From: Pontibacillus sp. HMF3514
Lineage (GTDB): Bacteria; Bacillota; Bacilli; Bacillales; BH030062
Reading direction: 5' to 3'
DNA: 64,000 bases
Assembly: GCF_009858175.1 (NCBI RefSeq)
Contig: NZ_CP047393.1
Location: 3,224,001 to 3,288,000, forward strand
Shown in pieces: positions 1 through 64,000 of the stretch. Every line of letters begins with the position of its first letter. Position 1 is the first letter of the stretch. Made by a program: the position numbers and the translations under genes. The notes under the pieces are model-generated. The model did no database searches and was not told the origin of the DNA. It worked only from the letters and a program-made list of their open reading frames with translations.

Positions 1-1
1 C

Positions 2-67
2 AACCAATACTTCGCCTCTGAAACCTCTTGCATGAACGATTCCACTAAAGGAGATGCTAAATTATGA
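2..67 (+). other. possible 3' tail of an upstream plus-strand gene
   Basis: Plus frame 2 is open from the window edge to a TGA at 65-67, about 21 codons, ending just before the ribosome binding site of the next gene. The fragment is too short to recognise and may be chance. Confidence 0.15.
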
Positions 68-79
68 GGTGATTTTTTT

Positions 80-490
80 ATGTCATTAGCTCTCTTATTA
101 TGGACAGTTGCTATCTTTCTTACCGTACTACTTAGTTCGTACCTTATTTACCGTCAGCCTATCCCTACATTTAATGCATACTCATTTTATCCACCTGTGC
201 ATTCTCCTGCGCTACGCAAAACGTATTTCACATTGAAAACGTACGGCTTTCTTCCTTATACAAGTGTGCAAGTGGGCCGTGTGACCGTTGATCTAGCCTT
301 ATTAGATGTAAAGTTAGCTATATTATTTTACAGCCCTGAAGATTTACTTCACCCGGTGAAAAAGCGTAAACTAGAAAAGGAGAAGCGATATTTAATGAAG
401 CATGGTTGGACAGTTTGGCAAGTTCGGGAGCGAGAATTGAATCGTCATTTCCACCAAACGATGCGTCAGATTGTTTCACTTCGAAAATAA
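80..490 (+). CDS. small membrane-anchored protein of unknown function
   Basis: 136 residues with a good ribosome binding site (GAGGTG) 7-8 bases before the ATG. Residues 3-23 form one hydrophobic membrane segment; the remainder is basic and probably cytoplasmic. The part from about residue 65 to 130 (VDLALLDVKLAILF, then a lysine-rich helix and GWTVWQV) has the layout of DUF559-like or Vsr-like restriction-nuclease folds: strand, strand, helix with R/K, then a G-W-x-V strand. The acidic and lysine residues expected of a PD-(D/E)xK active site are not convincingly present, so if the fold is right it may be non-catalytic. I do not recognise the gene. It precedes clpP in the same direction, but clpP has its own promoter. 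Confidence 0.7.
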   Translation: MSLALLLWTVAIFLTVLLSSYLIYRQPIPTFNAYSFYPPVHSPALRKTYFTLKTYGFLPYTSVQVGRVTVDLALLDVKLAILFYSPEDLLHPVKKRKLEKEKRYLMKHGWTVWQVRERELNRHFHQTMRQIVSLRK

Positions 491-617
491 TAACCATTTC
501 TTATGTTTATAACGCATGAAACGGGGAAAAATTGAAAATATGCGCAGTCCCCGCTGCATATACTATAGAGGCAGTGAAGGTCATTCATTTACATAGTTTT
601 AAGTCAGATGCCTTTTG

Positions 618-647
618 TTTGACCTTCTCTGACCTTGCATGTATGAT
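618..647 (+). promoter_or_regulatory. clpP promoter overlapped by a CtsR operator
   Basis: A SigA-type promoter reads TTGACC (619-624), 17 bases, TATGAT (642-647). The -35 lies inside a CtsR heptad direct repeat (618-636); on the reverse strand it reads AAGGTCAGAGAAGGTCAAA, close to the consensus GGTCAAANANRGGTCAAA. CtsR is the class III heat-shock repressor of Gram-positives, so clpP should be heat- and stress-induced. The promoter also excludes an upstream ATG at 639, which would lie between the -35 and -10. Confidence 0.88.
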
Positions 648-704
648 AAACGTAGTTACTTAAAATTCATTCAGAAAAAGATGAATTTAAAGGAGGAGAA
701 AAGT

Positions 705-1292
705 ATGAATTTAATACCTACAGTTATTGAACAAACAAACCGCGGTGAGCGTGCTTATGATATTTATTCACGCTTGTTAAAAGACCGTATTATTATGCTT
801 GGAAGTGCAATCGATGATAACGTTGCGAACTCAATCGTAGCGCAGATGCTATTCCTAGCTGCAGAGGATCCGGATAAAGATATTTCTCTATACATCAACT
901 CTCCAGGTGGTTCTATCACAGCTGGTATGGCGATCTACGATACAATGCAGTTCATCAAACCAAATGTATCTACAATCTGCACAGGTATGGCAGCTTCTAT
1001 GGGCTCATTCCTACTTGCAGCTGGTGAGCCAGGTAAGCGTTATGCTCTACCAAACAGTGAAGTAATGATTCACCAACCACTAGGCGGAGCTCAAGGTCAA
1101 GCAACAGACATCGATATTCATGCTAAGCGTATCCTTCGCATGCGTGAAAAGCTAAATAATATCCTTGCTGAGCGTACAGGTCAATCTATTGATGTGATCT
1201 CTCGCGACACAGACCGTGACAACTTCATGGAAGCTCACGAAGCGCTTGAGTATGGCTTGATCGATAAAGTAATGGAGAAAAAGCCTGAATAG
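705..1292 (+). CDS. clpP: ATP-dependent Clp protease proteolytic subunit ClpP
   Basis: 195 residues, the usual length. The serine-protease triad is visible as Ser98 (MAASMGS), His123 (MIHQPLGG) and Asp172 (RDTDRD). ClpP forms a 14-mer chamber that degrades proteins unfolded by ClpC, ClpX or ClpE. The start at 705 follows AAAGGAGGAG; an in-frame ATG at 639 is rejected because it lies within the promoter. Expression is probably under CtsR, whose operator overlaps the -35. The gene is monocistronic and ends in a strong bidirectional terminator facing an ABC transporter operon. Confidence 0.97.
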
Positions 1293-1313
1293 TAATTTAA
1301 AAATAATAGTAAA

Positions 1314-1342
1314 GGCTGTCGAGTTACCGACAGCCTTTTTTT
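1314..1342. terminator. bidirectional terminator between clpP and the ABC exporter
   Basis: Perfect 8-bp stem GGCTGTCG/CGACAGCC (1314-1321 and 1328-1335) with a 6-base loop, followed by seven T on the plus strand. A-rich sequence on the other side lets it also serve the convergent minus-strand operon. Confidence 0.9.
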
Positions 1343-1346
1343 ATTC

Positions 1347-2123
1347 CTAATAATGACCAAGAAGTCCTTTTTTCATCGCAAATTTTTCACAAGCACGATA
1401 CACCACTACCCCTAAAGCTACATAAGCGACACCATTTCCAATTAACGCAATATAATCTATTCCTGAAAAATCACTTAATGTGTACCCGTGTATCATAATG
1501 TGACGGGTCATATCCACTCCTTTTACGAAAGGAGCAAATACAAGATAAGGAGCTACAGATAATGGTATAAAAGCAAATGCCATAATCACAAATTGTAGGA
1601 TTTGTAAGAATGCATTGATCTGTTTCACAATGACCGAGATACCAGCTACAATAAAGCTTACCCCAATCATGCTAATAACAGTAAGAAGCAATATCGGGAT
1701 TACAGCTACAGGATTAATATTTAACCACTGACCTGTGGTAAGCATGGCACTAAAAAGAAGAAATACGATAATGATCATATGATTAAGAACCATTCCAGAA
1801 ACACGAGCCAATAATATTCTCCAAGCAGATACTGGGGACATATATAATTGTTCAAGTGTCCCTCTTTGTGCTTCTTGCGATATCGAGTATCCTAATGATT
1901 GAAGTGTAGCCAAGCCTAGATACCAAAATACATAGTTTACAATTACATATTGCGTATTCGTTGCAGCATTGGCAGGATCCCCCACAACTTGAATACCGAA
2001 AAACATCCCAAGAAAAATCAGATAAATCGTGAGTACCATACTTAATGTATTGGCAAAATATCGCTTAAGCTCTAAATACTCCTTTTTGACATTGACTCGT
2101 AAGACATTCGCAAACGTCATCAT
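1347..2123 (-). CDS. ABC-2 type exporter, permease subunit
   Basis: 258 residues with about six hydrophobic membrane segments and the ABC-2 core motif around QEAQRGTLEQLYMSP, typical of drug, lipid or polysaccharide exporter permeases. It starts at an ATG overlapping the TGA of the upstream ATPase gene, so the two are translationally coupled. The substrate cannot be told from sequence. The operon's upstream region shares a 37-bp element with the yvlBCD operon, which suggests an envelope-related role (inference). Confidence 0.85.
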   Translation of the reverse strand: MMTFANVLRVNVKKEYLELKRYFANTLSMVLTIYLIFLGMFFGIQVVGDPANAATNTQYVIVNYVFWYLGLATLQSLGYSISQEAQRGTLEQLYMSPVSAWRILLARVSGMVLNHMIIIVFLLFSAMLTTGQWLNINPVAVIPILLLTVISMIGVSFIVAGISVIVKQINAFLQILQFVIMAFAFIPLSVAPYLVFAPFVKGVDMTRHIMIHGYTLSDFSGIDYIALIGNGVAYVALGVVVYRACEKFAMKKGLLGHY

Positions 2124-3076
2124 GATACAGCTTCCTCCTTCACTAGTTTCATAAAGACTTCCTCAAAGTTCACTTCTGTTTGGTTTATTGTCTCGATCCC
2201 TGTTCGATTCATTTTCAAAATTTCCATTAGATCATAGATCGCTTCTTCGTGATCAAGATTTACATTAAGGATATGGCCATCCCACTCATGAATCGGAAAC
2301 TTGTGCTCTAGGTGTTTCAGCTGCTCATCTGTTAATGATTCTTTTAGGTGTACTTTGTAAGCACTTGTTTTAAATAAACTTAGCAACTTACTGACTTGTT
2401 CATTCGCTATCACTTGTCCTTGGTTAATAATAACGGTCCTGTTGCAAAGATCTTGAACAACATCCATATCGTGCGTACTAATAATAATTGTCTTTTGTTG
2501 TTCATAAGCGATTTTCTTTAAGATTTCTCGTACTTCATATCCTGTTTCGACATCTAATCCTAGCGTCGGCTCATCAAGCAAAATAACGTCAGTACCCGCC
2601 ATCATGGCTACGCATATAGCTAATTTTTGTTGCATCCCTCGAGAAAGATTATTTACAAGTTCATTACGCTTATCCTCCAGGTGAAACATGTCTAGAAGTT
2701 CTTCTATGTATGGAGTAATCTTTTTTTTGCTCATGCCACGGTTTCCTGCAAAATACTCGAGGTTCTCCACTACTGTTAAACGCCAGTAGATGTTGCGGTT
2801 TCCTTCTAAGACTGCACTTATATGTCGAAGCGCCTTGTTTCGCTCAGTTACACTATCGTAACCATGAATCGAAATTGAACCCTCATTTGGAACTAAAAGT
2901 CCGCAGATCGATTTAATCGTAGTGGTTTTCCCTGCTCCGTTCGGTCCGAGTAATCCCATAATCTCCCCCTTACCTACCTGAAACGAAATACCATCCACAG
3001 CAACAAACGACTCTTTACTTTTACGCTTCTTGTAAACTTTTCGAATTCCGTTTACTTCAATAATGGATTCCATCAT
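2120..3076 (-). CDS. ABC exporter, ATP-binding subunit
   Basis: 318 residues. Walker A GPNGAGKT at 44-51, signature LSRGMQQ at 144-150, Walker B VILLDE at 164-169 and the H-loop STHD near 200 are all present, so it should be an active ATPase. The C-terminal 80 residues are the accessory domain common in CcmA/NatA-like exporters. AAGGAG precedes the first of two adjacent ATG codons. It forms a two-gene operon with the permease. Confidence 0.9.
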   Translation of the reverse strand: MMESIIEVNGIRKVYKKRKSKESFVAVDGISFQVGKGEIMGLLGPNGAGKTTTIKSICGLLVPNEGSISIHGYDSVTERNKALRHISAVLEGNRNIYWRLTVVENLEYFAGNRGMSKKKITPYIEELLDMFHLEDKRNELVNNLSRGMQQKLAICVAMMAGTDVILLDEPTLGLDVETGYEVREILKKIAYEQQKTIIISTHDMDVVQDLCNRTVIINQGQVIANEQVSKLLSLFKTSAYKVHLKESLTDEQLKHLEHKFPIHEWDGHILNVNLDHEEAIYDLMEILKMNRTGIETINQTEVNFEEVFMKLVKEEAVS

Positions 3077-3110
3077 GCCAACTCCTTATTTCCTTTATTT
3101 TCTAAATACT

Positions 3111-3173
3111 ATTCTACATGAAGGTTGAAATAACCTCCTCAATCTCTAGGCGGAGTTGGCATCACTTTTTAGG
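3111..3173 (-). promoter_or_regulatory. upstream element of the ABC operon, shared with yvlB
   Basis: Read on the minus strand, a conserved block (3137-3173, containing TCCGCCTAGAGATTGAGG) is followed 20 bases later by TAGAAT (3111-3116). The same block, 31 of 37 bases identical and with the same 20-base distance to TAAAAT, stands upstream of yvlB at 33767-33829. No normal -35 sits 17 bases upstream of the -10-like box, so an activator-dependent promoter is plausible. Confidence 0.6.
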
Positions 3174-3225
3174 CTTACTTATCATGAGGGTGTGGGAGGA
3201 CCTATAATGAGGCAGCAGGGGGCCT

Positions 3226-3309
3226 TGCTTCCTCTCGGATAAGAGCTGCTTTCCCTCGAGTACGAGCTTATTTCTCTCGGCTACGAGTTGCTTTCCCACG
3301 GCTAAACCA
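3226..3309. repeat. 21-bp degenerate tandem repeat array, 4 units
   Basis: Four consecutive 21-base units start at 3226, 3247, 3268 and 3289 and share the core TTTCyCTCGgcTACGAG. The array lies directly beyond the crh terminator on the minus strand. It is one of five arrays in the window with this period. Confidence 0.75.
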
Positions 3310-3313
3310 ACTC

Positions 3314-3346
3314 AAAAAAGCTAGCCCCCATGAGGAGACTAGCTTT
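3314..3346 (-). terminator. crh terminator
   Basis: On the minus strand, stem AAAGCTAG/CTAGCTTT (3339-3346 and 3317-3324), extended by further pairs, is followed by a run of T (3314-3319). Confidence 0.85.
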
Positions 3347-3388
3347 CCAACACAAATGTTCATATTTTCACATTAATACCATAAAAAA

Positions 3389-3643
3389 CTATTCTTTTGT
3401 TACAAACTCAATAAGTACTTCAAGAGCATTCTCTTCGTCTGATCCTTTTGCTTGTAGGGTGATCTCTTCACCTGGACCGACGGCTACGCTCATTAGACCC
3501 ATTATGCTTTTGGCGTTCACGCGCTTGCCTTCTTTTTCTAGAAAAATGTCTGAGTTGAATCGATTTGCTTCTTGTACGAATTGCGCGGCTGGCCTAGCTT
3601 GCAAACCTGTACTGAGTGAGACGGTTACTGACCTTTCTACCAT
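3389..3643 (-). CDS. crh: Crh, catabolite repression HPr-like protein
   Basis: 84 residues of the HPr fold. Residue 15 is Gln in STGLQARPAA, where HPr has the phosphorylatable His; this is the hallmark of Crh, which therefore cannot carry PTS phosphate. Ser46 (NAKSIMGLMS), the HprK target, is present. P-Ser-Crh is a co-repressor of CcpA in Bacillus. The partner kinase HprK is encoded at 29971-30930. It closes the yvcI-rapZ-yvcK-whiA-crh cluster, but a terminator separates it from whiA, so it may also have its own promoter. Confidence 0.95.
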   Translation of the reverse strand: MVERSVTVSLSTGLQARPAAQFVQEANRFNSDIFLEKEGKRVNAKSIMGLMSVAVGPGEEITLQAKGSDEENALEVLIEFVTKE

Positions 3644-3696
3644 TTAAATTCTCCTCTCTCCATCATCTTTTTCTCTTTGTATATATACCTCTCATT

Positions 3697-3710
3697 GGTA
3701 AGCGCTATCA
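3697..3710 (-). promoter_or_regulatory. possible cre (CcpA) site upstream of crh
   Basis: On the minus strand TGATAGCGCTTACC matches the symmetrical cre TGAAAGCGCTTTCA at 11 of 14 positions. It lies about 55 bases upstream of the crh start. Suggestive only. Confidence 0.35.
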
Positions 3711-3719
3711 TATTTGTGT

Positions 3720-3747
3720 AAAAAAAACGCTTCTGCATGAAGAAGCG
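3720..3747 (-). terminator. whiA terminator
   Basis: 7-bp stem CGCTTCT/AGAAGCG with a 6-base loop, followed on the minus strand by eight T (3720-3727). It separates whiA from crh. Confidence 0.88.
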
Positions 3748-3800
3748 CTAAAAATGTAAGGCTATTATATCACGAAAGATTGTAAAAAGGAACGGATTCG

Positions 3801-4748
3801 TTATCCATTCGCAGTAACTTCACCTTTTCGTACTTTTTCTGCAAATTCATCAATTTTACGGAGTCGATGATTGATGCCAGATTTACTGATGTTTGATGTC
3901 ATCAGTTCACCAAGTTCTTTTAATGTTACGTCTTGATGCTGAACACGAAGCGTAGCAATTTCACGTAGTTTTTCCGGCAATGCTTCAAGGCCAACCGTTT
4001 GCTGAATGAATTTAATATTCTCAACCTGACGGAAGGCTGCACCAATTGTTTTATTTAGGTTAGCAGTCTCACAGTTTACAAGTCGATTGACCGAGTTTCT
4101 CATATCACGCATGATACGAACATCCTCAAACTTAAGAAGCGCCTGGTGAGCACCAATGATATTAAGGAATTCTGTGATTTTCTCCGCTTCTTTTAAATAA
4201 CAAATATATCCGTTACGACGTTCAATAGCACGTGCATGGAGATCGAATTGATTCATCAAGTCGCATAGTGACGTGTTGTGCTCTTCATAAAACGTGAAAA
4301 TCTCCATGTGATATGAAGATGTTTCAGGGTTGTTTACAGAGCCTCCAGCTAAAAATGCTCCACGTAAATAGGATCTGCGACAGCATGTTTTCTCCAAATA
4401 CTTGTCTGAGATGGTTCGAATGAGTGTGAAGGGTTCTTCCAAAATATAAAGATCTGTAAGGAGCTCACGTACCTTCTCCTTCATTCGAACAATATAGACG
4501 TTATTTTTCTTCAGACGCATCTTTTTTCGAACTAATAATTCAACAGGAAAATCATATAACTTTTTTATAAGTGTATAAATTCGACGTGCAATCGCTGCGT
4601 TCTCTGTTTGAACATCTAAAATATACGCACGATTCGATAATGAAAGTGATCCGTTCATTCGAATTAATGCGGCTAATTCGGATTGCACACAACATGGATC
4701 CAACTCAATGGACGTTAATTCTTTCTTAGTCTCTGAAGCAAACGACAA
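3801..4748 (-). CDS. whiA: WhiA, DNA-binding protein linked to cell division
   Basis: 315 residues from a TTG start at 4748, preceded by GGGGAGGTG six bases upstream; this gives the family N-terminus [11 protein letters not shown] and the usual length (about 316). An upstream in-frame start would add 12 unlikely residues. WhiA has an N-terminal LAGLIDADG-like domain that has lost endonuclease activity and a C-terminal helix-turn-helix ([21 protein letters not shown], residues about 275-295). In Bacillus it affects division and chromosome segregation. It sits downstream of yvcK in the conserved cluster. Confidence 0.93.
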
Positions 4749-4801
4749 CCCTTTCACCTCCCCTGCTTCGGAAACACGGGGCATGTGTTTCTTTATATTT
4801 A

Positions 4802-5779
4802 TTATTCTTTTTTATTTTGTTCAGATTGTAATAAGGATACGAGTAATTGAGCTACTTTATACGTATCATGGCGTAGTGACCTTTGATCGGGGTCAATAAT
4901 ATCGCCTTCAATGATCTCTATTCCTAATTCTAATAAGCGTTCTGTGTCATAGATAACGGGGCTTGCGTTCTCCTCCGCATACTTTTGCTGCATTGTCTCA
5001 TCAATTTCTTGATTGTGCACGACTATAGAATGTAAGCAACCTTCGCCAATGTGATCATAGATCGCTTGAATATGATCTGCTGCTGTATAACCCGTCGTTT
5101 CTCCATATTGGGTCATGACGTTACAAACGTAAACAACTTTTCCTTGCGTTTCACGTAACGCATCACCAATTTGTGAAACGATCATGTTCGGGAGGGTGCT
5201 TGTATATAAACTACCTGGTGCAACGATAACGAGGTCTGCCTGCTTCACTGCCTCTACAGCTTCTGGAAGAGGTTGAACGGGTTCAGGGCTCAAGAAAACA
5301 CGTTTTATCTTCTTGCCAGACTTCGGAATATTTGATTCACCAGACACAATTGTACCATCATCCATCTCAGCATGCAGGAACATATTTTGATTTGCAATAG
5401 GTAAAATTTTCCCTTTCACATTCAGCACTCGAGAGATCTCCGTAATGCCGTTTAGGAAATCACCTGTAACGGATGTCATTGCTGCTAACAATAAGTTACC
5501 CATAGAGTGACCAGATAATCCATTTCCGTTTGCAAAACGGTGTTGAAATAAGTCTAAAAGCATTGGCTCCGCATCCGACAAGGCTGCAATTACATTTCGT
5601 ATATCTCCTGGTGCAGGCATGGAGAGTTCATCTCGAAGACGCCCTGAACTCCCTCCATCATCTGCAACCGTTACAATGGACGTTAAATCAATCGGAAAAG
5701 ACTTTAACCCCCGTAATAACACGGGCATCCCTGTCCCTCCACCAATCACGACCACGCGTGGTAAAGATTGATCTGACAT
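4802..5779 (-). CDS. yvcK: YvcK/CofD-like gluconeogenesis factor
   Basis: 325 residues. The family signature [13 protein letters not shown] is at 13-25, followed by [13 protein letters not shown] and PGDIRNVI, which form the nucleotide-sugar binding face. YvcK proteins bind UDP-sugars and are needed for growth on gluconeogenic carbon and for normal cell shape; no enzyme activity is established. It starts 3 bases after rapZ ends, so the two are co-transcribed. Confidence 0.94.
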
Positions 5780-5782
5780 AGA

Positions 5783-6667
5783 CTATTTTCCCTTTCTTTT
5801 GTCGATATCTCGATGTGTTACATGGGTGATAAAGTCTGTAGAGAAATGCTTCGCAATATGTTCAGCTATGGCAACAGATCTGTGCTGACCACCTGTACAT
5901 CCGATAGCGATGACGAGCTGACTTTTACCCTCACGTTTATATTGAGGAAGCATTAAACCGAGTAAATCGAGTAATTTTTCTATAAACTTCTGGGTTTCAC
6001 TCCACTTAAACACATAGGATGAAACCTCTGTTGTCAATCCGGTTAATGGACGCATTTGTTCGACATAATGCGGATTCGGTAAGAAACGCACATCAAAAAC
6101 AAGATCCGCATCAATCGGTAGACCATATTTGAAGCCAAACGAAACGACCTGTACAGAAAAGACTTGTTGCGTTTTTTCTGCGTAAGATTCTAAAATACGT
6201 TCTCTTAATTCGCGTGGCTTCATATCTGTTGTATCTATAATTTGCTGCGCGCGTCCTCTTAATTCATCAAGGATCGACCGTTCCTGTTCAATCCCTTCCA
6301 TAGGTAAACCTTCAGGAGCCAAAGGGTGAGATCTTCTTGTTTCTTTATAACGAGATACGAGAGATTGATTTTCAGCATCTAAAAAGAGGATATGCTCCGT
6401 AAGCCATTCTTCTTTTCCAAGTTGGTCTAAAGCCTCAAACAATGTATCAAAAAACTCTCGACCTCTCAGGTCCATAACAAGAGCGACTTTTTGTATGTTA
6501 TTTTGCGTATCTTTCATAAGCTCTAAAAACTTTGGTAGTAAAGCTGGTGGCAAATTATCGACACAGAAAAACCCAAGGTCTTCAAAACTTTGAACAGCTA
6601 CTGTTTTCCCTGCACCGGACATTCCTGTTATGATCACAAGCTGGGTATCTTGTGGATGATTAGCCAT
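5783..6667 (-). CDS. rapZ: RapZ/YvcJ nucleotide-binding protein
   Basis: 294 residues from ATG 6667, which has GGAG nine bases upstream; a TTG two codons earlier is too close to the ribosome binding site. Walker A GMSGAGKT is at 15-22. The C-terminal domain with [10 protein letters not shown] is the RNA/metabolite-binding part known from E. coli RapZ. The Bacillus homologue YvcJ hydrolyses nucleotides and affects competence. The gene follows the Nudix gene by 14 bases. Confidence 0.93.
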
Positions 6668-6681
6668 ATACAACCGCTCCT

Positions 6682-7155
6682 TTATGATGGACTTGCTGGA
6701 TCGAGTACAACATCTATTAATTGAAAATCCGTAGTGTACATGAACGTTCCATACACCTGATCATCTGATTTGAGTATATGTTCGAAGTATTTACGGTCGC
6801 CTTCTGCCATGGGCTTTTTCAATACCTCATGAAAAGGAACCCATTCAAGCTCTCCTTCTGGACTTTCTTCTAGTAGATCACCAGAATATTGATCAGCGTA
6901 AAACGTGAACATCATCCACTCTTGAACGACATCTTTACCTTCCTTCATAACGAAGGTGAAAACCCCTCTTAGTTCAGGATTATTTACGGTAAGACCCGTT
7001 TCTTCAAAAAACTCTCGAGAGGCAGACTGCTTAACATATTCTCCGCTCTCCATCTTACCACCAGGAGCTACATACCACCCTCTTCTAGGCTTTTTAAGCA
7101 TAAGCACCTGACCTTTTTCTTTATCTTCTAAAATACAATTTGTCACACGTTGCAA
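6682..7155 (-). CDS. yvcI: Nudix hydrolase YvcI
   Basis: 157 residues from a TTG start at 7155 with GAGGTGA five bases upstream. The longer open frame from 7221 is rejected because its extra N-terminus is translated from an interspersed repeat element. The Nudix box G-x5-E-x7-R-E-F-F-E-E-x-G-L is intact (residues 33-55). The substrate is unknown, probably a nucleoside diphosphate derivative; the family includes mutator-type pyrophosphatases. It is the first gene of the yvcI-rapZ-yvcK-whiA operon. Confidence 0.9.
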
Positions 7156-7172
7156 TTTAATCACCTCATAAC

Positions 7173-7317
7173 AAAAGCGGAAGCGCCCGGGTAACGACGT
7201 ATGGACTGGACTAAACCGCATGATTTAAAGAAAACACGAAGAGCTAAGCGATTCGATGTTGACTTAACGCAAGGAGGTTTGGGAAGTCCAATAGTCGTTG
7301 GGCGCTGGAGCTGGATG
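7173..7317 (+). repeat. interspersed structured element, copy A
   Basis: About 145 bases from AAAAGCGGAAGCGCCCGG to GGCGCTGGAGCTGGATG. Inverted segments pair: GCGCCC/GGGCGC, ACGAC/GTCGT and TGGACT/AGTCCA. Related copies lie at 7604-7716, 8753-8884, 10149-10224, 47538-47683 and 50545-50818. This copy lies between the putative yvcI promoter and the yvcI start, antisense to that transcript. Confidence 0.85.
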
Positions 7318-7363
7318 TCGCTCCTCTGCTTAACTATTTAAATGAAGAGGCACTACTCCCCTT

Positions 7364-7369
7364 ATTATA
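7364..7369 (-). promoter_or_regulatory. possible -10 box for the yvcI operon
   Basis: TATAAT on the minus strand upstream of the repeat element. The -35 is poor (TTTTCT at 17 bases). If used, the 5' leader of yvcI would be about 200 bases and would include element copy A in antisense. Confidence 0.4.
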
Positions 7370-7424
7370 CTATGTAATCCTTTTTTAGAAAACGGATGTT
7401 TGTTCTAGTAGGGTTCGTAAAACC

Positions 7425-7457
7425 AAAAAAAATGCACAGGCGATAAATCGCCTGTGC
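7425..7457 (-). terminator. terminator downstream of trxB
   Basis: Perfect 10-bp stem GCACAGGCGA/TCGCCTGTGC with loop TTTA, followed by eight T on the minus strand. It lies about 270 bases after the trxB stop, beyond element copy G. Confidence 0.9.
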
Positions 7458-7603
7458 CATAAACTAATATTTATTAAAAGGGGGTCAATTAGTTAATTAT
7501 ATTGTATCCCATAATTGTTTCAGGCGTGTTACAGCAGAATTAAAATGTAATTACGTTTAATTACGGTTGATTACACACGCTCTAAAACCCCCTTCACAAC
7601 GGG

Positions 7604-7716
7604 AAAAGCAGAGGTGACTGCTTAGGGTCGTACGGATAAGAAAAATCTTTGTAAGTGGCTTTAGCCACTGGAAAAGAGTTTGCTTATACGATAGACCCTA
7701 GGAGCCGAAGCTAGAC
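7604..7716 (+). repeat. interspersed structured element, divergent copy G
   Basis: It has the same outer architecture as the other copies: AGAGGTGACTGCTTAG at one end and TAGGAGCCGAAGCTAGAC at the other. The second helix GGGTC/GACCC plus ATAAG/CTTAT has a different sequence but the same pairing. The middle contains a separate hairpin, AGTGGC/GCCACT, in place of the usual core. Confidence 0.65.
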
Positions 7717-7728
7717 ATTACATCTAGC

Positions 7729-8736
<1,008 letters not shown>

Positions 8737-8752
8737 TTACGATATTAAGCAC

Positions 8753-8884
8753 AGTCTAGCTCTGGCTCCCAGGGGCTAGTGAGCATCCTTCACCTCCGCA
8801 CGATAAGTCAACATCGAATGTTTCCTTTATCGCACTATGGCTCTGTCCTGCTCATACGCCCCTAACCGGTCGCCTCCGCTTCCT
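8753..8884 (-). repeat. interspersed structured element, copy D
   Basis: Minus-strand copy between the trxB start and the TPR gene. Helices: GGC/GCC with an internal GA/GA pair then CC/GG; GGGGC/GCCCC; TGAGCA/TGCTCA; CGATAA/TTATCG. The core TTCGATGTTGACTTATCG is identical to copy B. Confidence 0.85.
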
Positions 8885-8949
8885 AGTGTTCATGTAATCA
8901 TGGTATAAAACAACGTGTCTTTTAGTCTATTGATATGCTCATGAGGGTA

Positions 8950-9978
8950 TCATGAGGATTCCCAAGGACCACCCTGTTCAGAAAGACTAGGATGTCTTAA
9001 GCATCCTTCTTCCCATAAGCTAATGGCTTTTGAGGGTTCACCCATGTTGTAAGCAGAAATACTATACCATTTATAATAAGATAAATGCCCTTTCAGCTTA
9101 CTTTTCTTCAATCCAGTAAACCGCTTATAAGCTTCTTGATAATACCCAATCTGAGAGAGGGTACCTGCTACCTTAAGCTTTTGCTGTTCATGAATGGGAT
9201 ATACATTCAACAGTTGCTGAATGTGTTTTTCAGCTTTTTCTTGTTCACCTTTCCCATGATAAAACACAGCAAGGTTACATTGCGAGTGTAAAGATTCAGG
9301 GTTTTGTTCTAACCACTTTTCCTCTAAATCAATCGCTTCCTGCTGGTCTCCATGATGAAATAACGCCAAAGCAAAATCGTGCTTAGCTGTAATGTGAGAT
9401 GGAAACAAACGCATCATGTCATCAAGAATAATCATCGCTTCTTTCCAGTCTTGCCTCTCAAGATAATAAAAGGCAGACTCCTGATATCGCATGAGTTCAT
9501 CCTCTTCTTCTAACATAATTTCAATATCATCATCTTCATCAGAATCAGATTCTTCATCGATATCCATTAAGGACATGAGCTGTTCTGCTTCCTCTTTAAA
9601 ATCTCCCTCAGGAGCCTTTTGGATATATTCCTTCGCATATTTTGTGGCATCATGAAACAGGCCAAGGTGTGCGTAATTGTTTGCGATTAAATAGAAACAA
9701 TCCACATACTCATGGCCAAAATCTGCGAGCACATCCATTAATACTTGGTTTGCTGCGTGGTATTCTCCTGTTTCCGTATAAACAACGGACAATTGACATT
9801 TATATAAGGGTTGCTTTGGCGATAACTCCGAAGCTCGTTTTAGCCATCGTAAGGCCTTATCAAACTCGCGCTTTCGGAACGCCTGCACACCCTTAGAAAA
9901 ATAAAATTCCCCTTCTGGCTTGAAAGGGATAATATTAGCTTGTAATACTTCCTCAGAGTTTTTCGTTGAAGTATGCAT
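8950..9978 (-). CDS. TPR-repeat protein, YvcD-like
   Basis: 342 residues preceded by GAGGAGG. Several tetratricopeptide motifs can be read (GVQAFRKREFDKALRWLKRA near 30-50, and further ones from 165 and 195). An acidic linker (EESDSDEDDDIEIMLEEEDE, about 143-162) divides N- and C-terminal TPR blocks. TPR arrays bind partner proteins; no enzyme motif is visible. The position upstream of trxB matches yvcD of B. subtilis, whose function is unknown. Confidence 0.85.
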   Translation of the reverse strand: MHTSTKNSEEVLQANIIPFKPEGEFYFSKGVQAFRKREFDKALRWLKRASELSPKQPLYKCQLSVVYTETGEYHAANQVLMDVLADFGHEYVDCFYLIANNYAHLGLFHDATKYAKEYIQKAPEGDFKEEAEQLMSLMDIDEESDSDEDDDIEIMLEEEDELMRYQESAFYYLERQDWKEAMIILDDMMRLFPSHITAKHDFALALFHHGDQQEAIDLEEKWLEQNPESLHSQCNLAVFYHGKGEQEKAEKHIQQLLNVYPIHEQQKLKVAGTLSQIGYYQEAYKRFTGLKKSKLKGHLSYYKWYSISAYNMGEPSKAISLWEEGCLRHPSLSEQGGPWESS

Positions 9979-10148
9979 CTAGGTCCTCCTCTTCGAACCA
10001 ACTCAGTCTGTTCAAAATTATATCATATTTGATAGGGGAGGATGTAGACCATATTCCGTATTTATCCATTAAAATTACTTTTTCTTGTTCTCTACCAGGA
10101 AATTATAGAATTTGTGGCTTCTGTAAAACTTTTTATTAAAACGAGCCA

Positions 10149-10224
10149 AGTCTAGCTCCAGCGCCCAGCAACGAAGGGTCTTCTCCTCCCTCCGTTCGTT
10201 GCTTAACGGTCGCTTTCGCTTTTC
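10149..10224 (-). repeat. interspersed structured element, short copy E
   Basis: A 76-base version with the core deleted, leaving essentially one hairpin (AGCAACGAA/TTCGTTGCT) between conserved ends. Its beginning overlaps the 3' end of hisIE, so the last codons of that gene are element sequence. Confidence 0.8.
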
Positions 10225-10844
10225 TTATGACGAGATTCGAGTGCTGATAGAACATCATCAAACGGTAAGCCTTGCTGTGTTAACATAAGAAGGATATGGA
10301 AAAACAAGTCTGCTGTTTCCCATTTTAGCTCTTCGTTATCATTGTTTTTGGCAGCAATAATGACTTCACTTGCCTCTTCACCGATCTTTTTCCCAATTCG
10401 ATCAACGCCGCCCTGGAAAAGAGATGATGTATAAGAGCCTTCAGGAAGCGTCGCTTTGCGTTCTGCTAAAACCGATTGAAGTTCATCTAAGAAAGCATAA
10501 CGATTTTCTTTTGGCGCATCTTCTTTTCCTTGAACGACTTCAGAAAAACAGCTGTAATCCCCTTTATGACACGCAGGGCCATTCGGAACCACCTGTACTA
10601 AAACGGCATCTTGATCACAGTCATAACGTATGGAATGCACCTTTTGTGTATTGCCAGAGGTTGCACCTTTATGCCAAATCTCCTGACGTGATCTGCTATA
10701 AAGGACTGTTTCTCCTTTTTCAAGCGTACTTGTTAATGCTTCTTTATTCATGTAAGCCAAGGTTAGCACTTCTTTACTTTGTGCATCCTGAATTATAGCT
10801 GGGACTAATCCCTTCTCATCAAACTGAACATCTTCAATCTTCAT
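10203..10844 (-). CDS. hisI: bifunctional HisIE (phosphoribosyl-AMP cyclohydrolase / phosphoribosyl-ATP pyrophosphatase)
   Basis: 213 residues. The N-terminal 110 residues are the cyclohydrolase with Zn/Mg-binding motifs ([35 protein letters not shown]). The C-terminal part is the pyrophosphohydrolase ([22 protein letters not shown], then ETADLFFH). It catalyses steps 2 and 3 of histidine synthesis. It is the last gene of the his operon, with an ATGA overlap with hisF. The final residues KKSESDR come from repeat element copy E. Confidence 0.95.
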
Positions 10845-11599
10845 CGTACGTGCACCCCACTCTCTGATAACTCGTCCTTCACACGATCTACAGATGTTTC
10901 TTTATAGTGAAAAATGGACGCTGCAAGAGCCGCATCCACTTCTGCTTTTTGAAAAACATCAACAAAATGCTGAGCGTTTCCTGCTCCACCTGAAGCAATG
11001 ACTGGAATATTGACTTTCTCTTGGACATATTGAAGCAGGTTAATATCGAAGCCACTTTTTTCACCGTCACGATCCATGCTTGTTAAAAGCAATTCTCCAG
11101 CTCCTAAGGATTCAACATGCTGCGCCCATTTGCCAACTTCCCACTCGGTTCCTTTTCGTCCTCCGTGAGTGAAAACACGCCATGAGTTCAACTCTTCATC
11201 AAACTTGGCATCAATCGCAACAACCATGCATTGAGACCCAAAGTAACGTGCTCCTTCTTCAACAAGCTCAGGATTCCGAACAGCTGCTGAGTTTAGAGAG
11301 ACTTTATCAGCTCCAGCTCGCAAAATCGCACGCATATCATCGAGTGAACCAATACCGCCACCAACTGTGAACGGAATCGCTAGTGTACCGGCAACTTCTC
11401 TAACAACCTCAATCATTGTCTTACGTCCTTCATGAGTGGCAGATATATCTAAAAATACAAGTTCATCTGCGCCTTGTTCGTCATAAACCGTAGCAAGTTC
11501 TACAGGATCCCCTGCATCACGAATTTGTACGAATTGTATGCCCTTAACGACGCGGCCATCCTTTACATCAAGGCAAGGAATAATGCGTTTGGTGATCAT
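10841..11599 (-). CDS. hisF: imidazole glycerol phosphate synthase cyclase subunit HisF
   Basis: 252 residues, TIM barrel. [20 protein letters not shown] is the family start; catalytic Asp11 (CLDVKDG) and Asp130 (VVAIDAK) are in place. With HisH it makes imidazole glycerol phosphate and AICAR using ammonia from glutamine. Four-base overlaps with both neighbours indicate tight translational coupling. Confidence 0.97.
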
Positions 11600-12333
11600 G
11601 GCTGATTCACCTCATTAATGGCATCCTTTAAAGTAATCTCTTTTGTATAAAGGGCTTTCCCAACGATCGCACCAGCAATGTTTCGATCTGAATAGCCTTT
11701 TAATGTTTTCAAATCCTCAACGTTGCGGACGCCACCAGAGGCAATAACCTTTTTACCACTTTCATCTGCTAATTGCAAAATGGCCTCAACGTTAGGTCCG
11801 CTCATCATGCCGTCTTTTGAAATGTCCGTGAAGATAAAGTGTTCAACACCGCAATCCGCAAAATACTTACCGACTTCTGACACGGATTTGTCCGAATTGT
11901 TCATCCATCCGTTCGTTGCAACATAACCATCACGAGCATCAAGTCCAATCGCAATCTTATCCCCATAAGTAGTGATAAGTCGCTTCGTTAGCTCTGGGTT
12001 TGAAACGGCAAGACTACCGATGACAACTCGATTCACGCCTTGCTGTAAATAGAATGTCACATCCTCTTCTTTTCGGATGCCACCGCCCATTTGAACCTGA
12101 ATCGGTAAGTCATTGGCGATATTTAAGATGTGATTCGCATTTACGCGTTTCCCATCACGAGCTCCATCTAGGTCAACGATATGAATCCAATCCGCACCTT
12201 GCTCAACGAAATCTTGAGCAACTTCATAAGGAGAATCTCCATAGACCGTCTCGCGATTAAAATCACCTTGTTGAAGGCGTACACATTTTCCATCTTTTAA
12301 ATCTATAGCTGGATACACAATAAATTGGCTCAT
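11596..12333 (-). CDS. hisA: phosphoribosylformimino-AICAR ribotide isomerase HisA
   Basis: 245 residues, a half-barrel duplication related to HisF. It begins [17 protein letters not shown], with catalytic Asp8 in AIDLKDG and the second Asp in IGLDARDG. It catalyses the isomerisation in step 4. It overlaps hisH and hisF by 4 bases each. Confidence 0.97.
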
Positions 12334-12977
12334 TCGATAACTCCTTTTTTATTAGATTCATAAACGTACTGACAATAATTTTTCAAAATCGCCATGCCTG
12401 CTGTACTACTTTTCTCTGGGTGGAATTGAACTCCGAGTACATGACCTTTCCCCACTATTGCCGGTACATCAGTTTCATAGCTAGCACTCGCTACAACCAC
12501 ATCTTCGTTCGTGTCCACATAAAACGAATGGACGAAATAGACGTAATCCTCTTCAACATCGCGAAGCAGTATGGAATCAGGACGTTTATGGTTTAAATCG
12601 TTCCAGCCCATGTGCGGAATTTTATAGCGTGTGCCGTTTTCATCCACACCTTTGAATCGAACAACTTTTCCTGGAAGAAAGCCAAGGCCTTTAGTAGGTG
12701 TAACTTCCTCGCTTTCTTCAAATAATAGCTGCATTCCTAGACATATGCCGAGTAAAGGCACTCCTTCCTCTACTTTTCGTTTCAAAAAGTCTGCCATTCC
12801 TGATTCATTTAATGCACTCATGGCATCAGGAAAAGCACCTACACCTGGTAGCAAGAGACCGTCACAAGCGTCAAGCTCATCCCACTTATCCGAGATTGTA
12901 TAAGAAACATCAAGACGTTCAAGTGCCTTGGAAACACTATAGAGATTCCCCATCCCATAATCGATGATTCCAATCAT
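12330..12977 (-). CDS. hisH: imidazole glycerol phosphate synthase glutaminase subunit HisH
   Basis: 215 residues, class I glutamine amidotransferase. Nucleophile Cys79 lies in LLGICLGMQ and the His-Glu pair in GVQFHPEKS. It supplies ammonia to HisF. The start abuts the hisB stop. Confidence 0.97.
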   Translation of the reverse strand: MIGIIDYGMGNLYSVSKALERLDVSYTISDKWDELDACDGLLLPGVGAFPDAMSALNESGMADFLKRKVEEGVPLLGICLGMQLLFEESEEVTPTKGLGFLPGKVVRFKGVDENGTRYKIPHMGWNDLNHKRPDSILLRDVEEDYVYFVHSFYVDTNEDVVVASASYETDVPAIVGKGHVLGVQFHPEKSSTAGMAILKNYCQYVYESNKKGVIE

Positions 12978-13571
12978 TTATAAACTTCCTTTCGTTGACA
13001 TGATGCCCTGGATACGTGGGTCAATTTGCGTCGCCTCATCCAGTGCTCGTGCTGTAGCTTTAAATATCGCTTCAATGATGTGGTGTGTATTCGTTCCATG
13101 ATGCAGCACAATGTGTAGGTTCATACGTGCTTCTAGGGCAAGCTTCCAGAAAAATTCATGGGCATTCTCGGTATCAAACGTTCCCACTTTTTCAGCAGGA
13201 AGATCCACTTTCCACTCAAGGTGCGGTCGATCACTAAGGTCAACAGCCACCGTCACAAGCGTTTCATCCATCGGAAGCGAAAAGGAACCATAACGTTTAA
13301 TTCCTTCTTTTTCACCAAGAGCCTGACGCAACGCTTGACCTAGACAGATCCCGATATCCTCAGTTAGGTGATGATCATCAACTTCAACGTCACCCGTTCC
13401 TTTTACAGAAAGGTCGAAAAACCCGTGCTTTTTAAAAAGCTCGAGCATGTGCGTCATGAATGGGACCTGTGTATCAACAGATCCAGCTCCACTGCCATCT
13501 AAAAGAAGATCTAAAGAAATACTTGTTTCTCCTGTTGTACGGTCAATATGGCTTCGACGTTCCTCTGTCAT
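12978..13571 (-). CDS. hisB: imidazoleglycerol-phosphate dehydratase HisB
   Basis: 197 residues, the monofunctional dehydratase typical of Bacilli (no fused phosphatase domain). Metal-binding motifs [10 protein letters not shown] and [13 protein letters not shown] are complete. Step 7 of histidine synthesis. It overlaps hisD by 4 bases. Confidence 0.97.
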
Positions 13572-14845
13572 GACTTATCACGATCCTTTCTGAATTCAAT
13601 CGCGCGGGCGTGTGCTTCTAAACCTTCAAGGCGAGCGAAACGCGCAATCTTATCTGCATCTCGGTTGTACGCTTGTTCACTATAATAAATAACGCTTGAT
13701 TTCTTCACAAAATCATCTACATTTAACGGGCTAGAGAATCGAGCTGTACCACTTGTTGGAAGAACGTGATTAGGCCCGGCAAAATAATCGCCTACCGGTT
13801 CTGAACTGTATCGTCCTAGAAAGATCGCTCCAGCATGCTTGATGCTTCCTAGCAATGCCATCGGCTCTTTCGTCATAACTTCTAAGTGCTCGGGAGCCAT
13901 CGTATTAACCGCATCCAAGGCTTCCTGGATATTTTGACAGAGTACGATTCCACCCTCATTATCAATACTGACACGGGCAATAGCATGACGCGGAAGGTCA
14001 GCAAGTTGAGCGTTCACTTCATTAGCCACTTTTTCAGCAAGCTCCGCAGATGTTGTGACCAGTACACTTGCAGAACGTTCATCGTGTTCAGCCTGAGATA
14101 ATAAATCAGCCGCTACTTCATTCGCTCTCGCAGTCTCATCAGCTAATACAACGATTTCACTTGGACCAGCGATCATATCGATGTCCACATCACCAAATAC
14201 TTCACGTTTAGCTAGTGCGACAAAAATATTACCTGGACCTACAATTTTATCAACGGAAGCAATAGTTTCTGTTCCATATGCAAGACCTGCTATGGCTTGT
14301 GCGCCTCCTACTTTATAAATCTCTCGAACGCCAGCAATGTGAGCAGCCGCAAGCACTCCTGCTGGTACCGTTCCCGCTTCAGAAGGAGGGGTTACCATCG
14401 CAATACGCTCCACACCTGCTACGACTGCAGGCATCAAATTCATAAATACAGAAGAAGGGTAAGCTGCCGTTCCTCCTGGTACATATACCCCTACAGCATC
14501 GAGAGGGGTTACTTTTTGTCCAAGCATCGTCCCATCAGGCTTCGTTTCAAACCAAGACTGACGCACTTGCTTTTCGTGGAAGGAACGAATATTAGAAGCT
14601 GCCTCACGTAAAATCTGCAGGTCCTCATCCTCCATTTCCGCTAAAGCAGAATCAATCTCATCTTGTGTGACTTGTAACGTTTCAAGCTCTGCTCCATCAA
14701 ACTTTTTGGTATATCGGAGGAGCGCTTCGTCTTTTTCATTTTTTATGTCTTCAATAATAGACTGAACGACTTTACGTTGTTCCTCTGTACCACCGTCGAC
14801 TCCTCGCTTTAACGTCTCAATCTCACTTGGATTAACAATTTTCAT
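13568..14845 (-). CDS. hisD: histidinol dehydrogenase HisD
   Basis: 425 residues, usual length. The family signature around [20 protein letters not shown] and PEHLEV is present, with zinc ligands in AEHD. It oxidises histidinol to histidine in two NAD-dependent steps. It lies 12 bases downstream of hisG. Confidence 0.97.
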
Positions 14846-14857
14846 GACGTCTCCCCC

Positions 14858-15478
14858 TTAGATTTCTTGACTTAAATCCGTAATAATCGGGTCAATCACC
14901 TGGCTTTTAATTCGATAGCTAACTGGGTTCACGATAAATCTTGACGTAATATCGGCAATCTTTTCATACTCCACAAGCCCGTTTTCGCGTAACGTACGGC
15001 CTGAAGAAACGATATCGACAATGCGGTCCGTTAACCCAATGAGAGGAGCTAGTTCAATCGATCCGTTTAGAGGAATGATCTCGATTTGCTCACCCTGCTC
15101 TCTGAAATACTCGGATGCAACTCTCGGGTATTTCGTCGCAATTTTAGGTGCGATTTTGCTAAGAGGTTTGTCTGGTAGTCCTGCTACCGCTAAATAACAT
15201 GGGCTAATTTCTAAATCCAATACTTCATATACATCTCGATCTTGCTCCAATAAAACATCTTTCCCTGCAATACCGCAATCTGCAGCACCATATTCAACAT
15301 ATGTCACAACGTCCATTGGTTTAGCAAGCATCAAGCGCATTTTATATTCCGGAAATTCTAAAATTAACTTTCGAGACTCTTCAACATCCGTAAAGTCATA
15401 TCCGATTTTCTTCAATAGTTGAGCCGCTTCATCAAAAATACGACCTTTAGGCATGGCGATGGTTAACCAATCATTCAT
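14858..15478 (-). CDS. hisG: ATP phosphoribosyltransferase catalytic subunit HisG (short form)
   Basis: 206 residues from ATG 15478, with AGGAGG eight bases upstream. The short form lacks the C-terminal regulatory domain and needs HisZ, encoded just upstream with an 8-base overlap. Motif [16 protein letters not shown] binds PRPP. First and feedback-controlled step of histidine synthesis. Confidence 0.96.
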
Positions 15479-16652
15479 AGCCAGCTCCTCCTTCCGACAA
15501 ATCAATTAATTGAGTGAATTCTTCGTTTTGGAGAGCTTTTTCTTCAATATTATTTCGATGCTGAAGAACAACTCGACTCCCCTCTCCTCTTAAGTCCTGC
15601 GCTTCTTTAAGTGCTTTTTGAAAGGAGTGATCATCAAAAAGAATTAGCGTACGATTGTTTTCTGCATTTTGATGATTAACGGCTTCAACTAAACGATCCA
15701 AACGTACAGCAAACCCTGTCGCTGAAGCTTCTGTTTGGAATGAAGGCAGAAGTTGATCATAGCGCCCTCCATTGCATAGTAAAGAACCTAATTCAGGAGC
15801 ATATCCCTCAAATAAAATTCCAGAATAGTAGCTCATATGACTGATCAGATTCAAGTCGTATGAAACATACTCCGTCACACCGTAGCTTTCTAAAAGTTCA
15901 TGTAGTTGCTGCAGCTCATGAATCGCCTCATGGCATGCACCATTTTTCGTAATGTCCTTAGCTGTTGAAAGAACATCTTCTTCTCCTCTAAGAGATAATA
16001 GTTGTTTTAAGCGTTCTTGATCCTCTTTTGAGATGTTTGTTTCTTGTAGTGCCTTACGAAATCCAACGTAATTCTTTCTATATAAAAAGCGCAGGAAAAG
16101 CTCAGACGTTTTCTGGTCATCACCAAAGATCTCTTTAAGTAGGCCTTTCACATATCCAATGTGACCTACTGTAAGTTGAAAATGATCCAATCCAGCTTCT
16201 TTTAATGTTTGAACTTGAAGAGCGATCACCTCAGCATCAGCATAGATGGAATTCTCTCCGATGTATTCCACACCTACTTGTTCAAACTGCGCCGGCTTCC
16301 CACCTTCAATTTGCTGCGCACGGAAAACAGGCCCATCATAAGCTAGACGAACCGGAAATCCTTGCTCTTTAAGTTGAGATGCTGCAACACGCGCAATCGG
16401 TGCTGTCATATCAGGCCTGAGGACAAGCGTATGCCCTTGCTGATCAAGCAGCTTAAATAATTGCGTTTCATCAATTGCACTCGCTTCCCCCACGGTTTCT
16501 AAGTATTCCAGCATCGGTGTATCTAAAAATTGGTATCCCCAAGACTCAATAGCATTGGATAGTGCCTCTCTTGCATTGCGCTTCTGATTATAAAAAAACG
16601 GGAGTGTATCCCTCATTCCTAGTGGTTTTTCGAACATAAGACGATTAGCCAA
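15471..16652 (-). CDS. hisZ: HisZ, regulatory subunit of ATP phosphoribosyltransferase
   Basis: 393 residues, a histidyl-tRNA synthetase paralogue without the anticodon domain. It starts at a TTG (16652) about 10 bases after AGAGGGG and then reads [12 protein letters not shown]. It pairs with the short HisG and confers histidine inhibition. First gene of the his operon; hisC and a histidinol-phosphatase are not in the window, as in B. subtilis. Confidence 0.93.
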
Positions 16653-16716
16653 AACGATGATCCCCTCTCTATAAAAATATATGCGTATATCACTCTAAAT
16701 CCTTTAGTCTGCTAAT

Positions 16717-16745
16717 ACGATAACAAAATAAAGAAAAGCGGTCAA
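16717..16745 (-). promoter_or_regulatory. his operon promoter
   Basis: On the minus strand TTGACC (16740-16745), 17 bases, TATCGT (16717-16722). It lies about 65 bases upstream of the hisZ start. No T-box leader fits in this distance. Confidence 0.7.
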
Positions 16746-16821
16746 CAACAAATCCTTACTCTTATCTATTCCCCAAATTGCTTATACAAATCTGTATCTA
16801 TTCGAGACAAATTTGAGCTCC

Positions 16822-17009
16822 ATCGCAGCACTGGCGGGGCTATCGCCTGCATTTCGTACATGATCGCCTGAATATGAACTTCGATAGCCCGAATATCCTG
16901 AACAATCGCCCAAACCTTGATTAACAACGCCTGTATTTCACTTACAATCGCCTGAATCAGATCAGGAATCGCCCGAATGCAATCAAAAAAAGCCTGAAAC
17001 GCATCACAC
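16822..17009. repeat. 21-bp degenerate tandem repeat array, 9 units
   Basis: Units begin at 16842, 16863, 16884, 16905, 16926, 16947, 16968 and 16989 with the core ATCGCCTGAAT; a first 20-base unit starts at 16822. The last unit forms one arm of the bioB terminator. The open minus frame of 84 codons across it (7-residue repeats IQAIxxx) is a by-product of the period and has no supported start. Confidence 0.88.
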
Positions 17010-17018
17010 GTTCCAGGC
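16985..17018 (-). terminator. bioB terminator
   Basis: On the minus strand GCCTGGAACG pairs with CGTTTCAGGC (one mismatch, 7-base loop), followed by seven T. The distal arm contains the GCCTG core of the adjacent 21-bp repeats. Confidence 0.88.
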
Positions 17019-17029
17019 ACACCTCGACT

Positions 17030-18034
17030 TTACCCAATAGGAATTTCTTCTTCTTTTGTAACATAATCAATTTCGAAACCAGCATCTAAAATCATCTGGT
17101 GGTCTTTGTTCCCCTCTTGCCCTTCTGTTGTTAAGTAGTCTCCAACAAAGATCGAATTAGCTGGATATAAACTAAATGGTTGTAAACTACGTAAGTTCAC
17201 TTCTCTTCCGCCTGATACCCGAATTTCCTTACTCGGATTTATAAAACGGAAGAGGCACAGCACTTTTAAGCAGTAAGTTGGAGTCAGTTCATCAGTACCC
17301 TCTAACGGAGTACCGTCTATTGCGTGCAAAAAGTTCACCGGAATGGAATCAGCATCGAGTGCTTTTAGTGATCTTGCCATTTGCACTACGTCTTGCTTCG
17401 TTTCCTTCATTCCTACAATGACTCCTGAACAAGGTGAAATACCGACATCTTTTACTGTATCTACAGTACCAACACGATCCTCGTATGTATGAGACGTTGT
17501 AATCTGCTCATGATGATTTTCGGATGTGTTTATATTGTGGTTGTAACGATCAACGCCAGCTTCTTTAAGAGACTCTGCCTGTTCTGGGTTCAAAAGTCCT
17601 AAGCAAGCACAAATCTTCATGTCGTAATTCTGTTTAATCTCTTTAACAGCAGCGGTAACTTCGTTTAGCTCTCGTGTAGTAGGTCCACGCCCACTCGCTA
17701 CAATGCAATATGTTCCTGATTTCAATCGATGAGCTTGTTCAGCACCTTTTACGATGTCGTCTTTTTTCATCATGCGATATTTTTCAATTGGAGCATCCGA
17801 AACAATCGATTGAGCGCAATACCCACAGTTTTCAGGACAAAAGCCTGACTTCGTGTTCACGATCATATTGAGCTTCACTTTGTTTCCATAGTAATGTTTC
17901 CGGATCTTGTATGCACTATGGAGTAAATCTAGAAGTTCATCATCCTTACTATCTAGAATCGCTAAAGCTTCATCATCTGTCAGTTCATTACCTTCTAACA
18001 CTTGATCAGCAAGTTGACCCCAATTCACAACCAT
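17030..18034 (-). CDS. bioB: biotin synthase BioB
   Basis: 334 residues, radical SAM enzyme. The 4Fe-4S motif C66-x3-C70-x2-C73 (GFCPENCGYCAQS) and the downstream 2Fe-2S ligands are present. It inserts sulfur into dethiobiotin. It is in an operon with bioY only; no bioA, bioD, bioF or bioW is in the window, so the cell may depend on imported precursor here (inference). BirA should control the operon through bioY. Confidence 0.96.
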   Translation of the reverse strand: MVVNWGQLADQVLEGNELTDDEALAILDSKDDELLDLLHSAYKIRKHYYGNKVKLNMIVNTKSGFCPENCGYCAQSIVSDAPIEKYRMMKKDDIVKGAEQAHRLKSGTYCIVASGRGPTTRELNEVTAAVKEIKQNYDMKICACLGLLNPEQAESLKEAGVDRYNHNINTSENHHEQITTSHTYEDRVGTVDTVKDVGISPCSGVIVGMKETKQDVVQMARSLKALDADSIPVNFLHAIDGTPLEGTDELTPTYCLKVLCLFRFINPSKEIRVSGGREVNLRSLQPFSLYPANSIFVGDYLTTEGQEGNKDHQMILDAGFEIDYVTKEEEIPIG

Positions 18035-18046
18035 AATATTCCCTCC

Positions 18047-18649
18047 TTATGCCGCTTCGTTTTGTTGTCTACGGAGCTGACTGCGAGATAGCACGCTACG
18101 CTCAAGACGAAATGCGAATACTCCGGCTAATGCAGATAGAATTAGATCTTTCGGTAGTGGTGCCATCATCCATGCCCATGCCATAGAATAAGAGAATCCT
18201 TCTGGAGCTCCATACCATAGTACGTAAGCTGCATACATCCAATTTGTACCGAAAACATAATTGATCGTCATACCAATAAGTCCAGCAATCACATAACGTG
18301 GTAGTGTACGATTGTTTTCAGTAAGTTTACCAACTACATATGCTACAAGAATAAAAGATAATATAAATCCAAATGTAGGACTAAGTAATGATCCAAAACC
18401 ACCGCCAAACCTAGCAAAAATTGGTGCACCAGCTAGTCCAACTAACATATAAACCGTCATGGACATTGCACCCAAACGACTTCCCAACACAAGACCTGCT
18501 AAAACGGCAAAGAACGTTTGCAACGTAATCGGCACGCCTCCTACTACCATAAAAGGCACCCATGCTACGATATTTGCCCCAATCGCCATCAAAGCCACAA
18601 ATAAACTTCCCATAGTAATATCAAGTGGTGTCATCTTTCTTGATTTCAT
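18047..18649 (-). CDS. bioY: biotin transporter substrate-binding subunit BioY
   Basis: 200 residues from ATG 18649, preceded by GGAGGAG; six hydrophobic segments. VPITLQTFFAVLAGLVLGSR and the conserved C-terminal APLPKDL are family marks of the ECF S-component for biotin. It needs the shared EcfAA'T module encoded elsewhere. It precedes bioB by 12 bases and lies just downstream of the BirA operator. Confidence 0.93.
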   Translation of the reverse strand: MKSRKMTPLDITMGSLFVALMAIGANIVAWVPFMVVGGVPITLQTFFAVLAGLVLGSRLGAMSMTVYMLVGLAGAPIFARFGGGFGSLLSPTFGFILSFILVAYVVGKLTENNRTLPRYVIAGLIGMTINYVFGTNWMYAAYVLWYGAPEGFSYSMAWAWMMAPLPKDLILSALAGVFAFRLERSVLSRSQLRRQQNEAA

Positions 18650-18673
18650 TTTTTCTCCTCCTAAACCCAAGTT

Positions 18674-18722
18674 ATCGTTAACCTATTAAATGTTAAGTTA
18701 ACATAAATAAAGGTTAACATAA
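18674..18722 (-). promoter_or_regulatory. BirA operator of bioYB, possibly doubled
   Basis: On the minus strand ATGTTAAC, 14 bases, GTTAACGAT (18674-18704) fits the Firmicutes BirA consensus TGTTAAC-N14-16-GTTAACA. A further ATGTTAACC half-site (18713-18720) overlaps upstream, with a short inverted TTAACAT between. Biotin-bound BirA should repress bioYB. Confidence 0.82.
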
Positions 18723-18763
18723 GGTTTGGAAAATTCATATATTATTTTTTGGTATAAATAAAG

Positions 18764-18801
18764 AAAAACACCCTGCCATTCTCACTCAATTGGCAGGGTG
18801 T
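18764..18801 (-). terminator. terminator of the acyl-CoA dehydrogenase operon
   Basis: Perfect 11-bp stem ACACCCTGCCA/TGGCAGGGTGT followed by T-rich sequence on the minus strand. Confidence 0.88.
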
Positions 18802-18815
18802 TTCCTCTATTTCAT

Positions 18816-20486
18816 TTAAACATTCACTTGTTCTTTTTGCTCAACAATCCGATCAAAGTGTTTCAGAGAAAGCTGATCAAAATCTAACTCATCTCGTTTC
18901 CATGTAAGCTGTAAAAAGACCTCAGCAATAGCCTTTTTACGTTCACCTCCAACGACCGCATCTTTTAAAGAAATAACACTCTCATAAATGGCCGTCATAC
19001 GATCAGCTAACGTTTTACTATAATACGTTTGTGATCCTTCATCCATAACCACAACACGATTGGTGAGCTCTTGTAGTTCACCAACTTTCCCTTTAACAAA
19101 AGCAGCTTCATCTGCTAACTCAACAGGGAGGGCATCTAATTCTTGCTTCATCTCATTAATGAATATTTCATGAACCTGGTATTTATGCATGAGACGTAAT
19201 ACTTCAAGCCCAAGGATGTTTGCTGTACCTTCCCACACTGTGAGAACTTGGGCATCCCGTAACAAACGAGGAGTGACAAAGTCTTCTATAAAACCATTCC
19301 CTCCATGCATCTCAATGGACTCATGAGAAAAATGGATCGCCTGCTCAGCAGTTTCTTTTTTCAAAAGCGCTATGAGTAAACGATTTAAAGCAATCTCACG
19401 GACACTGGTTGCCTCTCGGTCAGTCATGACACGATCAAACAGAGAAATGAGGGAAAAGACGGCACTTGTCTCTACTTCTTGTTTTGCCCGCAGACGAACC
19501 AACGTGTCTCGCACCATCGGATAATCTTTTAACGTATTACCAAAAGCTTGTCGCTCATATGCATAGTTCCTTGCTTCAAGATAGCCACGTTGCATAATGC
19601 CAATCGATGCAATTGCATTACAGACACGTGAAAGGTTGAGTGCTTCCATCATATAATAGATTCCTTGCTCAGGTTCGCCGATCATATAAGCCTCAGCTCC
19701 ATCAAACACAACCTCAGCAGATGGAACCGCACGAACACCCAGCTTATCTTTTAACCTACGAATCTGAATGCCATTTAAGCTATCATCTTTATTTCGCCAC
19801 GGAACAAGAAATAAGCTAAGCCCTTTCGTACCTTCAGGCGCATCTTCCCTACGAGCCAAGACAGTTGCAACTCCACAAGCCCCAGCATTACTTGCAAAAT
19901 ACTTTTCTCCATACAAACGATAATAATCCCCGTGCTGGATAGCTGTTGTTTCATTCGCTCCGACATCAGAACCACCTTGCCGTTCTGTTAAAAAGGTTGC
20001 TCCTTCATATAACTCAACCTCACCAGTGGATAGAACATGAGGTAAATATTTATCTTTAAGTTCCTTACTGCCATAGTGATCTAGCAAGTACGCTGTAGCC
20101 ATCGTTAAGGTAACCGGACAATAAAAGCCTGGCTCAGATTGCGACAAAAGATATCCTTGAGCATACGAGTACATGTAGCTCCCTTTTCGACCAAGCTCCG
20201 GAATCTCCTTGTGCACATAGCCGACGATCCCACGCCCGTACGTATCTTTAACAGTCTCTTTATATCCCTCATTCAGCCAAACATGCGAAATGTCATTCCC
20301 CATTTTGTCGTACTTAATCAGCTTGGGCTGCCCTTCTCGATCTGTATGAACTGCACGCTCATCAACTTCATTGGCACATACTTCACCGTATTCCTCCAAC
20401 TCTTTTTCAGCCCATTTATAAAAATCTTCATCTAAATACTGCTTCAAAATAAAAGATAGATTTGGATCCTCTTTGAAAAAGTTCAT
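18816..20486 (-). CDS. acyl-CoA dehydrogenase family protein (AidB-like)
   Basis: 556 residues, longer than ordinary acyl-CoA dehydrogenases (about 380). FAD-binding motifs FLTERQGGSDVGANET and YFASNAGACGVATVLAR, the QAFGNTLKDYPMVRDTLVRL helix, and SIEMHGGNGFIEDF are recognisable, with an extra C-terminal helical region as in the AidB group. It probably oxidises a branched or medium-chain acyl-CoA. It lies 11 bases after the acyl-CoA ligase gene, under the MerR promoter. Confidence 0.88.
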   Translation of the reverse strand: MNFFKEDPNLSFILKQYLDEDFYKWAEKELEEYGEVCANEVDERAVHTDREGQPKLIKYDKMGNDISHVWLNEGYKETVKDTYGRGIVGYVHKEIPELGRKGSYMYSYAQGYLLSQSEPGFYCPVTLTMATAYLLDHYGSKELKDKYLPHVLSTGEVELYEGATFLTERQGGSDVGANETTAIQHGDYYRLYGEKYFASNAGACGVATVLARREDAPEGTKGLSLFLVPWRNKDDSLNGIQIRRLKDKLGVRAVPSAEVVFDGAEAYMIGEPEQGIYYMMEALNLSRVCNAIASIGIMQRGYLEARNYAYERQAFGNTLKDYPMVRDTLVRLRAKQEVETSAVFSLISLFDRVMTDREATSVREIALNRLLIALLKKETAEQAIHFSHESIEMHGGNGFIEDFVTPRLLRDAQVLTVWEGTANILGLEVLRLMHKYQVHEIFINEMKQELDALPVELADEAAFVKGKVGELQELTNRVVVMDEGSQTYYSKTLADRMTAIYESVISLKDAVVGGERKKAIAEVFLQLTWKRDELDFDQLSLKHFDRIVEQKEQVNV

Positions 20487-20497
20487 CGTGTTCCTCC

Positions 20498-22009
20498 TTA
20501 CGCTTCTTGAAGTTCTCGCAGTTGCTGTTTTAATAACTTACCAGACGCATTTCGCGGTAGTGCATCCAGTTTTGTATAAATACGAGGGATTTTATAGCTC
20601 GCCAGTTTATCTTTCAGAAAACGCTTACAATCTTCCTCAAGATCTTCTACCTCATCCTCTAATACAACAAATGCTTTTACCGTTTCACCCCACTCTGGAT
20701 GTGGCACTCCAATGACAGCCGCTTCAGCAATAGCTGGATGAGCCGTCAACGTTTCTTCTATCTCTTTCGGGAACACGTTAACGCCACCTGAAATGATAAT
20801 GTCTTTCTTACGATCAATCACCCAAAAGTATCCGTCCTCATCTTGAACCCCCATGTCACCTGTATAGAGCCATCCGTCTTTGATCGTTTCATTCGTTTTC
20901 TCTTTATTTTTGTAATAGCCCTTCATGGTTCCCTCACCACGTAGGATGATTTCACCTATATCTCCTTGCTTAACCGGATCACCATTTTCATCAACTAGAT
21001 TGATTTCACAATGAAGCGCTGCACGCTGGCCTACACTACCTGCTTTAGCATCATGTTCCTCAGGTCTAAGTAGCGTTCCGTTTGGCCCAGCTTCCGTTGA
21101 TCCGTATAAGCACATTAAGCGATCTGTTTTAAACTGCTGTTTGACGTATTGAACCTCTTTTGTACCAAGTGGTGCTCCACCGTATAACCAGTATTCAACA
21201 GAGCTGAGATCATACTCCTGGATTTTAGGATGCTTCGCTGTCACCATATAAGCTACCGGTGCACCGAAGAAATGTGTGATTTTCTCTGATGAAATGAGAT
21301 CTAGCATTAAATCTGGAGTGAACGTTGGTGCTAAAACATGCGTTGCTCCTACGTATGTGCCAGAAACTAAAAATAGGTGCAGAGGTGCTGAATGACTGAG
21401 CGGCATGATATGCAATAGACGACTGTCGGTGTTAATCGTGAGCTCTATCGATATCATAGAAGAAATGGTTAATAGATTGCGGTTCGTAAAGAGAACCCCT
21501 TTTGGTCGTCCTGTTGTTCCAGATGTATAAAGCATCGATGCCTCATCATCCTCATGCGTTGTGGATACGATTTCTGCTTCATCACCTGAAGCCAATACAT
21601 CATCAAAAGCGAGCCACCCATCTTGTGCCGCCCCCGTTTTGATTTGAATGAGGTTCGGATCTTGGATAGAAGAAACATTATCGAAAAGGAGTTCATGTGT
21701 GAGAAAAGCTTTAGCATCACTGTGGTCAAGAATATACTCGATTTCTTCTTGTACAAATTTAGCATTGATCGGAACAATAATCGCTTCCAATCGATGCACA
21801 GCAAAATAAGTATAGAGAAACTCTGTTACGTTTGGCATATGGAGAACTATTTTATCTCCATTTCCTATCCCTCTTTTTGAAAGAGCATGAGCCAGTTTAT
21901 TTACGTTACGGTTCCATTCGCTATAAGTAATTCGCTCTCCACCAGAAACAATCGCCTCTTTGTTCGGATACTTTCTCGATTGTCTCGCTAACAGTTCAGA
22001 AATGTTCAT
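20498..22009 (-). CDS. acyl-CoA synthetase (AMP-forming)
   Basis: 503 residues from ATG 22009, with AAAGGGG upstream and overlapping the MerR gene stop. P-loop YTSGTTGRPKG, STEAGPNG, YTGDMG and the late motif RNASGKLLKQQL are complete, so adenylation and thioester formation should both work. It supplies an acyl-CoA to the dehydrogenase downstream; chain length is not evident. Confidence 0.9.
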   Translation of the reverse strand: MNISELLARQSRKYPNKEAIVSGGERITYSEWNRNVNKLAHALSKRGIGNGDKIVLHMPNVTEFLYTYFAVHRLEAIIVPINAKFVQEEIEYILDHSDAKAFLTHELLFDNVSSIQDPNLIQIKTGAAQDGWLAFDDVLASGDEAEIVSTTHEDDEASMLYTSGTTGRPKGVLFTNRNLLTISSMISIELTINTDSRLLHIMPLSHSAPLHLFLVSGTYVGATHVLAPTFTPDLMLDLISSEKITHFFGAPVAYMVTAKHPKIQEYDLSSVEYWLYGGAPLGTKEVQYVKQQFKTDRLMCLYGSTEAGPNGTLLRPEEHDAKAGSVGQRAALHCEINLVDENGDPVKQGDIGEIILRGEGTMKGYYKNKEKTNETIKDGWLYTGDMGVQDEDGYFWVIDRKKDIIISGGVNVFPKEIEETLTAHPAIAEAAVIGVPHPEWGETVKAFVVLEDEVEDLEEDCKRFLKDKLASYKIPRIYTKLDALPRNASGKLLKQQLRELQEA

Positions 22010-22398
22010 ACCTTTTCCCCTTTCAACTGGTTTAATTTTTGTTGAAACTCTCCAATCAGGCACTGCATTTCATCTCGCATCTCTGTCAACTCCCTTATCC
22101 GCTTCGACACCTCCTCTACCTTCTCCTCACCATACTCAATCGTCTTCTCAAGCTGTCTCTTTCCCGAAGGATCCTGATCGAACAACTCGACCATCTCTTT
22201 AATTTCCTCTAGCTGAAACCCATACTTCTTCCCTCGAAAGATAAGGATCAGGCGTGTTTTTTCTTTTTTTGTAAACACCCGCTGCCCGCTCTTAGTACGT
22301 TCAGGGGTAAGTAAACCAAGCTCTTCATAGTACCGAATCGTACGTGTTGTTACATCAAAGTATTTGGCTAATTCAGATATGGTGAACGTCTCTTGCAT
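22006..22398 (-). CDS. MerR-family regulator (LiuR-like)
   Basis: 130 residues. N-terminal winged helix FTISELAKYFDVTTRTIRYYEELGLL is followed by a dimerising coiled coil (about 85-125). There is no cysteine pair for metal sensing, which fits acyl-CoA-responsive members such as LiuR. It is the first gene of the ligase-dehydrogenase operon, with an ATGA overlap. A perfect palindrome in its 19-bp promoter spacer is the expected autoregulatory site. Confidence 0.9.
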   Translation of the reverse strand: MQETFTISELAKYFDVTTRTIRYYEELGLLTPERTKSGQRVFTKKEKTRLILIFRGKKYGFQLEEIKEMVELFDQDPSGKRQLEKTIEYGEEKVEEVSKRIRELTEMRDEMQCLIGEFQQKLNQLKGEKV

Positions 22399-22437
22399 GC
22401 CCGCACCTCTTTTTATCTGATTTTTCTGATATTTTTA

Positions 22438-22468
22438 AGTATACCATTTACGTTAACGTAAAGTACAA
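22438..22468 (-). promoter_or_regulatory. MerR-type promoter with 19-bp spacer and palindromic operator
   Basis: On the minus strand TTGTAC, 19 bases, TATACT. The spacer contains the perfect palindrome TTTACGTTAACGTAAA (22447-22462). Overlong 19-bp spacers with a central palindrome are diagnostic of MerR-controlled promoters. Confidence 0.9.
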
Positions 22469-22507
22469 GGTGGTTTTTGTGGTGGGGGATTCGAGGTGGG
22501 TGGGGTT

Positions 22508-22738
22508 CTATCCAGAAAGATATGTTCTCTAACCGAAATTACTAGCGGTCTATCCGAAACCATTCGCTTTTTATCCAGAATTATAAGCATTCTATCCAAA
22601 ACTATTCGCTCTCTATCCAGAATCATATCCCTGCTATCCAAAACCATACACTATCTATCCAGAATCACATGCCCGCTATCCAAAACCATATGCTCTCCAT
22701 CCAGATTCATAAGACCGCTATCCAAAATAATCCCCCTG
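22508..22738. repeat. 21-bp degenerate tandem repeat array, 11 units
   Basis: Eleven 21-base units start every 21 bases from 22508, core CTATCCAGAATCAT or CTATCCAAAACCAT. From the fourth unit on, GA and AA variants alternate strictly, giving a 42-bp higher-order period. The array begins at the T-tract of the glpD terminator, whose loop CCATCCAA repeats the core. Confidence 0.9.
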
Positions 22739-22755
22739 GCCATCCAACCAGAGGG
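22724..22755 (-). terminator. glpD terminator
   Basis: On the minus strand CCCTCTGG/CCAGGGGG (8 bp, one GU) with loop TTGGATGG, followed by ATTATTTT. Confidence 0.85.
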
Positions 22756-22765
22756 ACTACAATAT

Positions 22766-24415
22766 CTAAGCTGGATCCGGAGCGACCGCTTCTTCAAGCA
22801 ATACATCTAACTCTCGGGTGTAGGCTTCAATCTGTTCTTCTGTCCATCCATATTCTTGAGCCATAAACGTAATGACAGACTCTTTATGCTTATGCACCCA
22901 GTGAATATCAAAGAACAGGGCTCCCGTTCTTCTAACAAAAAAGTCTACAGGTTTCACAGTATGTTCGTGCTCCATACTATACGTCAGCATCGCGTACACT
23001 AATGGATCTAATCCCAAATCTTCATTTTTCATTTTATAGTATCGATGAAACACTTCATCGACATTGGCTCCATACATTTGGGTTAAGCCTCGAGCTTTTT
23101 CCTCGGATAAACTCATGGCTCTCCCTTCCTCAATTTTGCGATCCATAAAATCAGCGAAGCCGTCAGAGCCACCAACTTCTCCTCCTGCAATAGGGAGTTC
23201 CTCTGTTTGGGATTCTGGTAAGTTAAGACCTAATTGTTCAGATAGATGACCAGCCAATAAATCCACCACATTTTCAGCCATTTTACGATAGCCTGTTAGT
23301 TTTCCTCCTGCAATAGAAATTAAGCCTGATTCAGAAGTGAAGATCTCATCTTTACGAGAAATTTCAGATGGATCTTTCCCATCCTCATGAATCAACGGAC
23401 GTAATCCTGCCCAACTCGATTCAACATCACCAGCTGTAATCGATAGATCTGGGAACATAAAATCAATGCATTGCAGCAAGTAATCCCGATCATCAACGGT
23501 CATGGTTGGGTGTGCGGTGTCCCCTTCATAAACCGTATCCGTTGTCCCAACATACGTTTTTCCATCACGCGGTATAGCAAAGATCATACGTCCATCAGGT
23601 GCGTCAAAATAAATGGCCTGTTGAAGTGGAAACGTCTCACCATTAAAAACAAGGTGTACCCCCTTTGTTAAATGAAGACTCTTTCCTTCTTTAGATCCAT
23701 CTCTTTCACGAAGGTCATCCACCCAAGGTCCAGCAGCATTCACGACCTTACGCGCATAGATTTCATGTTTTTCACCATCAATCTGATCCTCTGCCACAAC
23801 ACCAGCGACTAGACCATCTTCATATAAAAAGTCGACAACTTTAACGTAGTTTTGAGCCATAGCCCCCTTTTGAACAGCTTTTTTCAACACTTCAAGCGTC
23901 AGCCTGGCATCATCTGTACGATACTCAACGTAATAGCCGCTACCTTTTAAGCCATCCTTTTTTAAAAGAGGTTCTTTGGCCAATGTCTCCTTTGGCGTAA
24001 GCATTTTTCGTCGTTCATCTCTTTTTACACGAGCTAATGTGTCGTATAGTTTCAATCCAATGTTCGTCATGTATGGACCAAAATTTCCATCCTTATAAAA
24101 CGGGAGAATCATCCATTCAGGAGTCGTTACGTGAGGACCATTCTCATAAACGATTGCACGCTCCTGCCCCACTTCAGCTACCATTTTCACTTCAAACTGT
24201 TTTAAATAGCGTAGTCCTCCGTGAACGAGCTTTGTAGAACGACTCGAAGTTCCAGCTGCGAAATCTTGCATCTCTAAAACACCGGCTGACATGCCACGGG
24301 TCACAGCATCCAGTGCGATACCCGCTCCTGTGATACCTCCCCCGATAACAAGCACGTCCAAACGCTCCTGCTCTAATTTATGATAAATCTCCGTTCGCTT
24401 ATATCCAGAAAACAT
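22766..24415 (-). CDS. glpD: aerobic glycerol-3-phosphate dehydrogenase GlpD
   Basis: 549 residues from ATG 24415, with GGAG eight bases upstream. FAD motif VIGGGITGAG is at 23-32, and the family sequences SSRSTKLVHGGLRYL and GGKLTGYR follow. It oxidises glycerol-3-phosphate to dihydroxyacetone phosphate at the membrane, feeding the quinone pool. It lies downstream of glpK, likely co-transcribed; no glpF or glpP is in the window. Confidence 0.95.
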   Translation of the reverse strand: MFSGYKRTEIYHKLEQERLDVLVIGGGITGAGIALDAVTRGMSAGVLEMQDFAAGTSSRSTKLVHGGLRYLKQFEVKMVAEVGQERAIVYENGPHVTTPEWMILPFYKDGNFGPYMTNIGLKLYDTLARVKRDERRKMLTPKETLAKEPLLKKDGLKGSGYYVEYRTDDARLTLEVLKKAVQKGAMAQNYVKVVDFLYEDGLVAGVVAEDQIDGEKHEIYARKVVNAAGPWVDDLRERDGSKEGKSLHLTKGVHLVFNGETFPLQQAIYFDAPDGRMIFAIPRDGKTYVGTTDTVYEGDTAHPTMTVDDRDYLLQCIDFMFPDLSITAGDVESSWAGLRPLIHEDGKDPSEISRKDEIFTSESGLISIAGGKLTGYRKMAENVVDLLAGHLSEQLGLNLPESQTEELPIAGGEVGGSDGFADFMDRKIEEGRAMSLSEEKARGLTQMYGANVDEVFHRYYKMKNEDLGLDPLVYAMLTYSMEHEHTVKPVDFFVRRTGALFFDIHWVHKHKESVITFMAQEYGWTEEQIEAYTRELDVLLEEAVAPDPA

Positions 24416-24466
24416 TCGAAACACTCCATTCTATCCGTACGATACCCAACCCATTCCTTTTTTAGA

Positions 24467-26009
<1,543 letters not shown>

Positions 26010-26126
26010 TAAACATGCTTCTATGTACTTGATTCGTTCTTTGATAGGCAGAATCCTTTTTCTCTTAAATACTATGTGTTCGAAATATGCCTTATACTAA
26101 TTGAACCCCATTCCGTTAAAGAACAT

Positions 26127-26163
26127 AAAAAAGGACATAGAACTGATTTACAATTCTATGTCC
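26127..26163 (-). terminator. terminator of the PAS-STAS gene
   Basis: Perfect 10-bp stem GGACATAGAA/TTCTATGTCC followed by six T on the minus strand. Confidence 0.88.
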
Positions 26164-26190
26164 AAAATGCTCTAATTTTTAGGTGAAATC

Positions 26191-26946
26191 TCAATGTCTA
26201 GCAATGATATATTTGATAGCTTCTTTGGAAGTTTTAAATTTTGGAACATTATAAGATGTTTCTAAAGCAAAATCAAGTGCCAACTCTGGCTTCACACCAG
26301 CTATAATACTATGAGCGCCCATAATAGAAAGGTTTTCAATAACCTTCGTGATTTGAGCTGGAAATTCCTCGTTCCATCCCGTAACACCACTTAAGTCAAG
26401 GATCACATATTCCACATCCGTATGATGGCACTTTTCTAGGAGTTTACTAAGGATAGTCTGAAAGCGATCATCATCAATCGTTCCTTTAAGTGTTATGGCC
26501 AACGTATAGTCCCAGACGTGGAGGATGGGGACAGAAAGCTCTTCAATCAGTTTCTCTTTTCGCCGTTCTTCTTGAACCTTTGTTGTAACGTCCATTAACA
26601 TTACAACATAGCCAATAGGTGCCCCATTATCCATTATAGGATTAACGATAATATCAGTTACATAAGTGTCTTTAATGTTGATCCGAGTTCTATGTGTATC
26701 TGTTAGATGATTCATAATGTTTCGTTGATGCGCTGGGTCCTTGTGAAAGTGATCCATGTTCATTCCAATTAAATCATCTACATTTTCCAGATTATAAAGA
26801 GTAATTATATTTTCAAAAAGATCCTTAGCACTGGGATTGATCCAAGTAATATTAAAGTCTTCATCTGCAATAATAATATTTTCACCTATGGCTTCTAATA
26901 TTTTCGTTGAATAAAGGTTTGATGGTAGTTTCCCAATGGATTCCAT
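26191..26946 (-). CDS. PAS-STAS domain protein, RsbR/YtvA-like
   Basis: 251 residues. Residues about 12-125 form a PAS domain (IIIADEDFNITWINPSAKDLF, then GYVVMLMDVT), with a short linker helix and a STAS domain from about 138. This is the layout of stressosome proteins such as YtvA, but the LOV flavin motif (NCRFLQ) is absent, so it is not a blue-light sensor. The phosphorylatable Thr/Ser of RsbR STAS domains is replaced by a different sequence (VTGWNEEFP). GGGGAG precedes the ATG; the gene appears monocistronic. The PAS ligand is unknown. Confidence 0.85.
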   Translation of the reverse strand: MESIGKLPSNLYSTKILEAIGENIIIADEDFNITWINPSAKDLFENIITLYNLENVDDLIGMNMDHFHKDPAHQRNIMNHLTDTHRTRINIKDTYVTDIIVNPIMDNGAPIGYVVMLMDVTTKVQEERRKEKLIEELSVPILHVWDYTLAITLKGTIDDDRFQTILSKLLEKCHHTDVEYVILDLSGVTGWNEEFPAQITKVIENLSIMGAHSIIAGVKPELALDFALETSYNVPKFKTSKEAIKYIIARH

Positions 26947-27024
26947 TTGAGTATCTCCCCATAGTTTTTTTAGAGAGTATATATCAATTAAATCCTCAAT
27001 TCAACCTTTTAATGTGCTGTTACA

Positions 27025-27558
27025 CTAGACATCATCATCAAAAAACGTATCCTCTTCTTTTCGCTTATCCATTTCTTCCTTCGAATAAATAACACTCATC
27101 GGATTCCCACCAACAAAAGCGCCTGGTGGTACGTCTTTATGTACAAGGGTGCCTGCTGAGACAATGGCACCGTCTCCAATCGTGACACCTGGCAAGATCG
27201 TGGTGTTGGCCCCGATTAACACTTCACTTCCGATCTCCACTTTTCCGAGACGATATTCCTTAATTAGATACTCATGAGCGAGGATCGTCGTGTTATAACC
27301 GATAACCGTATTCCGTCCAACCGATATTTTTTCAGGAAACATCACATCAAGCATAACCATTAAGGCAAAAGCGGTATACCTTCCTACATCCATCCCTAAA
27401 AAGGTGCGATATAGCCAATTTTTCACCGGTAAAAAAGGTGTGTAGCGCGCCAATTGGATGACAACAAAATTTCGTACCACCTTAAAAAAGGGGACGGTTT
27501 TATAAACTTGCCATAATGAGTTGGCTTCAGTTACACGGTAACGGTCCGTCTTACGCAT
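27025..27558 (-). CDS. yvoF: hexapeptide-repeat acyltransferase YvoF
   Basis: 177 residues. Left-handed beta-helix repeats (IGYNTTILAHEY, LIGANTTILPGVTIGDGAIVSAGTLV, PPGAFVGGNP) mark a maltose/galactoside O-acetyltransferase-type enzyme. It is the last gene of the hprK-lgt-yvoD-ppaX-yvoF operon, starting 4 bases after ppaX. The acceptor is unknown. Confidence 0.9.
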   Translation of the reverse strand: MRKTDRYRVTEANSLWQVYKTVPFFKVVRNFVVIQLARYTPFLPVKNWLYRTFLGMDVGRYTAFALMVMLDVMFPEKISVGRNTVIGYNTTILAHEYLIKEYRLGKVEIGSEVLIGANTTILPGVTIGDGAIVSAGTLVHKDVPPGAFVGGNPMSVIYSKEEMDKRKEEDTFFDDDV

Positions 27559-27562
27559 ATGA

Positions 27563-28204
27563 TCACTCCATTACGATCTTTAGGATATCGCTCATGTGCT
27601 CGAGCATATAATCTGGTTTTAGATCCTCTAGGGTTTTGCGACCTTTAATCGTCCAAGCCACGCCCGCTGTTTTTGTGCCAGCATTTTGTCCTGATTCGAT
27701 ATCATGTGTATTGTCTCCAACCATAATCGTCTCATCAGGTTTCGCATCGAGCGCCTTCATGGCACGAACAACCGGTTCTGGATGAGGCTTGGCATGATCA
27801 ACGTCATCAAGCGTAACAATCGTATCGAACATGTTATCAATCTTTGTTAGCTTTAAGCCCATATCAACGGTTTCACCCATTTTGGTAGTAACAATCCCTA
27901 GCTTATATCCCTGATCACGTAATTTTTGCAACGTCTCAACCACACCATCATAAGCCACAACTAGTTCATCATGATGCTCATGATTGTGCTTTCGATAAGT
28001 ATCAATCATTTCTTCTACATGTTCATTTGGATTAATCTTACGCAAACTCTCTTCAAGAGGAGGCCCGATAAACTTCAACACGTCCTCTTTTTTGTACTGC
28101 CCTGGTGCGTATTTTTCAGTTGTATGAAGAAAAGAAGAGATAATTAATTCATTCGTGTTAATCAATGTTCCATCTAAATCAAACAGTAGGGTACGAATTG
28201 TCAT
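27563..28204 (-). CDS. ppaX: pyrophosphatase PpaX
   Basis: 213 residues from ATG 28204, AAAGGA upstream, overlapping the end of yvoD. HAD motif FDLDGT has the nucleophile at Asp9. PpaX hydrolyses the pyrophosphate made when HprK dephosphorylates P-Ser-HPr, consistent with its place in the hprK operon. Confidence 0.93.
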
Positions 28205-29135
28205 AAGATGTTGTGTCCTTTCTTTTCGCAATCTTTCGGTTCCAAACAAAACCGACAACCGCCGTTAATGCAATCGCTGTAACCAGTCTTATCAGCAGCA
28301 GTGGCCACACTGGAATACCAAGCGGAATGAAGATGAGCGTATCTTCAACAACGGCGTGACATGAAACAAGGAAAATGAGGGACAAGTACATATCCTTCCT
28401 CGACACGCCATCTTCCTCAACAGCTTGAAGCATGAGCCCAGCTCCATAAGCAAGCCCGATCACAAGACCTGCCACAAGAGTCATTGATGCATTCCGTTCA
28501 ACTCCTAGCACACGAGTGAAAGGAGCAAGCCACCTTGAAAATAAGTCTAGCCAATTTTTCTCCTTCAAGTACTGCATCCCTACCATAAGAGGGATAACAA
28601 TGGCTGCAAGCTGCAATATACTCATAACAGCTGTTTGGATTCCTAAAAAGGCAATTCCCATATAATCTTCTGGGTCTGCTTGTTCTGCAATGAGCCCATA
28701 TTGAGCCATTTCGGATCCACCATCCCAAAGCAGATTGATCATTACGGCTGATCCAAATGCCAGTGAAAGCCTCACTCCAGCAACAAACCACCATTTCACT
28801 CCCACTTTAGAAGCGACAGTTGATTCGATAAGAAGGTTGTGAGAAAACGACATCATCACAGCTAAAATAAAGACCTGCTTGACGGTAAAATCAAATGAAA
28901 CAATGGCTGCAATACCAGCATAGAGGTTAAGGAAGTTACCAAGGACAAGCGGGATTGCCGCCTCTCCTGGTAACCCAATCCATTTCATAAGTGGTGTAAT
29001 CCACTCCATCACCCATTGTAAAACAGGGGTGAATCGTAATATCGTAACAATTAATGTAACAGGAAAAATCACTTTACCAAGTGTCCATGTGACTTTTAAC
29101 CCTTGTTGTAATCCTCTTTTTAACACACCTGGCAA
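28179..29135 (-). CDS. yvoD: membrane protein YvoD (nucleoside-recognition/Gate domain)
   Basis: 318 residues with about eight membrane segments and two related halves, each a Gate/nucleoside-recognition domain similar to SpmA/SpmB and transporters. Conserved position between lgt and ppaX. Function unknown. Confidence 0.85.
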
Positions 29136-29147
29136 AGCGATACCTCC

Positions 29148-29981
29148 CTAGTCTTTCACTTTTGTCCCATCATAATGAACATTTGCTTTATTTTTTATTC
29201 TGCGATACATGATTAATCCTGCAGCTAAGATAATTAGAACAATTGAAATTACTTGCGCTGTACGTAAGTTTGCAATGATATATAGACTATCTGTACGCAT
29301 CGCTTCGATAAAGTAGCGTCCAAATGAATACCATATTACATAGCTTAAGAATAGCTCACCACGACGTGGGTTGAAGCGACGTAAGATAAGTAAAAATGCG
29401 AATCCAAGAATGTTCCATAGGGATTCATATAAAAATGTCGGATGATACATGATGCCATCAATACACATTTGCTGAACGATAAAGTCCGGCAAATACTGCA
29501 TATAATTGTTGTAAAACTCTTCTGAAACAGCATAGCCGTGTGCTTCCTGGTTCATAAAGTTTCCCCAACGCCCAATCGCTTGTCCAAGAATGATACTTGG
29601 CGCAGCAATATCAGCTAACTGCCAGAAAGAAATGTTACGTACTTTCGCAAAGATCAGGGCTGTAATAACAGCACCAATCAACGCACCATGGATGGCGATA
29701 CCGCCTTCCCATATGGCTAAAATGTCTATCAAGCTTCCGTTCTTATATCGATCCCATTCAAAAATCACATAATAGATTCTTGCGCAGATAATCGCTGCCG
29801 GAATCGCAAATACAACTAAATCAACGAAAATGTCTTTCTTAAGTCCAAGTCTCTGGGATTCACGCATCGCCAGCCATAAACCTAAGTACGCACCTGTTGC
29901 GATTATGACTCCATACCAATAAATCGTAAATGGACCAAGCTCTAAAAAGACACGACTAAGGGCGTTCACTTCACATGTCAT
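29148..29981 (-). CDS. lgt: prolipoprotein diacylglyceryl transferase Lgt
   Basis: 277 residues from ATG 29981, AAGGGTGG upstream, overlapping hprK by 11 bases. Seven membrane segments; signature [13 protein letters not shown] is intact. It attaches diacylglycerol to the lipobox cysteine of lipoproteins, for example CccB encoded at 57121. Confidence 0.95.
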
Positions 29982-30930
29982 CTGATAAACCACCCTTCGT
30001 TACATCGTTTTTATTTTCACCAATCATGTTGGTTAAACGATCAGAGAACTCTTCAGCAGCATTAATGCCCATACGCTTCAAACGGAAGTTCATCGCTGCT
30101 ACTTCAATAATAACCGCTAAGTTCCGACCAGGACGTACCGGGATCGTAGCTTTTGGAATTTCAACGTCCATAATCTTCATCATTTCTTCTTCTAGACCAA
30201 GACGATCGTATTGCTTGTTCTTGTCCCAGAGTTCAAGATGCATGCACATCGTAATACGCTTATAACTGCGCACAGCCCCAGCACCAAACAATGTCATGAC
30301 ATTGATAATACCCAGTCCACGAATTTCGAGGAGATGCTCTATAAGGGGTGGAGAATTTCCGATTAACGTATCATAATCCTCCTGACGAATTTCCACACTA
30401 TCGTCAGCCACTAAACGATGCCCTCTTTTAACAAGCTCTAGTGCTGTTTCACTTTTACCAACACCACTCTGCCCTGTAATAAGGACGCCTACGCCATAGA
30501 TATCAACAAGAACACCGTGAATAGCTGTAAACGGTGCAAATTTTGTCTCAAGGAAGTTGGTTAAACGGCTAATCACACGCGTCGTTTTATACGGAGAACG
30601 CATAATCGGAACGCCCGCTTCGTTAGCAGCTTTTATTAACAGTTCCGGCACTTCCATCCCTCGTGTAATCACAATACCCGGAGTAATATCCGTGCATAAT
30701 TTGGTCACACGATCCTGCTGCTCCTCATCAGACAACTCATTAAAGAAAGAAAGCTCTGTCTTTCCTAATAACTGCAGTCGTTCTGATGGATAATACTTAA
30801 AATACCCCGCCATTTCCATACCTGGTCGGGATATATCACTTGTAAAGATTTCGCGATGAGCACCATCCTCACCTGCGACGATTTCTAATTCAAAACGGTC
30901 CAATAAATCTTGTGTACGAACCTTCGACAT
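29971..30930 (-). CDS. hprK: HPr kinase/phosphorylase HprK
   Basis: 319 residues. Walker A GQSGVGKS at 153-160, catalytic His138 (AIHGV), and the signature [11 protein letters not shown] are present. It phosphorylates Ser46 of HPr and Crh when fructose-1,6-bisphosphate is high and removes the phosphate when phosphate is high. GGGAGG precedes the start. First gene of a five-gene operon. Confidence 0.96.
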
Positions 30931-31060
30931 ATGTATGCCTCCCTGACTCTAATCACTGCTCCTATTGTAGCATTTTTTCCTTTTGTATGTTGATTTAAAA
31001 TCTTCCTGAAAAATATGTGAATTTGATGAGACATTTTGGGTCCGCAGGGAAACTGCATTT

Positions 31061-31102
31061 CTCGGGTACACATCACTTCCCCTCAGGTACCCAAGTCTAC
31101 AC
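31061..31102. repeat. possible two-unit remnant of a 21-bp repeat
   Basis: CTCGGGTAC at 31061 recurs as CTCAGGTAC at 31082, 21 bases on, immediately downstream of the AAC(3)-like gene. It has the same placement as the larger arrays, but two units could be chance. Confidence 0.3.
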
Positions 31103-31110
31103 TAATAACA

Positions 31111-31923
31111 TTAATCACTTTTCCGGCGATCATAAAGGTTCAGCCACATTTCAGCATAATCAACGGCTTCCTTCACATCAAAAAGATATGACTTCGCTGA
31201 ACCTACATGGCCAGCTGATAAACTCTGCGTCTTTTCAAAGTCAGCACCTAAATCCTCAAAAAGCTCATCTCGGAATTCAAGCTCCTTGTATTCCTTCCAG
31301 ATGCGTTTACCATCTTCAATCATCGGAGCACCTTTTGTAATAACGTCCTGATATCCGATACGATACTCAGCTAGGTGAAAAGCTGTACAACTGTCAAAAC
31401 CTGCCCCCAATAGCAATACGTATGCCCCTTCATCATAAAGCTTTCCTAGAGGTGATCCCTCTCCTAAACTCCACTCCAAAGGCTGATCCGCTAAAATATG
31501 ATTTTTATTCTTGCCCCATGCCGTAAAAGAGTAACTCGGATGTGAGCTTCTCTCAACACCCGGGAAGGTTCTGAACACCTCAGGCACCTTCCCCATAAAA
31601 TTAGCTGGCGTATAGTCCGGGTGATAAAGAGGCATGGTATCCCGAATCTCTTCCCACCATTCTTCAGGAACAGGTGGGTTCTCCCATTCTGCAGGATCTG
31701 AAATTTCTACTGTTTGAGAAGGCATGACAATCGTGCCTTCCTCTGTAACGGCATCCATTAAAGCTTGGATAACCGTAACTGCTCCACCATTCACCCAACC
31801 AAGTGAGGATAGGGATGTATGTACAATAATGGTCATTCCTTTTTTGACACCAAGCTCTTTCAAGTCATTGTAAAGCGACTTTCTCGTCCGAGGACTCGGC
31901 GTTTTTTCTACAAGCTGTGACAT
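31111..31923 (-). CDS. AAC(3)-family N-acetyltransferase (YokD-like)
   Basis: 270 residues of the aminoglycoside 3-N-acetyltransferase family: SLYNDLKELGVKKGMTIIVHTSLSSLGWVNGG, PSQTVEISDPAEW and LLGAGFDSCTAFHLAE are typical. Chromosomal members of this family in Bacillus act on unknown amines and do not necessarily give resistance. No mobile element is nearby, so this is likely a housekeeping gene. Confidence 0.88.
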   Translation of the reverse strand: MSQLVEKTPSPRTRKSLYNDLKELGVKKGMTIIVHTSLSSLGWVNGGAVTVIQALMDAVTEEGTIVMPSQTVEISDPAEWENPPVPEEWWEEIRDTMPLYHPDYTPANFMGKVPEVFRTFPGVERSSHPSYSFTAWGKNKNHILADQPLEWSLGEGSPLGKLYDEGAYVLLLGAGFDSCTAFHLAEYRIGYQDVITKGAPMIEDGKRIWKEYKELEFRDELFEDLGADFEKTQSLSAGHVGSAKSYLFDVKEAVDYAEMWLNLYDRRKSD

Positions 31924-31991
31924 ATTATATTCCCCCTTTTTCTATTCCATTGGTATTTTAGCACTTTTATCCATCAATGGATATTTGTCAT

Positions 31992-32020
31992 AAAAAAAGC
32001 TGACCCAAAAGGCCAGCTTT
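31992..32020 (-). terminator. yvlBCD terminator
   Basis: AAAGCTGGCC pairs with GGTCAGCTTT on the minus strand with one mismatch, followed by seven T. Confidence 0.85.
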
Positions 32021-32022
32021 CC

Positions 32023-32370
32023 CTATAGTTCTTTCGCTAATTGATTTAACATGAGATTTAAAAGTGAAATGATAATGGCTGAAATAATAGCAATGCCGAA
32101 CCCATCTATGACAAAACTACTACCCATGAGCCATGCTGTGAGCATTAGTGTAATCGCATTGATGACAAAGAGAAATAAACCAAGCGACACAACAGTAATC
32201 GGGAGCGTCAACACTACAAGAATAGGACGTACGATTGCGTTTAAAACCGAAAGAATTAAACTCGCTATTAAAGCAGCAGCAAACCCTTCAATTCTAAAAG
32301 ACTCGAATAGTTGAGCAACAGCAATGATTGCTACAGCATTTAGTACGACATGTAAGAGCCACTTTTTCAC
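32023..32370 (-). CDS. yvlD: YvlD, phage-holin family IV-like membrane protein
   Basis: 115 residues with four hydrophobic segments and VRPILVVLTLPITVVSLGLFLFVINA, typical of the family. It overlaps yvlC by 4 bases. Part of an envelope-stress-type operon with yvlB and yvlC. Confidence 0.9.
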   Translation of the reverse strand: MKKWLLHVVLNAVAIIAVAQLFESFRIEGFAAALIASLILSVLNAIVRPILVVLTLPITVVSLGLFLFVINAITLMLTAWLMGSSFVIDGFGIAIISAIIISLLNLMLNQLAKEL

Positions 32371-32576
32371 GTAGTTTCCTCTCCTTCAAACGGCATAACA
32401 AAGGCTGCTGCCACATAAATCAGGATTAATGGTAGGCCTCCTGTTACAGCTAGTATGACGATAAATAGAATACGAAGCAATGTAGAATCCATTTCTAAAT
32501 ACTTCGATGCACCGCCTAAAACACCAGAAATCATTTTATCCTCTTTAGATTTCGTTAATCGCTTTTGTTTATCCAT
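32367..32576 (-). CDS. yvlC: YvlC, PspC-domain protein
   Basis: 69 residues: basic N-terminus, then ISGVLGGASKYLEMDSTLLRILFIV and one long membrane segment, the minimal PspC form. PspC proteins take part in membrane-stress responses. It lies between yvlB and yvlD. Confidence 0.9.
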   Translation of the reverse strand: MDKQKRLTKSKEDKMISGVLGGASKYLEMDSTLLRILFIVILAVTGGLPLILIYVAAAFVMPFEGEETT

Positions 32577-32588
32577 TTTTCATCCCTC

Positions 32589-33683
32589 CTAATCGTTGGA
32601 ATTGACTTTAACAGAGCCTGTCTTGGTTTCTGCTTCTAGATGTAAGGTTTTTTCCTTTTCAGAATGAGCTTCAAACCTCAATTCTTTTTTCAATACATCC
32701 TTCTTCTCTTCAATCACTTTGAATTCAGGAAGATTACAGTTGATACTCCCCACACTCGTTTTCAGCTCGCCATCAATACGACGGTCGTCTGAAAGGTTAA
32801 TACGAATAGATCCAGTCAGGGACTTAAAAAATCCTGTATGCCCTTGATCTCCGTGCCAGTCACAATGAATACTACCATTTACAACTTGTGAGTCAACTTT
32901 ACCGAATTCACCATCAAGCTTGATCGAACCATTTAAGCTTTCCGTTTCAAGCTCATTACATACAATGTCTTTTAAGGTGATAGATCCATTGGACGAAGCA
33001 ATATCCCACTCGTCTCCACGCATGTGCGACAGCTTAATACTACCGTTAGCCGTTTTAGCGCGTAGCTCTTCCGCATGAAGATGTTCCGAATTAATACTAC
33101 CGTTAAACATACGTAACGATACCTTTTCATATTCCTTCTTAGGGATGTAAAGCTTCACATTTGCACTGATTTTTTTCGATGCAATAGCAAACCTTAGTGA
33201 GTCGTCATCCACAAGGAATTTCTTTTCGTCCATGAAAAACTTACGCGCTGCATCTCGTGATTCAGCATTATACACTTTTGCTTCACACTCAATACGGACG
33301 TCTTCCTCTTCCCAAGGAATTACTTTAGTACTTCCATTTGAAATATCTAAATACATCTCAGAAAAGGATACACCTTCATATTGAAAAATATGTGACACCT
33401 GATAGCTATGCCCAAAATTAAAATCTAAATCAACGTTTTTAATCTTTTTCACAGCATCCTCTACAAAATTCATAAATCGCTTCTTTGTAGATTCAGACTC
33501 ATAATGATGTTGATCTTGTTTAGCATTCCAATCCACTTTGGTTGTTAAATCCTGTTGTTGCTGTGTTTCTTCTTTTTCAACATTTTCAGCATGTTTCAGG
33601 GATTCAAGTAATTCTTCCGCCTCTTCAGCTGTAATAACTTGGTCCTCTATCATTTTTAATATTCGTTTACGTTCTTCACTCAT
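32589..33683 (-). CDS. yvlB: YvlB, DUF4097 adhesin-like beta-helix protein
   Basis: 364 residues from ATG 33683, AAAGGAG upstream. The N-terminal SHOCT-like helices (RKRILKMIEDQVITAEEAEELLESL) are followed by a charged linker and about 220 residues of repeating beta strands with the motif NGSIxL (several copies between 200 and 290), the DUF4097 right-handed helix. No signal peptide is visible. First gene of yvlBCD. Confidence 0.92.
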   Translation of the reverse strand: MSEERKRILKMIEDQVITAEEAEELLESLKHAENVEKEETQQQQDLTTKVDWNAKQDQHHYESESTKKRFMNFVEDAVKKIKNVDLDFNFGHSYQVSHIFQYEGVSFSEMYLDISNGSTKVIPWEEEDVRIECEAKVYNAESRDAARKFFMDEKKFLVDDDSLRFAIASKKISANVKLYIPKKEYEKVSLRMFNGSINSEHLHAEELRAKTANGSIKLSHMRGDEWDIASSNGSITLKDIVCNELETESLNGSIKLDGEFGKVDSQVVNGSIHCDWHGDQGHTGFFKSLTGSIRINLSDDRRIDGELKTSVGSINCNLPEFKVIEEKKDVLKKELRFEAHSEKEKTLHLEAETKTGSVKVNSND

Positions 33684-33766
33684 GTACGGTTCTCCTTTCA
33701 ACACTTAAAAGGTGTGTATCTAGATATACGAATAACTCATTGATTTGTTTCACCATTCTGATTCCT

Positions 33767-33829
33767 ATTTTACACAAGAGTTTTATTTGCTACCTCAACC
33801 TCTAGACGGACTTCTCATCACTATTTAGG
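33767..33829 (-). promoter_or_regulatory. yvlB upstream element shared with the ABC exporter operon
   Basis: On the minus strand a 37-base block (33793-33829, containing TCCGTCTAGAGGTTGAGG), then 20 bases, then TAAAAT (33767-33772). The companion copy is at 3111-3173. Confidence 0.6.
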
Positions 33830-33837
33830 ATGATCAT

Positions 33838-33867
33838 GTAAAAAACAGTACCCGCTGTGGATACTGT
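33838..33867 (-). terminator. bshB2 terminator
   Basis: AACAGTA/TACTGTT stem followed by six T on the minus strand. Confidence 0.8.
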
Positions 33868-34539
33868 TTAAGATTTAAAATCCCATTTATAAAATTCTTC
33901 GTAGCGTAGCATCTTCATACCTTCTGAATCCATGTCACCGAACTCAGGGCTGTTACGGAATTTGCTTAGCATGCCTTCAGCTTGTGAGCGGTGCGCTTCG
34001 ATGACTTTCATCTTGTCTTCAAATTGGTCTTTTACATCGTTCACAACATCTGGCTCTCCAAGCATTTCATGACGATTATGCGTAATCGCTTTTGCCCATA
34101 CTTCAGGACGATCATCTGGGTGCATGCGCTCAACCGCTTCAATCGCAGCTGCTCCCATCGCGTCATGGTCAGGGTGAACAGCATGACCAGGATAGAATGT
34201 AATAACGAGACTAGGCTGAATATCTTCTAAAATACTCTTCAAGTGTTCAGCTACTTCTCCGCGATCTTCAAATTCTAACGTCTTATCTCGGTAGCCTAGC
34301 ATTTGAAGATTGATATCAAGCGCCTTACAAGCATCTTGAAGTTCTTTTTTACGAATCTCCGGCAGCGTTTCACGATTAGCAAAAAACGGACTTCCCATGT
34401 TACGTCCCATTTCGCCTAGTGTTCCGCATAAATACGTTACCGGAATATTGTTTTTTCGGTACTCCAGAATTGTCCCGGAGCATCCAAACGCTTCATCATC
34501 AGGGTGAGGTAAAATAATGACAACGTGCTGTTGATCCAT
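33868..34539 (-). CDS. bshB2: bacillithiol biosynthesis deacetylase BshB2
   Basis: 223 residues of the LmbE-type zinc deacetylase family. Metal site PHPDDEAFG (His12, Asp14-Asp15) and HAVHPDHDA are complete. It removes acetyl from GlcNAc-malate to give the precursor of bacillithiol, the low-molecular-weight thiol of Firmicutes. It lies downstream of yojF, as in B. subtilis (yojG). Confidence 0.93.
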   Translation of the reverse strand: MDQQHVVIILPHPDDEAFGCSGTILEYRKNNIPVTYLCGTLGEMGRNMGSPFFANRETLPEIRKKELQDACKALDINLQMLGYRDKTLEFEDRGEVAEHLKSILEDIQPSLVITFYPGHAVHPDHDAMGAAAIEAVERMHPDDRPEVWAKAITHNRHEMLGEPDVVNDVKDQFEDKMKVIEAHRSQAEGMLSKFRNSPEFGDMDSEGMKMLRYEEFYKWDFKS

Positions 34540-34586
34540 CTGGCTTCACTCCTTCGTTTTAGAGAAAAATCTTATGCGTTTTCACC

Positions 34587-34934
34587 TTATTCAAAAGGTG
34601 TTTCACTTATTTCTAAGGCAACCATTAAGCGACCTTCTACATCGTGGCCAGCCATTAAAAGGCGGTTATGTTGGTCGATTTCCCAATCCGTTAACCCTTC
34701 AGCATAAATCCAGCCATTCTCAGTTTTAAGGCCGATGCGGTAGGACTCATGTCCAACGATTTTAGCCTGTGTATAACGGACTTGCGCATTTCGAATAAAC
34801 GCACCAACGTTATAGGCATTGGAATCAAAATGGCGAGCATAAGCTCCATTTGTCGTTTCTAAGTGTATATATACATCTTTGTGAGCAAAGCGTTCAAGCG
34901 CTTCTTGGACTCCATCAATTTCGATTCTTTCCAT
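34587..34934 (-). CDS. yojF: YojF family protein (DUF1806)
   Basis: 115 residues from ATG 34934, GAGAGGAG upstream. It begins MERIEIDGVQEALERFAHKD and is conserved next to bshB2 across Bacillaceae. Biochemical role unknown; the pairing suggests a bacillithiol-linked job (inference). Confidence 0.9.
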   Translation of the reverse strand: MERIEIDGVQEALERFAHKDVYIHLETTNGAYARHFDSNAYNVGAFIRNAQVRYTQAKIVGHESYRIGLKTENGWIYAEGLTDWEIDQHNRLLMAGHDVEGRLMVALEISETPFE

Positions 34935-35053
34935 GGCGATAGCTCCTCTCGCACTAGTGTCTTTATATACCATACCCAATTTGATGATGAAACGTCAAAA
35001 CATCTACCTGAAAGCAAGGCTATTGCTTAAGTTTTTTACGCTCATTAGCTTTT

Positions 35054-35662
35054 GCTTCATCACTAATGAGGCGTGTTTCCTCACTTTTTCTTTCTTCTTC
35101 ATCACTAATAAGCTCTTCTTCCTCACTTATCACTCCTGCTTCTACACTAATAAGCTCTTCTTCCTCACTTATCACTCCTGCTTCTACACTTATATAGCTC
35201 TCTCCCCCACTTATCACTCCTACTTCAACACTAATAAGCTTTACTTCTTCACTTATCACTCCTACTTCAACACTAATAAGCTCTTCTTCCTCACTTATCA
35301 CTCCTACTTCAACACTAATAAGCTTTACTTCCTCACTTATCACTCCTACTTCAACACTAATAAGCTTTACTTCTTCACTTATCACTCCTACTTCAACACT
35401 AATAAGCTCTACTTCCTCACTTATCACTCCTACTTCAACACTAATAAGCTCTTCTTCCTCACTTATCACTCCCGCTTCAACACTAATAAGCTCTACTTCC
35501 TCACTTATCACTCCCGCTTCAACACTAATAAGCTCTACTTCCTCACTTATCACTCCCGCTTCAACACTAATAAGCTCTATTTCCTCACTTATCACTCCTG
35601 ATTCTACACTTATGTAGCTCTCTCCCTCACTTATTCCCCCTACTTCAACACTATCCCCCACT
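35054..35662. repeat. 21-bp degenerate tandem repeat array, 29 units without indels
   Basis: Twenty-nine units of exactly 21 bases keep phase from 35054 to 35662. Two unit types alternate: one with TTCCTCACTTATCACTCC, the other with TTCAACACTAATAAGCTC, so the higher-order period is 42 bp. No stop codon falls in several frames on both strands, which creates long spurious open frames (14-residue repeats). The array begins directly beyond the methyltransferase terminator and fills the gap to yojF. Confidence 0.95.
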
Positions 35663-35670
35663 TACCACAT

Positions 35671-35699
35671 AAAAAGACTGACCCACTTGGATCAGTCTT
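35671..35699 (-). terminator. methyltransferase gene terminator
   Basis: On the minus strand AAGACTGATCC pairs with GGGTCAGTCTT (one mismatch), followed by five T. The segment CCCACTT spanning its loop resembles the CTCACTT core of the adjacent array. Confidence 0.85.
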
Positions 35700-35704
35700 C
35701 TTCA

Positions 35705-36493
35705 TTAAGCCTTCTCAGCCACCCAGATCGTCCACCTATCTTTTTCATAAATAGGCTCACTAGGTTTATATGATGAAATAATGCTGTCTGTCATATCTCG
35801 TAGTTCTTCGTCTGTAATATCATGAAGAATGCTTCGGCCTGTTCGGTTAAGCAGATCTTCTTCTAGTTCTTCTCGGTTGTTGAACACTTTTCGAGTTTCC
35901 CAGATTGTTTTGATTTTGATTTTATGAAAGCCAGCTTGGTGTAATTCCTTTATGACAGTGTTGGAGTGGTATCTTCTATTTTTTTCTACTGTTTTCAACT
36001 GCGGAAATTCTGAAAAGAAATATCCTCGAATGTGTTCTTTACTTGGAGGTAGAAAACAATCTTCAAGTGTACGATCTTGAAGGATCACCTGTCCTCCTTT
36101 TTGTAGAATACGATGCACCTCGGTCATGTTTTCTCGAAATTGAGCACGATTTAAATGGTGAATAAGCGCTCGTTCTAGCACCATATCCGCAGAGTCACCC
36201 TGCAATGGTGTGGCTGTAGCATCCCCCAATTCAAAAGATACATCGGATAAGCTATCTAAGTGATCTTTTGCTCCTTGAAGCATGACTTCTGAGCCATCAA
36301 CACAGGTGATTTCATTTGCCCCGAGTTCGATCATGGCCTTCGTGTAAATACCTCCGCCGCAACCAATATCTACAACATGTTGATTCTGAACGGTAACTAA
36401 CGATTCAATTGCCTCTTTCCATTCTGGAGATGCTTGCCTTGTAGCGTATGTGCTCGGTTGTAATTGGTTAAAGAAATTTTGATTCAAACTCAT
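35705..36493 (-). CDS. class I SAM-dependent methyltransferase
   Basis: 262 residues. Motif I VVDIGCGGGIYTKAMIELGA (about 41-60), then ITCVDGSEVML, binds S-adenosylmethionine; ALIHHLN is the post-motif region of small-molecule methyltransferases. Substrate unknown. No operon partners. Confidence 0.85.
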   Translation of the reverse strand: MSLNQNFFNQLQPSTYATRQASPEWKEAIESLVTVQNQHVVDIGCGGGIYTKAMIELGANEITCVDGSEVMLQGAKDHLDSLSDVSFELGDATATPLQGDSADMVLERALIHHLNRAQFRENMTEVHRILQKGGQVILQDRTLEDCFLPPSKEHIRGYFFSEFPQLKTVEKNRRYHSNTVIKELHQAGFHKIKIKTIWETRKVFNNREELEEDLLNRTGRSILHDITDEELRDMTDSIISSYKPSEPIYEKDRWTIWVAEKA

Positions 36494-36555
36494 CCAACCC
36501 TTCGTGATACATAGACACCATTTCCATTATAAAGGCAATTGACTGAATATTGAAC

Positions 36556-39429
36556 TTATTTGGAAACTTTTTCTTTACTTTTTAGCTTTTTTTCCATTCG
36601 TTGGCGATCTCGTTCAAGGATTGGCTTCAAATAATACCCCGTATAGGACTGCTTTTGCTCACCTACTTCTTCAGGTGTGCCAGTTGCAATTATCTCCCCA
36701 CCATTTTCTCCACCTTCAGGACCTAGGTCAACCAGATAGTCTGCCGCTTTTATGACATCAAGGTTGTGCTCGATGATCATAACCGTATCTCCATTATCCA
36801 CCAGACGCTGAAGGACAGTGAGTAATCGAGAAATATCATCCACATGCAGACCTGTTGTAGGTTCATCTAGTATATAAAGGGAGCGTCCTGTTGAGCGACG
36901 GTGTAATTCACTTGCGAGTTTTACACGTTGAGCTTCTCCCCCTGACAAGGTTGTAGCTGGTTGGCCAAGTTTAATATAGCCAAGACCTACATCAAATATA
37001 GTTGAGAGCTTCCGCTTAATTTTCGGGATGTTTTCGAAAAACTCATAAGCTTCTTCAATCGTCATTTCAAGTACGTCAGCAATACTCTTTCCTTTATATT
37101 TCACTTCTAACGTTTCACGGTTATAACGTTTTCCGTCACATACTTCACAAGGGACATACACATCAGGTAAGAAGTGCATTTCAATCTTGATAATTCCGTC
37201 TCCACGGCACGCTTCACAACGTCCACCTTTTACGTTAAAGCTGAAACGACCTTTCTTGTATCCTCGCATTTTCGCTTCGTTTGTCTGAGCAAAAACATCA
37301 CGTATGTTATCAAAAACACCCGTGTACGTAGCAGGGTTTGAGCGCGGTGTACGACCTATTGGCGATTGGTCAATATCAATCACTTTATCAAGGTAATCAA
37401 TGCCTTTAATATCTTTATGCTTACCTGGCTTTTCCTTACTTTTGTGCAGTCTTTGAGCAAGAGATTTATATAAAATTTCATTGACTAATGTACTCTTACC
37501 TGAACCTGATACACCTGTAACAGCTGTCAGCAAGCCCAATGGAATAGAAGCATTAACCTGTTTCAAGTTATTTTCTTCTGCTCCTTTAATCTCCAGATAG
37601 CGGCCATCTGGCTTACGACGCTCTTGTGGTAGTGGAATAAACTTCTCCCCTGATAAATACTGTCCCGTTAAGGAATTAGCATCATCCATCACTTCTTGTG
37701 GCGTACCACTTGAAACGATCTCACCACCATGTGCTCCAGCTCCTGGTCCAATATCAATGAGGTGATCTGCTGCAAGCATTGTATCTTCATCATGCTCAAC
37801 AACAATCAGTGTATTATCTAAGTCACGCATCCGCTTCAACGTCGAAATAAGGCGGTCATTATCTCGTTGGTGTAGTCCAATTGAAGGCTCATCAAGAACA
37901 TAGAGAACCCCGGTAAGAGCAGCACCAATTTGGGTTGCCAAACGAATACGTTGAGCTTCCCCACCAGATAATGTCCCTGCTGATCGCGATAACGTAAGGT
38001 AATCGAGTCCAACGTTTATTAAGAAGGTAAGACGATCCGAGATCTCCTTCAAAATCATACGTGCAATGCTACGCTCTTTTTCCGTTAACTCTACAGAATC
38101 GAAAAATTCACGTGCATCATGAACAGAAAGCTCCGTTGCTTTACCAATGTGTTGGCCATTAATAAGCACAGCAAGAGGTTTTTCATCAAGACGATAACCC
38201 TCACATTTTGGACAGGGCTTTTGCGCCATGTATTTTTCCATTTGCTCACGAATGTAATCTGAGCTCGTTTCTCGATAACGACGCGCTACGTTAGGAATAA
38301 CACCCTCGAAAAAGATCTCGTTTTCACGCACTTTTCCAAAGTCATTCTCGTAATGGAATAAGATTTTCTCATCTCCACTACCATAAAGAACACGTTCAAA
38401 AAGCTGCTTCGGAATATCTCGAACAGGAATGTCCATGTCGATTCCATAGTGATTACATACACTCTTCAATAGCTGTGGATAATACTGTGAACTAGCTGGC
38501 TCCCATGGCGCAATGGCATGTTCATTCAGTGTTAAATCCCAGTCAGGAATGACAAAATCAAGATCCACTTCTAGTTGTGTTCCAAGACCATCACAACGAT
38601 CACATGCCCCATATGGACTGTTAAAGGAGAACATGCGTGGCTCTAGTTCTCCAATTGAAAAACCACAAATCGGACATGCATGGTTTTCGTTGAATAGAAG
38701 CTCTTCACCATCAATGACATCAACAATGGCTTGCCCTTCACCTAGTTGTAATGTCGTCTCTAATGAATCCGAAATACGACCTGCTACACCGTCTTTAATC
38801 GCAATACGGTCAATGACAACTTCAATTGAGTGTTTTTTATTTTTTTCAAGCTTGATGTCTTCGGTTACTTCTCGCATCTCGCCATCTACGCGGAGACGTA
38901 CGTAACCCTCTTTCTTTAACTTTTCAAGAACTTTGACATGTTCACCTTTACGTCCTGATACAACAGGAGCCATGATCTGCATTTTTGTTCGTTCAGGATA
39001 TTGCAGTAACTGATCGACCATTTGCTGGACGGTTTGGGACGTAATTTCAACGTTGTGTTTTGGACACGTAGGTCGACCAACACGAGCGTACAATAAACGT
39101 AAATAGTCGTAGATTTCTGTTACAGTTCCAACTGTTGAACGAGGGTTACGACTCGTTGTTTTTTGATCAATTGAAATCGCTGGCGATAGCCCCTCTATGG
39201 AATCCACATCAGGCTTATCCATCTGTCCTAAAAACTGACGTGCATAAGCAGATAGAGATTCCACGTAGCGGCGCTGACCCTCAGCATAAATCGTGTCAAA
39301 GGCTAAAGAGGATTTCCCTGATCCAGATAAACCTGTGAGCACAACCAGGTTGTTTTTCGGGATTTCTGCATCAATGTTTTTTAAATTATGGGCACGAGCC
39401 CCTTGGATTTTTATCGATTTCTGGCTCAT
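36556..39429 (-). CDS. uvrA: excinuclease ABC subunit A
   Basis: 957 residues. Two ABC modules (GLSGSGKS near 32 and GVSGSGKS near 640, each with an LSGGEAQR signature) and two zinc modules with CxxC pairs (CPIC...CDRC and CEAC...CEVC). It recognises DNA damage with UvrB. It follows uvrB by 8 bases. Confidence 0.97.
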
Positions 39430-39437
39430 ATCCTAGA

Positions 39438-41423
39438 TCATCCTTCCGCTTTAAGCTCCAAGATTAAATCGCGCAGTTCTGCTGCTTTTTCGAAATCTAA
39501 ATCTTTTGCAGCCTGCTTCATTTCTGTTTCCATGTTGTCGATCATCTTCTCTTTTTCTTTCTTGCTCATATTGGCTACTTGAGGCTTTTCGTCTTGAGTC
39601 TCCTCTTCTTCTGACTCCACAGTTGCACGAATCACATCGCGAATCTCTTTCTTAATCGTTGTTGGTGTAATTCCGTGCTCCTCATTGTAAGCCATTTGTT
39701 TTTCACGACGACGGTTCGTTTCATCAATGGCAATTTGCATAGATTTCGTTACTTTATCAGCGTACATAATAACTTGGCCGTTTTCGTTACGAGCTGCACG
39801 TCCTACAGTTTGAATGAGAGAACGTTCTGAACGTAAGAAACCTTCTTTGTCCGCATCTAAAATGGATACTAATGACACCTCTGGGATATCAAGCCCCTCA
39901 CGAAGCAAGTTGATTCCGACCAGAACGTCATATTTTCCACGTCGTAAATCCCGAATGATTTCAATTCGCTCAAGGGTTTTGATTTCAGAGTGTAAGTACG
40001 CTACCTTGATATCTAATTCTTTTAAGTAATCCGTTAAATCCTCAGACATTTTCTTCGTTAATGTTGTAACAAGAACCCGCTCATTCCGTTCTCTTCGTTT
40101 ATGAATCTCACCAATCAAGTCATCAATCTGACCTTCAATTGGACGCACACTAATTTCTGGATCCAATAAACCAGTTGGACGGATTATTTGTTCAACCATT
40201 TCAGGAGAATGCTCTTGTTCATAAGGTCCTGGCGTAGCAGACACATATACATTCTGATTCATTTTGCCTTCGTACTCTTCAAACGTAAGAGGACGGTTAT
40301 CCATTGCAGAAGGTAAACGGAACCCATGGTCTACGAGCACCTTTTTCCTTGCTTGGTCCCCGTTATACATGCCACGCACCTGTGGTAATGTTACGTGAGA
40401 TTCATCTACCACCATTAAGAAATCATCTGGAAAATAGTCCATGAGTGTATATGGTGTTGAACCTGGTTCTCTTAGTGTTAAATGACGTGAATAGTTCTCA
40501 ATTCCTGAACAGAATCCCATCTCACGCATCATTTCTAGATCGTAATTGGTACGTTGCTCAATGCGTTGCGCCTCTAAAAGCTTGTCCTGATCTTTTAATT
40601 CCTTAATCCGTTCTTGGAGTTCTTGTTCGATATTTTTAATCGCTACCTTCATCTTCTCTTCACGCGTTACGAAGTGAGAAGCTGGGAAAATAGCTACGTG
40701 TTCACGGTCACCCATAATCTCACCTGTTAAGGCATCAACTTCACGGATTCGATCAATTTCATCACCAAAAAACTCCACACGAATGCAGTGCTCTTCACGA
40801 GAAGCTGGGATAATTTCAACTGAATCACCTCGGACGCGAAACGTACCACGTTGGAAGTCGATATCGTTACGAGCATATTGAATGTCTACCAAATCACGTA
40901 GTAGCTGATCGCGATCTTTTTCCATCCCAGAACGTAGAGAAAGCACTAAGTTACGATATTCTTCTGGAGAACCTAAACCATATATACATGAAACACTAGC
41001 CACGATAATAACGTCTCGACGTTCAAATAAGGCAGACGTAGCCGAGTGGCGTAGCTTATCAATTTCATCATTGATGCTTGCATCTTTTTCAATAAACGTA
41101 TCCGTTGAAGGGACATACGCTTCTGGTTGGTAGTAATCATAGTAACTGACAAAATACTCAACCGCGTTGTTCGGGAAGAACTCTTTAAACTCACTATAAA
41201 GCTGCCCTGCGAGCGTTTTGTTGTGAGCGATCACTAACGTCGGTTTGTTCACTTCTTGAATAACATTAGACATCGTGAACGTTTTCCCTGTTCCCGTAGC
41301 ACCTAATAACGTTTGATGCTGCTTTCCGTTCCGAATTCCTTCAGTAATTTCCTGAATCGCACGAGGTTGGTCCCCTTGAGGTTGATATTGTGAGACCAAA
41401 TCAAATTTCTTTTCCAAAATCAA
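39438..41423 (-). CDS. uvrB: excinuclease ABC subunit B
   Basis: 661 residues from a TTG at 41423, six bases after GGAGG; this equals the B. subtilis length, and the longer frame to 41528 would run back through the promoter. Walker A GATGTGKT is at 41-48, the beta-hairpin [10 protein letters not shown] follows, and a C-terminal UVR motif (KAAELRDLI) is present. First gene of uvrBA under a LexA box. Confidence 0.96.
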
Positions 41424-41502
41424 TGCAACCTCCATTCTATTTACACGAATACATTTATATAACCGTAGTTTACCACAATCTAACACTATAATAACATATA
41501 TG

Positions 41503-41516
41503 CGAACAAACATTCG
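41503..41516 (-). promoter_or_regulatory. LexA (DinR) box of uvrBA
   Basis: On the minus strand CGAATGTTTGTTCG matches the Bacillus consensus CGAACN4GTTCG at nine of ten defined positions. It overlaps a -35-like TTTGTT, 16 bases from TATAGT. Confidence 0.8.
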
Positions 41517-41590
41517 AATCATGTGCATATTGGAGGTAAATCATATTCCGTTAAATGGCATGATTGTTAAAGACTTAAAAATGAGAGGAG

Positions 41591-41756
41591 TCCGTTGCTG
41601 TTGAGTAATTTGTTGCGGTCAGTGAAACGGGTTGACTCCAGCGGAAGAACGGAGTGACGAGACCCCGCAGAGAGCTTGCGAACGAGGAGGCTCGGCGCTT
41701 CGTCCGCAAGAAAGCAACCAGTTCCACAGCCCGCCTATCTGTACAAAAGCAACGGA
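41591..41756. mobile_element. MITE-like element with 9-bp terminal inverted repeats
   Basis: TCCGTTGCT at 41591-41599 is inverted as AGCAACGGA at 41748-41756. The GC-rich interior has nested inverted segments (GCGG/CCGC, GAG/CTC). No reading frame. The interior resembles GC-rich extragenic elements I recall from other Bacillaceae genomes, not verified here. Confidence 0.5.
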
Positions 41757-41841
41757 ACCATACGCACTTTATCTTGAAACCAAGTCTTTAACAATAGGGG
41801 GCTAATCTTGAATACACCAAATATATCAGTAATAAAAATCA

Positions 41842-41867
41842 AACGCCCAGCCAACAAGCTGAGCGTT
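41842..41867 (-). terminator. prfC terminator
   Basis: AACGCTCAGC/GCTGGGCGTT stem with a 6-base loop, followed on the minus strand by TTTGATTTTTATT. Confidence 0.75.
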
Positions 41868-41877
41868 TTCATCTATA

Positions 41878-43461
41878 TTACTGACTATACTGATTCACTT
41901 CAAATAAATCGATTAACTCAATATCTGGGTTCTTATCCATGAACCAACGTAAGGAGAAGTCGTTTTTAAACAGAGCTAAATAATTATCCTCGCGATCTTT
42001 TACAAGCAGACTACGTTCATCGAATAATTTTTTATCGACTTGTTCTTCCTTCAACCAACGTGGGATTCGGTCGCCGATGTCTTCTAGCATCACCTCAACG
42101 TTGTATTCGTTCTTCATACGATATTGGAACACTTCATATTGAAGCTGGCCAACAGCACCAAGAATAAAGTCATCGTTACGCACGCCTTTGAAAAGCTGGA
42201 TCGCTCCTTCTTGAACAAGCTGCTCGATACCTTTACGGAATTGCTTCGCTTTCATCACGTTTTTCGCTGTTACCTTTTTGAATACTTCAGGTGGGAACTG
42301 AGGTAGTTCATCATAGTGGAACGTATCTTTTCCTTGAACAAGTGTATCGCCTATACGATAGATGTTCGGATCATAAATACCAATGATATCTCCAGCATAT
42401 GCTTCCTCAAGTGTTTCACGTGACGATGCCACAAACTGTTGGGTCTGAGCGATCTTGATCTCTTTCCCTGTTCGATCTAGGGTCACCTTCATACCACGTT
42501 CAAACTTACCAGAACATACACGCACAAAAGCAACACGGTCACGGTGAGCAGGGTTCATGTTCGCCTGTATCTTGAAGATAAATCCAGAAAATTCTTCCTT
42601 ATCAGGTTGAATGAGGTCCCCATCCGCTTTACGTGGTGCAGGTTGAGGTGCCATATGAATAAATTCGTTAAAGAACGTTTCGACTCCAAATGGTGCAAGG
42701 GCACTACCGAAGAATACTGGCGTTTGTTCTCCACGTTGGACCGCTTCCATATCAAACTCTTCTCCAGCTTCCTCTAGAAGCTCCATTTCTTCATAAGCAG
42801 CTTGGAATGTCTCATTTTCTACAAGCTCCGTATGCTTCTCAAGCTCTGCGTTTGGAATAGGTTCTTCTTGCTCGTTCCCCGTAAAGTGAATAAACTGATC
42901 ATTACGGCGATCAAACACCCCTTGGAAACGTTTCCCCATTCCAACAGGCCAGTTCATCGCATACGTTTGAATGCCAAGCTCATCCTCAATCTCTTTTAAC
43001 AAGTCAAAAGGATCGCGTCCCTCACGGTCAAGTTTGTTAATGAAGGTAAAGATAGGGATACCGCGCATTTTACAAACTTTGAAAAGCTTAAGCGTTTGGG
43101 CCTCAATACCTTTTGTTCCATCTATAATCATGATTACACTATCCACGGCTGTTAACGTACGATACGTATCCTCACTGAAGTCTTCGTGTCCAGGTGTATC
43201 TAAAATGTTAACTTGATACCCTTCATATTCAAAGTTCATCACAGAGGAGGTAACAGAGATTCCACGTTGCTTCTCAATCTCCATCCAGTCTGATGTTGCG
43301 AATTTTCCTGACTTTTTCCCCTTAACGGTTCCAGCATTACGAATTAGGTTTCCGTATAATAAAAATTTCTCTGTAAGCGTCGTTTTACCAGCGTCCGGGT
43401 GCGAGATAATCGCAAAGGTACGACGCTTTTTCATTTCGTCATGTATTTCCATGGTATTCAT
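41878..43461 (-). CDS. prfC: peptide chain release factor 3
   Basis: 527 residues, translational GTPase. G1 [10 protein letters not shown]3 DTPGHEDF and G4 NKLDREG are intact. RF3 recycles RF1/RF2 from the ribosome. Two in-frame ATG codons near the start are both at unusual distance from AGGAGC, so the exact N-terminus is uncertain by five residues. Monocistronic. Confidence 0.95.
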
Positions 43462-43607
43462 CTGCTCCTATCGATTAGAAATAACGAGTCCGATTCGTAC
43501 ATATCTATACTATGATTGATTTACATGTTTTCACTCCGTCCAGTTTATAAATCCTTTAAGATTATATCATACCAATGAGGAACGAATATATGCTAATTGT
43601 ACATTAT

Positions 43608-43639
43608 AAAAACGCCACCCGATCGGATGGCGTTTTTAC
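43608..43639. terminator. terminator downstream of the M6 protease
   Basis: AACGCCA/TGGCGTT within a near-perfect 24-base palindrome, flanked by A and T runs so that it can work on either strand; it mainly serves the minus-strand protease gene. Confidence 0.85.
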
Positions 43640-43661
43640 TCTTACTTATTCAAATAGATTT

Positions 43662-46019
43662 TTATTTGTGAATAAGCACCTTACCAACTGTGCCGTCTTC
43701 ACTTTCTCCAGTTACACGGAACTTCAAGCCGTAATTTGGTACATTACGTCCTGCATCCTCAATTCCTTCATTTGAATAGTCTGCACTATCATCAAATAGT
43801 GCTGTGCGTTTTGTTTTATTATCCTTCAATGACATACCGTAAAGCTCGGTATAATCAAGGTACATTTCCTCTGTCTTATCTAAACTAAATGCTGCATCAT
43901 GTACTTGGTAGCGTGTAGAGGCAGTTAGACCATTACTCCACTCAAGCTTGTTCTGGTCAGCATCAACTACGCCTACAAAACCTTCACCTGGATGTACACC
44001 TGTCCAGTTGTTGTCATATTTCTTATCCACATACCAGACAACTAGGCCAGCATCGTATTGCATTAAGCTTGCACCACGACGGATGTTCGCTAATCCTTCG
44101 TCTACACCATTATGACTTCTCCATTCTAGAAGGTAATAGTGATCCGTGTATTTCTTACCGTTTGATTTTTCGAAGCCATTTAGATTGAACTTCGCTTCAC
44201 CTTCAGCATCATCCGAAACAAGTTGGTTTCCATCTGCATAAAGGCTAATATCATCTACAAAGAAACCAGGATTTGAAACAGCTGCGTCAGTTACATATTC
44301 AAAACCTACTTCAACCGCTTCACCTGTATAATCAGATAGATCAACGGTTACTTGCTTCCATCCGTTTGATGAACCAGTAATACCTTCTCCTAAGTTGTTC
44401 CCATGAGGATCAGTATTTGTAGAAATCTCCGTATGGACAGGTTCACCATCAACAGTCACATATGCGTAATCCCAGTCCACTTCAATGTCATACCATGTTT
44501 GGAATGTTAGCTGAGCATTCCCAGCATTTGATAGGTCGACTGTTTTCGTCAGCTTATTGTGAAGGTAATTATCACTTCCACTAAAGTATTCGCTCTCCCC
44601 GCTGTAAGGCTCGTTAATCACTGTTTCTTTCTTTGGAAGATTTACCTTAACGACATCGTTGTTTTCGCCTTTTGTTGCCGCTTCATCTAGTAAAAATTCC
44701 ATTCCTTCTCCATTTACATCCTCTAAATCTACTTCAGAACCTGTCTGCCAATTACCGCCTACAGAAGCTTGAAGCATTTCTTTCATATAAGGACTGAACC
44801 CTGTCGGCATCGTACCTGGTATAGCTCCTGCCCAGCTACCACTTGCCATGATCGACCAGTAACTTACCGGCTCACCAGCACCTGAGTACATCGTGTCATA
44901 CTCATCCGGAAGACCAAGATCATGTCCAAATTCGTGAGCAAAAACACCTACAGCTCCATCTTCTGGCTCAATGGTGTAGTCGTAAGCAGCCATTGTGCCA
45001 CCCCAGTATGGTACGCTAGCTTCTGTACCTGCAATAGGAGTTACGCCACCAAGGTTCCAACGGTGAGACCAAATAGCATCTTCGCCAAGCTTACCGCCAC
45101 CTGCTTCTTCACCTACTCCTGAGTGGATAACCATTAGGTGGTCAACAAGTCCGTCAGCTTCTAGATAATTACCGTCACCATCTAAGTCGTAACGATCCCA
45201 TTCATCATACTCTGAAAGATCTACGCTTGAATCTTGAGCTGCTTTCTTAAGTGCTTCTCTAACCAATTCGCGAGCGTTAACGTCTCCGCCATTTTCATTA
45301 GCACCATAGTACGCTGCAGGATGTTCTGCTTGGTACCAACCAGCAGCTTCCCCTGTTACGGTATAGCTTCCACCAGATTGTTTTTCATAGTACTGTTTCA
45401 TAGATACGTATTGTTTTCCGTCTGGGCCTGTCCAGCCACCATCACCGAATAGCATGTCTTCATAATGCTCTGGTGAATAAGCTGTATCACTGTTTCCATA
45501 GTACATATCTGTATGTTCTTTTGATATATTACCATGAGGTGCGTCCGGGTATTCGATAAGTAGTGCTAGCACTTTATCCTCTCGAACCTCCCCATTATAC
45601 TGCTCTTCTTTAACAGATTTCGGTGTGTCCGTCTGACCAAGTTTATTCCCGTCACCATTTGTCAGACTGTTATTTTCCATTTGCTTTTTCAATTGATCTT
45701 TCAATTTCTCTTTATCACGATTAAGTTCACCTTTGTCTTGTTCAGCCGCTTCCTGTTTTTGCTGAAGGAACTTATTTAATGCTTCTTGTGCTTCAGCAGG
45801 TGTAGCATCTTCAGAAATCTTACCATTCTCTTTCAACATCTCAATTAAGCGCTCATCGTTAGCGATCGCCATATCAAATGGTGATCCTCCATGTTGATGA
45901 GTCTTTTTCACGTTGCTGTTCCCAAAATCACTCGGAGATGGGACAGCTGCACTTGCTGTTACAGGTCCAACCGCAAGCGCTAATGACAATGCCGAAGAAA
46001 TCAAAGCACGTTTCTTCAT
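43662..46019 (-). CDS. immune inhibitor A-type M6 metalloprotease, secreted
   Basis: 785 residues from ATG 46019, GGGGGGAG upstream. Signal peptide at 1-25 (basic start, hydrophobic core, ASAA-V cleavage region), then an acidic Gln-rich propeptide, and the M6 domain with the zinc motif HEFGHDLGLPDEYD. The C-terminal half has jelly-roll/MAM-like beta domains. The family includes B. thuringiensis InhA, which degrades antibacterial peptides; in a free-living species it may simply be a nutrient protease. Confidence 0.93.
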   Translation of the reverse strand: MKKRALISSALSLALAVGPVTASAAVPSPSDFGNSNVKKTHQHGGSPFDMAIANDERLIEMLKENGKISEDATPAEAQEALNKFLQQKQEAAEQDKGELNRDKEKLKDQLKKQMENNSLTNGDGNKLGQTDTPKSVKEEQYNGEVREDKVLALLIEYPDAPHGNISKEHTDMYYGNSDTAYSPEHYEDMLFGDGGWTGPDGKQYVSMKQYYEKQSGGSYTVTGEAAGWYQAEHPAAYYGANENGGDVNARELVREALKKAAQDSSVDLSEYDEWDRYDLDGDGNYLEADGLVDHLMVIHSGVGEEAGGGKLGEDAIWSHRWNLGGVTPIAGTEASVPYWGGTMAAYDYTIEPEDGAVGVFAHEFGHDLGLPDEYDTMYSGAGEPVSYWSIMASGSWAGAIPGTMPTGFSPYMKEMLQASVGGNWQTGSEVDLEDVNGEGMEFLLDEAATKGENNDVVKVNLPKKETVINEPYSGESEYFSGSDNYLHNKLTKTVDLSNAGNAQLTFQTWYDIEVDWDYAYVTVDGEPVHTEISTNTDPHGNNLGEGITGSSNGWKQVTVDLSDYTGEAVEVGFEYVTDAAVSNPGFFVDDISLYADGNQLVSDDAEGEAKFNLNGFEKSNGKKYTDHYYLLEWRSHNGVDEGLANIRRGASLMQYDAGLVVWYVDKKYDNNWTGVHPGEGFVGVVDADQNKLEWSNGLTASTRYQVHDAAFSLDKTEEMYLDYTELYGMSLKDNKTKRTALFDDSADYSNEGIEDAGRNVPNYGLKFRVTGESEDGTVGKVLIHK

Positions 46020-46249
46020 GATGTGTACTCCCCCCACTTAAGTTTGTCGAATTTTTTGTTAATTCAAACTATTTACAATATAAATGTAACTAGTTGGAAA
46101 TTCAATCCTATACTAGAAAAATAAGAATATATAATCAGTTATAAGAAGGTTTTATAGGGTAATAATTGGGAGTAAAGCATATCTTTATAAGTCTATATAT
46201 CTATGTCGTATTTTGACTATTTTACTAGTACTTACAAAATTATTATATT
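46020..46249. other. AT-rich upstream region of the M6 protease
   Basis: About 230 bases, very AT-rich, holding the protease promoter region and ending at the minJ terminator. No convincing promoter hexamers, operator or small gene could be assigned. Confidence 0.4.
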
Positions 46250-46279
46250 AAAAAAGAAGAGAGAAACCTCTCTTCTTTT
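46250..46279 (-). terminator. minJ terminator
   Basis: Perfect 12-bp stem AAAAGAAGAGAG/CTCTCTTCTTTT with a 4-base loop; T-rich tail on the minus strand. Confidence 0.85.
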
Positions 46280-46299
46280 CATTAATCTATTTTATTTAA

Positions 46300-47514
46300 T
46301 TAGGAATTTTTTTGATAGAGATTTGCTTCTTCCTCTCCTTCATAAACATGATGATCCTTAACAAAAACGAGGCCAAGTTCATAGTAATCTCCTTCATACA
46401 TCGCCCGCTGAGCAAACCTTGGTTCCCCTCTCGTATCACGAACCTCAAGCTTACAGTAAGCTCTATTTTTTTGCAGTGCATGATAGAAATCATCTTCATT
46501 GTTGACTTTACGGTTGTTTACTTTTTCGATTCGTTCGCCAACACACAAGCCCATCTTATCGGCAGCTGATCCTGGTATAACGGCGAGCACCGGTAATCCA
46601 TCAGCACGTGGTGTGAAGAAAGGATTTTTTTGTTGGTCAAAATAGCGGATGATAAATGTACTTAGCTCTCTTCCTATTAGGGCAACTAAGATAGCAACTA
46701 GAGATAATATTGGCACATAGATACTGCCCACCGCCAATGCCGTTACAACACCAGCTAAAATCAATGTGGTCTTTCCTAGTGTTCTTGAAGCCTCTTTTGG
46801 AGCTATACCGCGAACAAGATGCTCATATCCGACTAATGCTGGTACAGCCATTAGTCCATAGCTTTCTCCTCCAACTGAAAACATAGGCCACCATGAAGCA
46901 AATGACTCAATTGCTCCACCAGGAATTACAAAAAAGATTGGTAGAATCGCAAGCTTTTTTAGTCGATGTTGTCCAATCGGTTTTCCTCGCTTGCCTACTA
47001 CTGATTCAGGAAAAGAATCATTGTCACTATGATTCATATAAAGGATTGCTTCAACAAATAGTAACAATCCTAGTAAAATCGCTACGCCTGTTATACTTGT
47101 ACTTTCCCAAAGTTGTAACCATTCTTCAGGCAAAAAGGATATAGATTGATCAGGTAACAATAATAAAAGGAAATAGGTTGCTGCTAGTGTGTAGGCGGGA
47201 GATATCCAGCTTAATTTCATAGATAAACTAGCTAGAACAACAACAATCGTCCAAAGTAAGACACTAGCATATGGAAAAGAGAAACCACTACCTATGACAA
47301 TAAGCGATATTACCAGACCAGATAAGAGACTAATCCCTAAGGTCCCTTGTGCTTCTGTTAAAATACCAAATATTTTTATACCAAAATGTTTACGTTCTCT
47401 TTTAATTCGTAGAAAGGCTGTCATACCTAGTAAAAATACAGCCCAGTACAATACAGGATGAAGATAAAACCTTCCGATCCCCTTAGATATCTCCACTAGC
47501 CAATCGATTGTCAT
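46300..47514 (-). CDS. minJ: MinJ-like topological determinant of cell division (YvjD)
   Basis: 404 residues from ATG 47514, with GGAGGG seven bases upstream. The longer frame to 47703 is rejected because its first 60 residues are translated from repeat element copy B. About eight membrane segments are followed by a PDZ domain (LPVLAVIPGSAADKMGLCVGERIEKVNN, about 310-380). In B. subtilis MinJ links DivIVA to MinD at poles and septa. It is downstream of ctpB, as in that species. Confidence 0.88.
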   Translation of the reverse strand: MTIDWLVEISKGIGRFYLHPVLYWAVFLLGMTAFLRIKRERKHFGIKIFGILTEAQGTLGISLLSGLVISLIVIGSGFSFPYASVLLWTIVVVLASLSMKLSWISPAYTLAATYFLLLLLPDQSISFLPEEWLQLWESTSITGVAILLGLLLFVEAILYMNHSDNDSFPESVVGKRGKPIGQHRLKKLAILPIFFVIPGGAIESFASWWPMFSVGGESYGLMAVPALVGYEHLVRGIAPKEASRTLGKTTLILAGVVTALAVGSIYVPILSLVAILVALIGRELSTFIIRYFDQQKNPFFTPRADGLPVLAVIPGSAADKMGLCVGERIEKVNNRKVNNEDDFYHALQKNRAYCKLEVRDTRGEPRFAQRAMYEGDYYELGLVFVKDHHVYEGEEEANLYQKNS

Positions 47515-47537
47515 GTTGTTTCCCTCCATATAAAAAC

Positions 47538-47683
47538 TAAAGCGCAAGCGCCCGGGTAGCAACGTATATGCAGGACTGAGCCGCAGTACGATAAAGGAAA
47601 CTCGAAGAGCAAAGCGATTCGATGTTGACTTATCGTGCGGAGGTGAGGGATGCATACTAGTTGCTGGGCGCTGGAGCTGGATG
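47538..47683 (+). repeat. interspersed structured element, copy B
   Basis: About 146 bases between ctpB and minJ, plus orientation (antisense to both). Helices GCGCCC/GGGCGC, AGCAAC/GTTGCT, ATGCA/TGCAT and CCGC..ACGATAA/TTATCGT..GCGG. Confidence 0.85.
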
Positions 47684-47701
47684 ATGCCAAAGCTCAAAAA
47701 C

Positions 47702-47732
47702 AAAAATATCCGCAGCGTATGGCTACGGATAT
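47702..47732 (-). terminator. ctpB terminator
   Basis: ATATCCGTAGC/GCTGCGGATAT with one mismatch, followed by TTTTTGTTTTT on the minus strand. Confidence 0.82.
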
Positions 47733-47785
47733 AATTCTATACGAAATGTTGAATTCCTGCATGGTTTTTATTGGCAGACTTATTA

Positions 47786-49291
47786 TTAATTCTTACCTTT
47801 GAATAAAACCTCAAGTGCTTTCTTCATTTGCGTATCATTTTCTTTGTTTTGAACCTTTTGAACGACAGCTGATTGTAATTGAGTTGCTGTTTTCTCATTA
47901 ATGGTTCCTGTTACTTCTAGACCTTGTTTCTCTTGGAAGTTCTTCACGGCAGCAGCAGTCTCTCTACTGAAGTAGCCATCTTTACGTCCAGGATTGAAAC
48001 CAAGTCCTTCAAGCATTTTCTGTACATTTGAGATCTTTTCACTATTTTGATCGTATTTAAGCTCTTGATCGATTTGAACTGGGTTCGTGTAGTAAAACTC
48101 AGGTAACTCAGCTTTTACAGTTGGCTTAATGCCTTCTTTGTGAATCCAATTGCCGTCTGGCGTTAACCATTTGTAGATCGTTAATTTGAGATTGCTTCCA
48201 TCCCCCATAGGGATTGGCTGTTGAACAGTACCTTTACCAAAGCTTTGCTTACCAACTAGATCGTAATCGCCCGCTTCTTTCATCGCTGAAGCAAGGATTT
48301 CAGAGGCTGATGCACTACCTTCATCAATCAGCACAACAATCGGGTAACCTTTCTTCTCTTTTAGGCTAGAGAAGTAACGCTGCTTCTCACCAGAACTATT
48401 AGCAATCTGAACGTAAGGCTCATCTTTTGGAATAAAGTTCTCTAAAATCTTTTGAGCCGAAGTAAACAATCCACCCGGGTTTCCGCGTACGTCAATGACC
48501 AGACCTTCTATATTTTTCTTTTCAAGCTCAGCTAGCTTTTTATTAAAATCTTTCGCCGTATCTTCAGCAAAGGATGTAATCTCAAGCACGCCTGCTTTCT
48601 TTCCATCAATTGTTTTCACATCAGAATATACTGTTTCAATTGGAATCGTATCACGCACAACATCAATCGTAAGGTTTTCTCTTACACCCGGACGATTAAT
48701 TTCTAATGTAACGGTCGTCCCTTTTTCCCCACGAATTTTTAGAACAGCATCGTAAAGATCCATTCCAACAATATTTTCTCCATCCACACCAACAATTTGG
48801 TCTTTAGGCTTCAAGCCAGCTTTTTCAGCAGGAGAGCCTTTAAACGGAGATACGATTGTTACCTTACCATCAATCAAGCTAACTTCTGTACCGATTCCTT
48901 CAAAAGAAGAAGAGATGGTACTTTCAAATTGTTCAACGGTCTCTTGATCCATATAGGTGCTGTAAGGATCGTCTAGCGTCTGGAGCATGCCATCGATGGC
49001 ACCTTCAATTAATTGCTTCGAATCTACATCTTCTACGTATTTTTCTTTTATTAAAGAGTAGGCTTTATTCACCTTCGAAAGCTCTTTATCATTATTCTTT
49101 TGCAATCCACTTAAGAGACTTTCGATTGTTTTCTGCTTTTCTTGATCCTTCTGTTCCTGGTTATCCTCTTTGTCCACCTGCGCTTGGCTTGTCCCAGGTT
49201 GGAAAAGCTGAATGCCTACATACGTTCCCACAGCTCCCAATATCATTGCACCAACTAGGAGCAAAGCCAAATAACGTCTTTTCAGGTTCAT
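47786..49291 (-). CDS. ctpB: C-terminal processing protease, S41 family (CtpB-like)
   Basis: 501 residues from ATG 49291. One N-terminal membrane anchor (8-30), a PDZ domain (about 100-180), the S41 catalytic core with Ser in GSASASEIL and Lys in GKQSFGKGTVQ, and a C-terminal peptidoglycan-binding domain (KISNVQKMLEGLGFNPGRKDG). Membrane-tethered and facing outward. B. subtilis CtpB activates SigK processing during sporulation; the added wall-binding domain suits a periplasmic role. Confidence 0.92.
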   Translation of the reverse strand: MNLKRRYLALLLVGAMILGAVGTYVGIQLFQPGTSQAQVDKEDNQEQKDQEKQKTIESLLSGLQKNNDKELSKVNKAYSLIKEKYVEDVDSKQLIEGAIDGMLQTLDDPYSTYMDQETVEQFESTISSSFEGIGTEVSLIDGKVTIVSPFKGSPAEKAGLKPKDQIVGVDGENIVGMDLYDAVLKIRGEKGTTVTLEINRPGVRENLTIDVVRDTIPIETVYSDVKTIDGKKAGVLEITSFAEDTAKDFNKKLAELEKKNIEGLVIDVRGNPGGLFTSAQKILENFIPKDEPYVQIANSSGEKQRYFSSLKEKKGYPIVVLIDEGSASASEILASAMKEAGDYDLVGKQSFGKGTVQQPIPMGDGSNLKLTIYKWLTPDGNWIHKEGIKPTVKAELPEFYYTNPVQIDQELKYDQNSEKISNVQKMLEGLGFNPGRKDGYFSRETAAAVKNFQEKQGLEVTGTINEKTATQLQSAVVQKVQNKENDTQMKKALEVLFKGKN

Positions 49292-49347
49292 GTACGTCAC
49301 CCCAAATGTATAATTCGATTTTCCCTAAGATTGAGAAATGATTGCAC

Positions 49348-49382
49348 AAAAAGGCATCACACCGGTCTGTGCGATGCCCTTT
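49348..49382 (-). terminator. intrinsic terminator in the ctpB leader or of a small RNA
   Basis: On the minus strand GGCATCGCAC pairs with GTGTGATGCC and is followed by five T, yet no minus-strand gene lies upstream. It falls between a possible ctpB promoter (TATACT at 49447-49452) and the ctpB start, so it may attenuate ctpB or end a roughly 95-base transcript. Confidence 0.6.
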
Positions 49383-49449
49383 ATAAAGTTTATGCCAAAG
49401 CTTTGGAAACATGTCCACTTTGTGTCGTATAGGTAAAAACTTGATAAGT

Positions 49450-49463
49450 ATAGTGTACACTAT
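49450..49463. promoter_or_regulatory. perfect 14-bp palindrome near the ctpB promoter
   Basis: ATAGTGTACACTAT is exactly symmetrical and overlaps a minus-strand TATACT. No regulator can be named. Confidence 0.45.
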
Positions 49464-49557
49464 TTTATTAATGGGAAAAAGAGATTCATCTAATTTAGAG
49501 AGTTGGTACTAAGACCCTCAGAGCACTTTCTTTGCATTTCTATTAATATGCCATAAG

Positions 49558-49616
49558 TGAAAATGATTATCAGTATCATAAAATAGTTGACGATGAGAAT
49601 GGTTTTCAATTAAACT
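49558..49616 (+). promoter_or_regulatory. Fur-controlled promoter of the flavodoxin operon
   Basis: TGAAAATGATTATCA (49558-49572) matches the Fur 7-1-7 box TGATAATNATTATCA at all but one position. A second, weaker box TGAGAATGGTTTTCA (49594-49608) lies in the spacer of a promoter TTGACG (49587-49592), 18 bases, TAAACT. Iron-bound Fur would block it, so the operon should be induced by iron starvation. Confidence 0.85.
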
Positions 49617-49668
49617 GTACGTAATAGTTGAGAATCTTTATCAATTAACGAAAGGTAGGAATCTACAT

Positions 49669-50058
49669 ATGCAATCTTCTTTTGTTGTAAAAAGATCTTT
49701 TCAGCATGAGGCAGACTGTTTCTGCACGGGTGAACAACACACTAACATCATTCAGTTGCAAAAAGGAGATCGAATTGAGCTCACAAATGAACGAAAATAC
49801 GTAGAGCATTTAGGCTGGTATTTTCAAATTATCGTTAACGAGTCCTATCATGTCTATTTCCTTTTATCAGATTTACAAAAAATCTATGAATACAACCTGA
49901 TATGTTCCCTATTGGACTTAGAGTTAGAGATAAATTATTACGAATATAAAGTTGATCATGCCCTGGAATACAAAGAAAAAGAGCCGTTTGATTTTTACGT
50001 ACAACAGTTAGAGAACGCACGCCATTTATTGCATAAAAGAGCTGCCAATCATGTATAA
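49669..50058 (+). CDS. unknown protein in the Fur-controlled operon
   Basis: 129 residues, soluble, no signal or membrane segment. It has a CFC motif near residue 17 and many aromatic and charged residues. I do not recognise it. It is followed after 18 bases by flavodoxin and shares its iron-responsive promoter, so a role in iron-limited redox metabolism or iron handling is plausible (inference from context). Confidence 0.8.
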   Translation: MQSSFVVKRSFQHEADCFCTGEQHTNIIQLQKGDRIELTNERKYVEHLGWYFQIIVNESYHVYFLLSDLQKIYEYNLICSLLDLELEINYYEYKVDHALEYKEKEPFDFYVQQLENARHLLHKRAANHV

Positions 50059-50076
50059 AGAAAGGATGAGTGTATT

Positions 50077-50544
50077 ATGGCAAACATTTTAATTGCATTT
50101 GCTAGCATGTCTGGAAACACCGAGGAAGTCGCTGATCACCTCAAAGATGAGCTCGAAAAACAAGATCACAAGGTGACATTAGAAGAAATGGATGAACTCA
50201 ATCCAACTGATTTACAAGATTATGACGCAGTCCTTCTGGGCTCCTATACATGGGGCGATGGTGACCTACCTTATGAAGTAGAAGAATTTTATGAGGAAAT
50301 GGAAGATGTGGACTTAACAGGTGTACCAGCTGCTGCATTTGGTTCAGGAGATACAAACTATCCAAAGTTTTGTGAGGCGGTACATACCTTTGAAGAAAGA
50401 TTACAAGAATGTGGTGCTAAGGTTTTACAGGATGGTTTTAAAATTGAAATGGCTCTGAACACCGATGAGGATTATGAACGATGCACAGCTTTTGCTATTG
50501 AGTTCTCCTCCAAGTTAATAGAGCTAAGACGTGTATCTGCATAA
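50077..50544 (+). CDS. flavodoxin
   Basis: 155 residues. The FMN phosphate loop SMSGNTEEVA (10-19) and the isoalloxazine-flanking loops SYTWGDGDLP and GSGDTNYPKF are intact. Very acidic, as usual. It replaces ferredoxin as an electron carrier when iron is scarce, in line with the Fur box upstream. Confidence 0.95.
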   Translation: MANILIAFASMSGNTEEVADHLKDELEKQDHKVTLEEMDELNPTDLQDYDAVLLGSYTWGDGDLPYEVEEFYEEMEDVDLTGVPAAAFGSGDTNYPKFCEAVHTFEERLQECGAKVLQDGFKIEMALNTDEDYERCTAFAIEFSSKLIELRRVSA

Positions 50545-50818
50545 CAAAAGCGCGCGCCCGTTTAGCAACGAAGGGACTGGACTGAGCCCGTAGTGAGATT
50601 AACTAAACTTGCTGATTGGCAAGCCGACAGGCGCAGACAGAAGCTTAGTTGCCGTGGTACTTTCACCTAGAAATTTTAACTACGTCGAGTTCCTTCTTGG
50701 ATAAAATTTCATGTCATTAAACATATAAAGGAAACACAAATTGTGAAGCAATTTGATGTTGACTTATCTAACGGAGGCGAGGGAAGTCCCTTCGTTGATG
50801 GGAGCTGGAGCTGGATGT
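50545..50818 (+). repeat. interspersed structured element, long copy C with insertion
   Basis: About 274 bases. The ends form a perfect 14-base helix (GCAACGAAGGGACT with AGTCCCTTCGTTGA, last pairs weak). The conserved core TTTGATGTTGACTTATC is separated from the left part by about 130 extra bases. It directly follows the flavodoxin stop. Confidence 0.8.
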
Positions 50819-50821
50819 AAC

Positions 50822-50849
50822 AAAAAGCCGAGGATATCCTCGGCTTTTT
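50822..50849. terminator. bidirectional terminator between flavodoxin and czrA
   Basis: Perfect 28-base palindrome: AAAAAGCCGAGGAT and its complement. It serves both convergent transcripts and overlaps the last codon of the ArsR gene. Confidence 0.92.
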
Positions 50850-51186
50850 AATGGTGCAATGCGTGATTAATTGTTTGACTTAATATCCCCATTACGTGCT
50901 CATCATCATTTGAATAAAAAAGAGTGGTTCCTTCTCTACGATATTTCACTAGTCTCAAATTTTTTAAGAAACGTAACTGGTGTGATACTGTTGATTGCCT
51001 TAAGTTTAATGTCTCAGCAATCTGGTTAACGGATTGCTCTCTTGTGCAAAGTAAATGTAAAATCCGGATGCGCGTGGGATCTGAGAGAGCTTTAAAGGTT
51101 TGAGAAACCACAAAAAGCGTTTCTTCATCAAGGTCATTGATCTCATTTTGTTCTTCATTAAATTCATTGGATTCATCAGACTTCAT
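50848..51186 (-). CDS. czrA: ArsR/SmtB-family zinc-responsive repressor (CzrA-like)
   Basis: 112 residues. Winged helix [14 protein letters not shown] and [21 protein letters not shown]. The C-terminal helix has D-x-H-x10-H-x2-H ([17 protein letters not shown]), exactly the alpha-5 zinc site of CzrA/SmtB, while no alpha-3 cysteine site is present. It should derepress on Zn(II) or Co(II). It lies 15 bases after the cation exporter gene. Confidence 0.92.
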
Positions 51187-51201
51187 ATTATCCCCTCACT
51201 T

Positions 51202-52152
51202 TCATGAATGATCGTGATCATGCGGATCTTCATCAATATGCTGACAAGTGATCGAGCCATCATGAGGATGGTCTTCGTTTTCAAGTTGAATCGTTACGTG
51301 GCCGATCTCCTTATGTTGCAAGTCATGCTCGATTGTACGTAAGAGACTTTGTGATTCATCAAAAGAAAGACCATTTTGGACAACAGCATGACAAGATAAA
51401 GCATTCTTCCCACTCGTAATACACCAAATGTGGAGATCATGGATGCTTTTAATTTCTGGTATGCTTTGAATGGTTTCAATAATCTCATCTACATCAATAT
51501 TTTTAGGCGTGCCTTCCATAAGAACGTGAATAGACTCTCGTACAACACGTCCACCGCTAATCATGATTAAGAAGGCTACGATGACACTCGCTAGTGGATC
51601 GGCCCATCCCCAACCTAAATACATGATAAGCAATGCTGCAACGACAGCTCCAATAGAACCTAGTAGGTCCCCAAGTACGTGTAGAAAAGCTGCTCGCAAG
51701 TTCAAGTTTTCTTCAGTATCCCCTCTTAACAGAATCCATGCTACTACTATATTCATGATCATTCCCAAAATCGCAATGATAAGCATACCAGTAGACGCAA
51801 CCTCAGGAGGGTTCACAAATCGTTTGTATGCTTCATAAAAAATGTAGAATGCAATGAGTACAAGCGTTACACCATTAAATAATGCAGCTAAAATCTCAAA
51901 ACGTTTATACCCATACGTTTTACTGTAGTTCGCTGCTTTTTCCCCCACCACAAAAGCTAGCAATCCTACACCTAGTGAAACTGAATCACTCAACATGTGC
52001 CCAGCATCAGATAATAGAGCAAGACTGTTGGTAATAAACCCACCTACAGCTTCAATAACCATATAGACTGTCGTAATAATAAAACTGATCATGAGTGCTT
52101 TTTTGTTGGCTCCATGTGTATGATCATGGCCGTGATCGTGATTATGTCCCAT
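51202..52152 (-). CDS. czcD: cation diffusion facilitator CzcD-like Zn(II)/Co(II) exporter
   Basis: 316 residues from ATG 52152, nine bases after GGAGG. A His-rich N-terminus (GHNHDHGHDHTHG) and C-terminus flank six membrane segments. Intramembrane sites HMLSD (TM2) and HVLGD (TM5) are complete. It pumps zinc out in exchange for protons. In an operon with its repressor. Confidence 0.93.
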   Translation of the reverse strand: MGHNHDHGHDHTHGANKKALMISFIITTVYMVIEAVGGFITNSLALLSDAGHMLSDSVSLGVGLLAFVVGEKAANYSKTYGYKRFEILAALFNGVTLVLIAFYIFYEAYKRFVNPPEVASTGMLIIAILGMIMNIVVAWILLRGDTEENLNLRAAFLHVLGDLLGSIGAVVAALLIMYLGWGWADPLASVIVAFLIMISGGRVVRESIHVLMEGTPKNIDVDEIIETIQSIPEIKSIHDLHIWCITSGKNALSCHAVVQNGLSFDESQSLLRTIEHDLQHKEIGHVTIQLENEDHPHDGSITCQHIDEDPHDHDHS

Positions 52153-52175
52153 TAACATTCACCTCCTTATTACAT

Positions 52176-52195
52176 ATATGTACATGTATTCATAT
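52176..52195. promoter_or_regulatory. candidate CzrA operator
   Basis: Imperfect inverted repeat ATATG-N10-CATAT centred on TACATGTA, just upstream of the czcD ribosome binding site, where an ArsR-family repressor would be expected to bind. Confidence 0.45.
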
Positions 52196-52343
52196 ATTCA
52201 TTTACCGTTACTTTAACATATGTTACCCCTCACATAAAATCCTTAACCTCAAAATTGGGAGCCAATCACCCATACCTTCGATTGTTAGCTTACATATATT
52301 GAAATAAAACGTTTTTGAAGTATATAAACGGAGGTGAGTTGTC

Positions 52344-52601
52344 TTGCCTTTTAAATTTTGCATTTTTCCAGGATATAAATATTGTGGGCCCGGATGCAGT
52401 GGTCCAGGTGCACCTGTCAATGCTGTAGATGCAGCATGTAAAGCTCATGATGAGTGTTACAGATTTTTTGGACCTTCTTGTCATTGTGATCAAGTATTTT
52501 TAAGTAGATTATATGAACTTCAAAATCCTAATACTGAGGAAGGGCGTCACGCTAGAGTCCTCTATAACTATATGAAACTTCAAACCCTGTTTACATGTTA
52601 A
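52344..52601 (+). CDS. small phospholipase A2-like protein
   Basis: 85 residues from a TTG start preceded by GGAGGTGAG. It reads FPGYKYCGPGCSGPGAPVN, then AVDAACKAHDECYRFFG: a glycine-rich calcium loop followed by the C-x2-H-D-x-C catalytic motif of secreted and parvovirus VP1-type phospholipase A2. Eight cysteines but no signal peptide. Similar short proteins occur in Bacillaceae, some annotated as parvovirus coat-like. It could act on membranes after cell lysis or at the spore surface (inference). Monocistronic. Confidence 0.82.
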   Translation: MPFKFCIFPGYKYCGPGCSGPGAPVNAVDAACKAHDECYRFFGPSCHCDQVFLSRLYELQNPNTEEGRHARVLYNYMKLQTLFTC

Positions 52602-52603
52602 CT

Positions 52604-52637
52604 AAAAAAGTGATGGTTTAAAAACCATCACTTTTTT
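52604..52637. terminator. bidirectional terminator
   Basis: AAAAAAGTGATGGTTT and its complement form a near-perfect long hairpin with T runs on both sides, serving the phospholipase-like gene and the convergent AhpD-like gene. Confidence 0.92.
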
Positions 52638-52646
52638 AGTCAGCAG

Positions 52647-53177
52647 TTATTCGCCTTCAAGTTTAACACCTAATCCTTCAGCCATACGATTCACAAAATT
52701 AAAATAAGATGTGATTTGACAAATATCTAGAATTTCTCTATCTGAACATCCTGCACTACGCAGCTCGTTAACATCTTCATCCATTACTAAATGAGGAGAA
52801 TCTGTTAATTTCACAGCATAATCAAGCATCGCTCTTGTTTTGTCATTAATCTTAGCAAGGGTAAAATCTTGTTTTATTTGATCCACAAGTGTTTCATCTT
52901 TCGTTAACAAATGGAGCGCCGCCCCATGATGTTCCATTCAATAAAAACAATCATTCTTAGAGGAAACAACGGTAGCGATCATTTCCCGTGTGGACCTTTT
53001 CAGAGGTGATTTACCAAACATAATCACTTTGTAATATTCTAAATGAGCTTCAAGTGATTTTGGATTAAGGGAATGCACTTTTAAAATATTCGCCATTTTA
53101 CCATTGAACTTATCATATAATTCTCTAAGTTTTCCTTCAGATTCTTCATACTCAATCATTTCAATCCTTGATTCCAT
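52647..53177 (-). CDS. AhpD-like peroxidase with in-frame UGA at the catalytic Cys (candidate selenoprotein)
   Basis: 177 codons including one internal TGA (52938-52940). Before it: E-M-I-A-T-V-V-S-S-K-N-D-C-F-Y; after it: M-E-H-H-G-A-A-L. This reconstructs the AhpD/carboxymuconolactone decarboxylase motif E-x11-C-x2-C-x3-H with UGA in place of the second, attacking cysteine. The sequence continues in frame with normal family sequence (NFVNRMAEGLGV). A stem-loop (minus strand, 52911-52927: ATGGGGC, loop GGC, GCTCCAT) begins 10 bases after the UGA, a spacing compatible with a bacterial SECIS. Alternatives: a nonsense mutation giving a pseudogene, a sequence error, or two separate short proteins. 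The upstream neighbour is a small membrane protein, 21 bases away. Confidence 0.7.
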
Positions 53178-53198
53178 ACTCCATCACCTTTCTTTAAG

Positions 53199-53639
53199 CT
53201 ATGCATTTATTTCAGCTTGTGAACTTAGACGCTTTTCATTCATTTTAAAAACTATAGCCACCAGTAATGTAAAGAAAATATGAGTACCTAAGTTCATAAG
53301 CTGTTGTGGAGCAAAGGCATTGCTAAAGTTTGTGCCCATCCCCATCATTAATGGCATAATAAGGAGCGGGCCTAAAATCCAAATAACTACTCCATAAATA
53401 AAAGAAAGCCCTAATAAATTCATGTTACTTAATACAAATCCCCCAAAACCTACACCAAAAATTATACTTATTATCATGTGCACAATCCAACCTACAAACA
53501 ACCCTTCTCCACCAACTAAAGAAGCGATCATTGGCATTTTACCCATCATTTGCATCATAATTCCAAACACTATTCCTCCAACAATACCACCCAAAATCCC
53601 ATTCACAACCACTTGATTTACAGACATTTTTTGCTTCAT
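53199..53639 (-). CDS. small integral membrane protein of unknown function
   Basis: 146 residues from ATG 53639, eight bases after GGAG; about four hydrophobic segments rich in Gly, Met and Ile (GGIVGGIVFGIMMQMMGKMP). No family recognised. It precedes the AhpD-like gene by 21 bases, so the two are probably co-transcribed. Confidence 0.8.
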   Translation of the reverse strand: MKQKMSVNQVVVNGILGGIVGGIVFGIMMQMMGKMPMIASLVGGEGLFVGWIVHMIISIIFGVGFGGFVLSNMNLLGLSFIYGVVIWILGPLLIMPLMMGMGTNFSNAFAPQQLMNLGTHIFFTLLVAIVFKMNEKRLSSQAEINA

Positions 53640-53722
53640 CCTTCTCACTCCTTTTTAGTATTTAATTAGAGTGTATGGATAATTAAAAAAATTTTCTGTA
53701 ATTTGTATTACGTTTTGAATAA

Positions 53723-53760
53723 AAGAAAAGCGCATTCTTGGATTGGAATACGCTTTTCTT
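53723..53760. terminator. terminator downstream of the M23 hydrolase
   Basis: AAGAAAAGCG-x-ATTC pairs with GAAT-x-CGCTTTTCTT around an 8-base loop, in a T-rich context on the minus strand. Confidence 0.75.
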
Positions 53761-53789
53761 GAAGTACTACTATTCTTTTAGACAATTAT

Positions 53790-55097
53790 TTAGAAGTTGA
53801 TATATTTAGCTGGATTTACAGCATTACTCTTACTATAATTCCATGGCCCTTTGTGAAGCTCAAAGTGTAAGTGAGGTCCAGTAGAATGACCTGTTGAGCC
53901 CATATAACCTAAACGTTGGCCTTGCTTAACAGATTGTCCATTGGATACTTCACGGTTTTGCATGTGAGCATAAACGGTTGTATAAAGCTGTCCATTAACA
54001 TAGTGAGTTAAATACACTACATTTCCGTAGCTAGAAGAATAATAGGATCTTAATACAGTACCAGCTGCGGCAGCTCTAATTGGTGTAGATCCTCCATACT
54101 TACCAATATCAATGCCAGAGTGCATGGAACCCCAACGTGGACCATATCCAGAAGTTAATGGTCCATTAGCTGGTCGAATAAATCCTCCTGAATTAGAAGG
54201 CGTTGAGGAAGAAGAGTTTTTCTTTTGTGACATTTGACGCTTCTTCTCTTCTGCTCGACGTTTAGCCCGTTCAATCTCTTTTTGGATTGTTGATTGTTGA
54301 CGCTTTAGAATTGCCTCTTGTTCAGAAAGCTCCATCTTCTTCTTCTTCAGTTCTTTTTCTTCCACTTTAAGCTGTTGCATTAATTCTTGCTTTGCCGCTT
54401 TTTGTGCACCTAGATCTTTACGAAGCTGAACAAGATCCGCTTTCTGTTGTTCAAGATTTGCTTTACGCTTTTCTAGTTCTTGTTTCTTTTGTTCTACTTG
54501 CTTCTTTTTCTCTTCAAGTGACTTTTTCTCAGCCTGGTGCTTTTCCATAATTACTTTATCTTGGTCCATGATTTTCGTCACGGCTGTAGCACGGTTCAAA
54601 AAGTCTCCGAAGTTTTTCGCACCTAGAAGAACTTCTAGATAACTGATCTCTCCACCATTTTTCTGAAGGTTTCTGAGACGATCTTTGAGTAGTTCTTCAC
54701 GTTTTGCAATTCGCTTTTTTAATTCCTCAATTTCTTTCTTTAATTGAGCAATCTCTTGTTCTGTTTTCTTGATTTCTTCTTTTGTTTTCGTAATTTCTTG
54801 TTCTTTTTGACGAATCTTAGCGTTTGTTTCTTCCACTTTTCTGTCGAGTTTTTCGATTAAATTGTTGATTCGTCTTTGTTCTGCACGGTTTGCGTTAATT
54901 TCAGATTGTGTTTGGCTTTTACTCTTTTTTGTTTGATCCGCTTGGTTATTTAAAGATTTATTTTTCTTTTTCAGTGCTTCAATTTCTTTTTTAATATCTT
55001 CTAGTGTGGTGTTTGCCAGGGCTTTTTCTGAAGTTGAAACTAACGTTACTGAAAATACGAGTGTGAACACAAATAATACACCAATCAGCCTTTTCAT
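53790..55097 (-). CDS. coiled-coil M23 peptidoglycan endopeptidase (EnvC/PcsB-like)
   Basis: 435 residues. Signal peptide (1-28, ending KALA), two long coiled coils (about 30-135 and 185-295) with a break at YLEVLLGAKNFGDFLNR, and a C-terminal LytM/M23 domain with HSGIDIG and HLHFELH zinc motifs intact. The layout matches hydrolases activated through FtsEX. In B. subtilis the FtsEX partner is CwlO, which has the same coiled coils but an NlpC/P60 domain; here an M23 domain takes its place, directly downstream of ftsX. Confidence 0.92.
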   Translation of the reverse strand: MKRLIGVLFVFTLVFSVTLVSTSEKALANTTLEDIKKEIEALKKKNKSLNNQADQTKKSKSQTQSEINANRAEQRRINNLIEKLDRKVEETNAKIRQKEQEITKTKEEIKKTEQEIAQLKKEIEELKKRIAKREELLKDRLRNLQKNGGEISYLEVLLGAKNFGDFLNRATAVTKIMDQDKVIMEKHQAEKKSLEEKKKQVEQKKQELEKRKANLEQQKADLVQLRKDLGAQKAAKQELMQQLKVEEKELKKKKMELSEQEAILKRQQSTIQKEIERAKRRAEEKKRQMSQKKNSSSSTPSNSGGFIRPANGPLTSGYGPRWGSMHSGIDIGKYGGSTPIRAAAAGTVLRSYYSSSYGNVVYLTHYVNGQLYTTVYAHMQNREVSNGQSVKQGQRLGYMGSTGHSTGPHLHFELHKGPWNYSKSNAVNPAKYINF

Positions 55098-55235
55098 TCG
55101 TTCCTTTTCCCCTTCCCTGTTAGAAAAATGTCTGTATATCTGTTTATTTGATAGAGTTTAAAGACGGAGAGAGTGGAAGGTTCGGAAAAGCTTGTCCATG
55201 TCAAAGCCGTTCCGAATGGTCCACCTGTACTGTCT

Positions 55236-56129
55236 CTAAACTTTTAAGAACTTCCTTACGCTCATAACACTGCCCCAGATACCGATAAAGGCTCCGATGG
55301 CGAGTAGTATTCCTGCAATTTGCCATGCAAATGGATTGAACGGTAGGAATTCAACAAATGGTAATTGAATCTGTGATCTAAGGTTGTTGTAAAGGTAATA
55401 ATATGCCCCTACTGTGATTCCAATTGGAACGAGAGACCCTAATATTCCTAATAACATTCCTTCAATAAAGAATGGCCAACGAATAAAGCTGTTGGTTGCA
55501 CCTACAAGCTTCATGATTCCAATTTCTTTGCTTCGGTTCATGATTGTAAGTTTAATTGTGTTGGAAATGAGGAAAATAGCAGTAAATACTAACCCTACTA
55601 TGATCGCTAATCCAATATAACGCGCATACTTGGTGACTTTCAGAAGTTTTTCAACCACTTTTTCACCATAAGTTACATTATCGATGTTTTTCATCTCTTT
55701 AATTTGATCTGCTACGATAGAAGTTTCTGTTGGGTTCTCTGCTTTAACGACGAAAGCATCATTTAGAGGGTTTTCTTGTTCAAAAAGCGCCCAGGCTTTT
55801 CCTTCTTCTCCCATACTTTCAATTAAACTATTAAGCTCATCTTCTTTAGGTGAAAAATTCACAGAGGCTACTTCGGGTATACTTTCAATGTTTTGCTCAA
55901 GCGTATTGATTTGCTCTTCAGTTGCTGTACGATCTACTAATACCTTAATCTCTACATCCTTTTCAACATTGGTTGCAATTTGGTTTAAGTTCATCATGAT
56001 TACGATGAATACACCGACAAGCAATAATGTCGTGGTAACGGCACCGACAGATGCTAGCGTCATCCAACCGTTACGATAGATGTTTTTTCCACCCTCACGG
56101 ACATGTCTTCCTGCTGTTCTAAACTTCAT
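55236..56129 (-). CDS. ftsX: cell-division ABC transporter permease-like FtsX
   Basis: 297 residues from ATG 56129, after GAGGTG and overlapping ftsE by 11 bases. Four membrane segments with a large extracellular loop (about 45-165) that contacts the wall hydrolase. SVGAVTTTLLLVGVFIVIMMNLN is the conserved first segment. Confidence 0.95.
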   Translation of the reverse strand: MKFRTAGRHVREGGKNIYRNGWMTLASVGAVTTTLLLVGVFIVIMMNLNQIATNVEKDVEIKVLVDRTATEEQINTLEQNIESIPEVASVNFSPKEDELNSLIESMGEEGKAWALFEQENPLNDAFVVKAENPTETSIVADQIKEMKNIDNVTYGEKVVEKLLKVTKYARYIGLAIIVGLVFTAIFLISNTIKLTIMNRSKEIGIMKLVGATNSFIRWPFFIEGMLLGILGSLVPIGITVGAYYYLYNNLRSQIQLPFVEFLPFNPFAWQIAGILLAIGAFIGIWGSVMSVRKFLKV

Positions 56130-56805
56130 AGCCGTATTCACCTCGTTCTTCATCACGGAATATACGACCATTTTCTACTGCGATAACACGCTTTTTAATG
56201 GTATTAACAATCTCTTTGCTGTGTGTAGCCATGATGATGGTAGTTCCTCTAGCGTTAATCTCTTCAAATATTCTCATAATCTCCCAAGAAGTCTCGGGAT
56301 CAAGGTTACCTGTTGGTTCATCAGCAATCATCATTTTTGGCCGATTTACAATCGCACGTGCAATCGATACCCTCTGCTGTTCTCCACCAGAAAGCTCGTC
56401 CGGAATATGCCTAGCCTTATTTTTCAGCTTAACTAGATCAAGCACTTCCATTACACGACGACGAATGTTTTTCGGAGACTCCTCTATTACTTCTAACGCA
56501 AAAGCAATATTTTCATAGACTGTAAGCCTTGGTAAAAGCTTAAAATCCTGGAATACAACACCAATATCACGGCGAAGATGCGGGACTTTTCGCTCTTTTA
56601 ATTTATCTAAATTAATGCCATTAATAGCAATAGAGCCTTTGGTTGGCTTTTCTTCACGAAACATCATACTAATTAATGTGGATTTTCCTGCACCACTTGG
56701 TCCAACGACATACACAAACTCTCCTTGATTAATGGAGAGATTGATCCCATTTAAGGCGGTCACACCGTTGGGGTAAGTTTTGTACACGTCCTTCATCTCA
56801 ATCAT
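56119..56805 (-). CDS. ftsE: cell-division ABC transporter ATPase FtsE
   Basis: 228 residues. Walker [10 protein letters not shown], signature [14 protein letters not shown] and Walker [12 protein letters not shown] are intact. With FtsX it couples ATP hydrolysis in the cell to activation of the wall hydrolase outside. Confidence 0.96.
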
Positions 56806-56906
56806 AAACTAACCACCTATATCTATAGTTGTAAGTCTTCGCTGTTGTCAATTTTGACAAAAGATGCGTGAATATGCAAATAACGACTCGTTTTCACGTC
56901 TTTACC

Positions 56907-56912
56907 ATTATA
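56907..56912 (-). promoter_or_regulatory. possible extended -10 promoter of ftsEX
   Basis: TGTTATAAT on the minus strand, about 100 bases before ftsE; no good -35. The rest of the 315-base gap to cccB holds only the cccB terminator and AT-rich sequence. Confidence 0.5.
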
Positions 56913-57043
56913 ACATCTTATTTCTGTTTTTTTAGACAAAAAATTATTACATTTTCGTTTCAAAATTTCTGTAAAAGTGTTGATATATGACAAAAGAATC
57001 AAACTTTTAATCGTTTTTATAAAAAGTATAGGAAGAGACAATT

Positions 57044-57087
57044 AAAAAAGCCCAAACAATAGGAGTCAGACCTATCATTTGAGCTTT
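57044..57087 (-). terminator. cccB terminator
   Basis: A 17-base imperfect stem (AAAGCTCAAATGATAGG with its near-complement) around a 7-base loop, followed by six T on the minus strand. Confidence 0.82.
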
Positions 57088-57120
57088 GTTTAACTTATGG
57101 ATTCTTGTAAAAAATGATTC

Positions 57121-57522
57121 TTATTTCTTAGTAGCTAACCAAGCAGCAATTGTTTCTGCTTCTTTACCTGAAGCCATGTTGCCAGGCATTGAACCCTTAC
57201 CATTTTTGATAATGTTTAAGATCTCATCCTTACCATACTTGGAACCGATCGTTTGAAGGTTCGGACCATTGTTTCCGGATAGATCTGCACCGTGACAACC
57301 TGCACAGCTTTGCTTGAAGTACTTTTTCGCTTCAGAAGCATTCACACCGCCAGCTGTTTCGCCGCCGCCATCACCTGTGTCACCATTGTCTCCAGTTTGT
57401 TCTTCTGTTTGATCTTCTCCGCCATTTTCAGTAGCGTCATCGGCACCGTTATCCCCACCGCCGCCACATGCGCCAAGTACAAGAGCAGAACCAAACAATA
57501 CGGCTAATAATTGCTTTTTCAT
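57121..57522 (-). CDS. cccB: cytochrome c551, membrane lipoprotein CccB
   Basis: 133 residues. Lipobox LVLGAC with the lipid-anchored Cys19, an acidic Gly/Asp/Glu linker (20-60), then one haem c site C73-A-G-C76-H77 and axial Met in MPGNM. Electron carrier on the outer face of the membrane. In B. subtilis cccB also stands directly upstream of ftsEX. Confidence 0.94.
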
Positions 57523-57582
57523 TTGTTAGCATCCCCCTAACTAGTGTTTAATAAAAAAACGCTCAAGGATATTATAACCAAC

Positions 57583-58452
57583 TTAGCCGTTTTTAAAACC
57601 CTCTCCTAGAACCTCTGCAGCATCCATAGCTATGACGAACGCACTAGGATCAATCCTTTTGACGGTTTGTGTCAATTTGGTGAATTCACTCTGTTCGACA
57701 ACACACATAATAATATTGCGATCTTCATTTGTGTATCCACCGACACCACTTAAAACCGTAGCACCTCGATCGATTTCATGAAATATTCCCAATCTCACTT
57801 TCTCAACCTCTTGTGAAATAATCATGACATTTTTCGATCTGTTAAAACCGACTTGAACAACATCAATTGTACGACTTGTTGCAAACAGTCCAATTAATGC
57901 AAACAGACCTTTTTCTACATCGAAGACAATTGCTGCTGTAAGTACAATCATGCCATCAACCATAGCAATACATAATCCAAGTGGAATATGTGTGTATTTA
58001 TGAATGATTTGCGCTAGAAGGTCGACACCACCTGTAGAAGCACGACCTCTGAACACGATGCCTAGCCCAAGACCAACACCCATACCACCAAAAATCGCAG
58101 CTAATAGCGCATTGTCAGTAGCCGGCTCAATTCCGCTTGTGAGTTTTACGAAGAACGGGAGAGCAATCGTACCTACAAGTGATTTCATGCCGAAGTTTTT
58201 ACCTAGTATCAGTACCCCCGATATGAAAAGCGGGATGTTCAGGGCCCACTGGACATAAGCTGGATCCCAGTTAAAAAGCCCTTTAAGGATCGTACTGATA
58301 CCCGCTACTCCGCCAGAGGCAATTTCATTAGGAAGTAAGAAAATATTAAATGCAGTCGCAACAAAAGCGGAACCAATAATAACGAACATATATTCAATTA
58401 AATGCCTTAGCCACGTAGGCATCGGCTCTCTTCGATAACGTTTCATCATCAT
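57583..58452 (-). CDS. yvjA: YitT-family membrane protein YvjA
   Basis: 289 residues from ATG 58452, seven bases after GAGGTG; the extra 31 residues of the longer frame are not family-like. Five to six membrane segments (FNIFLLPNEIASGGVAGIST, GLGLGIVFRGRASTGGVDLLAQ) and a C-terminal DUF2179 domain (about 210-285). Function unknown. Same position next to cccB as in B. subtilis. Confidence 0.9.
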   Translation of the reverse strand: MMMKRYRREPMPTWLRHLIEYMFVIIGSAFVATAFNIFLLPNEIASGGVAGISTILKGLFNWDPAYVQWALNIPLFISGVLILGKNFGMKSLVGTIALPFFVKLTSGIEPATDNALLAAIFGGMGVGLGLGIVFRGRASTGGVDLLAQIIHKYTHIPLGLCIAMVDGMIVLTAAIVFDVEKGLFALIGLFATSRTIDVVQVGFNRSKNVMIISQEVEKVRLGIFHEIDRGATVLSGVGGYTNEDRNIIMCVVEQSEFTKLTQTVKRIDPSAFVIAMDAAEVLGEGFKNG

Positions 58453-58823
58453 AGAGATACACCTCATTCTTTCTCGGGAGTGTGGGGTGCGTGTTGGGGA
58501 TGAGGCGCTTGGGCGGGCGCTACGGTGTTTGGTGCAGCGCAACACAAAAGCATTAAAGCACCTTTACACTCTCTTGTTTTGATTGTTTACATAGATGTCC
58601 AGATTCACTCATTTTAAAATTTTCTTTATAAAACACATAAAGTCCGATATGGAGTATAGCACGGGAAGAAAATGGTGTAAACGACACTATGTTGCCGCGT
58701 TATTGTGGTGAAGTAGTGGTGTGTTGGTGAAGATCGAGGAGGTTTTGGGGGAGATGAGGGGATTCCCGCTGGGGCGGGAATCTTATTATGCTTTATGGGC
58801 TTTTCAAGGCGGGAGGGGGCCTG
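58453..58823. other. yvjA leader and promoter region
   Basis: About 370 bases without a gene. It contains the yvjA promoter (58653-58681) and a roughly 190-base leader with a small GC-rich hairpin around 58505-58525. Nothing else was recognised before the 21-bp array. Confidence 0.4.
58653..58681 (-). promoter_or_regulatory. yvjA promoter
   Basis: On the minus strand TTTACA (58676-58681), 17 bases, TATACT (58653-58658), with TG one base before the -10. Confidence 0.75.
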
Positions 58824-59116
58824 GCTTCCTCACTAATTCTGTTGACTTCTTCACTTATTTGTACAACTTCTTCACTTATTTGTACAACTTCCTCACTTAT
58901 CTACTTCGCTTCTTCACTTATTTGCACAACTTCCTCACTTATCTGGTGCGCTTCTTCACTTATTTGTACTACTTCCTCACTTATCTGCTACTCTTCTTCA
59001 CTTTTTTACACTACTTCCTCACTTATCTACTGCGCTTCTTCACTTATTTACCTACTTCCTCACTTATCTGCTGTGCTTCTTCACTTATACATACAACTCT
59101 TTCACTCATTTGCTAC
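58824..59116. repeat. 21-bp degenerate tandem repeat array, 14 units
   Basis: Units start every 21 bases from 58824, with one 20-base unit at 59055. Core TTCCTCACTTATCT alternates with TTCTTCACTTATTT, giving a 42-bp period. The core is the same as in the 35-kb array. The last unit overlaps the final codons of the NERD gene. Confidence 0.92.
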
Positions 59117-60098
59117 TTTTTACGAATGAGAGAAAATCTCTCATATTTTCAGGCGCATGATACTTTCGTGCACTAGTATCACCCGAATACCGAAGTCCTA
59201 ATTTGACTAGAAAATGATAGGCTGATCTTTCTGAACACCCTAATAAGATTCTGCATTCACGATTCGTGATCGTATTTTTAAATAACAAAAAGTAATCTGC
59301 CAAAGCTTTAATGTGGGCTATACTTGACCGATATCCACACTCTGAGCACTCCCAGCGCCTTCTAATATAATTCATAGGGAGATTACCACACCCAGGACAG
59401 TAAACGCCCAACTTAACATCAGAAGGGTTGATTGAATATTTTTTCAATAGATCTTGTTCTAAAGGAGTATCTGCTGAAATGATTTTATTTTTAATTAACT
59501 CTATATCTACTGGTTTTCGATTTTTATACAGGTCGTTATTTTTTTGGATTTGGTCAACTGTATGGATAGAGTTCATTATGGGCCATATTTGAGAATGATT
59601 TTTAGGTGGGGTAACAATGGTAGAGGGATTACAGATAGCGACCATTGGAATAACCGGGTAACTATGAATGCCGGCATTATGACGAAGCCATTCTTCTAGC
59701 TGTTTTTGTTGGCGTGTTACTTGTATTAATGGATCTTTCATTGTTTTCTTTTTACCTCTTACTAGCTGTATAAAGGTCTCACTTTCTTCATCAAAAAAGA
59801 TCGTTCCAGCGTAGTTTTTAGCCTCTACAATAAAAGCTGCGTATGGAGATAAGACGAGGGTGTCGATTTGAAAGCATTTCCCGAAGACTTGGAGGCGGAC
59901 ATCGTGGAGAATTTGGTAGGATCGATAGGGTAAAAAGCGAAGGTCATAATCGAGTAATACTTCTCCATTGTAACCAGACCACATAATACCTAAATCATCT
60001 TCAATCTGCTTCCTTTTTGGGTGGAGGAGGCTTAACCTTCTTAAGAGAGCTTCTAACTGAAGAATGATTAAAGGGACTATTCTTTTTTTCGCATTCAA
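59106..60098 (-). CDS. NERD-domain protein with zinc ribbon and C-terminal HTH
   Basis: 330 residues from a TTG at 60098, eight bases after AAAGGTG (a GTG three codons earlier is possible). The NERD (nuclease-related) domain covers about 45-160: GEVLLDYDL, FQIDTLVLSPYAAFIVEAKNYAG has the D-x(n)-E-x-K pattern of the restriction-nuclease fold. A zinc ribbon follows (CPGCG and CSECG, about 233-256), then a possible helix-turn-helix (NRECRILLGCSERSAYHFL). Cellular role unknown; DNA-related by domain content. Confidence 0.88.
   Translation of the reverse strand: MNAKKRIVPLIILQLEALLRRLSLLHPKRKQIEDDLGIMWSGYNGEVLLDYDLRFLPYRSYQILHDVRLQVFGKCFQIDTLVLSPYAAFIVEAKNYAGTIFFDEESETFIQLVRGKKKTMKDPLIQVTRQQKQLEEWLRHNAGIHSYPVIPMVAICNPSTIVTPPKNHSQIWPIMNSIHTVDQIQKNNDLYKNRKPVDIELIKNKIISADTPLEQDLLKKYSINPSDVKLGVYCPGCGNLPMNYIRRRWECSECGYRSSIAHIKALADYFLLFKNTITNRECRILLGCSERSAYHFLVKLGLRYSGDTSARKYHAPENMRDFLSFVKSSK
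59126..59144 (-). terminator. hairpin inside the 3' end of the NERD gene
   Basis: ATGAGAGA/TCTCTCAT, an 8-bp perfect stem with a 3-base loop within the last codons; no T-run follows, so termination is uncertain. Confidence 0.4.
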
Positions 60099-60125
60099 TA
60101 TTATCACACCTTTTCAAAAAATTTA

Positions 60126-60157
60126 TAAAAAGAGAGTAGCTAAAAAACTACTCTCTT
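60126..60157 (-). terminator. prfB terminator
   Basis: Perfect 10-bp stem AAGAGAGTAG/CTACTCTCTT with an A/T loop, followed by TTTTTA on the minus strand; overlaps the stop codon. Confidence 0.88.
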
Positions 60158-61257
60158 AATTCATCTTCGAACGCAAGAACGCATTAATAAATGGATTGAT
60201 GTCTCCATCCATGACGCTTTGGACGTTACCGATTTCTACATTTGTACGGTGGTCTTTTACCATAGAATATGGGTGGAAGACGTAAGAACGGATTTGGCTT
60301 CCCCATCCGATTTCTTTTTGCTCACCGCGGATCTCGTCAAGTTCTTGTTGTTGGCGTTCGATTTCTAGTTGATAAAGTTTTGACTTTAACATTTTCATCG
60401 CTTGTTCGCGGTTTTTGATTTGGGAACGTTCGGACTGACAGGTTACGACGGTTTTAGTTGGTGTGTGTGTGATACGGACGGCAGAGTCTGTTGTGTTGAC
60501 GTGCTGTCCACCTGCACCACTCGCTCGGTACGTATCAATTTTTAAGTCTTCGTTCCGCACTTCAATTTCAACTTCATCGTTGAATTCAGGCATGACTTCA
60601 CATGATGCAAAAGATGTGTGACGGCGTCCGGATGAATCAAACGGTGAGATTCGTACTAGACGGTGAACACCTTTTTCAGCTTTCAAGTAGCCATAGGCAT
60701 TATGACCTTGAATGTTCAACGTAACACTTTTAACCCCTGCTTCGTCACCTGGGAGATAATCCATCGTTTCTACTTTGAAGCCTTTTTCCTCAGCCCAACG
60801 CGTGTACATACGAAGAAGCATGCTGGCCCAGTCTTGTGACTCAGTACCACCAGCACCTGGGTGAAGTTCAAGGATTGCGTTGTGTTTATCATAAGGTTCA
60901 CTTAATAGCATCTGTAACTCAAATGAATTCAAGTCCTCAGCTAGTTGTTTAACTTCTCCTTCAAGCTCTGCATGAAGCTCTTCATCGCCCTCTTCTTTTA
61001 CAAGCTCATAGGATACTTCTAGGTTTTCATGTGTTTCTTCATGACGCTCTAATGTATGAACAAGCTCTTTTAGGCCGTTCACTTCATTAATGACTTTTTG
61101 AGCGTTTTCTTGATCATCCCAAAAAGCTGGGTCACTCATTTGTTCCTCTAGCTCAGCAATACGAGCTTTCTTGGTATCGAGGTCAAAGAGACCCCCTGAA
61201 GTCCGCTAATCGAGTAGCCATATTATCTAAATCATGTCGGATATCAATTAATTCCAT
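60156..61257 (-). CDS. prfB: peptide chain release factor 2, with programmed +1 frameshift
   Basis: 366 residues after frameshifting. Translation starts at ATG 61257 (GAGGTGATACATC upstream), reads 24 codons to an in-frame TGA (61183-61185) in CTTTGAC, then shifts +1 to read the main frame. A Shine-Dalgarno-like AGGGGG (61192-61197) stands just before the slip codon CTT. Stop-codon motif SPF and the peptidyl-hydrolysis motif GAGGQ are intact. RF2 reads UGA and UAA, so low RF2 favours its own synthesis. Downstream of secA. Confidence 0.97.
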
Positions 61258-61297
61258 GATGTATCACCTCATCAAAATTTTAGAGAACAGACGAAGA

Positions 61298-61317
61298 CAC
61301 TCTCCTCTTAGAGAGTG
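61298..61317 (-). other. hairpin between secA and prfB
   Basis: CACTCTC/GAGAGTG with a 6-base loop and no T-run; may tune read-through from secA into prfB. Confidence 0.4.
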
Positions 61318-61353
61318 CCTCGGTCTATGATGTCTAGCTCATAGCCTGCTGTT

Positions 61354-63870
61354 CTATTTACCACAACAGTGCTTATATTTTCTGCCGCTACCGCATGGGC
61401 ATGGTTCGTTACGCCCTACTGCGTTGTTGTTTCGTACTGGGCGGCGTTTCTTTTCTTTTTGGTTTTCTTGATCATCGCCTGAAACAGCTGTTGCACCTTT
61501 AGCAACTTCTTGACGCTGCAGGTTATCGCGGATTTGAGCTTTCATGACGTATTTTGAAACTTCTTCTTCAATCGTCGCGATCATTTGCTCAAACATTGCG
61601 AAGCCTTCCATCTGGTATTCACGTAGAGGGTCGGTCTGACCGTACGCACGAAGGTGAATACCCTGACGAAGCTGATCCATCTGGTCGATGTGGTCCATCC
61701 ATTTCGTATCAACAGTACGAAGAAGGATAACCTTTTCGAACTCACGCATTTGCTCATCCGTAAGTTCTTCTTCTTTTTCATCGTATTTCTTCTTCGTTTT
61801 TTCAAGAATGATCTCTACGATTTCCTCTTGGTCTTTGCCTTTTAGTTCACTTACTTCAATGTCGCCTTCATCAAGAAGGTTTCCTTTCAAGTAGTCAACT
61901 AACGCGTCAAGGTCCCAGTTCTCATCAAGTTCGTCATTTGTATGGCTCTGAACCTGACGCTCAACCGTAGATTTCATCATCTCTTCGATAATTCCACGAA
62001 GGTTATCGGATTCAAGTACCTCATTACGCTGCTTGTAAATAACCTCACGTTGCTGACGAAGTACATCGTCATAGGCAAGTAGTGTCTTACGAGCGTCGAA
62101 GTTGTTACCTTCAACACGTTTTTGTGCTGATTCAACAGCTCTTGAAACCATCTTACTTTCGATTGGCTGAGAGTCATCCATGCCAAGACGATCCATCATT
62201 GAACGCATATTGTCTGATCCGAAACGACGCATTAATTCGTCATCCATGGATAGATAGAATTGCGATACACCTGGGTCACCCTGACGACCAGAACGTCCGC
62301 GTAGCTGGTTATCAATACGACGGGATTCGTGACGCTCAGTACCGATAACAGCAAGGCCGCCAAGATCTTTTACACCGTCACCAAGCTTGATATCTGTACC
62401 ACGACCGGCCATGTTTGTTGCGATCGTAACGGCACCTTTTTGACCAGCATTCTCAATGATTTCGGCCTCACGGAAGTGGTTTTTCGCGTTTAGGACGTTG
62501 TGTGGTACGCCGGCTTTTTTCAGATACTGCGAGATAAGCTCTGACGTTTCAACCGCTACCGTACCAACAAGTACAGGCTGACCGCGTGTGTAACGCTCTT
62601 TAATATCTTCGACAAGTGCTTTGAACTTCGCATCCACTGACTTGTAGATCATGTCTGCTTTATCATCACGAACAATTGGTTTATTCGTCGGAATCACCAC
62701 AACGTTCATGTTGTAGATGTTACGGAACTCTTCTTCTTCCGTTTTCGCTGTACCCGTCATACCGGATAGCTTTTCATACATACGGAAAAAGTTCTGGAAC
62801 GTGATTGTTGCTAGAGTCTGGCTTTCATTACGTATTTGAAGCCCTTCTTTTGCTTCAATTGCCTGGTGAAGTCCATCACTGTAGCTACGTCCCTTCATTA
62901 AACGACCTGTAAATTGGTCAACGATTACAACTTCAGCATCTTGAACAACGTAATCCTGGTCACGAATCATAGACGTATGAGCTTTCAACGCCTGATTGAT
63001 ATGGTGAGTAAGCGTTACATTGTTTAAGTCGAATAAGTTTTCGATATTGAAAAAGCGCTCTGCTTTGTTGATTCCTTCTTCAGTCAGTTGAACGCCTTTT
63101 GTTTTTTCATCGTACGTGTAATCTTCTTCTTGCTTTAATGTTCTTACATACTGGTCTGCTTGTTGATACATGGTTGCTGACTTTTGTGCAGAACCAGAGA
63201 TGATTAACGGGGTACGCGCTTCATCAATCAAAATGGAGTCGACCTCGTCAATGATGGCAAAATGAAGAGGACGTTGTACCATTTGTTCTTTATAAAGAAC
63301 CATGTTGTCACGAAGGTAGTCGAAACCAAACTCATTGTTCGTTCCGTACGTGATATCTGCATCGTATGCTTCACGCTTCTCTTCTTTTGACATACCATTT
63401 AAGTTCAGGCCAACCGAAAGGCCTAGGAAATTATAAAGCTTGCCCATTTCTTCCGCGTCACGACTAGCTAAGTAGTCGTTAACCGTGATAATGTGGACGC
63501 CTTTTCCAGTTAAAGCGTTTAGGTAAGCAGGCATTGTGGATGCAAGTGTTTTACCTTCACCTGTTTTCATCTCAGCGATATTACCCTCATGAAGGGAAAT
63601 CGCACCACTTAGCTGAACTGGGAATGGTCGCATTTCCAGAACACGCTTTGAAGCTTCACGAACAATCGCAAAAGCTTCAGGCAAAATATGATCAAGGCTT
63701 TCTCCGTCTTGGATACGACCTTTGAACTCTTCTGTTTTTTCTTGAATTTGATCGTCTGTAAGTTTCTCGTATTCAGGTTCTAACGATTCGATCTGATCGA
63801 CAACTTTTTGAACTTGCTTCAGTTGACGTGAATTCTCATCGCCGAAAACTTTTTTGATTAAAGCACGCAT
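61354..63870 (-). CDS. secA: preprotein translocase ATPase SecA
   Basis: 838 residues. Walker A MKTGEGKT (about 102), DEAD-like [15 protein letters not shown], motif [15 protein letters not shown], and the C-terminal zinc motif [13 protein letters not shown]. It drives Sec-dependent export, including secreted proteins encoded here such as the M6 protease. Followed by prfB. Confidence 0.97.
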
Positions 63871-63928
63871 GTATAACGCTCCCCTATTTATAGAAATCCG
63901 TTATTTCATATAGATTGATCCAACCATA

Positions 63929-63958
63929 ATCATAACACTAGTCCTAGTCGGATGACAA
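63929..63958 (-). promoter_or_regulatory. secA promoter
   Basis: On the minus strand TTGTCA (63953-63958), 18 bases, TATGAT (63929-63934), about 60 bases before the secA start. Beyond it, to the window edge, nothing was recognised. Confidence 0.65.
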
Positions 63959-64000
63959 CTGGAGTCCCCTTGTATGGGACAGTCCTCCCAGATGGTATTA

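Follow-up and report, generated by a model that had tools for sequence, protein, structure and literature searches.

The stretch of DNA analyzed here (the window, 64,000 nucleotides in full) comes from a salt-loving Pontibacillus close to P. marinus and carries five arrays of short direct repeats. The arrays and the intrinsic terminators called beside them are as follows.

3226..3310, minus strand: array 1, class D core, gene sense CCGAGNGAAA, four units of 21 bp; flanked by a crh-like gene (3389-3643, minus strand) and an ABC-transporter ATPase gene (2120-3076, minus strand)
3312..3346, minus strand: called intrinsic terminator of the crh-like gene, 2 bp off array 1
16822..17020, plus strand: array 2, class C core ATCGCCTGAAT on the plus strand, 8-9 cores at 21 bp
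16984..17018, minus strand: called terminator of a bioB-like gene (17030-18034, minus strand); its 3' arm is the first core of array 2
22501..22738, minus strand: array 3, class B core, gene sense TTYTGGATAG, 11 cores at 21 bp
22720..22760, minus strand: called terminator of a glpD-like gene (22766-24424, minus strand), extending into array 3
35049..35660, minus strand: array 4, class A core, gene sense AAGTGAGGAAG / TTAGTGTTGAAG, 28-29 cores at 21 bp
35668..35700, minus strand: called terminator of a methyltransferase-domain gene (35705-36493, minus strand), 15 bp from array 4
58820..59120, minus strand: array 5, class A core, 13-14 cores, one step of 20 and the others of 21

A first-pass annotation had reported five arrays with a 21-bp step at these positions, and all five were confirmed, with a step of 21 in nearly every case. 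Scanning the window for periods of 7 to 99 returned seven periodic segments, namely, the five arrays, whose strongest period was 21 or 42, and two segments inside one gene (54425-54829). The latter signal was rejected as a further array, being the coding period of the gene at 53790-55097. In 600 kb of base-shuffled sequence, 1 such segment was called. A parse seeded at 21, with steps of 14 to 28 permitted, placed 4, 8, 11, 28, and 13 cores in arrays 1 to 5, and the sole step other than 21 was one of 20 in array 5; a looser parse of array 2 found 9 cores, the added one being weak and at a step of 20. The unit counts originally given (4, 9, 11, 29, and 14) hold to within one weak edge unit per array and are not all exact. 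Arrays 4 and 5 do share a core class, as had been proposed, and what was counted as at least three cores in the window amounts to four classes.

The cores of array 2 are oriented opposite to its flanking genes, and its linkers are random (identity, 0.30), while array 4 has been homogenized as 42-bp dimers. All five arrays had been described as starting at or just after the 3' ends of minus-strand genes. More exactly, arrays 1 to 4 start behind the terminator hairpin of the gene. Array 5 covers the final ~15 bases of a NERD-domain gene (59106-60107, minus strand), and no terminator was called for it; the end of the NERD gene contains a 7-bp hairpin (59126-59144).

Nineteen such arrays were found in 79 systematic 20-kb samples of the host genome, which extrapolates to a total of about 50 per genome. 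It had been reasoned that many different periods elsewhere in the genome would speak against a special step. Instead, 29 of 38 intergenic arrays had a 20- to 21-bp step, 26 of them of the kind studied here and 3 of them copies of a dispersed element, F, that we excluded from the 26-array set. The periods of the nine other intergenic arrays were 12, 50, 52, 52, 84, 86, 98, 105, and 125, the array of period 84 being a tRNA pair. Six arrays that almost fully contain a called frame were counted as intergenic, as was one (L097:19381) that is 42% gene covered, and L110, a stretch picked because it bore an array, contributed 2 of the 26.

The array unit consists of a core of about 8 to 11 bp and a linker of 9 to 10 bp (about 10 bp in class C), and the cores, grouped by eye, fall into at least five classes in the genome. 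The idea of a phased element was borne out, the step being 21 in 252 of 259 cases in a parse that was seeded at 21 and that misreads L092 (true step, 20) and L053 (20 to 21). For class C, steps were taken from runs of well-matching cores and counted only within 18 to 23; steps of 20, 21, and 22 numbered 23, 122, and 3, respectively, and all 148/148 fell in this 20-to-22 range. Some arrays alternate strictly between 21 and 20. Whole-genome searches gave 58, 74, and 22 matches to the patterns of classes B, C, and D, respectively, and 0 matches to the reversed controls.

The 26 arrays examined sit in gaps that hold gene 3' ends, mostly against the 3' side of a terminator, and the suggested link to gene 3' ends was thus upheld. 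In 17 of the 26, an edge of the array fell between −25 and +20 bp relative to the 3' end of a facing terminator, a range chosen after the distances had been inspected. Random placements drawn in nondivergent gaps averaged 4.1 to 4.4 such arrays; the highest counts, one for each set of 2,000, were 10 and 12, and no placement reached 17. Plain nearness was a weak discriminator: 19 of the 26 arrays lay within 30 bp of a terminator, as did as many in 59 of 1,000 nondivergent random placements, and an earlier null that included divergent gaps gave a mean of 12.8 and a maximum of 19 (of 200). Arrays lay downstream of the terminator in 23 array-terminator pairs and upstream in 6, where one terminator may count more than once.

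Called genes flank the gaps holding 24 of the 26 arrays (L035 and L050:13213 were not placed in gaps), and 23 of these 24 gaps are codirectional or convergent. Arrays occupied 17 of 607 codirectional gaps, 6 of 128 convergent gaps, and 1 of 191 divergent gaps (divergent versus the rest, P = 0.04), and the sole divergent-gap array sits behind a T-box terminator. These gap types are approximate because gene calling overlooked at least two genes next to arrays in the window (a MerR-type gene at 22006-22398 and the NERD gene). The coding score of the upstream gene, a poor proxy for expression, did not differ (median, 0.342 for 24 genes, versus 0.334; P = 0.89).

Eight class C arrays were paired with orthologs in P. 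marinus, by eye, from order and flanks; the one-to-one ortholog test concerns this class only. Divergence was 4.2% in the six invariant core columns, 13.1% over all core columns, 31.6% in the linkers, and 20.3% in the flanks (core versus linker, P = 2e-13), in a comparison that dropped units with fewer than 9 of 11 aligned core positions, set aside 16 gap positions, and located the P. marinus arrays by core pattern, which favors kept cores. Third codon positions of the matched P. marinus region had diverged by 19.7%. Among 122 class C linkers of 10 bp, identity from one linker to another was 0.298, where column composition predicts 0.303. Class C arrays were found, and their units filtered, by the core, which was accepted if at least five of its six fixed letters matched; near fixity of these letters within a species is therefore partly circular, and the between-species comparison is less so. 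Spacings were equal in 46 of 49 orthologous class C steps, which further supports a phased element. About 15 indels would have been expected for 150 linker substitutions (P of 3 or fewer = 2e-4) at the neutral rate of 28 indels per 279 substitutions in nonarray intergenic DNA, a rate that omits two intergenic pairs under 70% identity.

In class C, then, purifying selection keeps the core letters and the spacing while the linkers drift, and these arrays are neither a reading frame nor plain slippage. Because the core is kept, the linker is free, the spacing is kept, steps of 20 occur, and stop codons appear at the shuffled rate, selection acts on a DNA motif and on its two-turn phase. The first-pass annotation had favored selection on spacing more than on sequence. 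Selection on spacing stands, but the core letters of class C are what evolves most slowly between the sister species. Its alternative of a generating mechanism with a 21-nucleotide step was not supported, since such a mechanism accounts neither for kept cores beside randomized linkers nor for 20-bp steps being tolerated and inherited. Copy number changed between host and P. marinus from 4 to ~13 units in array 1 (same class), from 11 to 6 cores in array 3, and from 28-29 to ~19 units in array 4, the linkers of which differ.

In the long run, spacing does outlast sequence, and to that extent the first-pass annotation was correct. One congener shows this architecture built on a private core, and two cores traced over many genomes were each private to one or two species, while the 20- to 21-bp spacing recurs across genera. 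At 80 named loci, the 32 intergenic arrays had periods of 20 to 22 (16 arrays), 41, 42, or 63 (4 arrays), 52 to 53 (6 arrays), and other values (6 arrays), and all 16 coding arrays had multiple-of-three periods; this tally excludes arrays containing stretches of N, as well as gene calls located for the most part within an array. The recurrence across genera also draws on a step count over 25 arrays preselected for a period of 20 to 21 bp or a multiple of it, which was seeded at 20 or 21 and took only steps between well-scoring cores. The trait is patchy across the order: no 20- to 21-bp array was called in stretches from four other genomes (G014, G017, G019, and G021; 540 kb).

On balance, we lean slightly toward the view that the arrays are multisite docking strips for sequence-specific DNA-binding proteins. 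Each array repeats one nonpalindromic core of ~8 to 11 bp every 20 to 21 bp, or two turns of B-DNA. Since a two-turn repeat places all copies on the same side of the helix, bound subunits could touch one another. The protein would bind the row cooperatively, as suggested by single cores outside arrays, which occur at close to background frequency; the exception was a loose class C motif with an intergenic excess (22, versus 7 for its reverse) that perhaps represents short undetected arrays. The protein's job would lie at the ends of transcription units, most likely as a boundary at which residual polymerase, and the supercoiling between neighboring units, would be stopped or insulated. Several core classes per genome would imply several binding proteins or paralogues, and species-private cores would imply that the protein's reading head coevolves with its sites within a constant filament geometry. 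Several observations count against the docking reading. The class A pattern had 96 matches versus 17 for its reversed control, the class B motif was on the leading strand in just two of six arrays, copy number varies freely between sister species, and two arrays (L052 and L059:19228) precede the terminator, one in a T-box leader.

More tentatively, and with somewhat less than even confidence, we suggest that the arrays belong to an undescribed class of bacterial chromosomal element: helix-phased docking strips at transcription-unit ends, with species-private cores and fast-evolving, predicted filament-forming proteins, that shape transcription boundaries and chromosome layout in many Bacillales. 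What would be new is the class of element; phased binding sites as a principle are long established. Bacterial tandem repeats between genes are commonly written off as slippage. Here, the comparison between species reveals selection on word and distance simultaneously, and the architecture occurs in dozens of places per genome, with a word that differs between congeners and a distance that stays constant. If proteins read the strips, an entire level of organization, at transcription ends or of the chromosome, has been missed so far.

Array-bound proteins might instead mark or tether the chromosome everywhere except the terminus, in the manner of Noc in Bacillus subtilis and SlmA in E. coli, which have tens of chromosomal sites and leave the terminus free (PMC4331003), and the position behind terminators would then merely be the spot safest from polymerase for a protein strip. 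The numbers are similar (~50 arrays per genome and ~70 Noc sites, the latter absent from the terminus [PMC4331003]), and the arrays also avoid the terminus, in a test picked after the map was seen. The terminus quarter held 1 of 35 class A to D arrays from the whole-genome patterns (P = 5e-4) and the terminus half held 12 of 35 (P = 0.045). Among sampled gaps suitable for an array, 0 of 95 carried one in the terminus quarter and 19 of 327 elsewhere (P = 0.01); the longest array-free stretch was 0.93 Mb (P = 0.004), and in the congener with a different core, 0 of 13 lay in the terminus quarter, among the arrays listed. However, Noc sites are single and palindromic, whereas those described here are direct-repeat arrays with several unrelated cores in one genome, and genes near the terminus may just be younger. 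We consider a chromosome-organizing role unlikely, and quite unlikely the idea that the arrays are neutral minisatellites, functionless 21-bp duplications amplified via slippage or unequal exchange. Slippage typically produces changes in copy number, homogenized 42-bp dimers, and decay of the edge units, and some arrays are almost perfect (L101:4064-4580), but neutral decay would strike all positions equally and bring indels. The diverged class C arrays hold core and spacing beside random linkers, divergence being uneven over the unit (core, 13%; invariant columns, 4%; linker, 32%), and slippage would not pick 20 to 21 bp across many genera.

Three further readings fare worse. The arrays could be an RNA element of read-through or leader transcripts, protein bound or hairpin forming, as might be suggested by the array inside a T-box leader, by a C-rich, G-poor tract (~80 nucleotides) after arrays that resembles a Rho loading site, and by 2 of 10 array pieces whose folding is better than that of shuffles (array 4, z = −9.2; L052, z = −2.6). 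The other eight fold no better (z = −1.3 to +1.4), so a fold common to the ten was rejected, and strict two-turn spacing would be purposeless in single-stranded RNA, making this reading very unlikely. RNA family searches found none at the gathering threshold in the window and, near an array in the one other region scanned, a T-box leader only. Nor is it probable, by a wide measure, that the arrays are supercoil sinks that draw gyrase behind transcription units, like BIME-2 elements. They do lie at 3' ends and are helically phased, and in E. coli, regions with a 10.75-bp GC periodicity flank the gyrase motif, and gyrase cleaves BIME-2 (PMC6379681). Such a one-turn periodicity was absent in the 26 arrays, where autocorrelation was 0.04 to 0.06 for GC and 0.00 to 0.01 for AA/TT at lags of 10 to 11, versus 0.47 and 0.37, respectively, at lag 21. 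The arrays carry one patch per two helical turns, not one per turn, and gyrase would make an exact private core unnecessary. Least credible, indeed extremely improbable, is that they encode repeat proteins or coiled coils with seven-residue units. Twenty-one bp is seven codons, a 213-amino-acid open frame runs over array 4, at least one frame is open in 23 of 26 arrays, and four of the five window arrays have some open frame in both species. However, three of the 26 arrays have no open frame, none is open over array 4 in P. marinus, and steps of 20 occur. Class C units contain stops at the shuffled frequency in all six frames, in agreement with the earlier remark that no start signals support translation, and coding was rejected on the stop rates, the 20-bp steps, and the broken orthologous frame. 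Six array frames gave no Pfam match above the cutoff and, by eye, no clear AGGAGG-type site upstream.

A plasmid origin was likewise rejected, on the basis of one class A array and one class D array, neither of which had a plasmid match, and so was a viral origin. Exact two-core patterns occurred in viral contigs seven times for class C, never for class A, and twice for class B; each contig had a single match, so these are probably due to chance.

Several known systems share features with the arrays. REP elements of enterobacteria are located at 3' ends. They and the BIMEs that they form are binding sites for DNA proteins (PMC2817692), and like the arrays they are intergenic and present in many copies. 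REPs are, however, palindromic units of 20 to 40 bp that alternate in orientation within BIMEs, whereas the arrays, which have a similar intergenic 3'-end location, consist of direct, nonpalindromic cores set two turns apart by random linkers. The iterons of plasmids and ParR-type centromere repeats are direct repeats ~20 to 22 bp apart on which protein assembles in a row, with one or two such sets per plasmid. The arrays have the same whole-helical-turn direct repeats but number in the dozens, are chromosomal, lie behind terminators, and use several private cores; their neighbors in the window are crh-, bioB-, glpD-, methyltransferase-, and NERD-type genes rather than plasmid replication or partition genes. 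CRISPR loci have repeats of ~23 to 50 bp, spacers that are similar or longer, and a leader. The arrays resemble them in alternating a constant core with a variable spacer of fixed length, but a core of 8 to 11 bp and a linker of 9 to 10 bp are far under CRISPR sizes.

A literature search, with most subscription journals outside its scope, turned up no described family that fits, and the accessible portions of PMC6344855, PMC4060949, PMC4331003, PMC6379681, and PMC4641356 describe no such arrays. The SPADE survey of 7,006 prokaryotic genomes left interspaced DNA repeats without CRISPR annotation unexplored and reported an excess of multiple-of-three repeat periods even without protein repeats (PMC6344855), a rule that the 20-bp steps here violate. 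Neither "21 bp" nor "21-bp" appears in its text, and no core/linker selection or terminator link was found in its accessible passages. A survey of DNA structure gives, in the sections available, no spacing, core, or function for close direct repeats (PMC4060949). It did find such repeats to be overrepresented in about half of psychrophiles and mesophiles, and the pattern it used, "8-mer repeated 4 or more times with gaps up to 24 nt" (PMC4060949), would capture arrays like these.

The first-pass annotation had described five arrays with a common 21-bp step, and on re-reading the sequence we found both their positions and the step to be as claimed.

3226..3310, array 1, class D, behind a minus-strand crh-like gene
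16822..17020, array 2, class C, behind a minus-strand bioB-like gene
22501..22738, array 3, class B, behind a minus-strand glpD-like gene
35049..35660, array 4, class A, behind a minus-strand methyltransferase-domain gene
58820..59120, array 5, class A, at the 3′ end of a minus-strand NERD-domain gene, overlapping its last ~15 bases

When periods of 7 to 99 were scanned for, the window yielded these five arrays and two segments within a single gene; a shuffled-base control gave 1 segment in 600 kb. When the arrays were parsed by core (a repeated word of ~8 to 11 bp, separated from the next by a linker), with 21 as the seed and any step from 14 to 28 permitted, all window steps were 21 except for one of 20 in array 5. 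In a genome (G000) that forms one contig of 3,976,892 bp, with the turning point of its replication skew at ~1.95 Mb, the window spans bases 3224001-3288000. The glpD-like protein adjoining array 3 is 96% identical to that of Pontibacillus marinus. The gene at 53790-55097 has a 21-bp coding period (54425-54829), perhaps reflecting coiled-coil heptads. Dispersed repeats of ~110 to 280 bases (7173-7321, 41622-41763, 47539-47689, and 50576-50812) match several sites on one P. marinus contig.

Across 1.6 Mb of G000 stretches plus the window, we retained 26 arrays of this kind; 19 came from 79 systematic stretches, implying ~50 arrays in the genome. We sorted the cores into classes by eye and searched the whole genome with patterns for classes A to D.

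Core classes in gene sense, with arrays found by pattern search of G000
Class A, AAGTGAGGAAG: ~10 arrays, one based on one weak match; 96 pattern matches versus 17 for the reversed control
Class B, TTYTGGATAG: 6 arrays; reversed control, 0 matches
Class C, AYCGCCYGNAT: ~16 arrays; reversed control, 0 matches
Class D, CCCGAGCGAAAGC: 3 arrays, the pattern missing other D arrays; reversed control, 0 matches
Class E, close to CACGCCCGAGAAGGAG
Further core, in the 20-bp array of stretch L092, TTTGAGTGAT

A dispersed element found in three copies (L047:819-911, L048:19762-19959, and L085:8982-9409) has a 21-bp array of GACGGAATCGCTCGGGTAG after a conserved stretch (ccgttatatggcagt...); it looks to have been copied together with its flank, and the other arrays do not.

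In the 26 arrays, the core parse seeded at 21 gave a step of 21 in 252 of 259 cases. The other seven were 20 (three), 18 (one, L095), 19 (one, L053), and 15 (two, L092), the parse having misread L053 and L092, where the true steps are 20-21 and 20, respectively. Class C was the most informative: among 174 well-matching cores, from 24 arrays in two species, the step was 20 in 23 cases, 21 in 122, and 22 in 3. Class C linkers are mutually as dissimilar as column composition permits (identity of 0.298 versus 0.303 expected). Steps of 21 and 20 alternate strictly over most of the array in L279, L281, L285, and L289, which rules out a reading frame in such arrays. As coding sequence, class C arrays were rejected: stops fall in 15 to 68% of units, depending on frame, equal to column shuffles. 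Three of the 26 arrays lack any open frame, as does array 4 in P. marinus. Arrays 1, 2, 3, and 5 have at least one frame open in G000 as well as in P. marinus, which arises easily in short arrays with repeated cores.

We paired eight class C arrays with their P. marinus orthologs, in a test where array finding and unit filtering both used the core and 1:1 matching was possible in class C only. Divergence was 13.1% over all core positions, 4.2% in the six invariant core columns, 31.6% in linkers, and 20.3% in flanks, with 19.7% at third codon positions of nearby genes. Spacing was equal in 46 of 49 cases, four inherited 20-bp steps included. Since intergenic DNA outside arrays has 28 indels per 279 substitutions between the two species, ~15 indels would be expected with the 150 linker substitutions; three spacing differences were seen (P = 2e-4 for 3 or fewer), every one at an array's first or last step, and one probably stems from misalignment. 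Judged by this comparison, core word and spacing are both preserved in class C. For arrays 1, 3, 4, and 5, P. marinus has arrays of matching class at the same places, differing in copy number and linkers. Selection of the class C kind may act on the other classes as well.

A called terminator lies within 30 bp of 19 of the 26 arrays. Mere closeness is weak evidence: 59 of 1,000 random placements in nondivergent gaps reached this count, and with divergent gaps in the pool the mean was 12.8 and the maximum 19 (n = 200). The directed association is strong: in 17 of 26 arrays, a terminator points at the array with its 3′ end close to one array edge (edge offset of −25 to +20 bp, a range fixed after terminator distances were known); the null mean was 4.1 or 4.4, and 0 of 2,000 draws reached 17 under each of two pool rules. 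Arrays occupied 17 of 607 codirectional, 6 of 128 convergent, and 1 of 191 divergent gaps (P = 0.04), and the sole divergent-gap array is within a leader, being downstream of a T-box leader terminator. At L110:11552-11779 and 11822-12033, a T-box leader has a class A array behind its terminator, 42 bp ahead of the next gene. The L052 and L059:19228 arrays are placed after the stop codon, ahead of the terminator. In gene sense, the 26 arrays are preceded by 20 nt rich in G and poor in C and followed by ~80 nt rich in C and poor in G; neither feature shows in the array-free gaps used for comparison (116 and 203). Rho loading may explain this framing, or it may reflect past strand-biased mutation.

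Cooperating DNA-binding subunits lined up on a single helix face would require just such a word, conserved at a spacing of two turns with free linkers between. Lone cores outside arrays occur at near-background frequency, so it is the row that counts. Array position suggests a role at transcription-unit ends; the main rival, a role in chromosome layout, is suggested by the map. The terminus quarter, selected as the test region after the map had been inspected, holds 1 of the 35 class A to D arrays (P = 5e-4), and arrays occupy 0 of 95 sampled suitable gaps there versus 19 of 327 elsewhere (P = 0.01); the terminus half holds 12 of the 35 (P = 0.045). For core orientation, the leading-strand count was 8 of 10 arrays in class A, 15 of 16 in class C, and 3 of 3 in class D, but just 2 of 6 in class B. 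The binding protein, its cooperativity, and the array role are all putative. One-turn periodicity, as in a gyrase-type site, was looked for in the arrays and was absent, and RNA folding of the arrays gave no structure in common.

The class C pattern has 74 matches in G000, 84 in P. marinus, and 0 or 1 in each of seven further genomes of the family. Another Pontibacillus genome, G005, uses the core GACGTCGAGAA, with 141 matches (control, 0); 60 other genomes of the order have at most 1 match each (reversed control, up to 3). The G005 matches listed include at least 13 arrays, two of them resting on one match each; 13 of 13 are on the leading strand and 0 of 13 in the terminus quarter. No 20- to 21-bp arrays were called in stretches of G014, G017, G019, and G021 (540 kb). 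Around glpD in 80 named loci, two of them from Pontibacillus, the 32 intergenic arrays had periods of 20 to 22 (16 arrays), 41, 42, or 63 (4), 52 to 53 (6), or other (6), and coding arrays had multiples of three in 16 of 16. Ornithinibacillus and Lentibacillus also have arrays immediately behind glpD, with different cores. In 25 selected arrays of other genomes, the 255 steps were 21 (206), 20 (38), 22 (3), and others (8).

Intergenic tandem arrays of 52 to 53 bp, or five helical turns, occur in other genera (L118:19242-19394, L136:6880-7033, L136:9428-9696, L156:2577-2745, L176:3389-3508, and L178:20814-21225), several with inverted ends. Another Pontibacillus has 37-bp intergenic arrays (L232:2934-3068, L233:3293-3418, and L233:4657-4776). 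In G012, a distant genome of the same order, L258:13090-13541 and L260:17748-18055 show a super-period of 103 to 104 bp, about five 20- to 21-bp steps.
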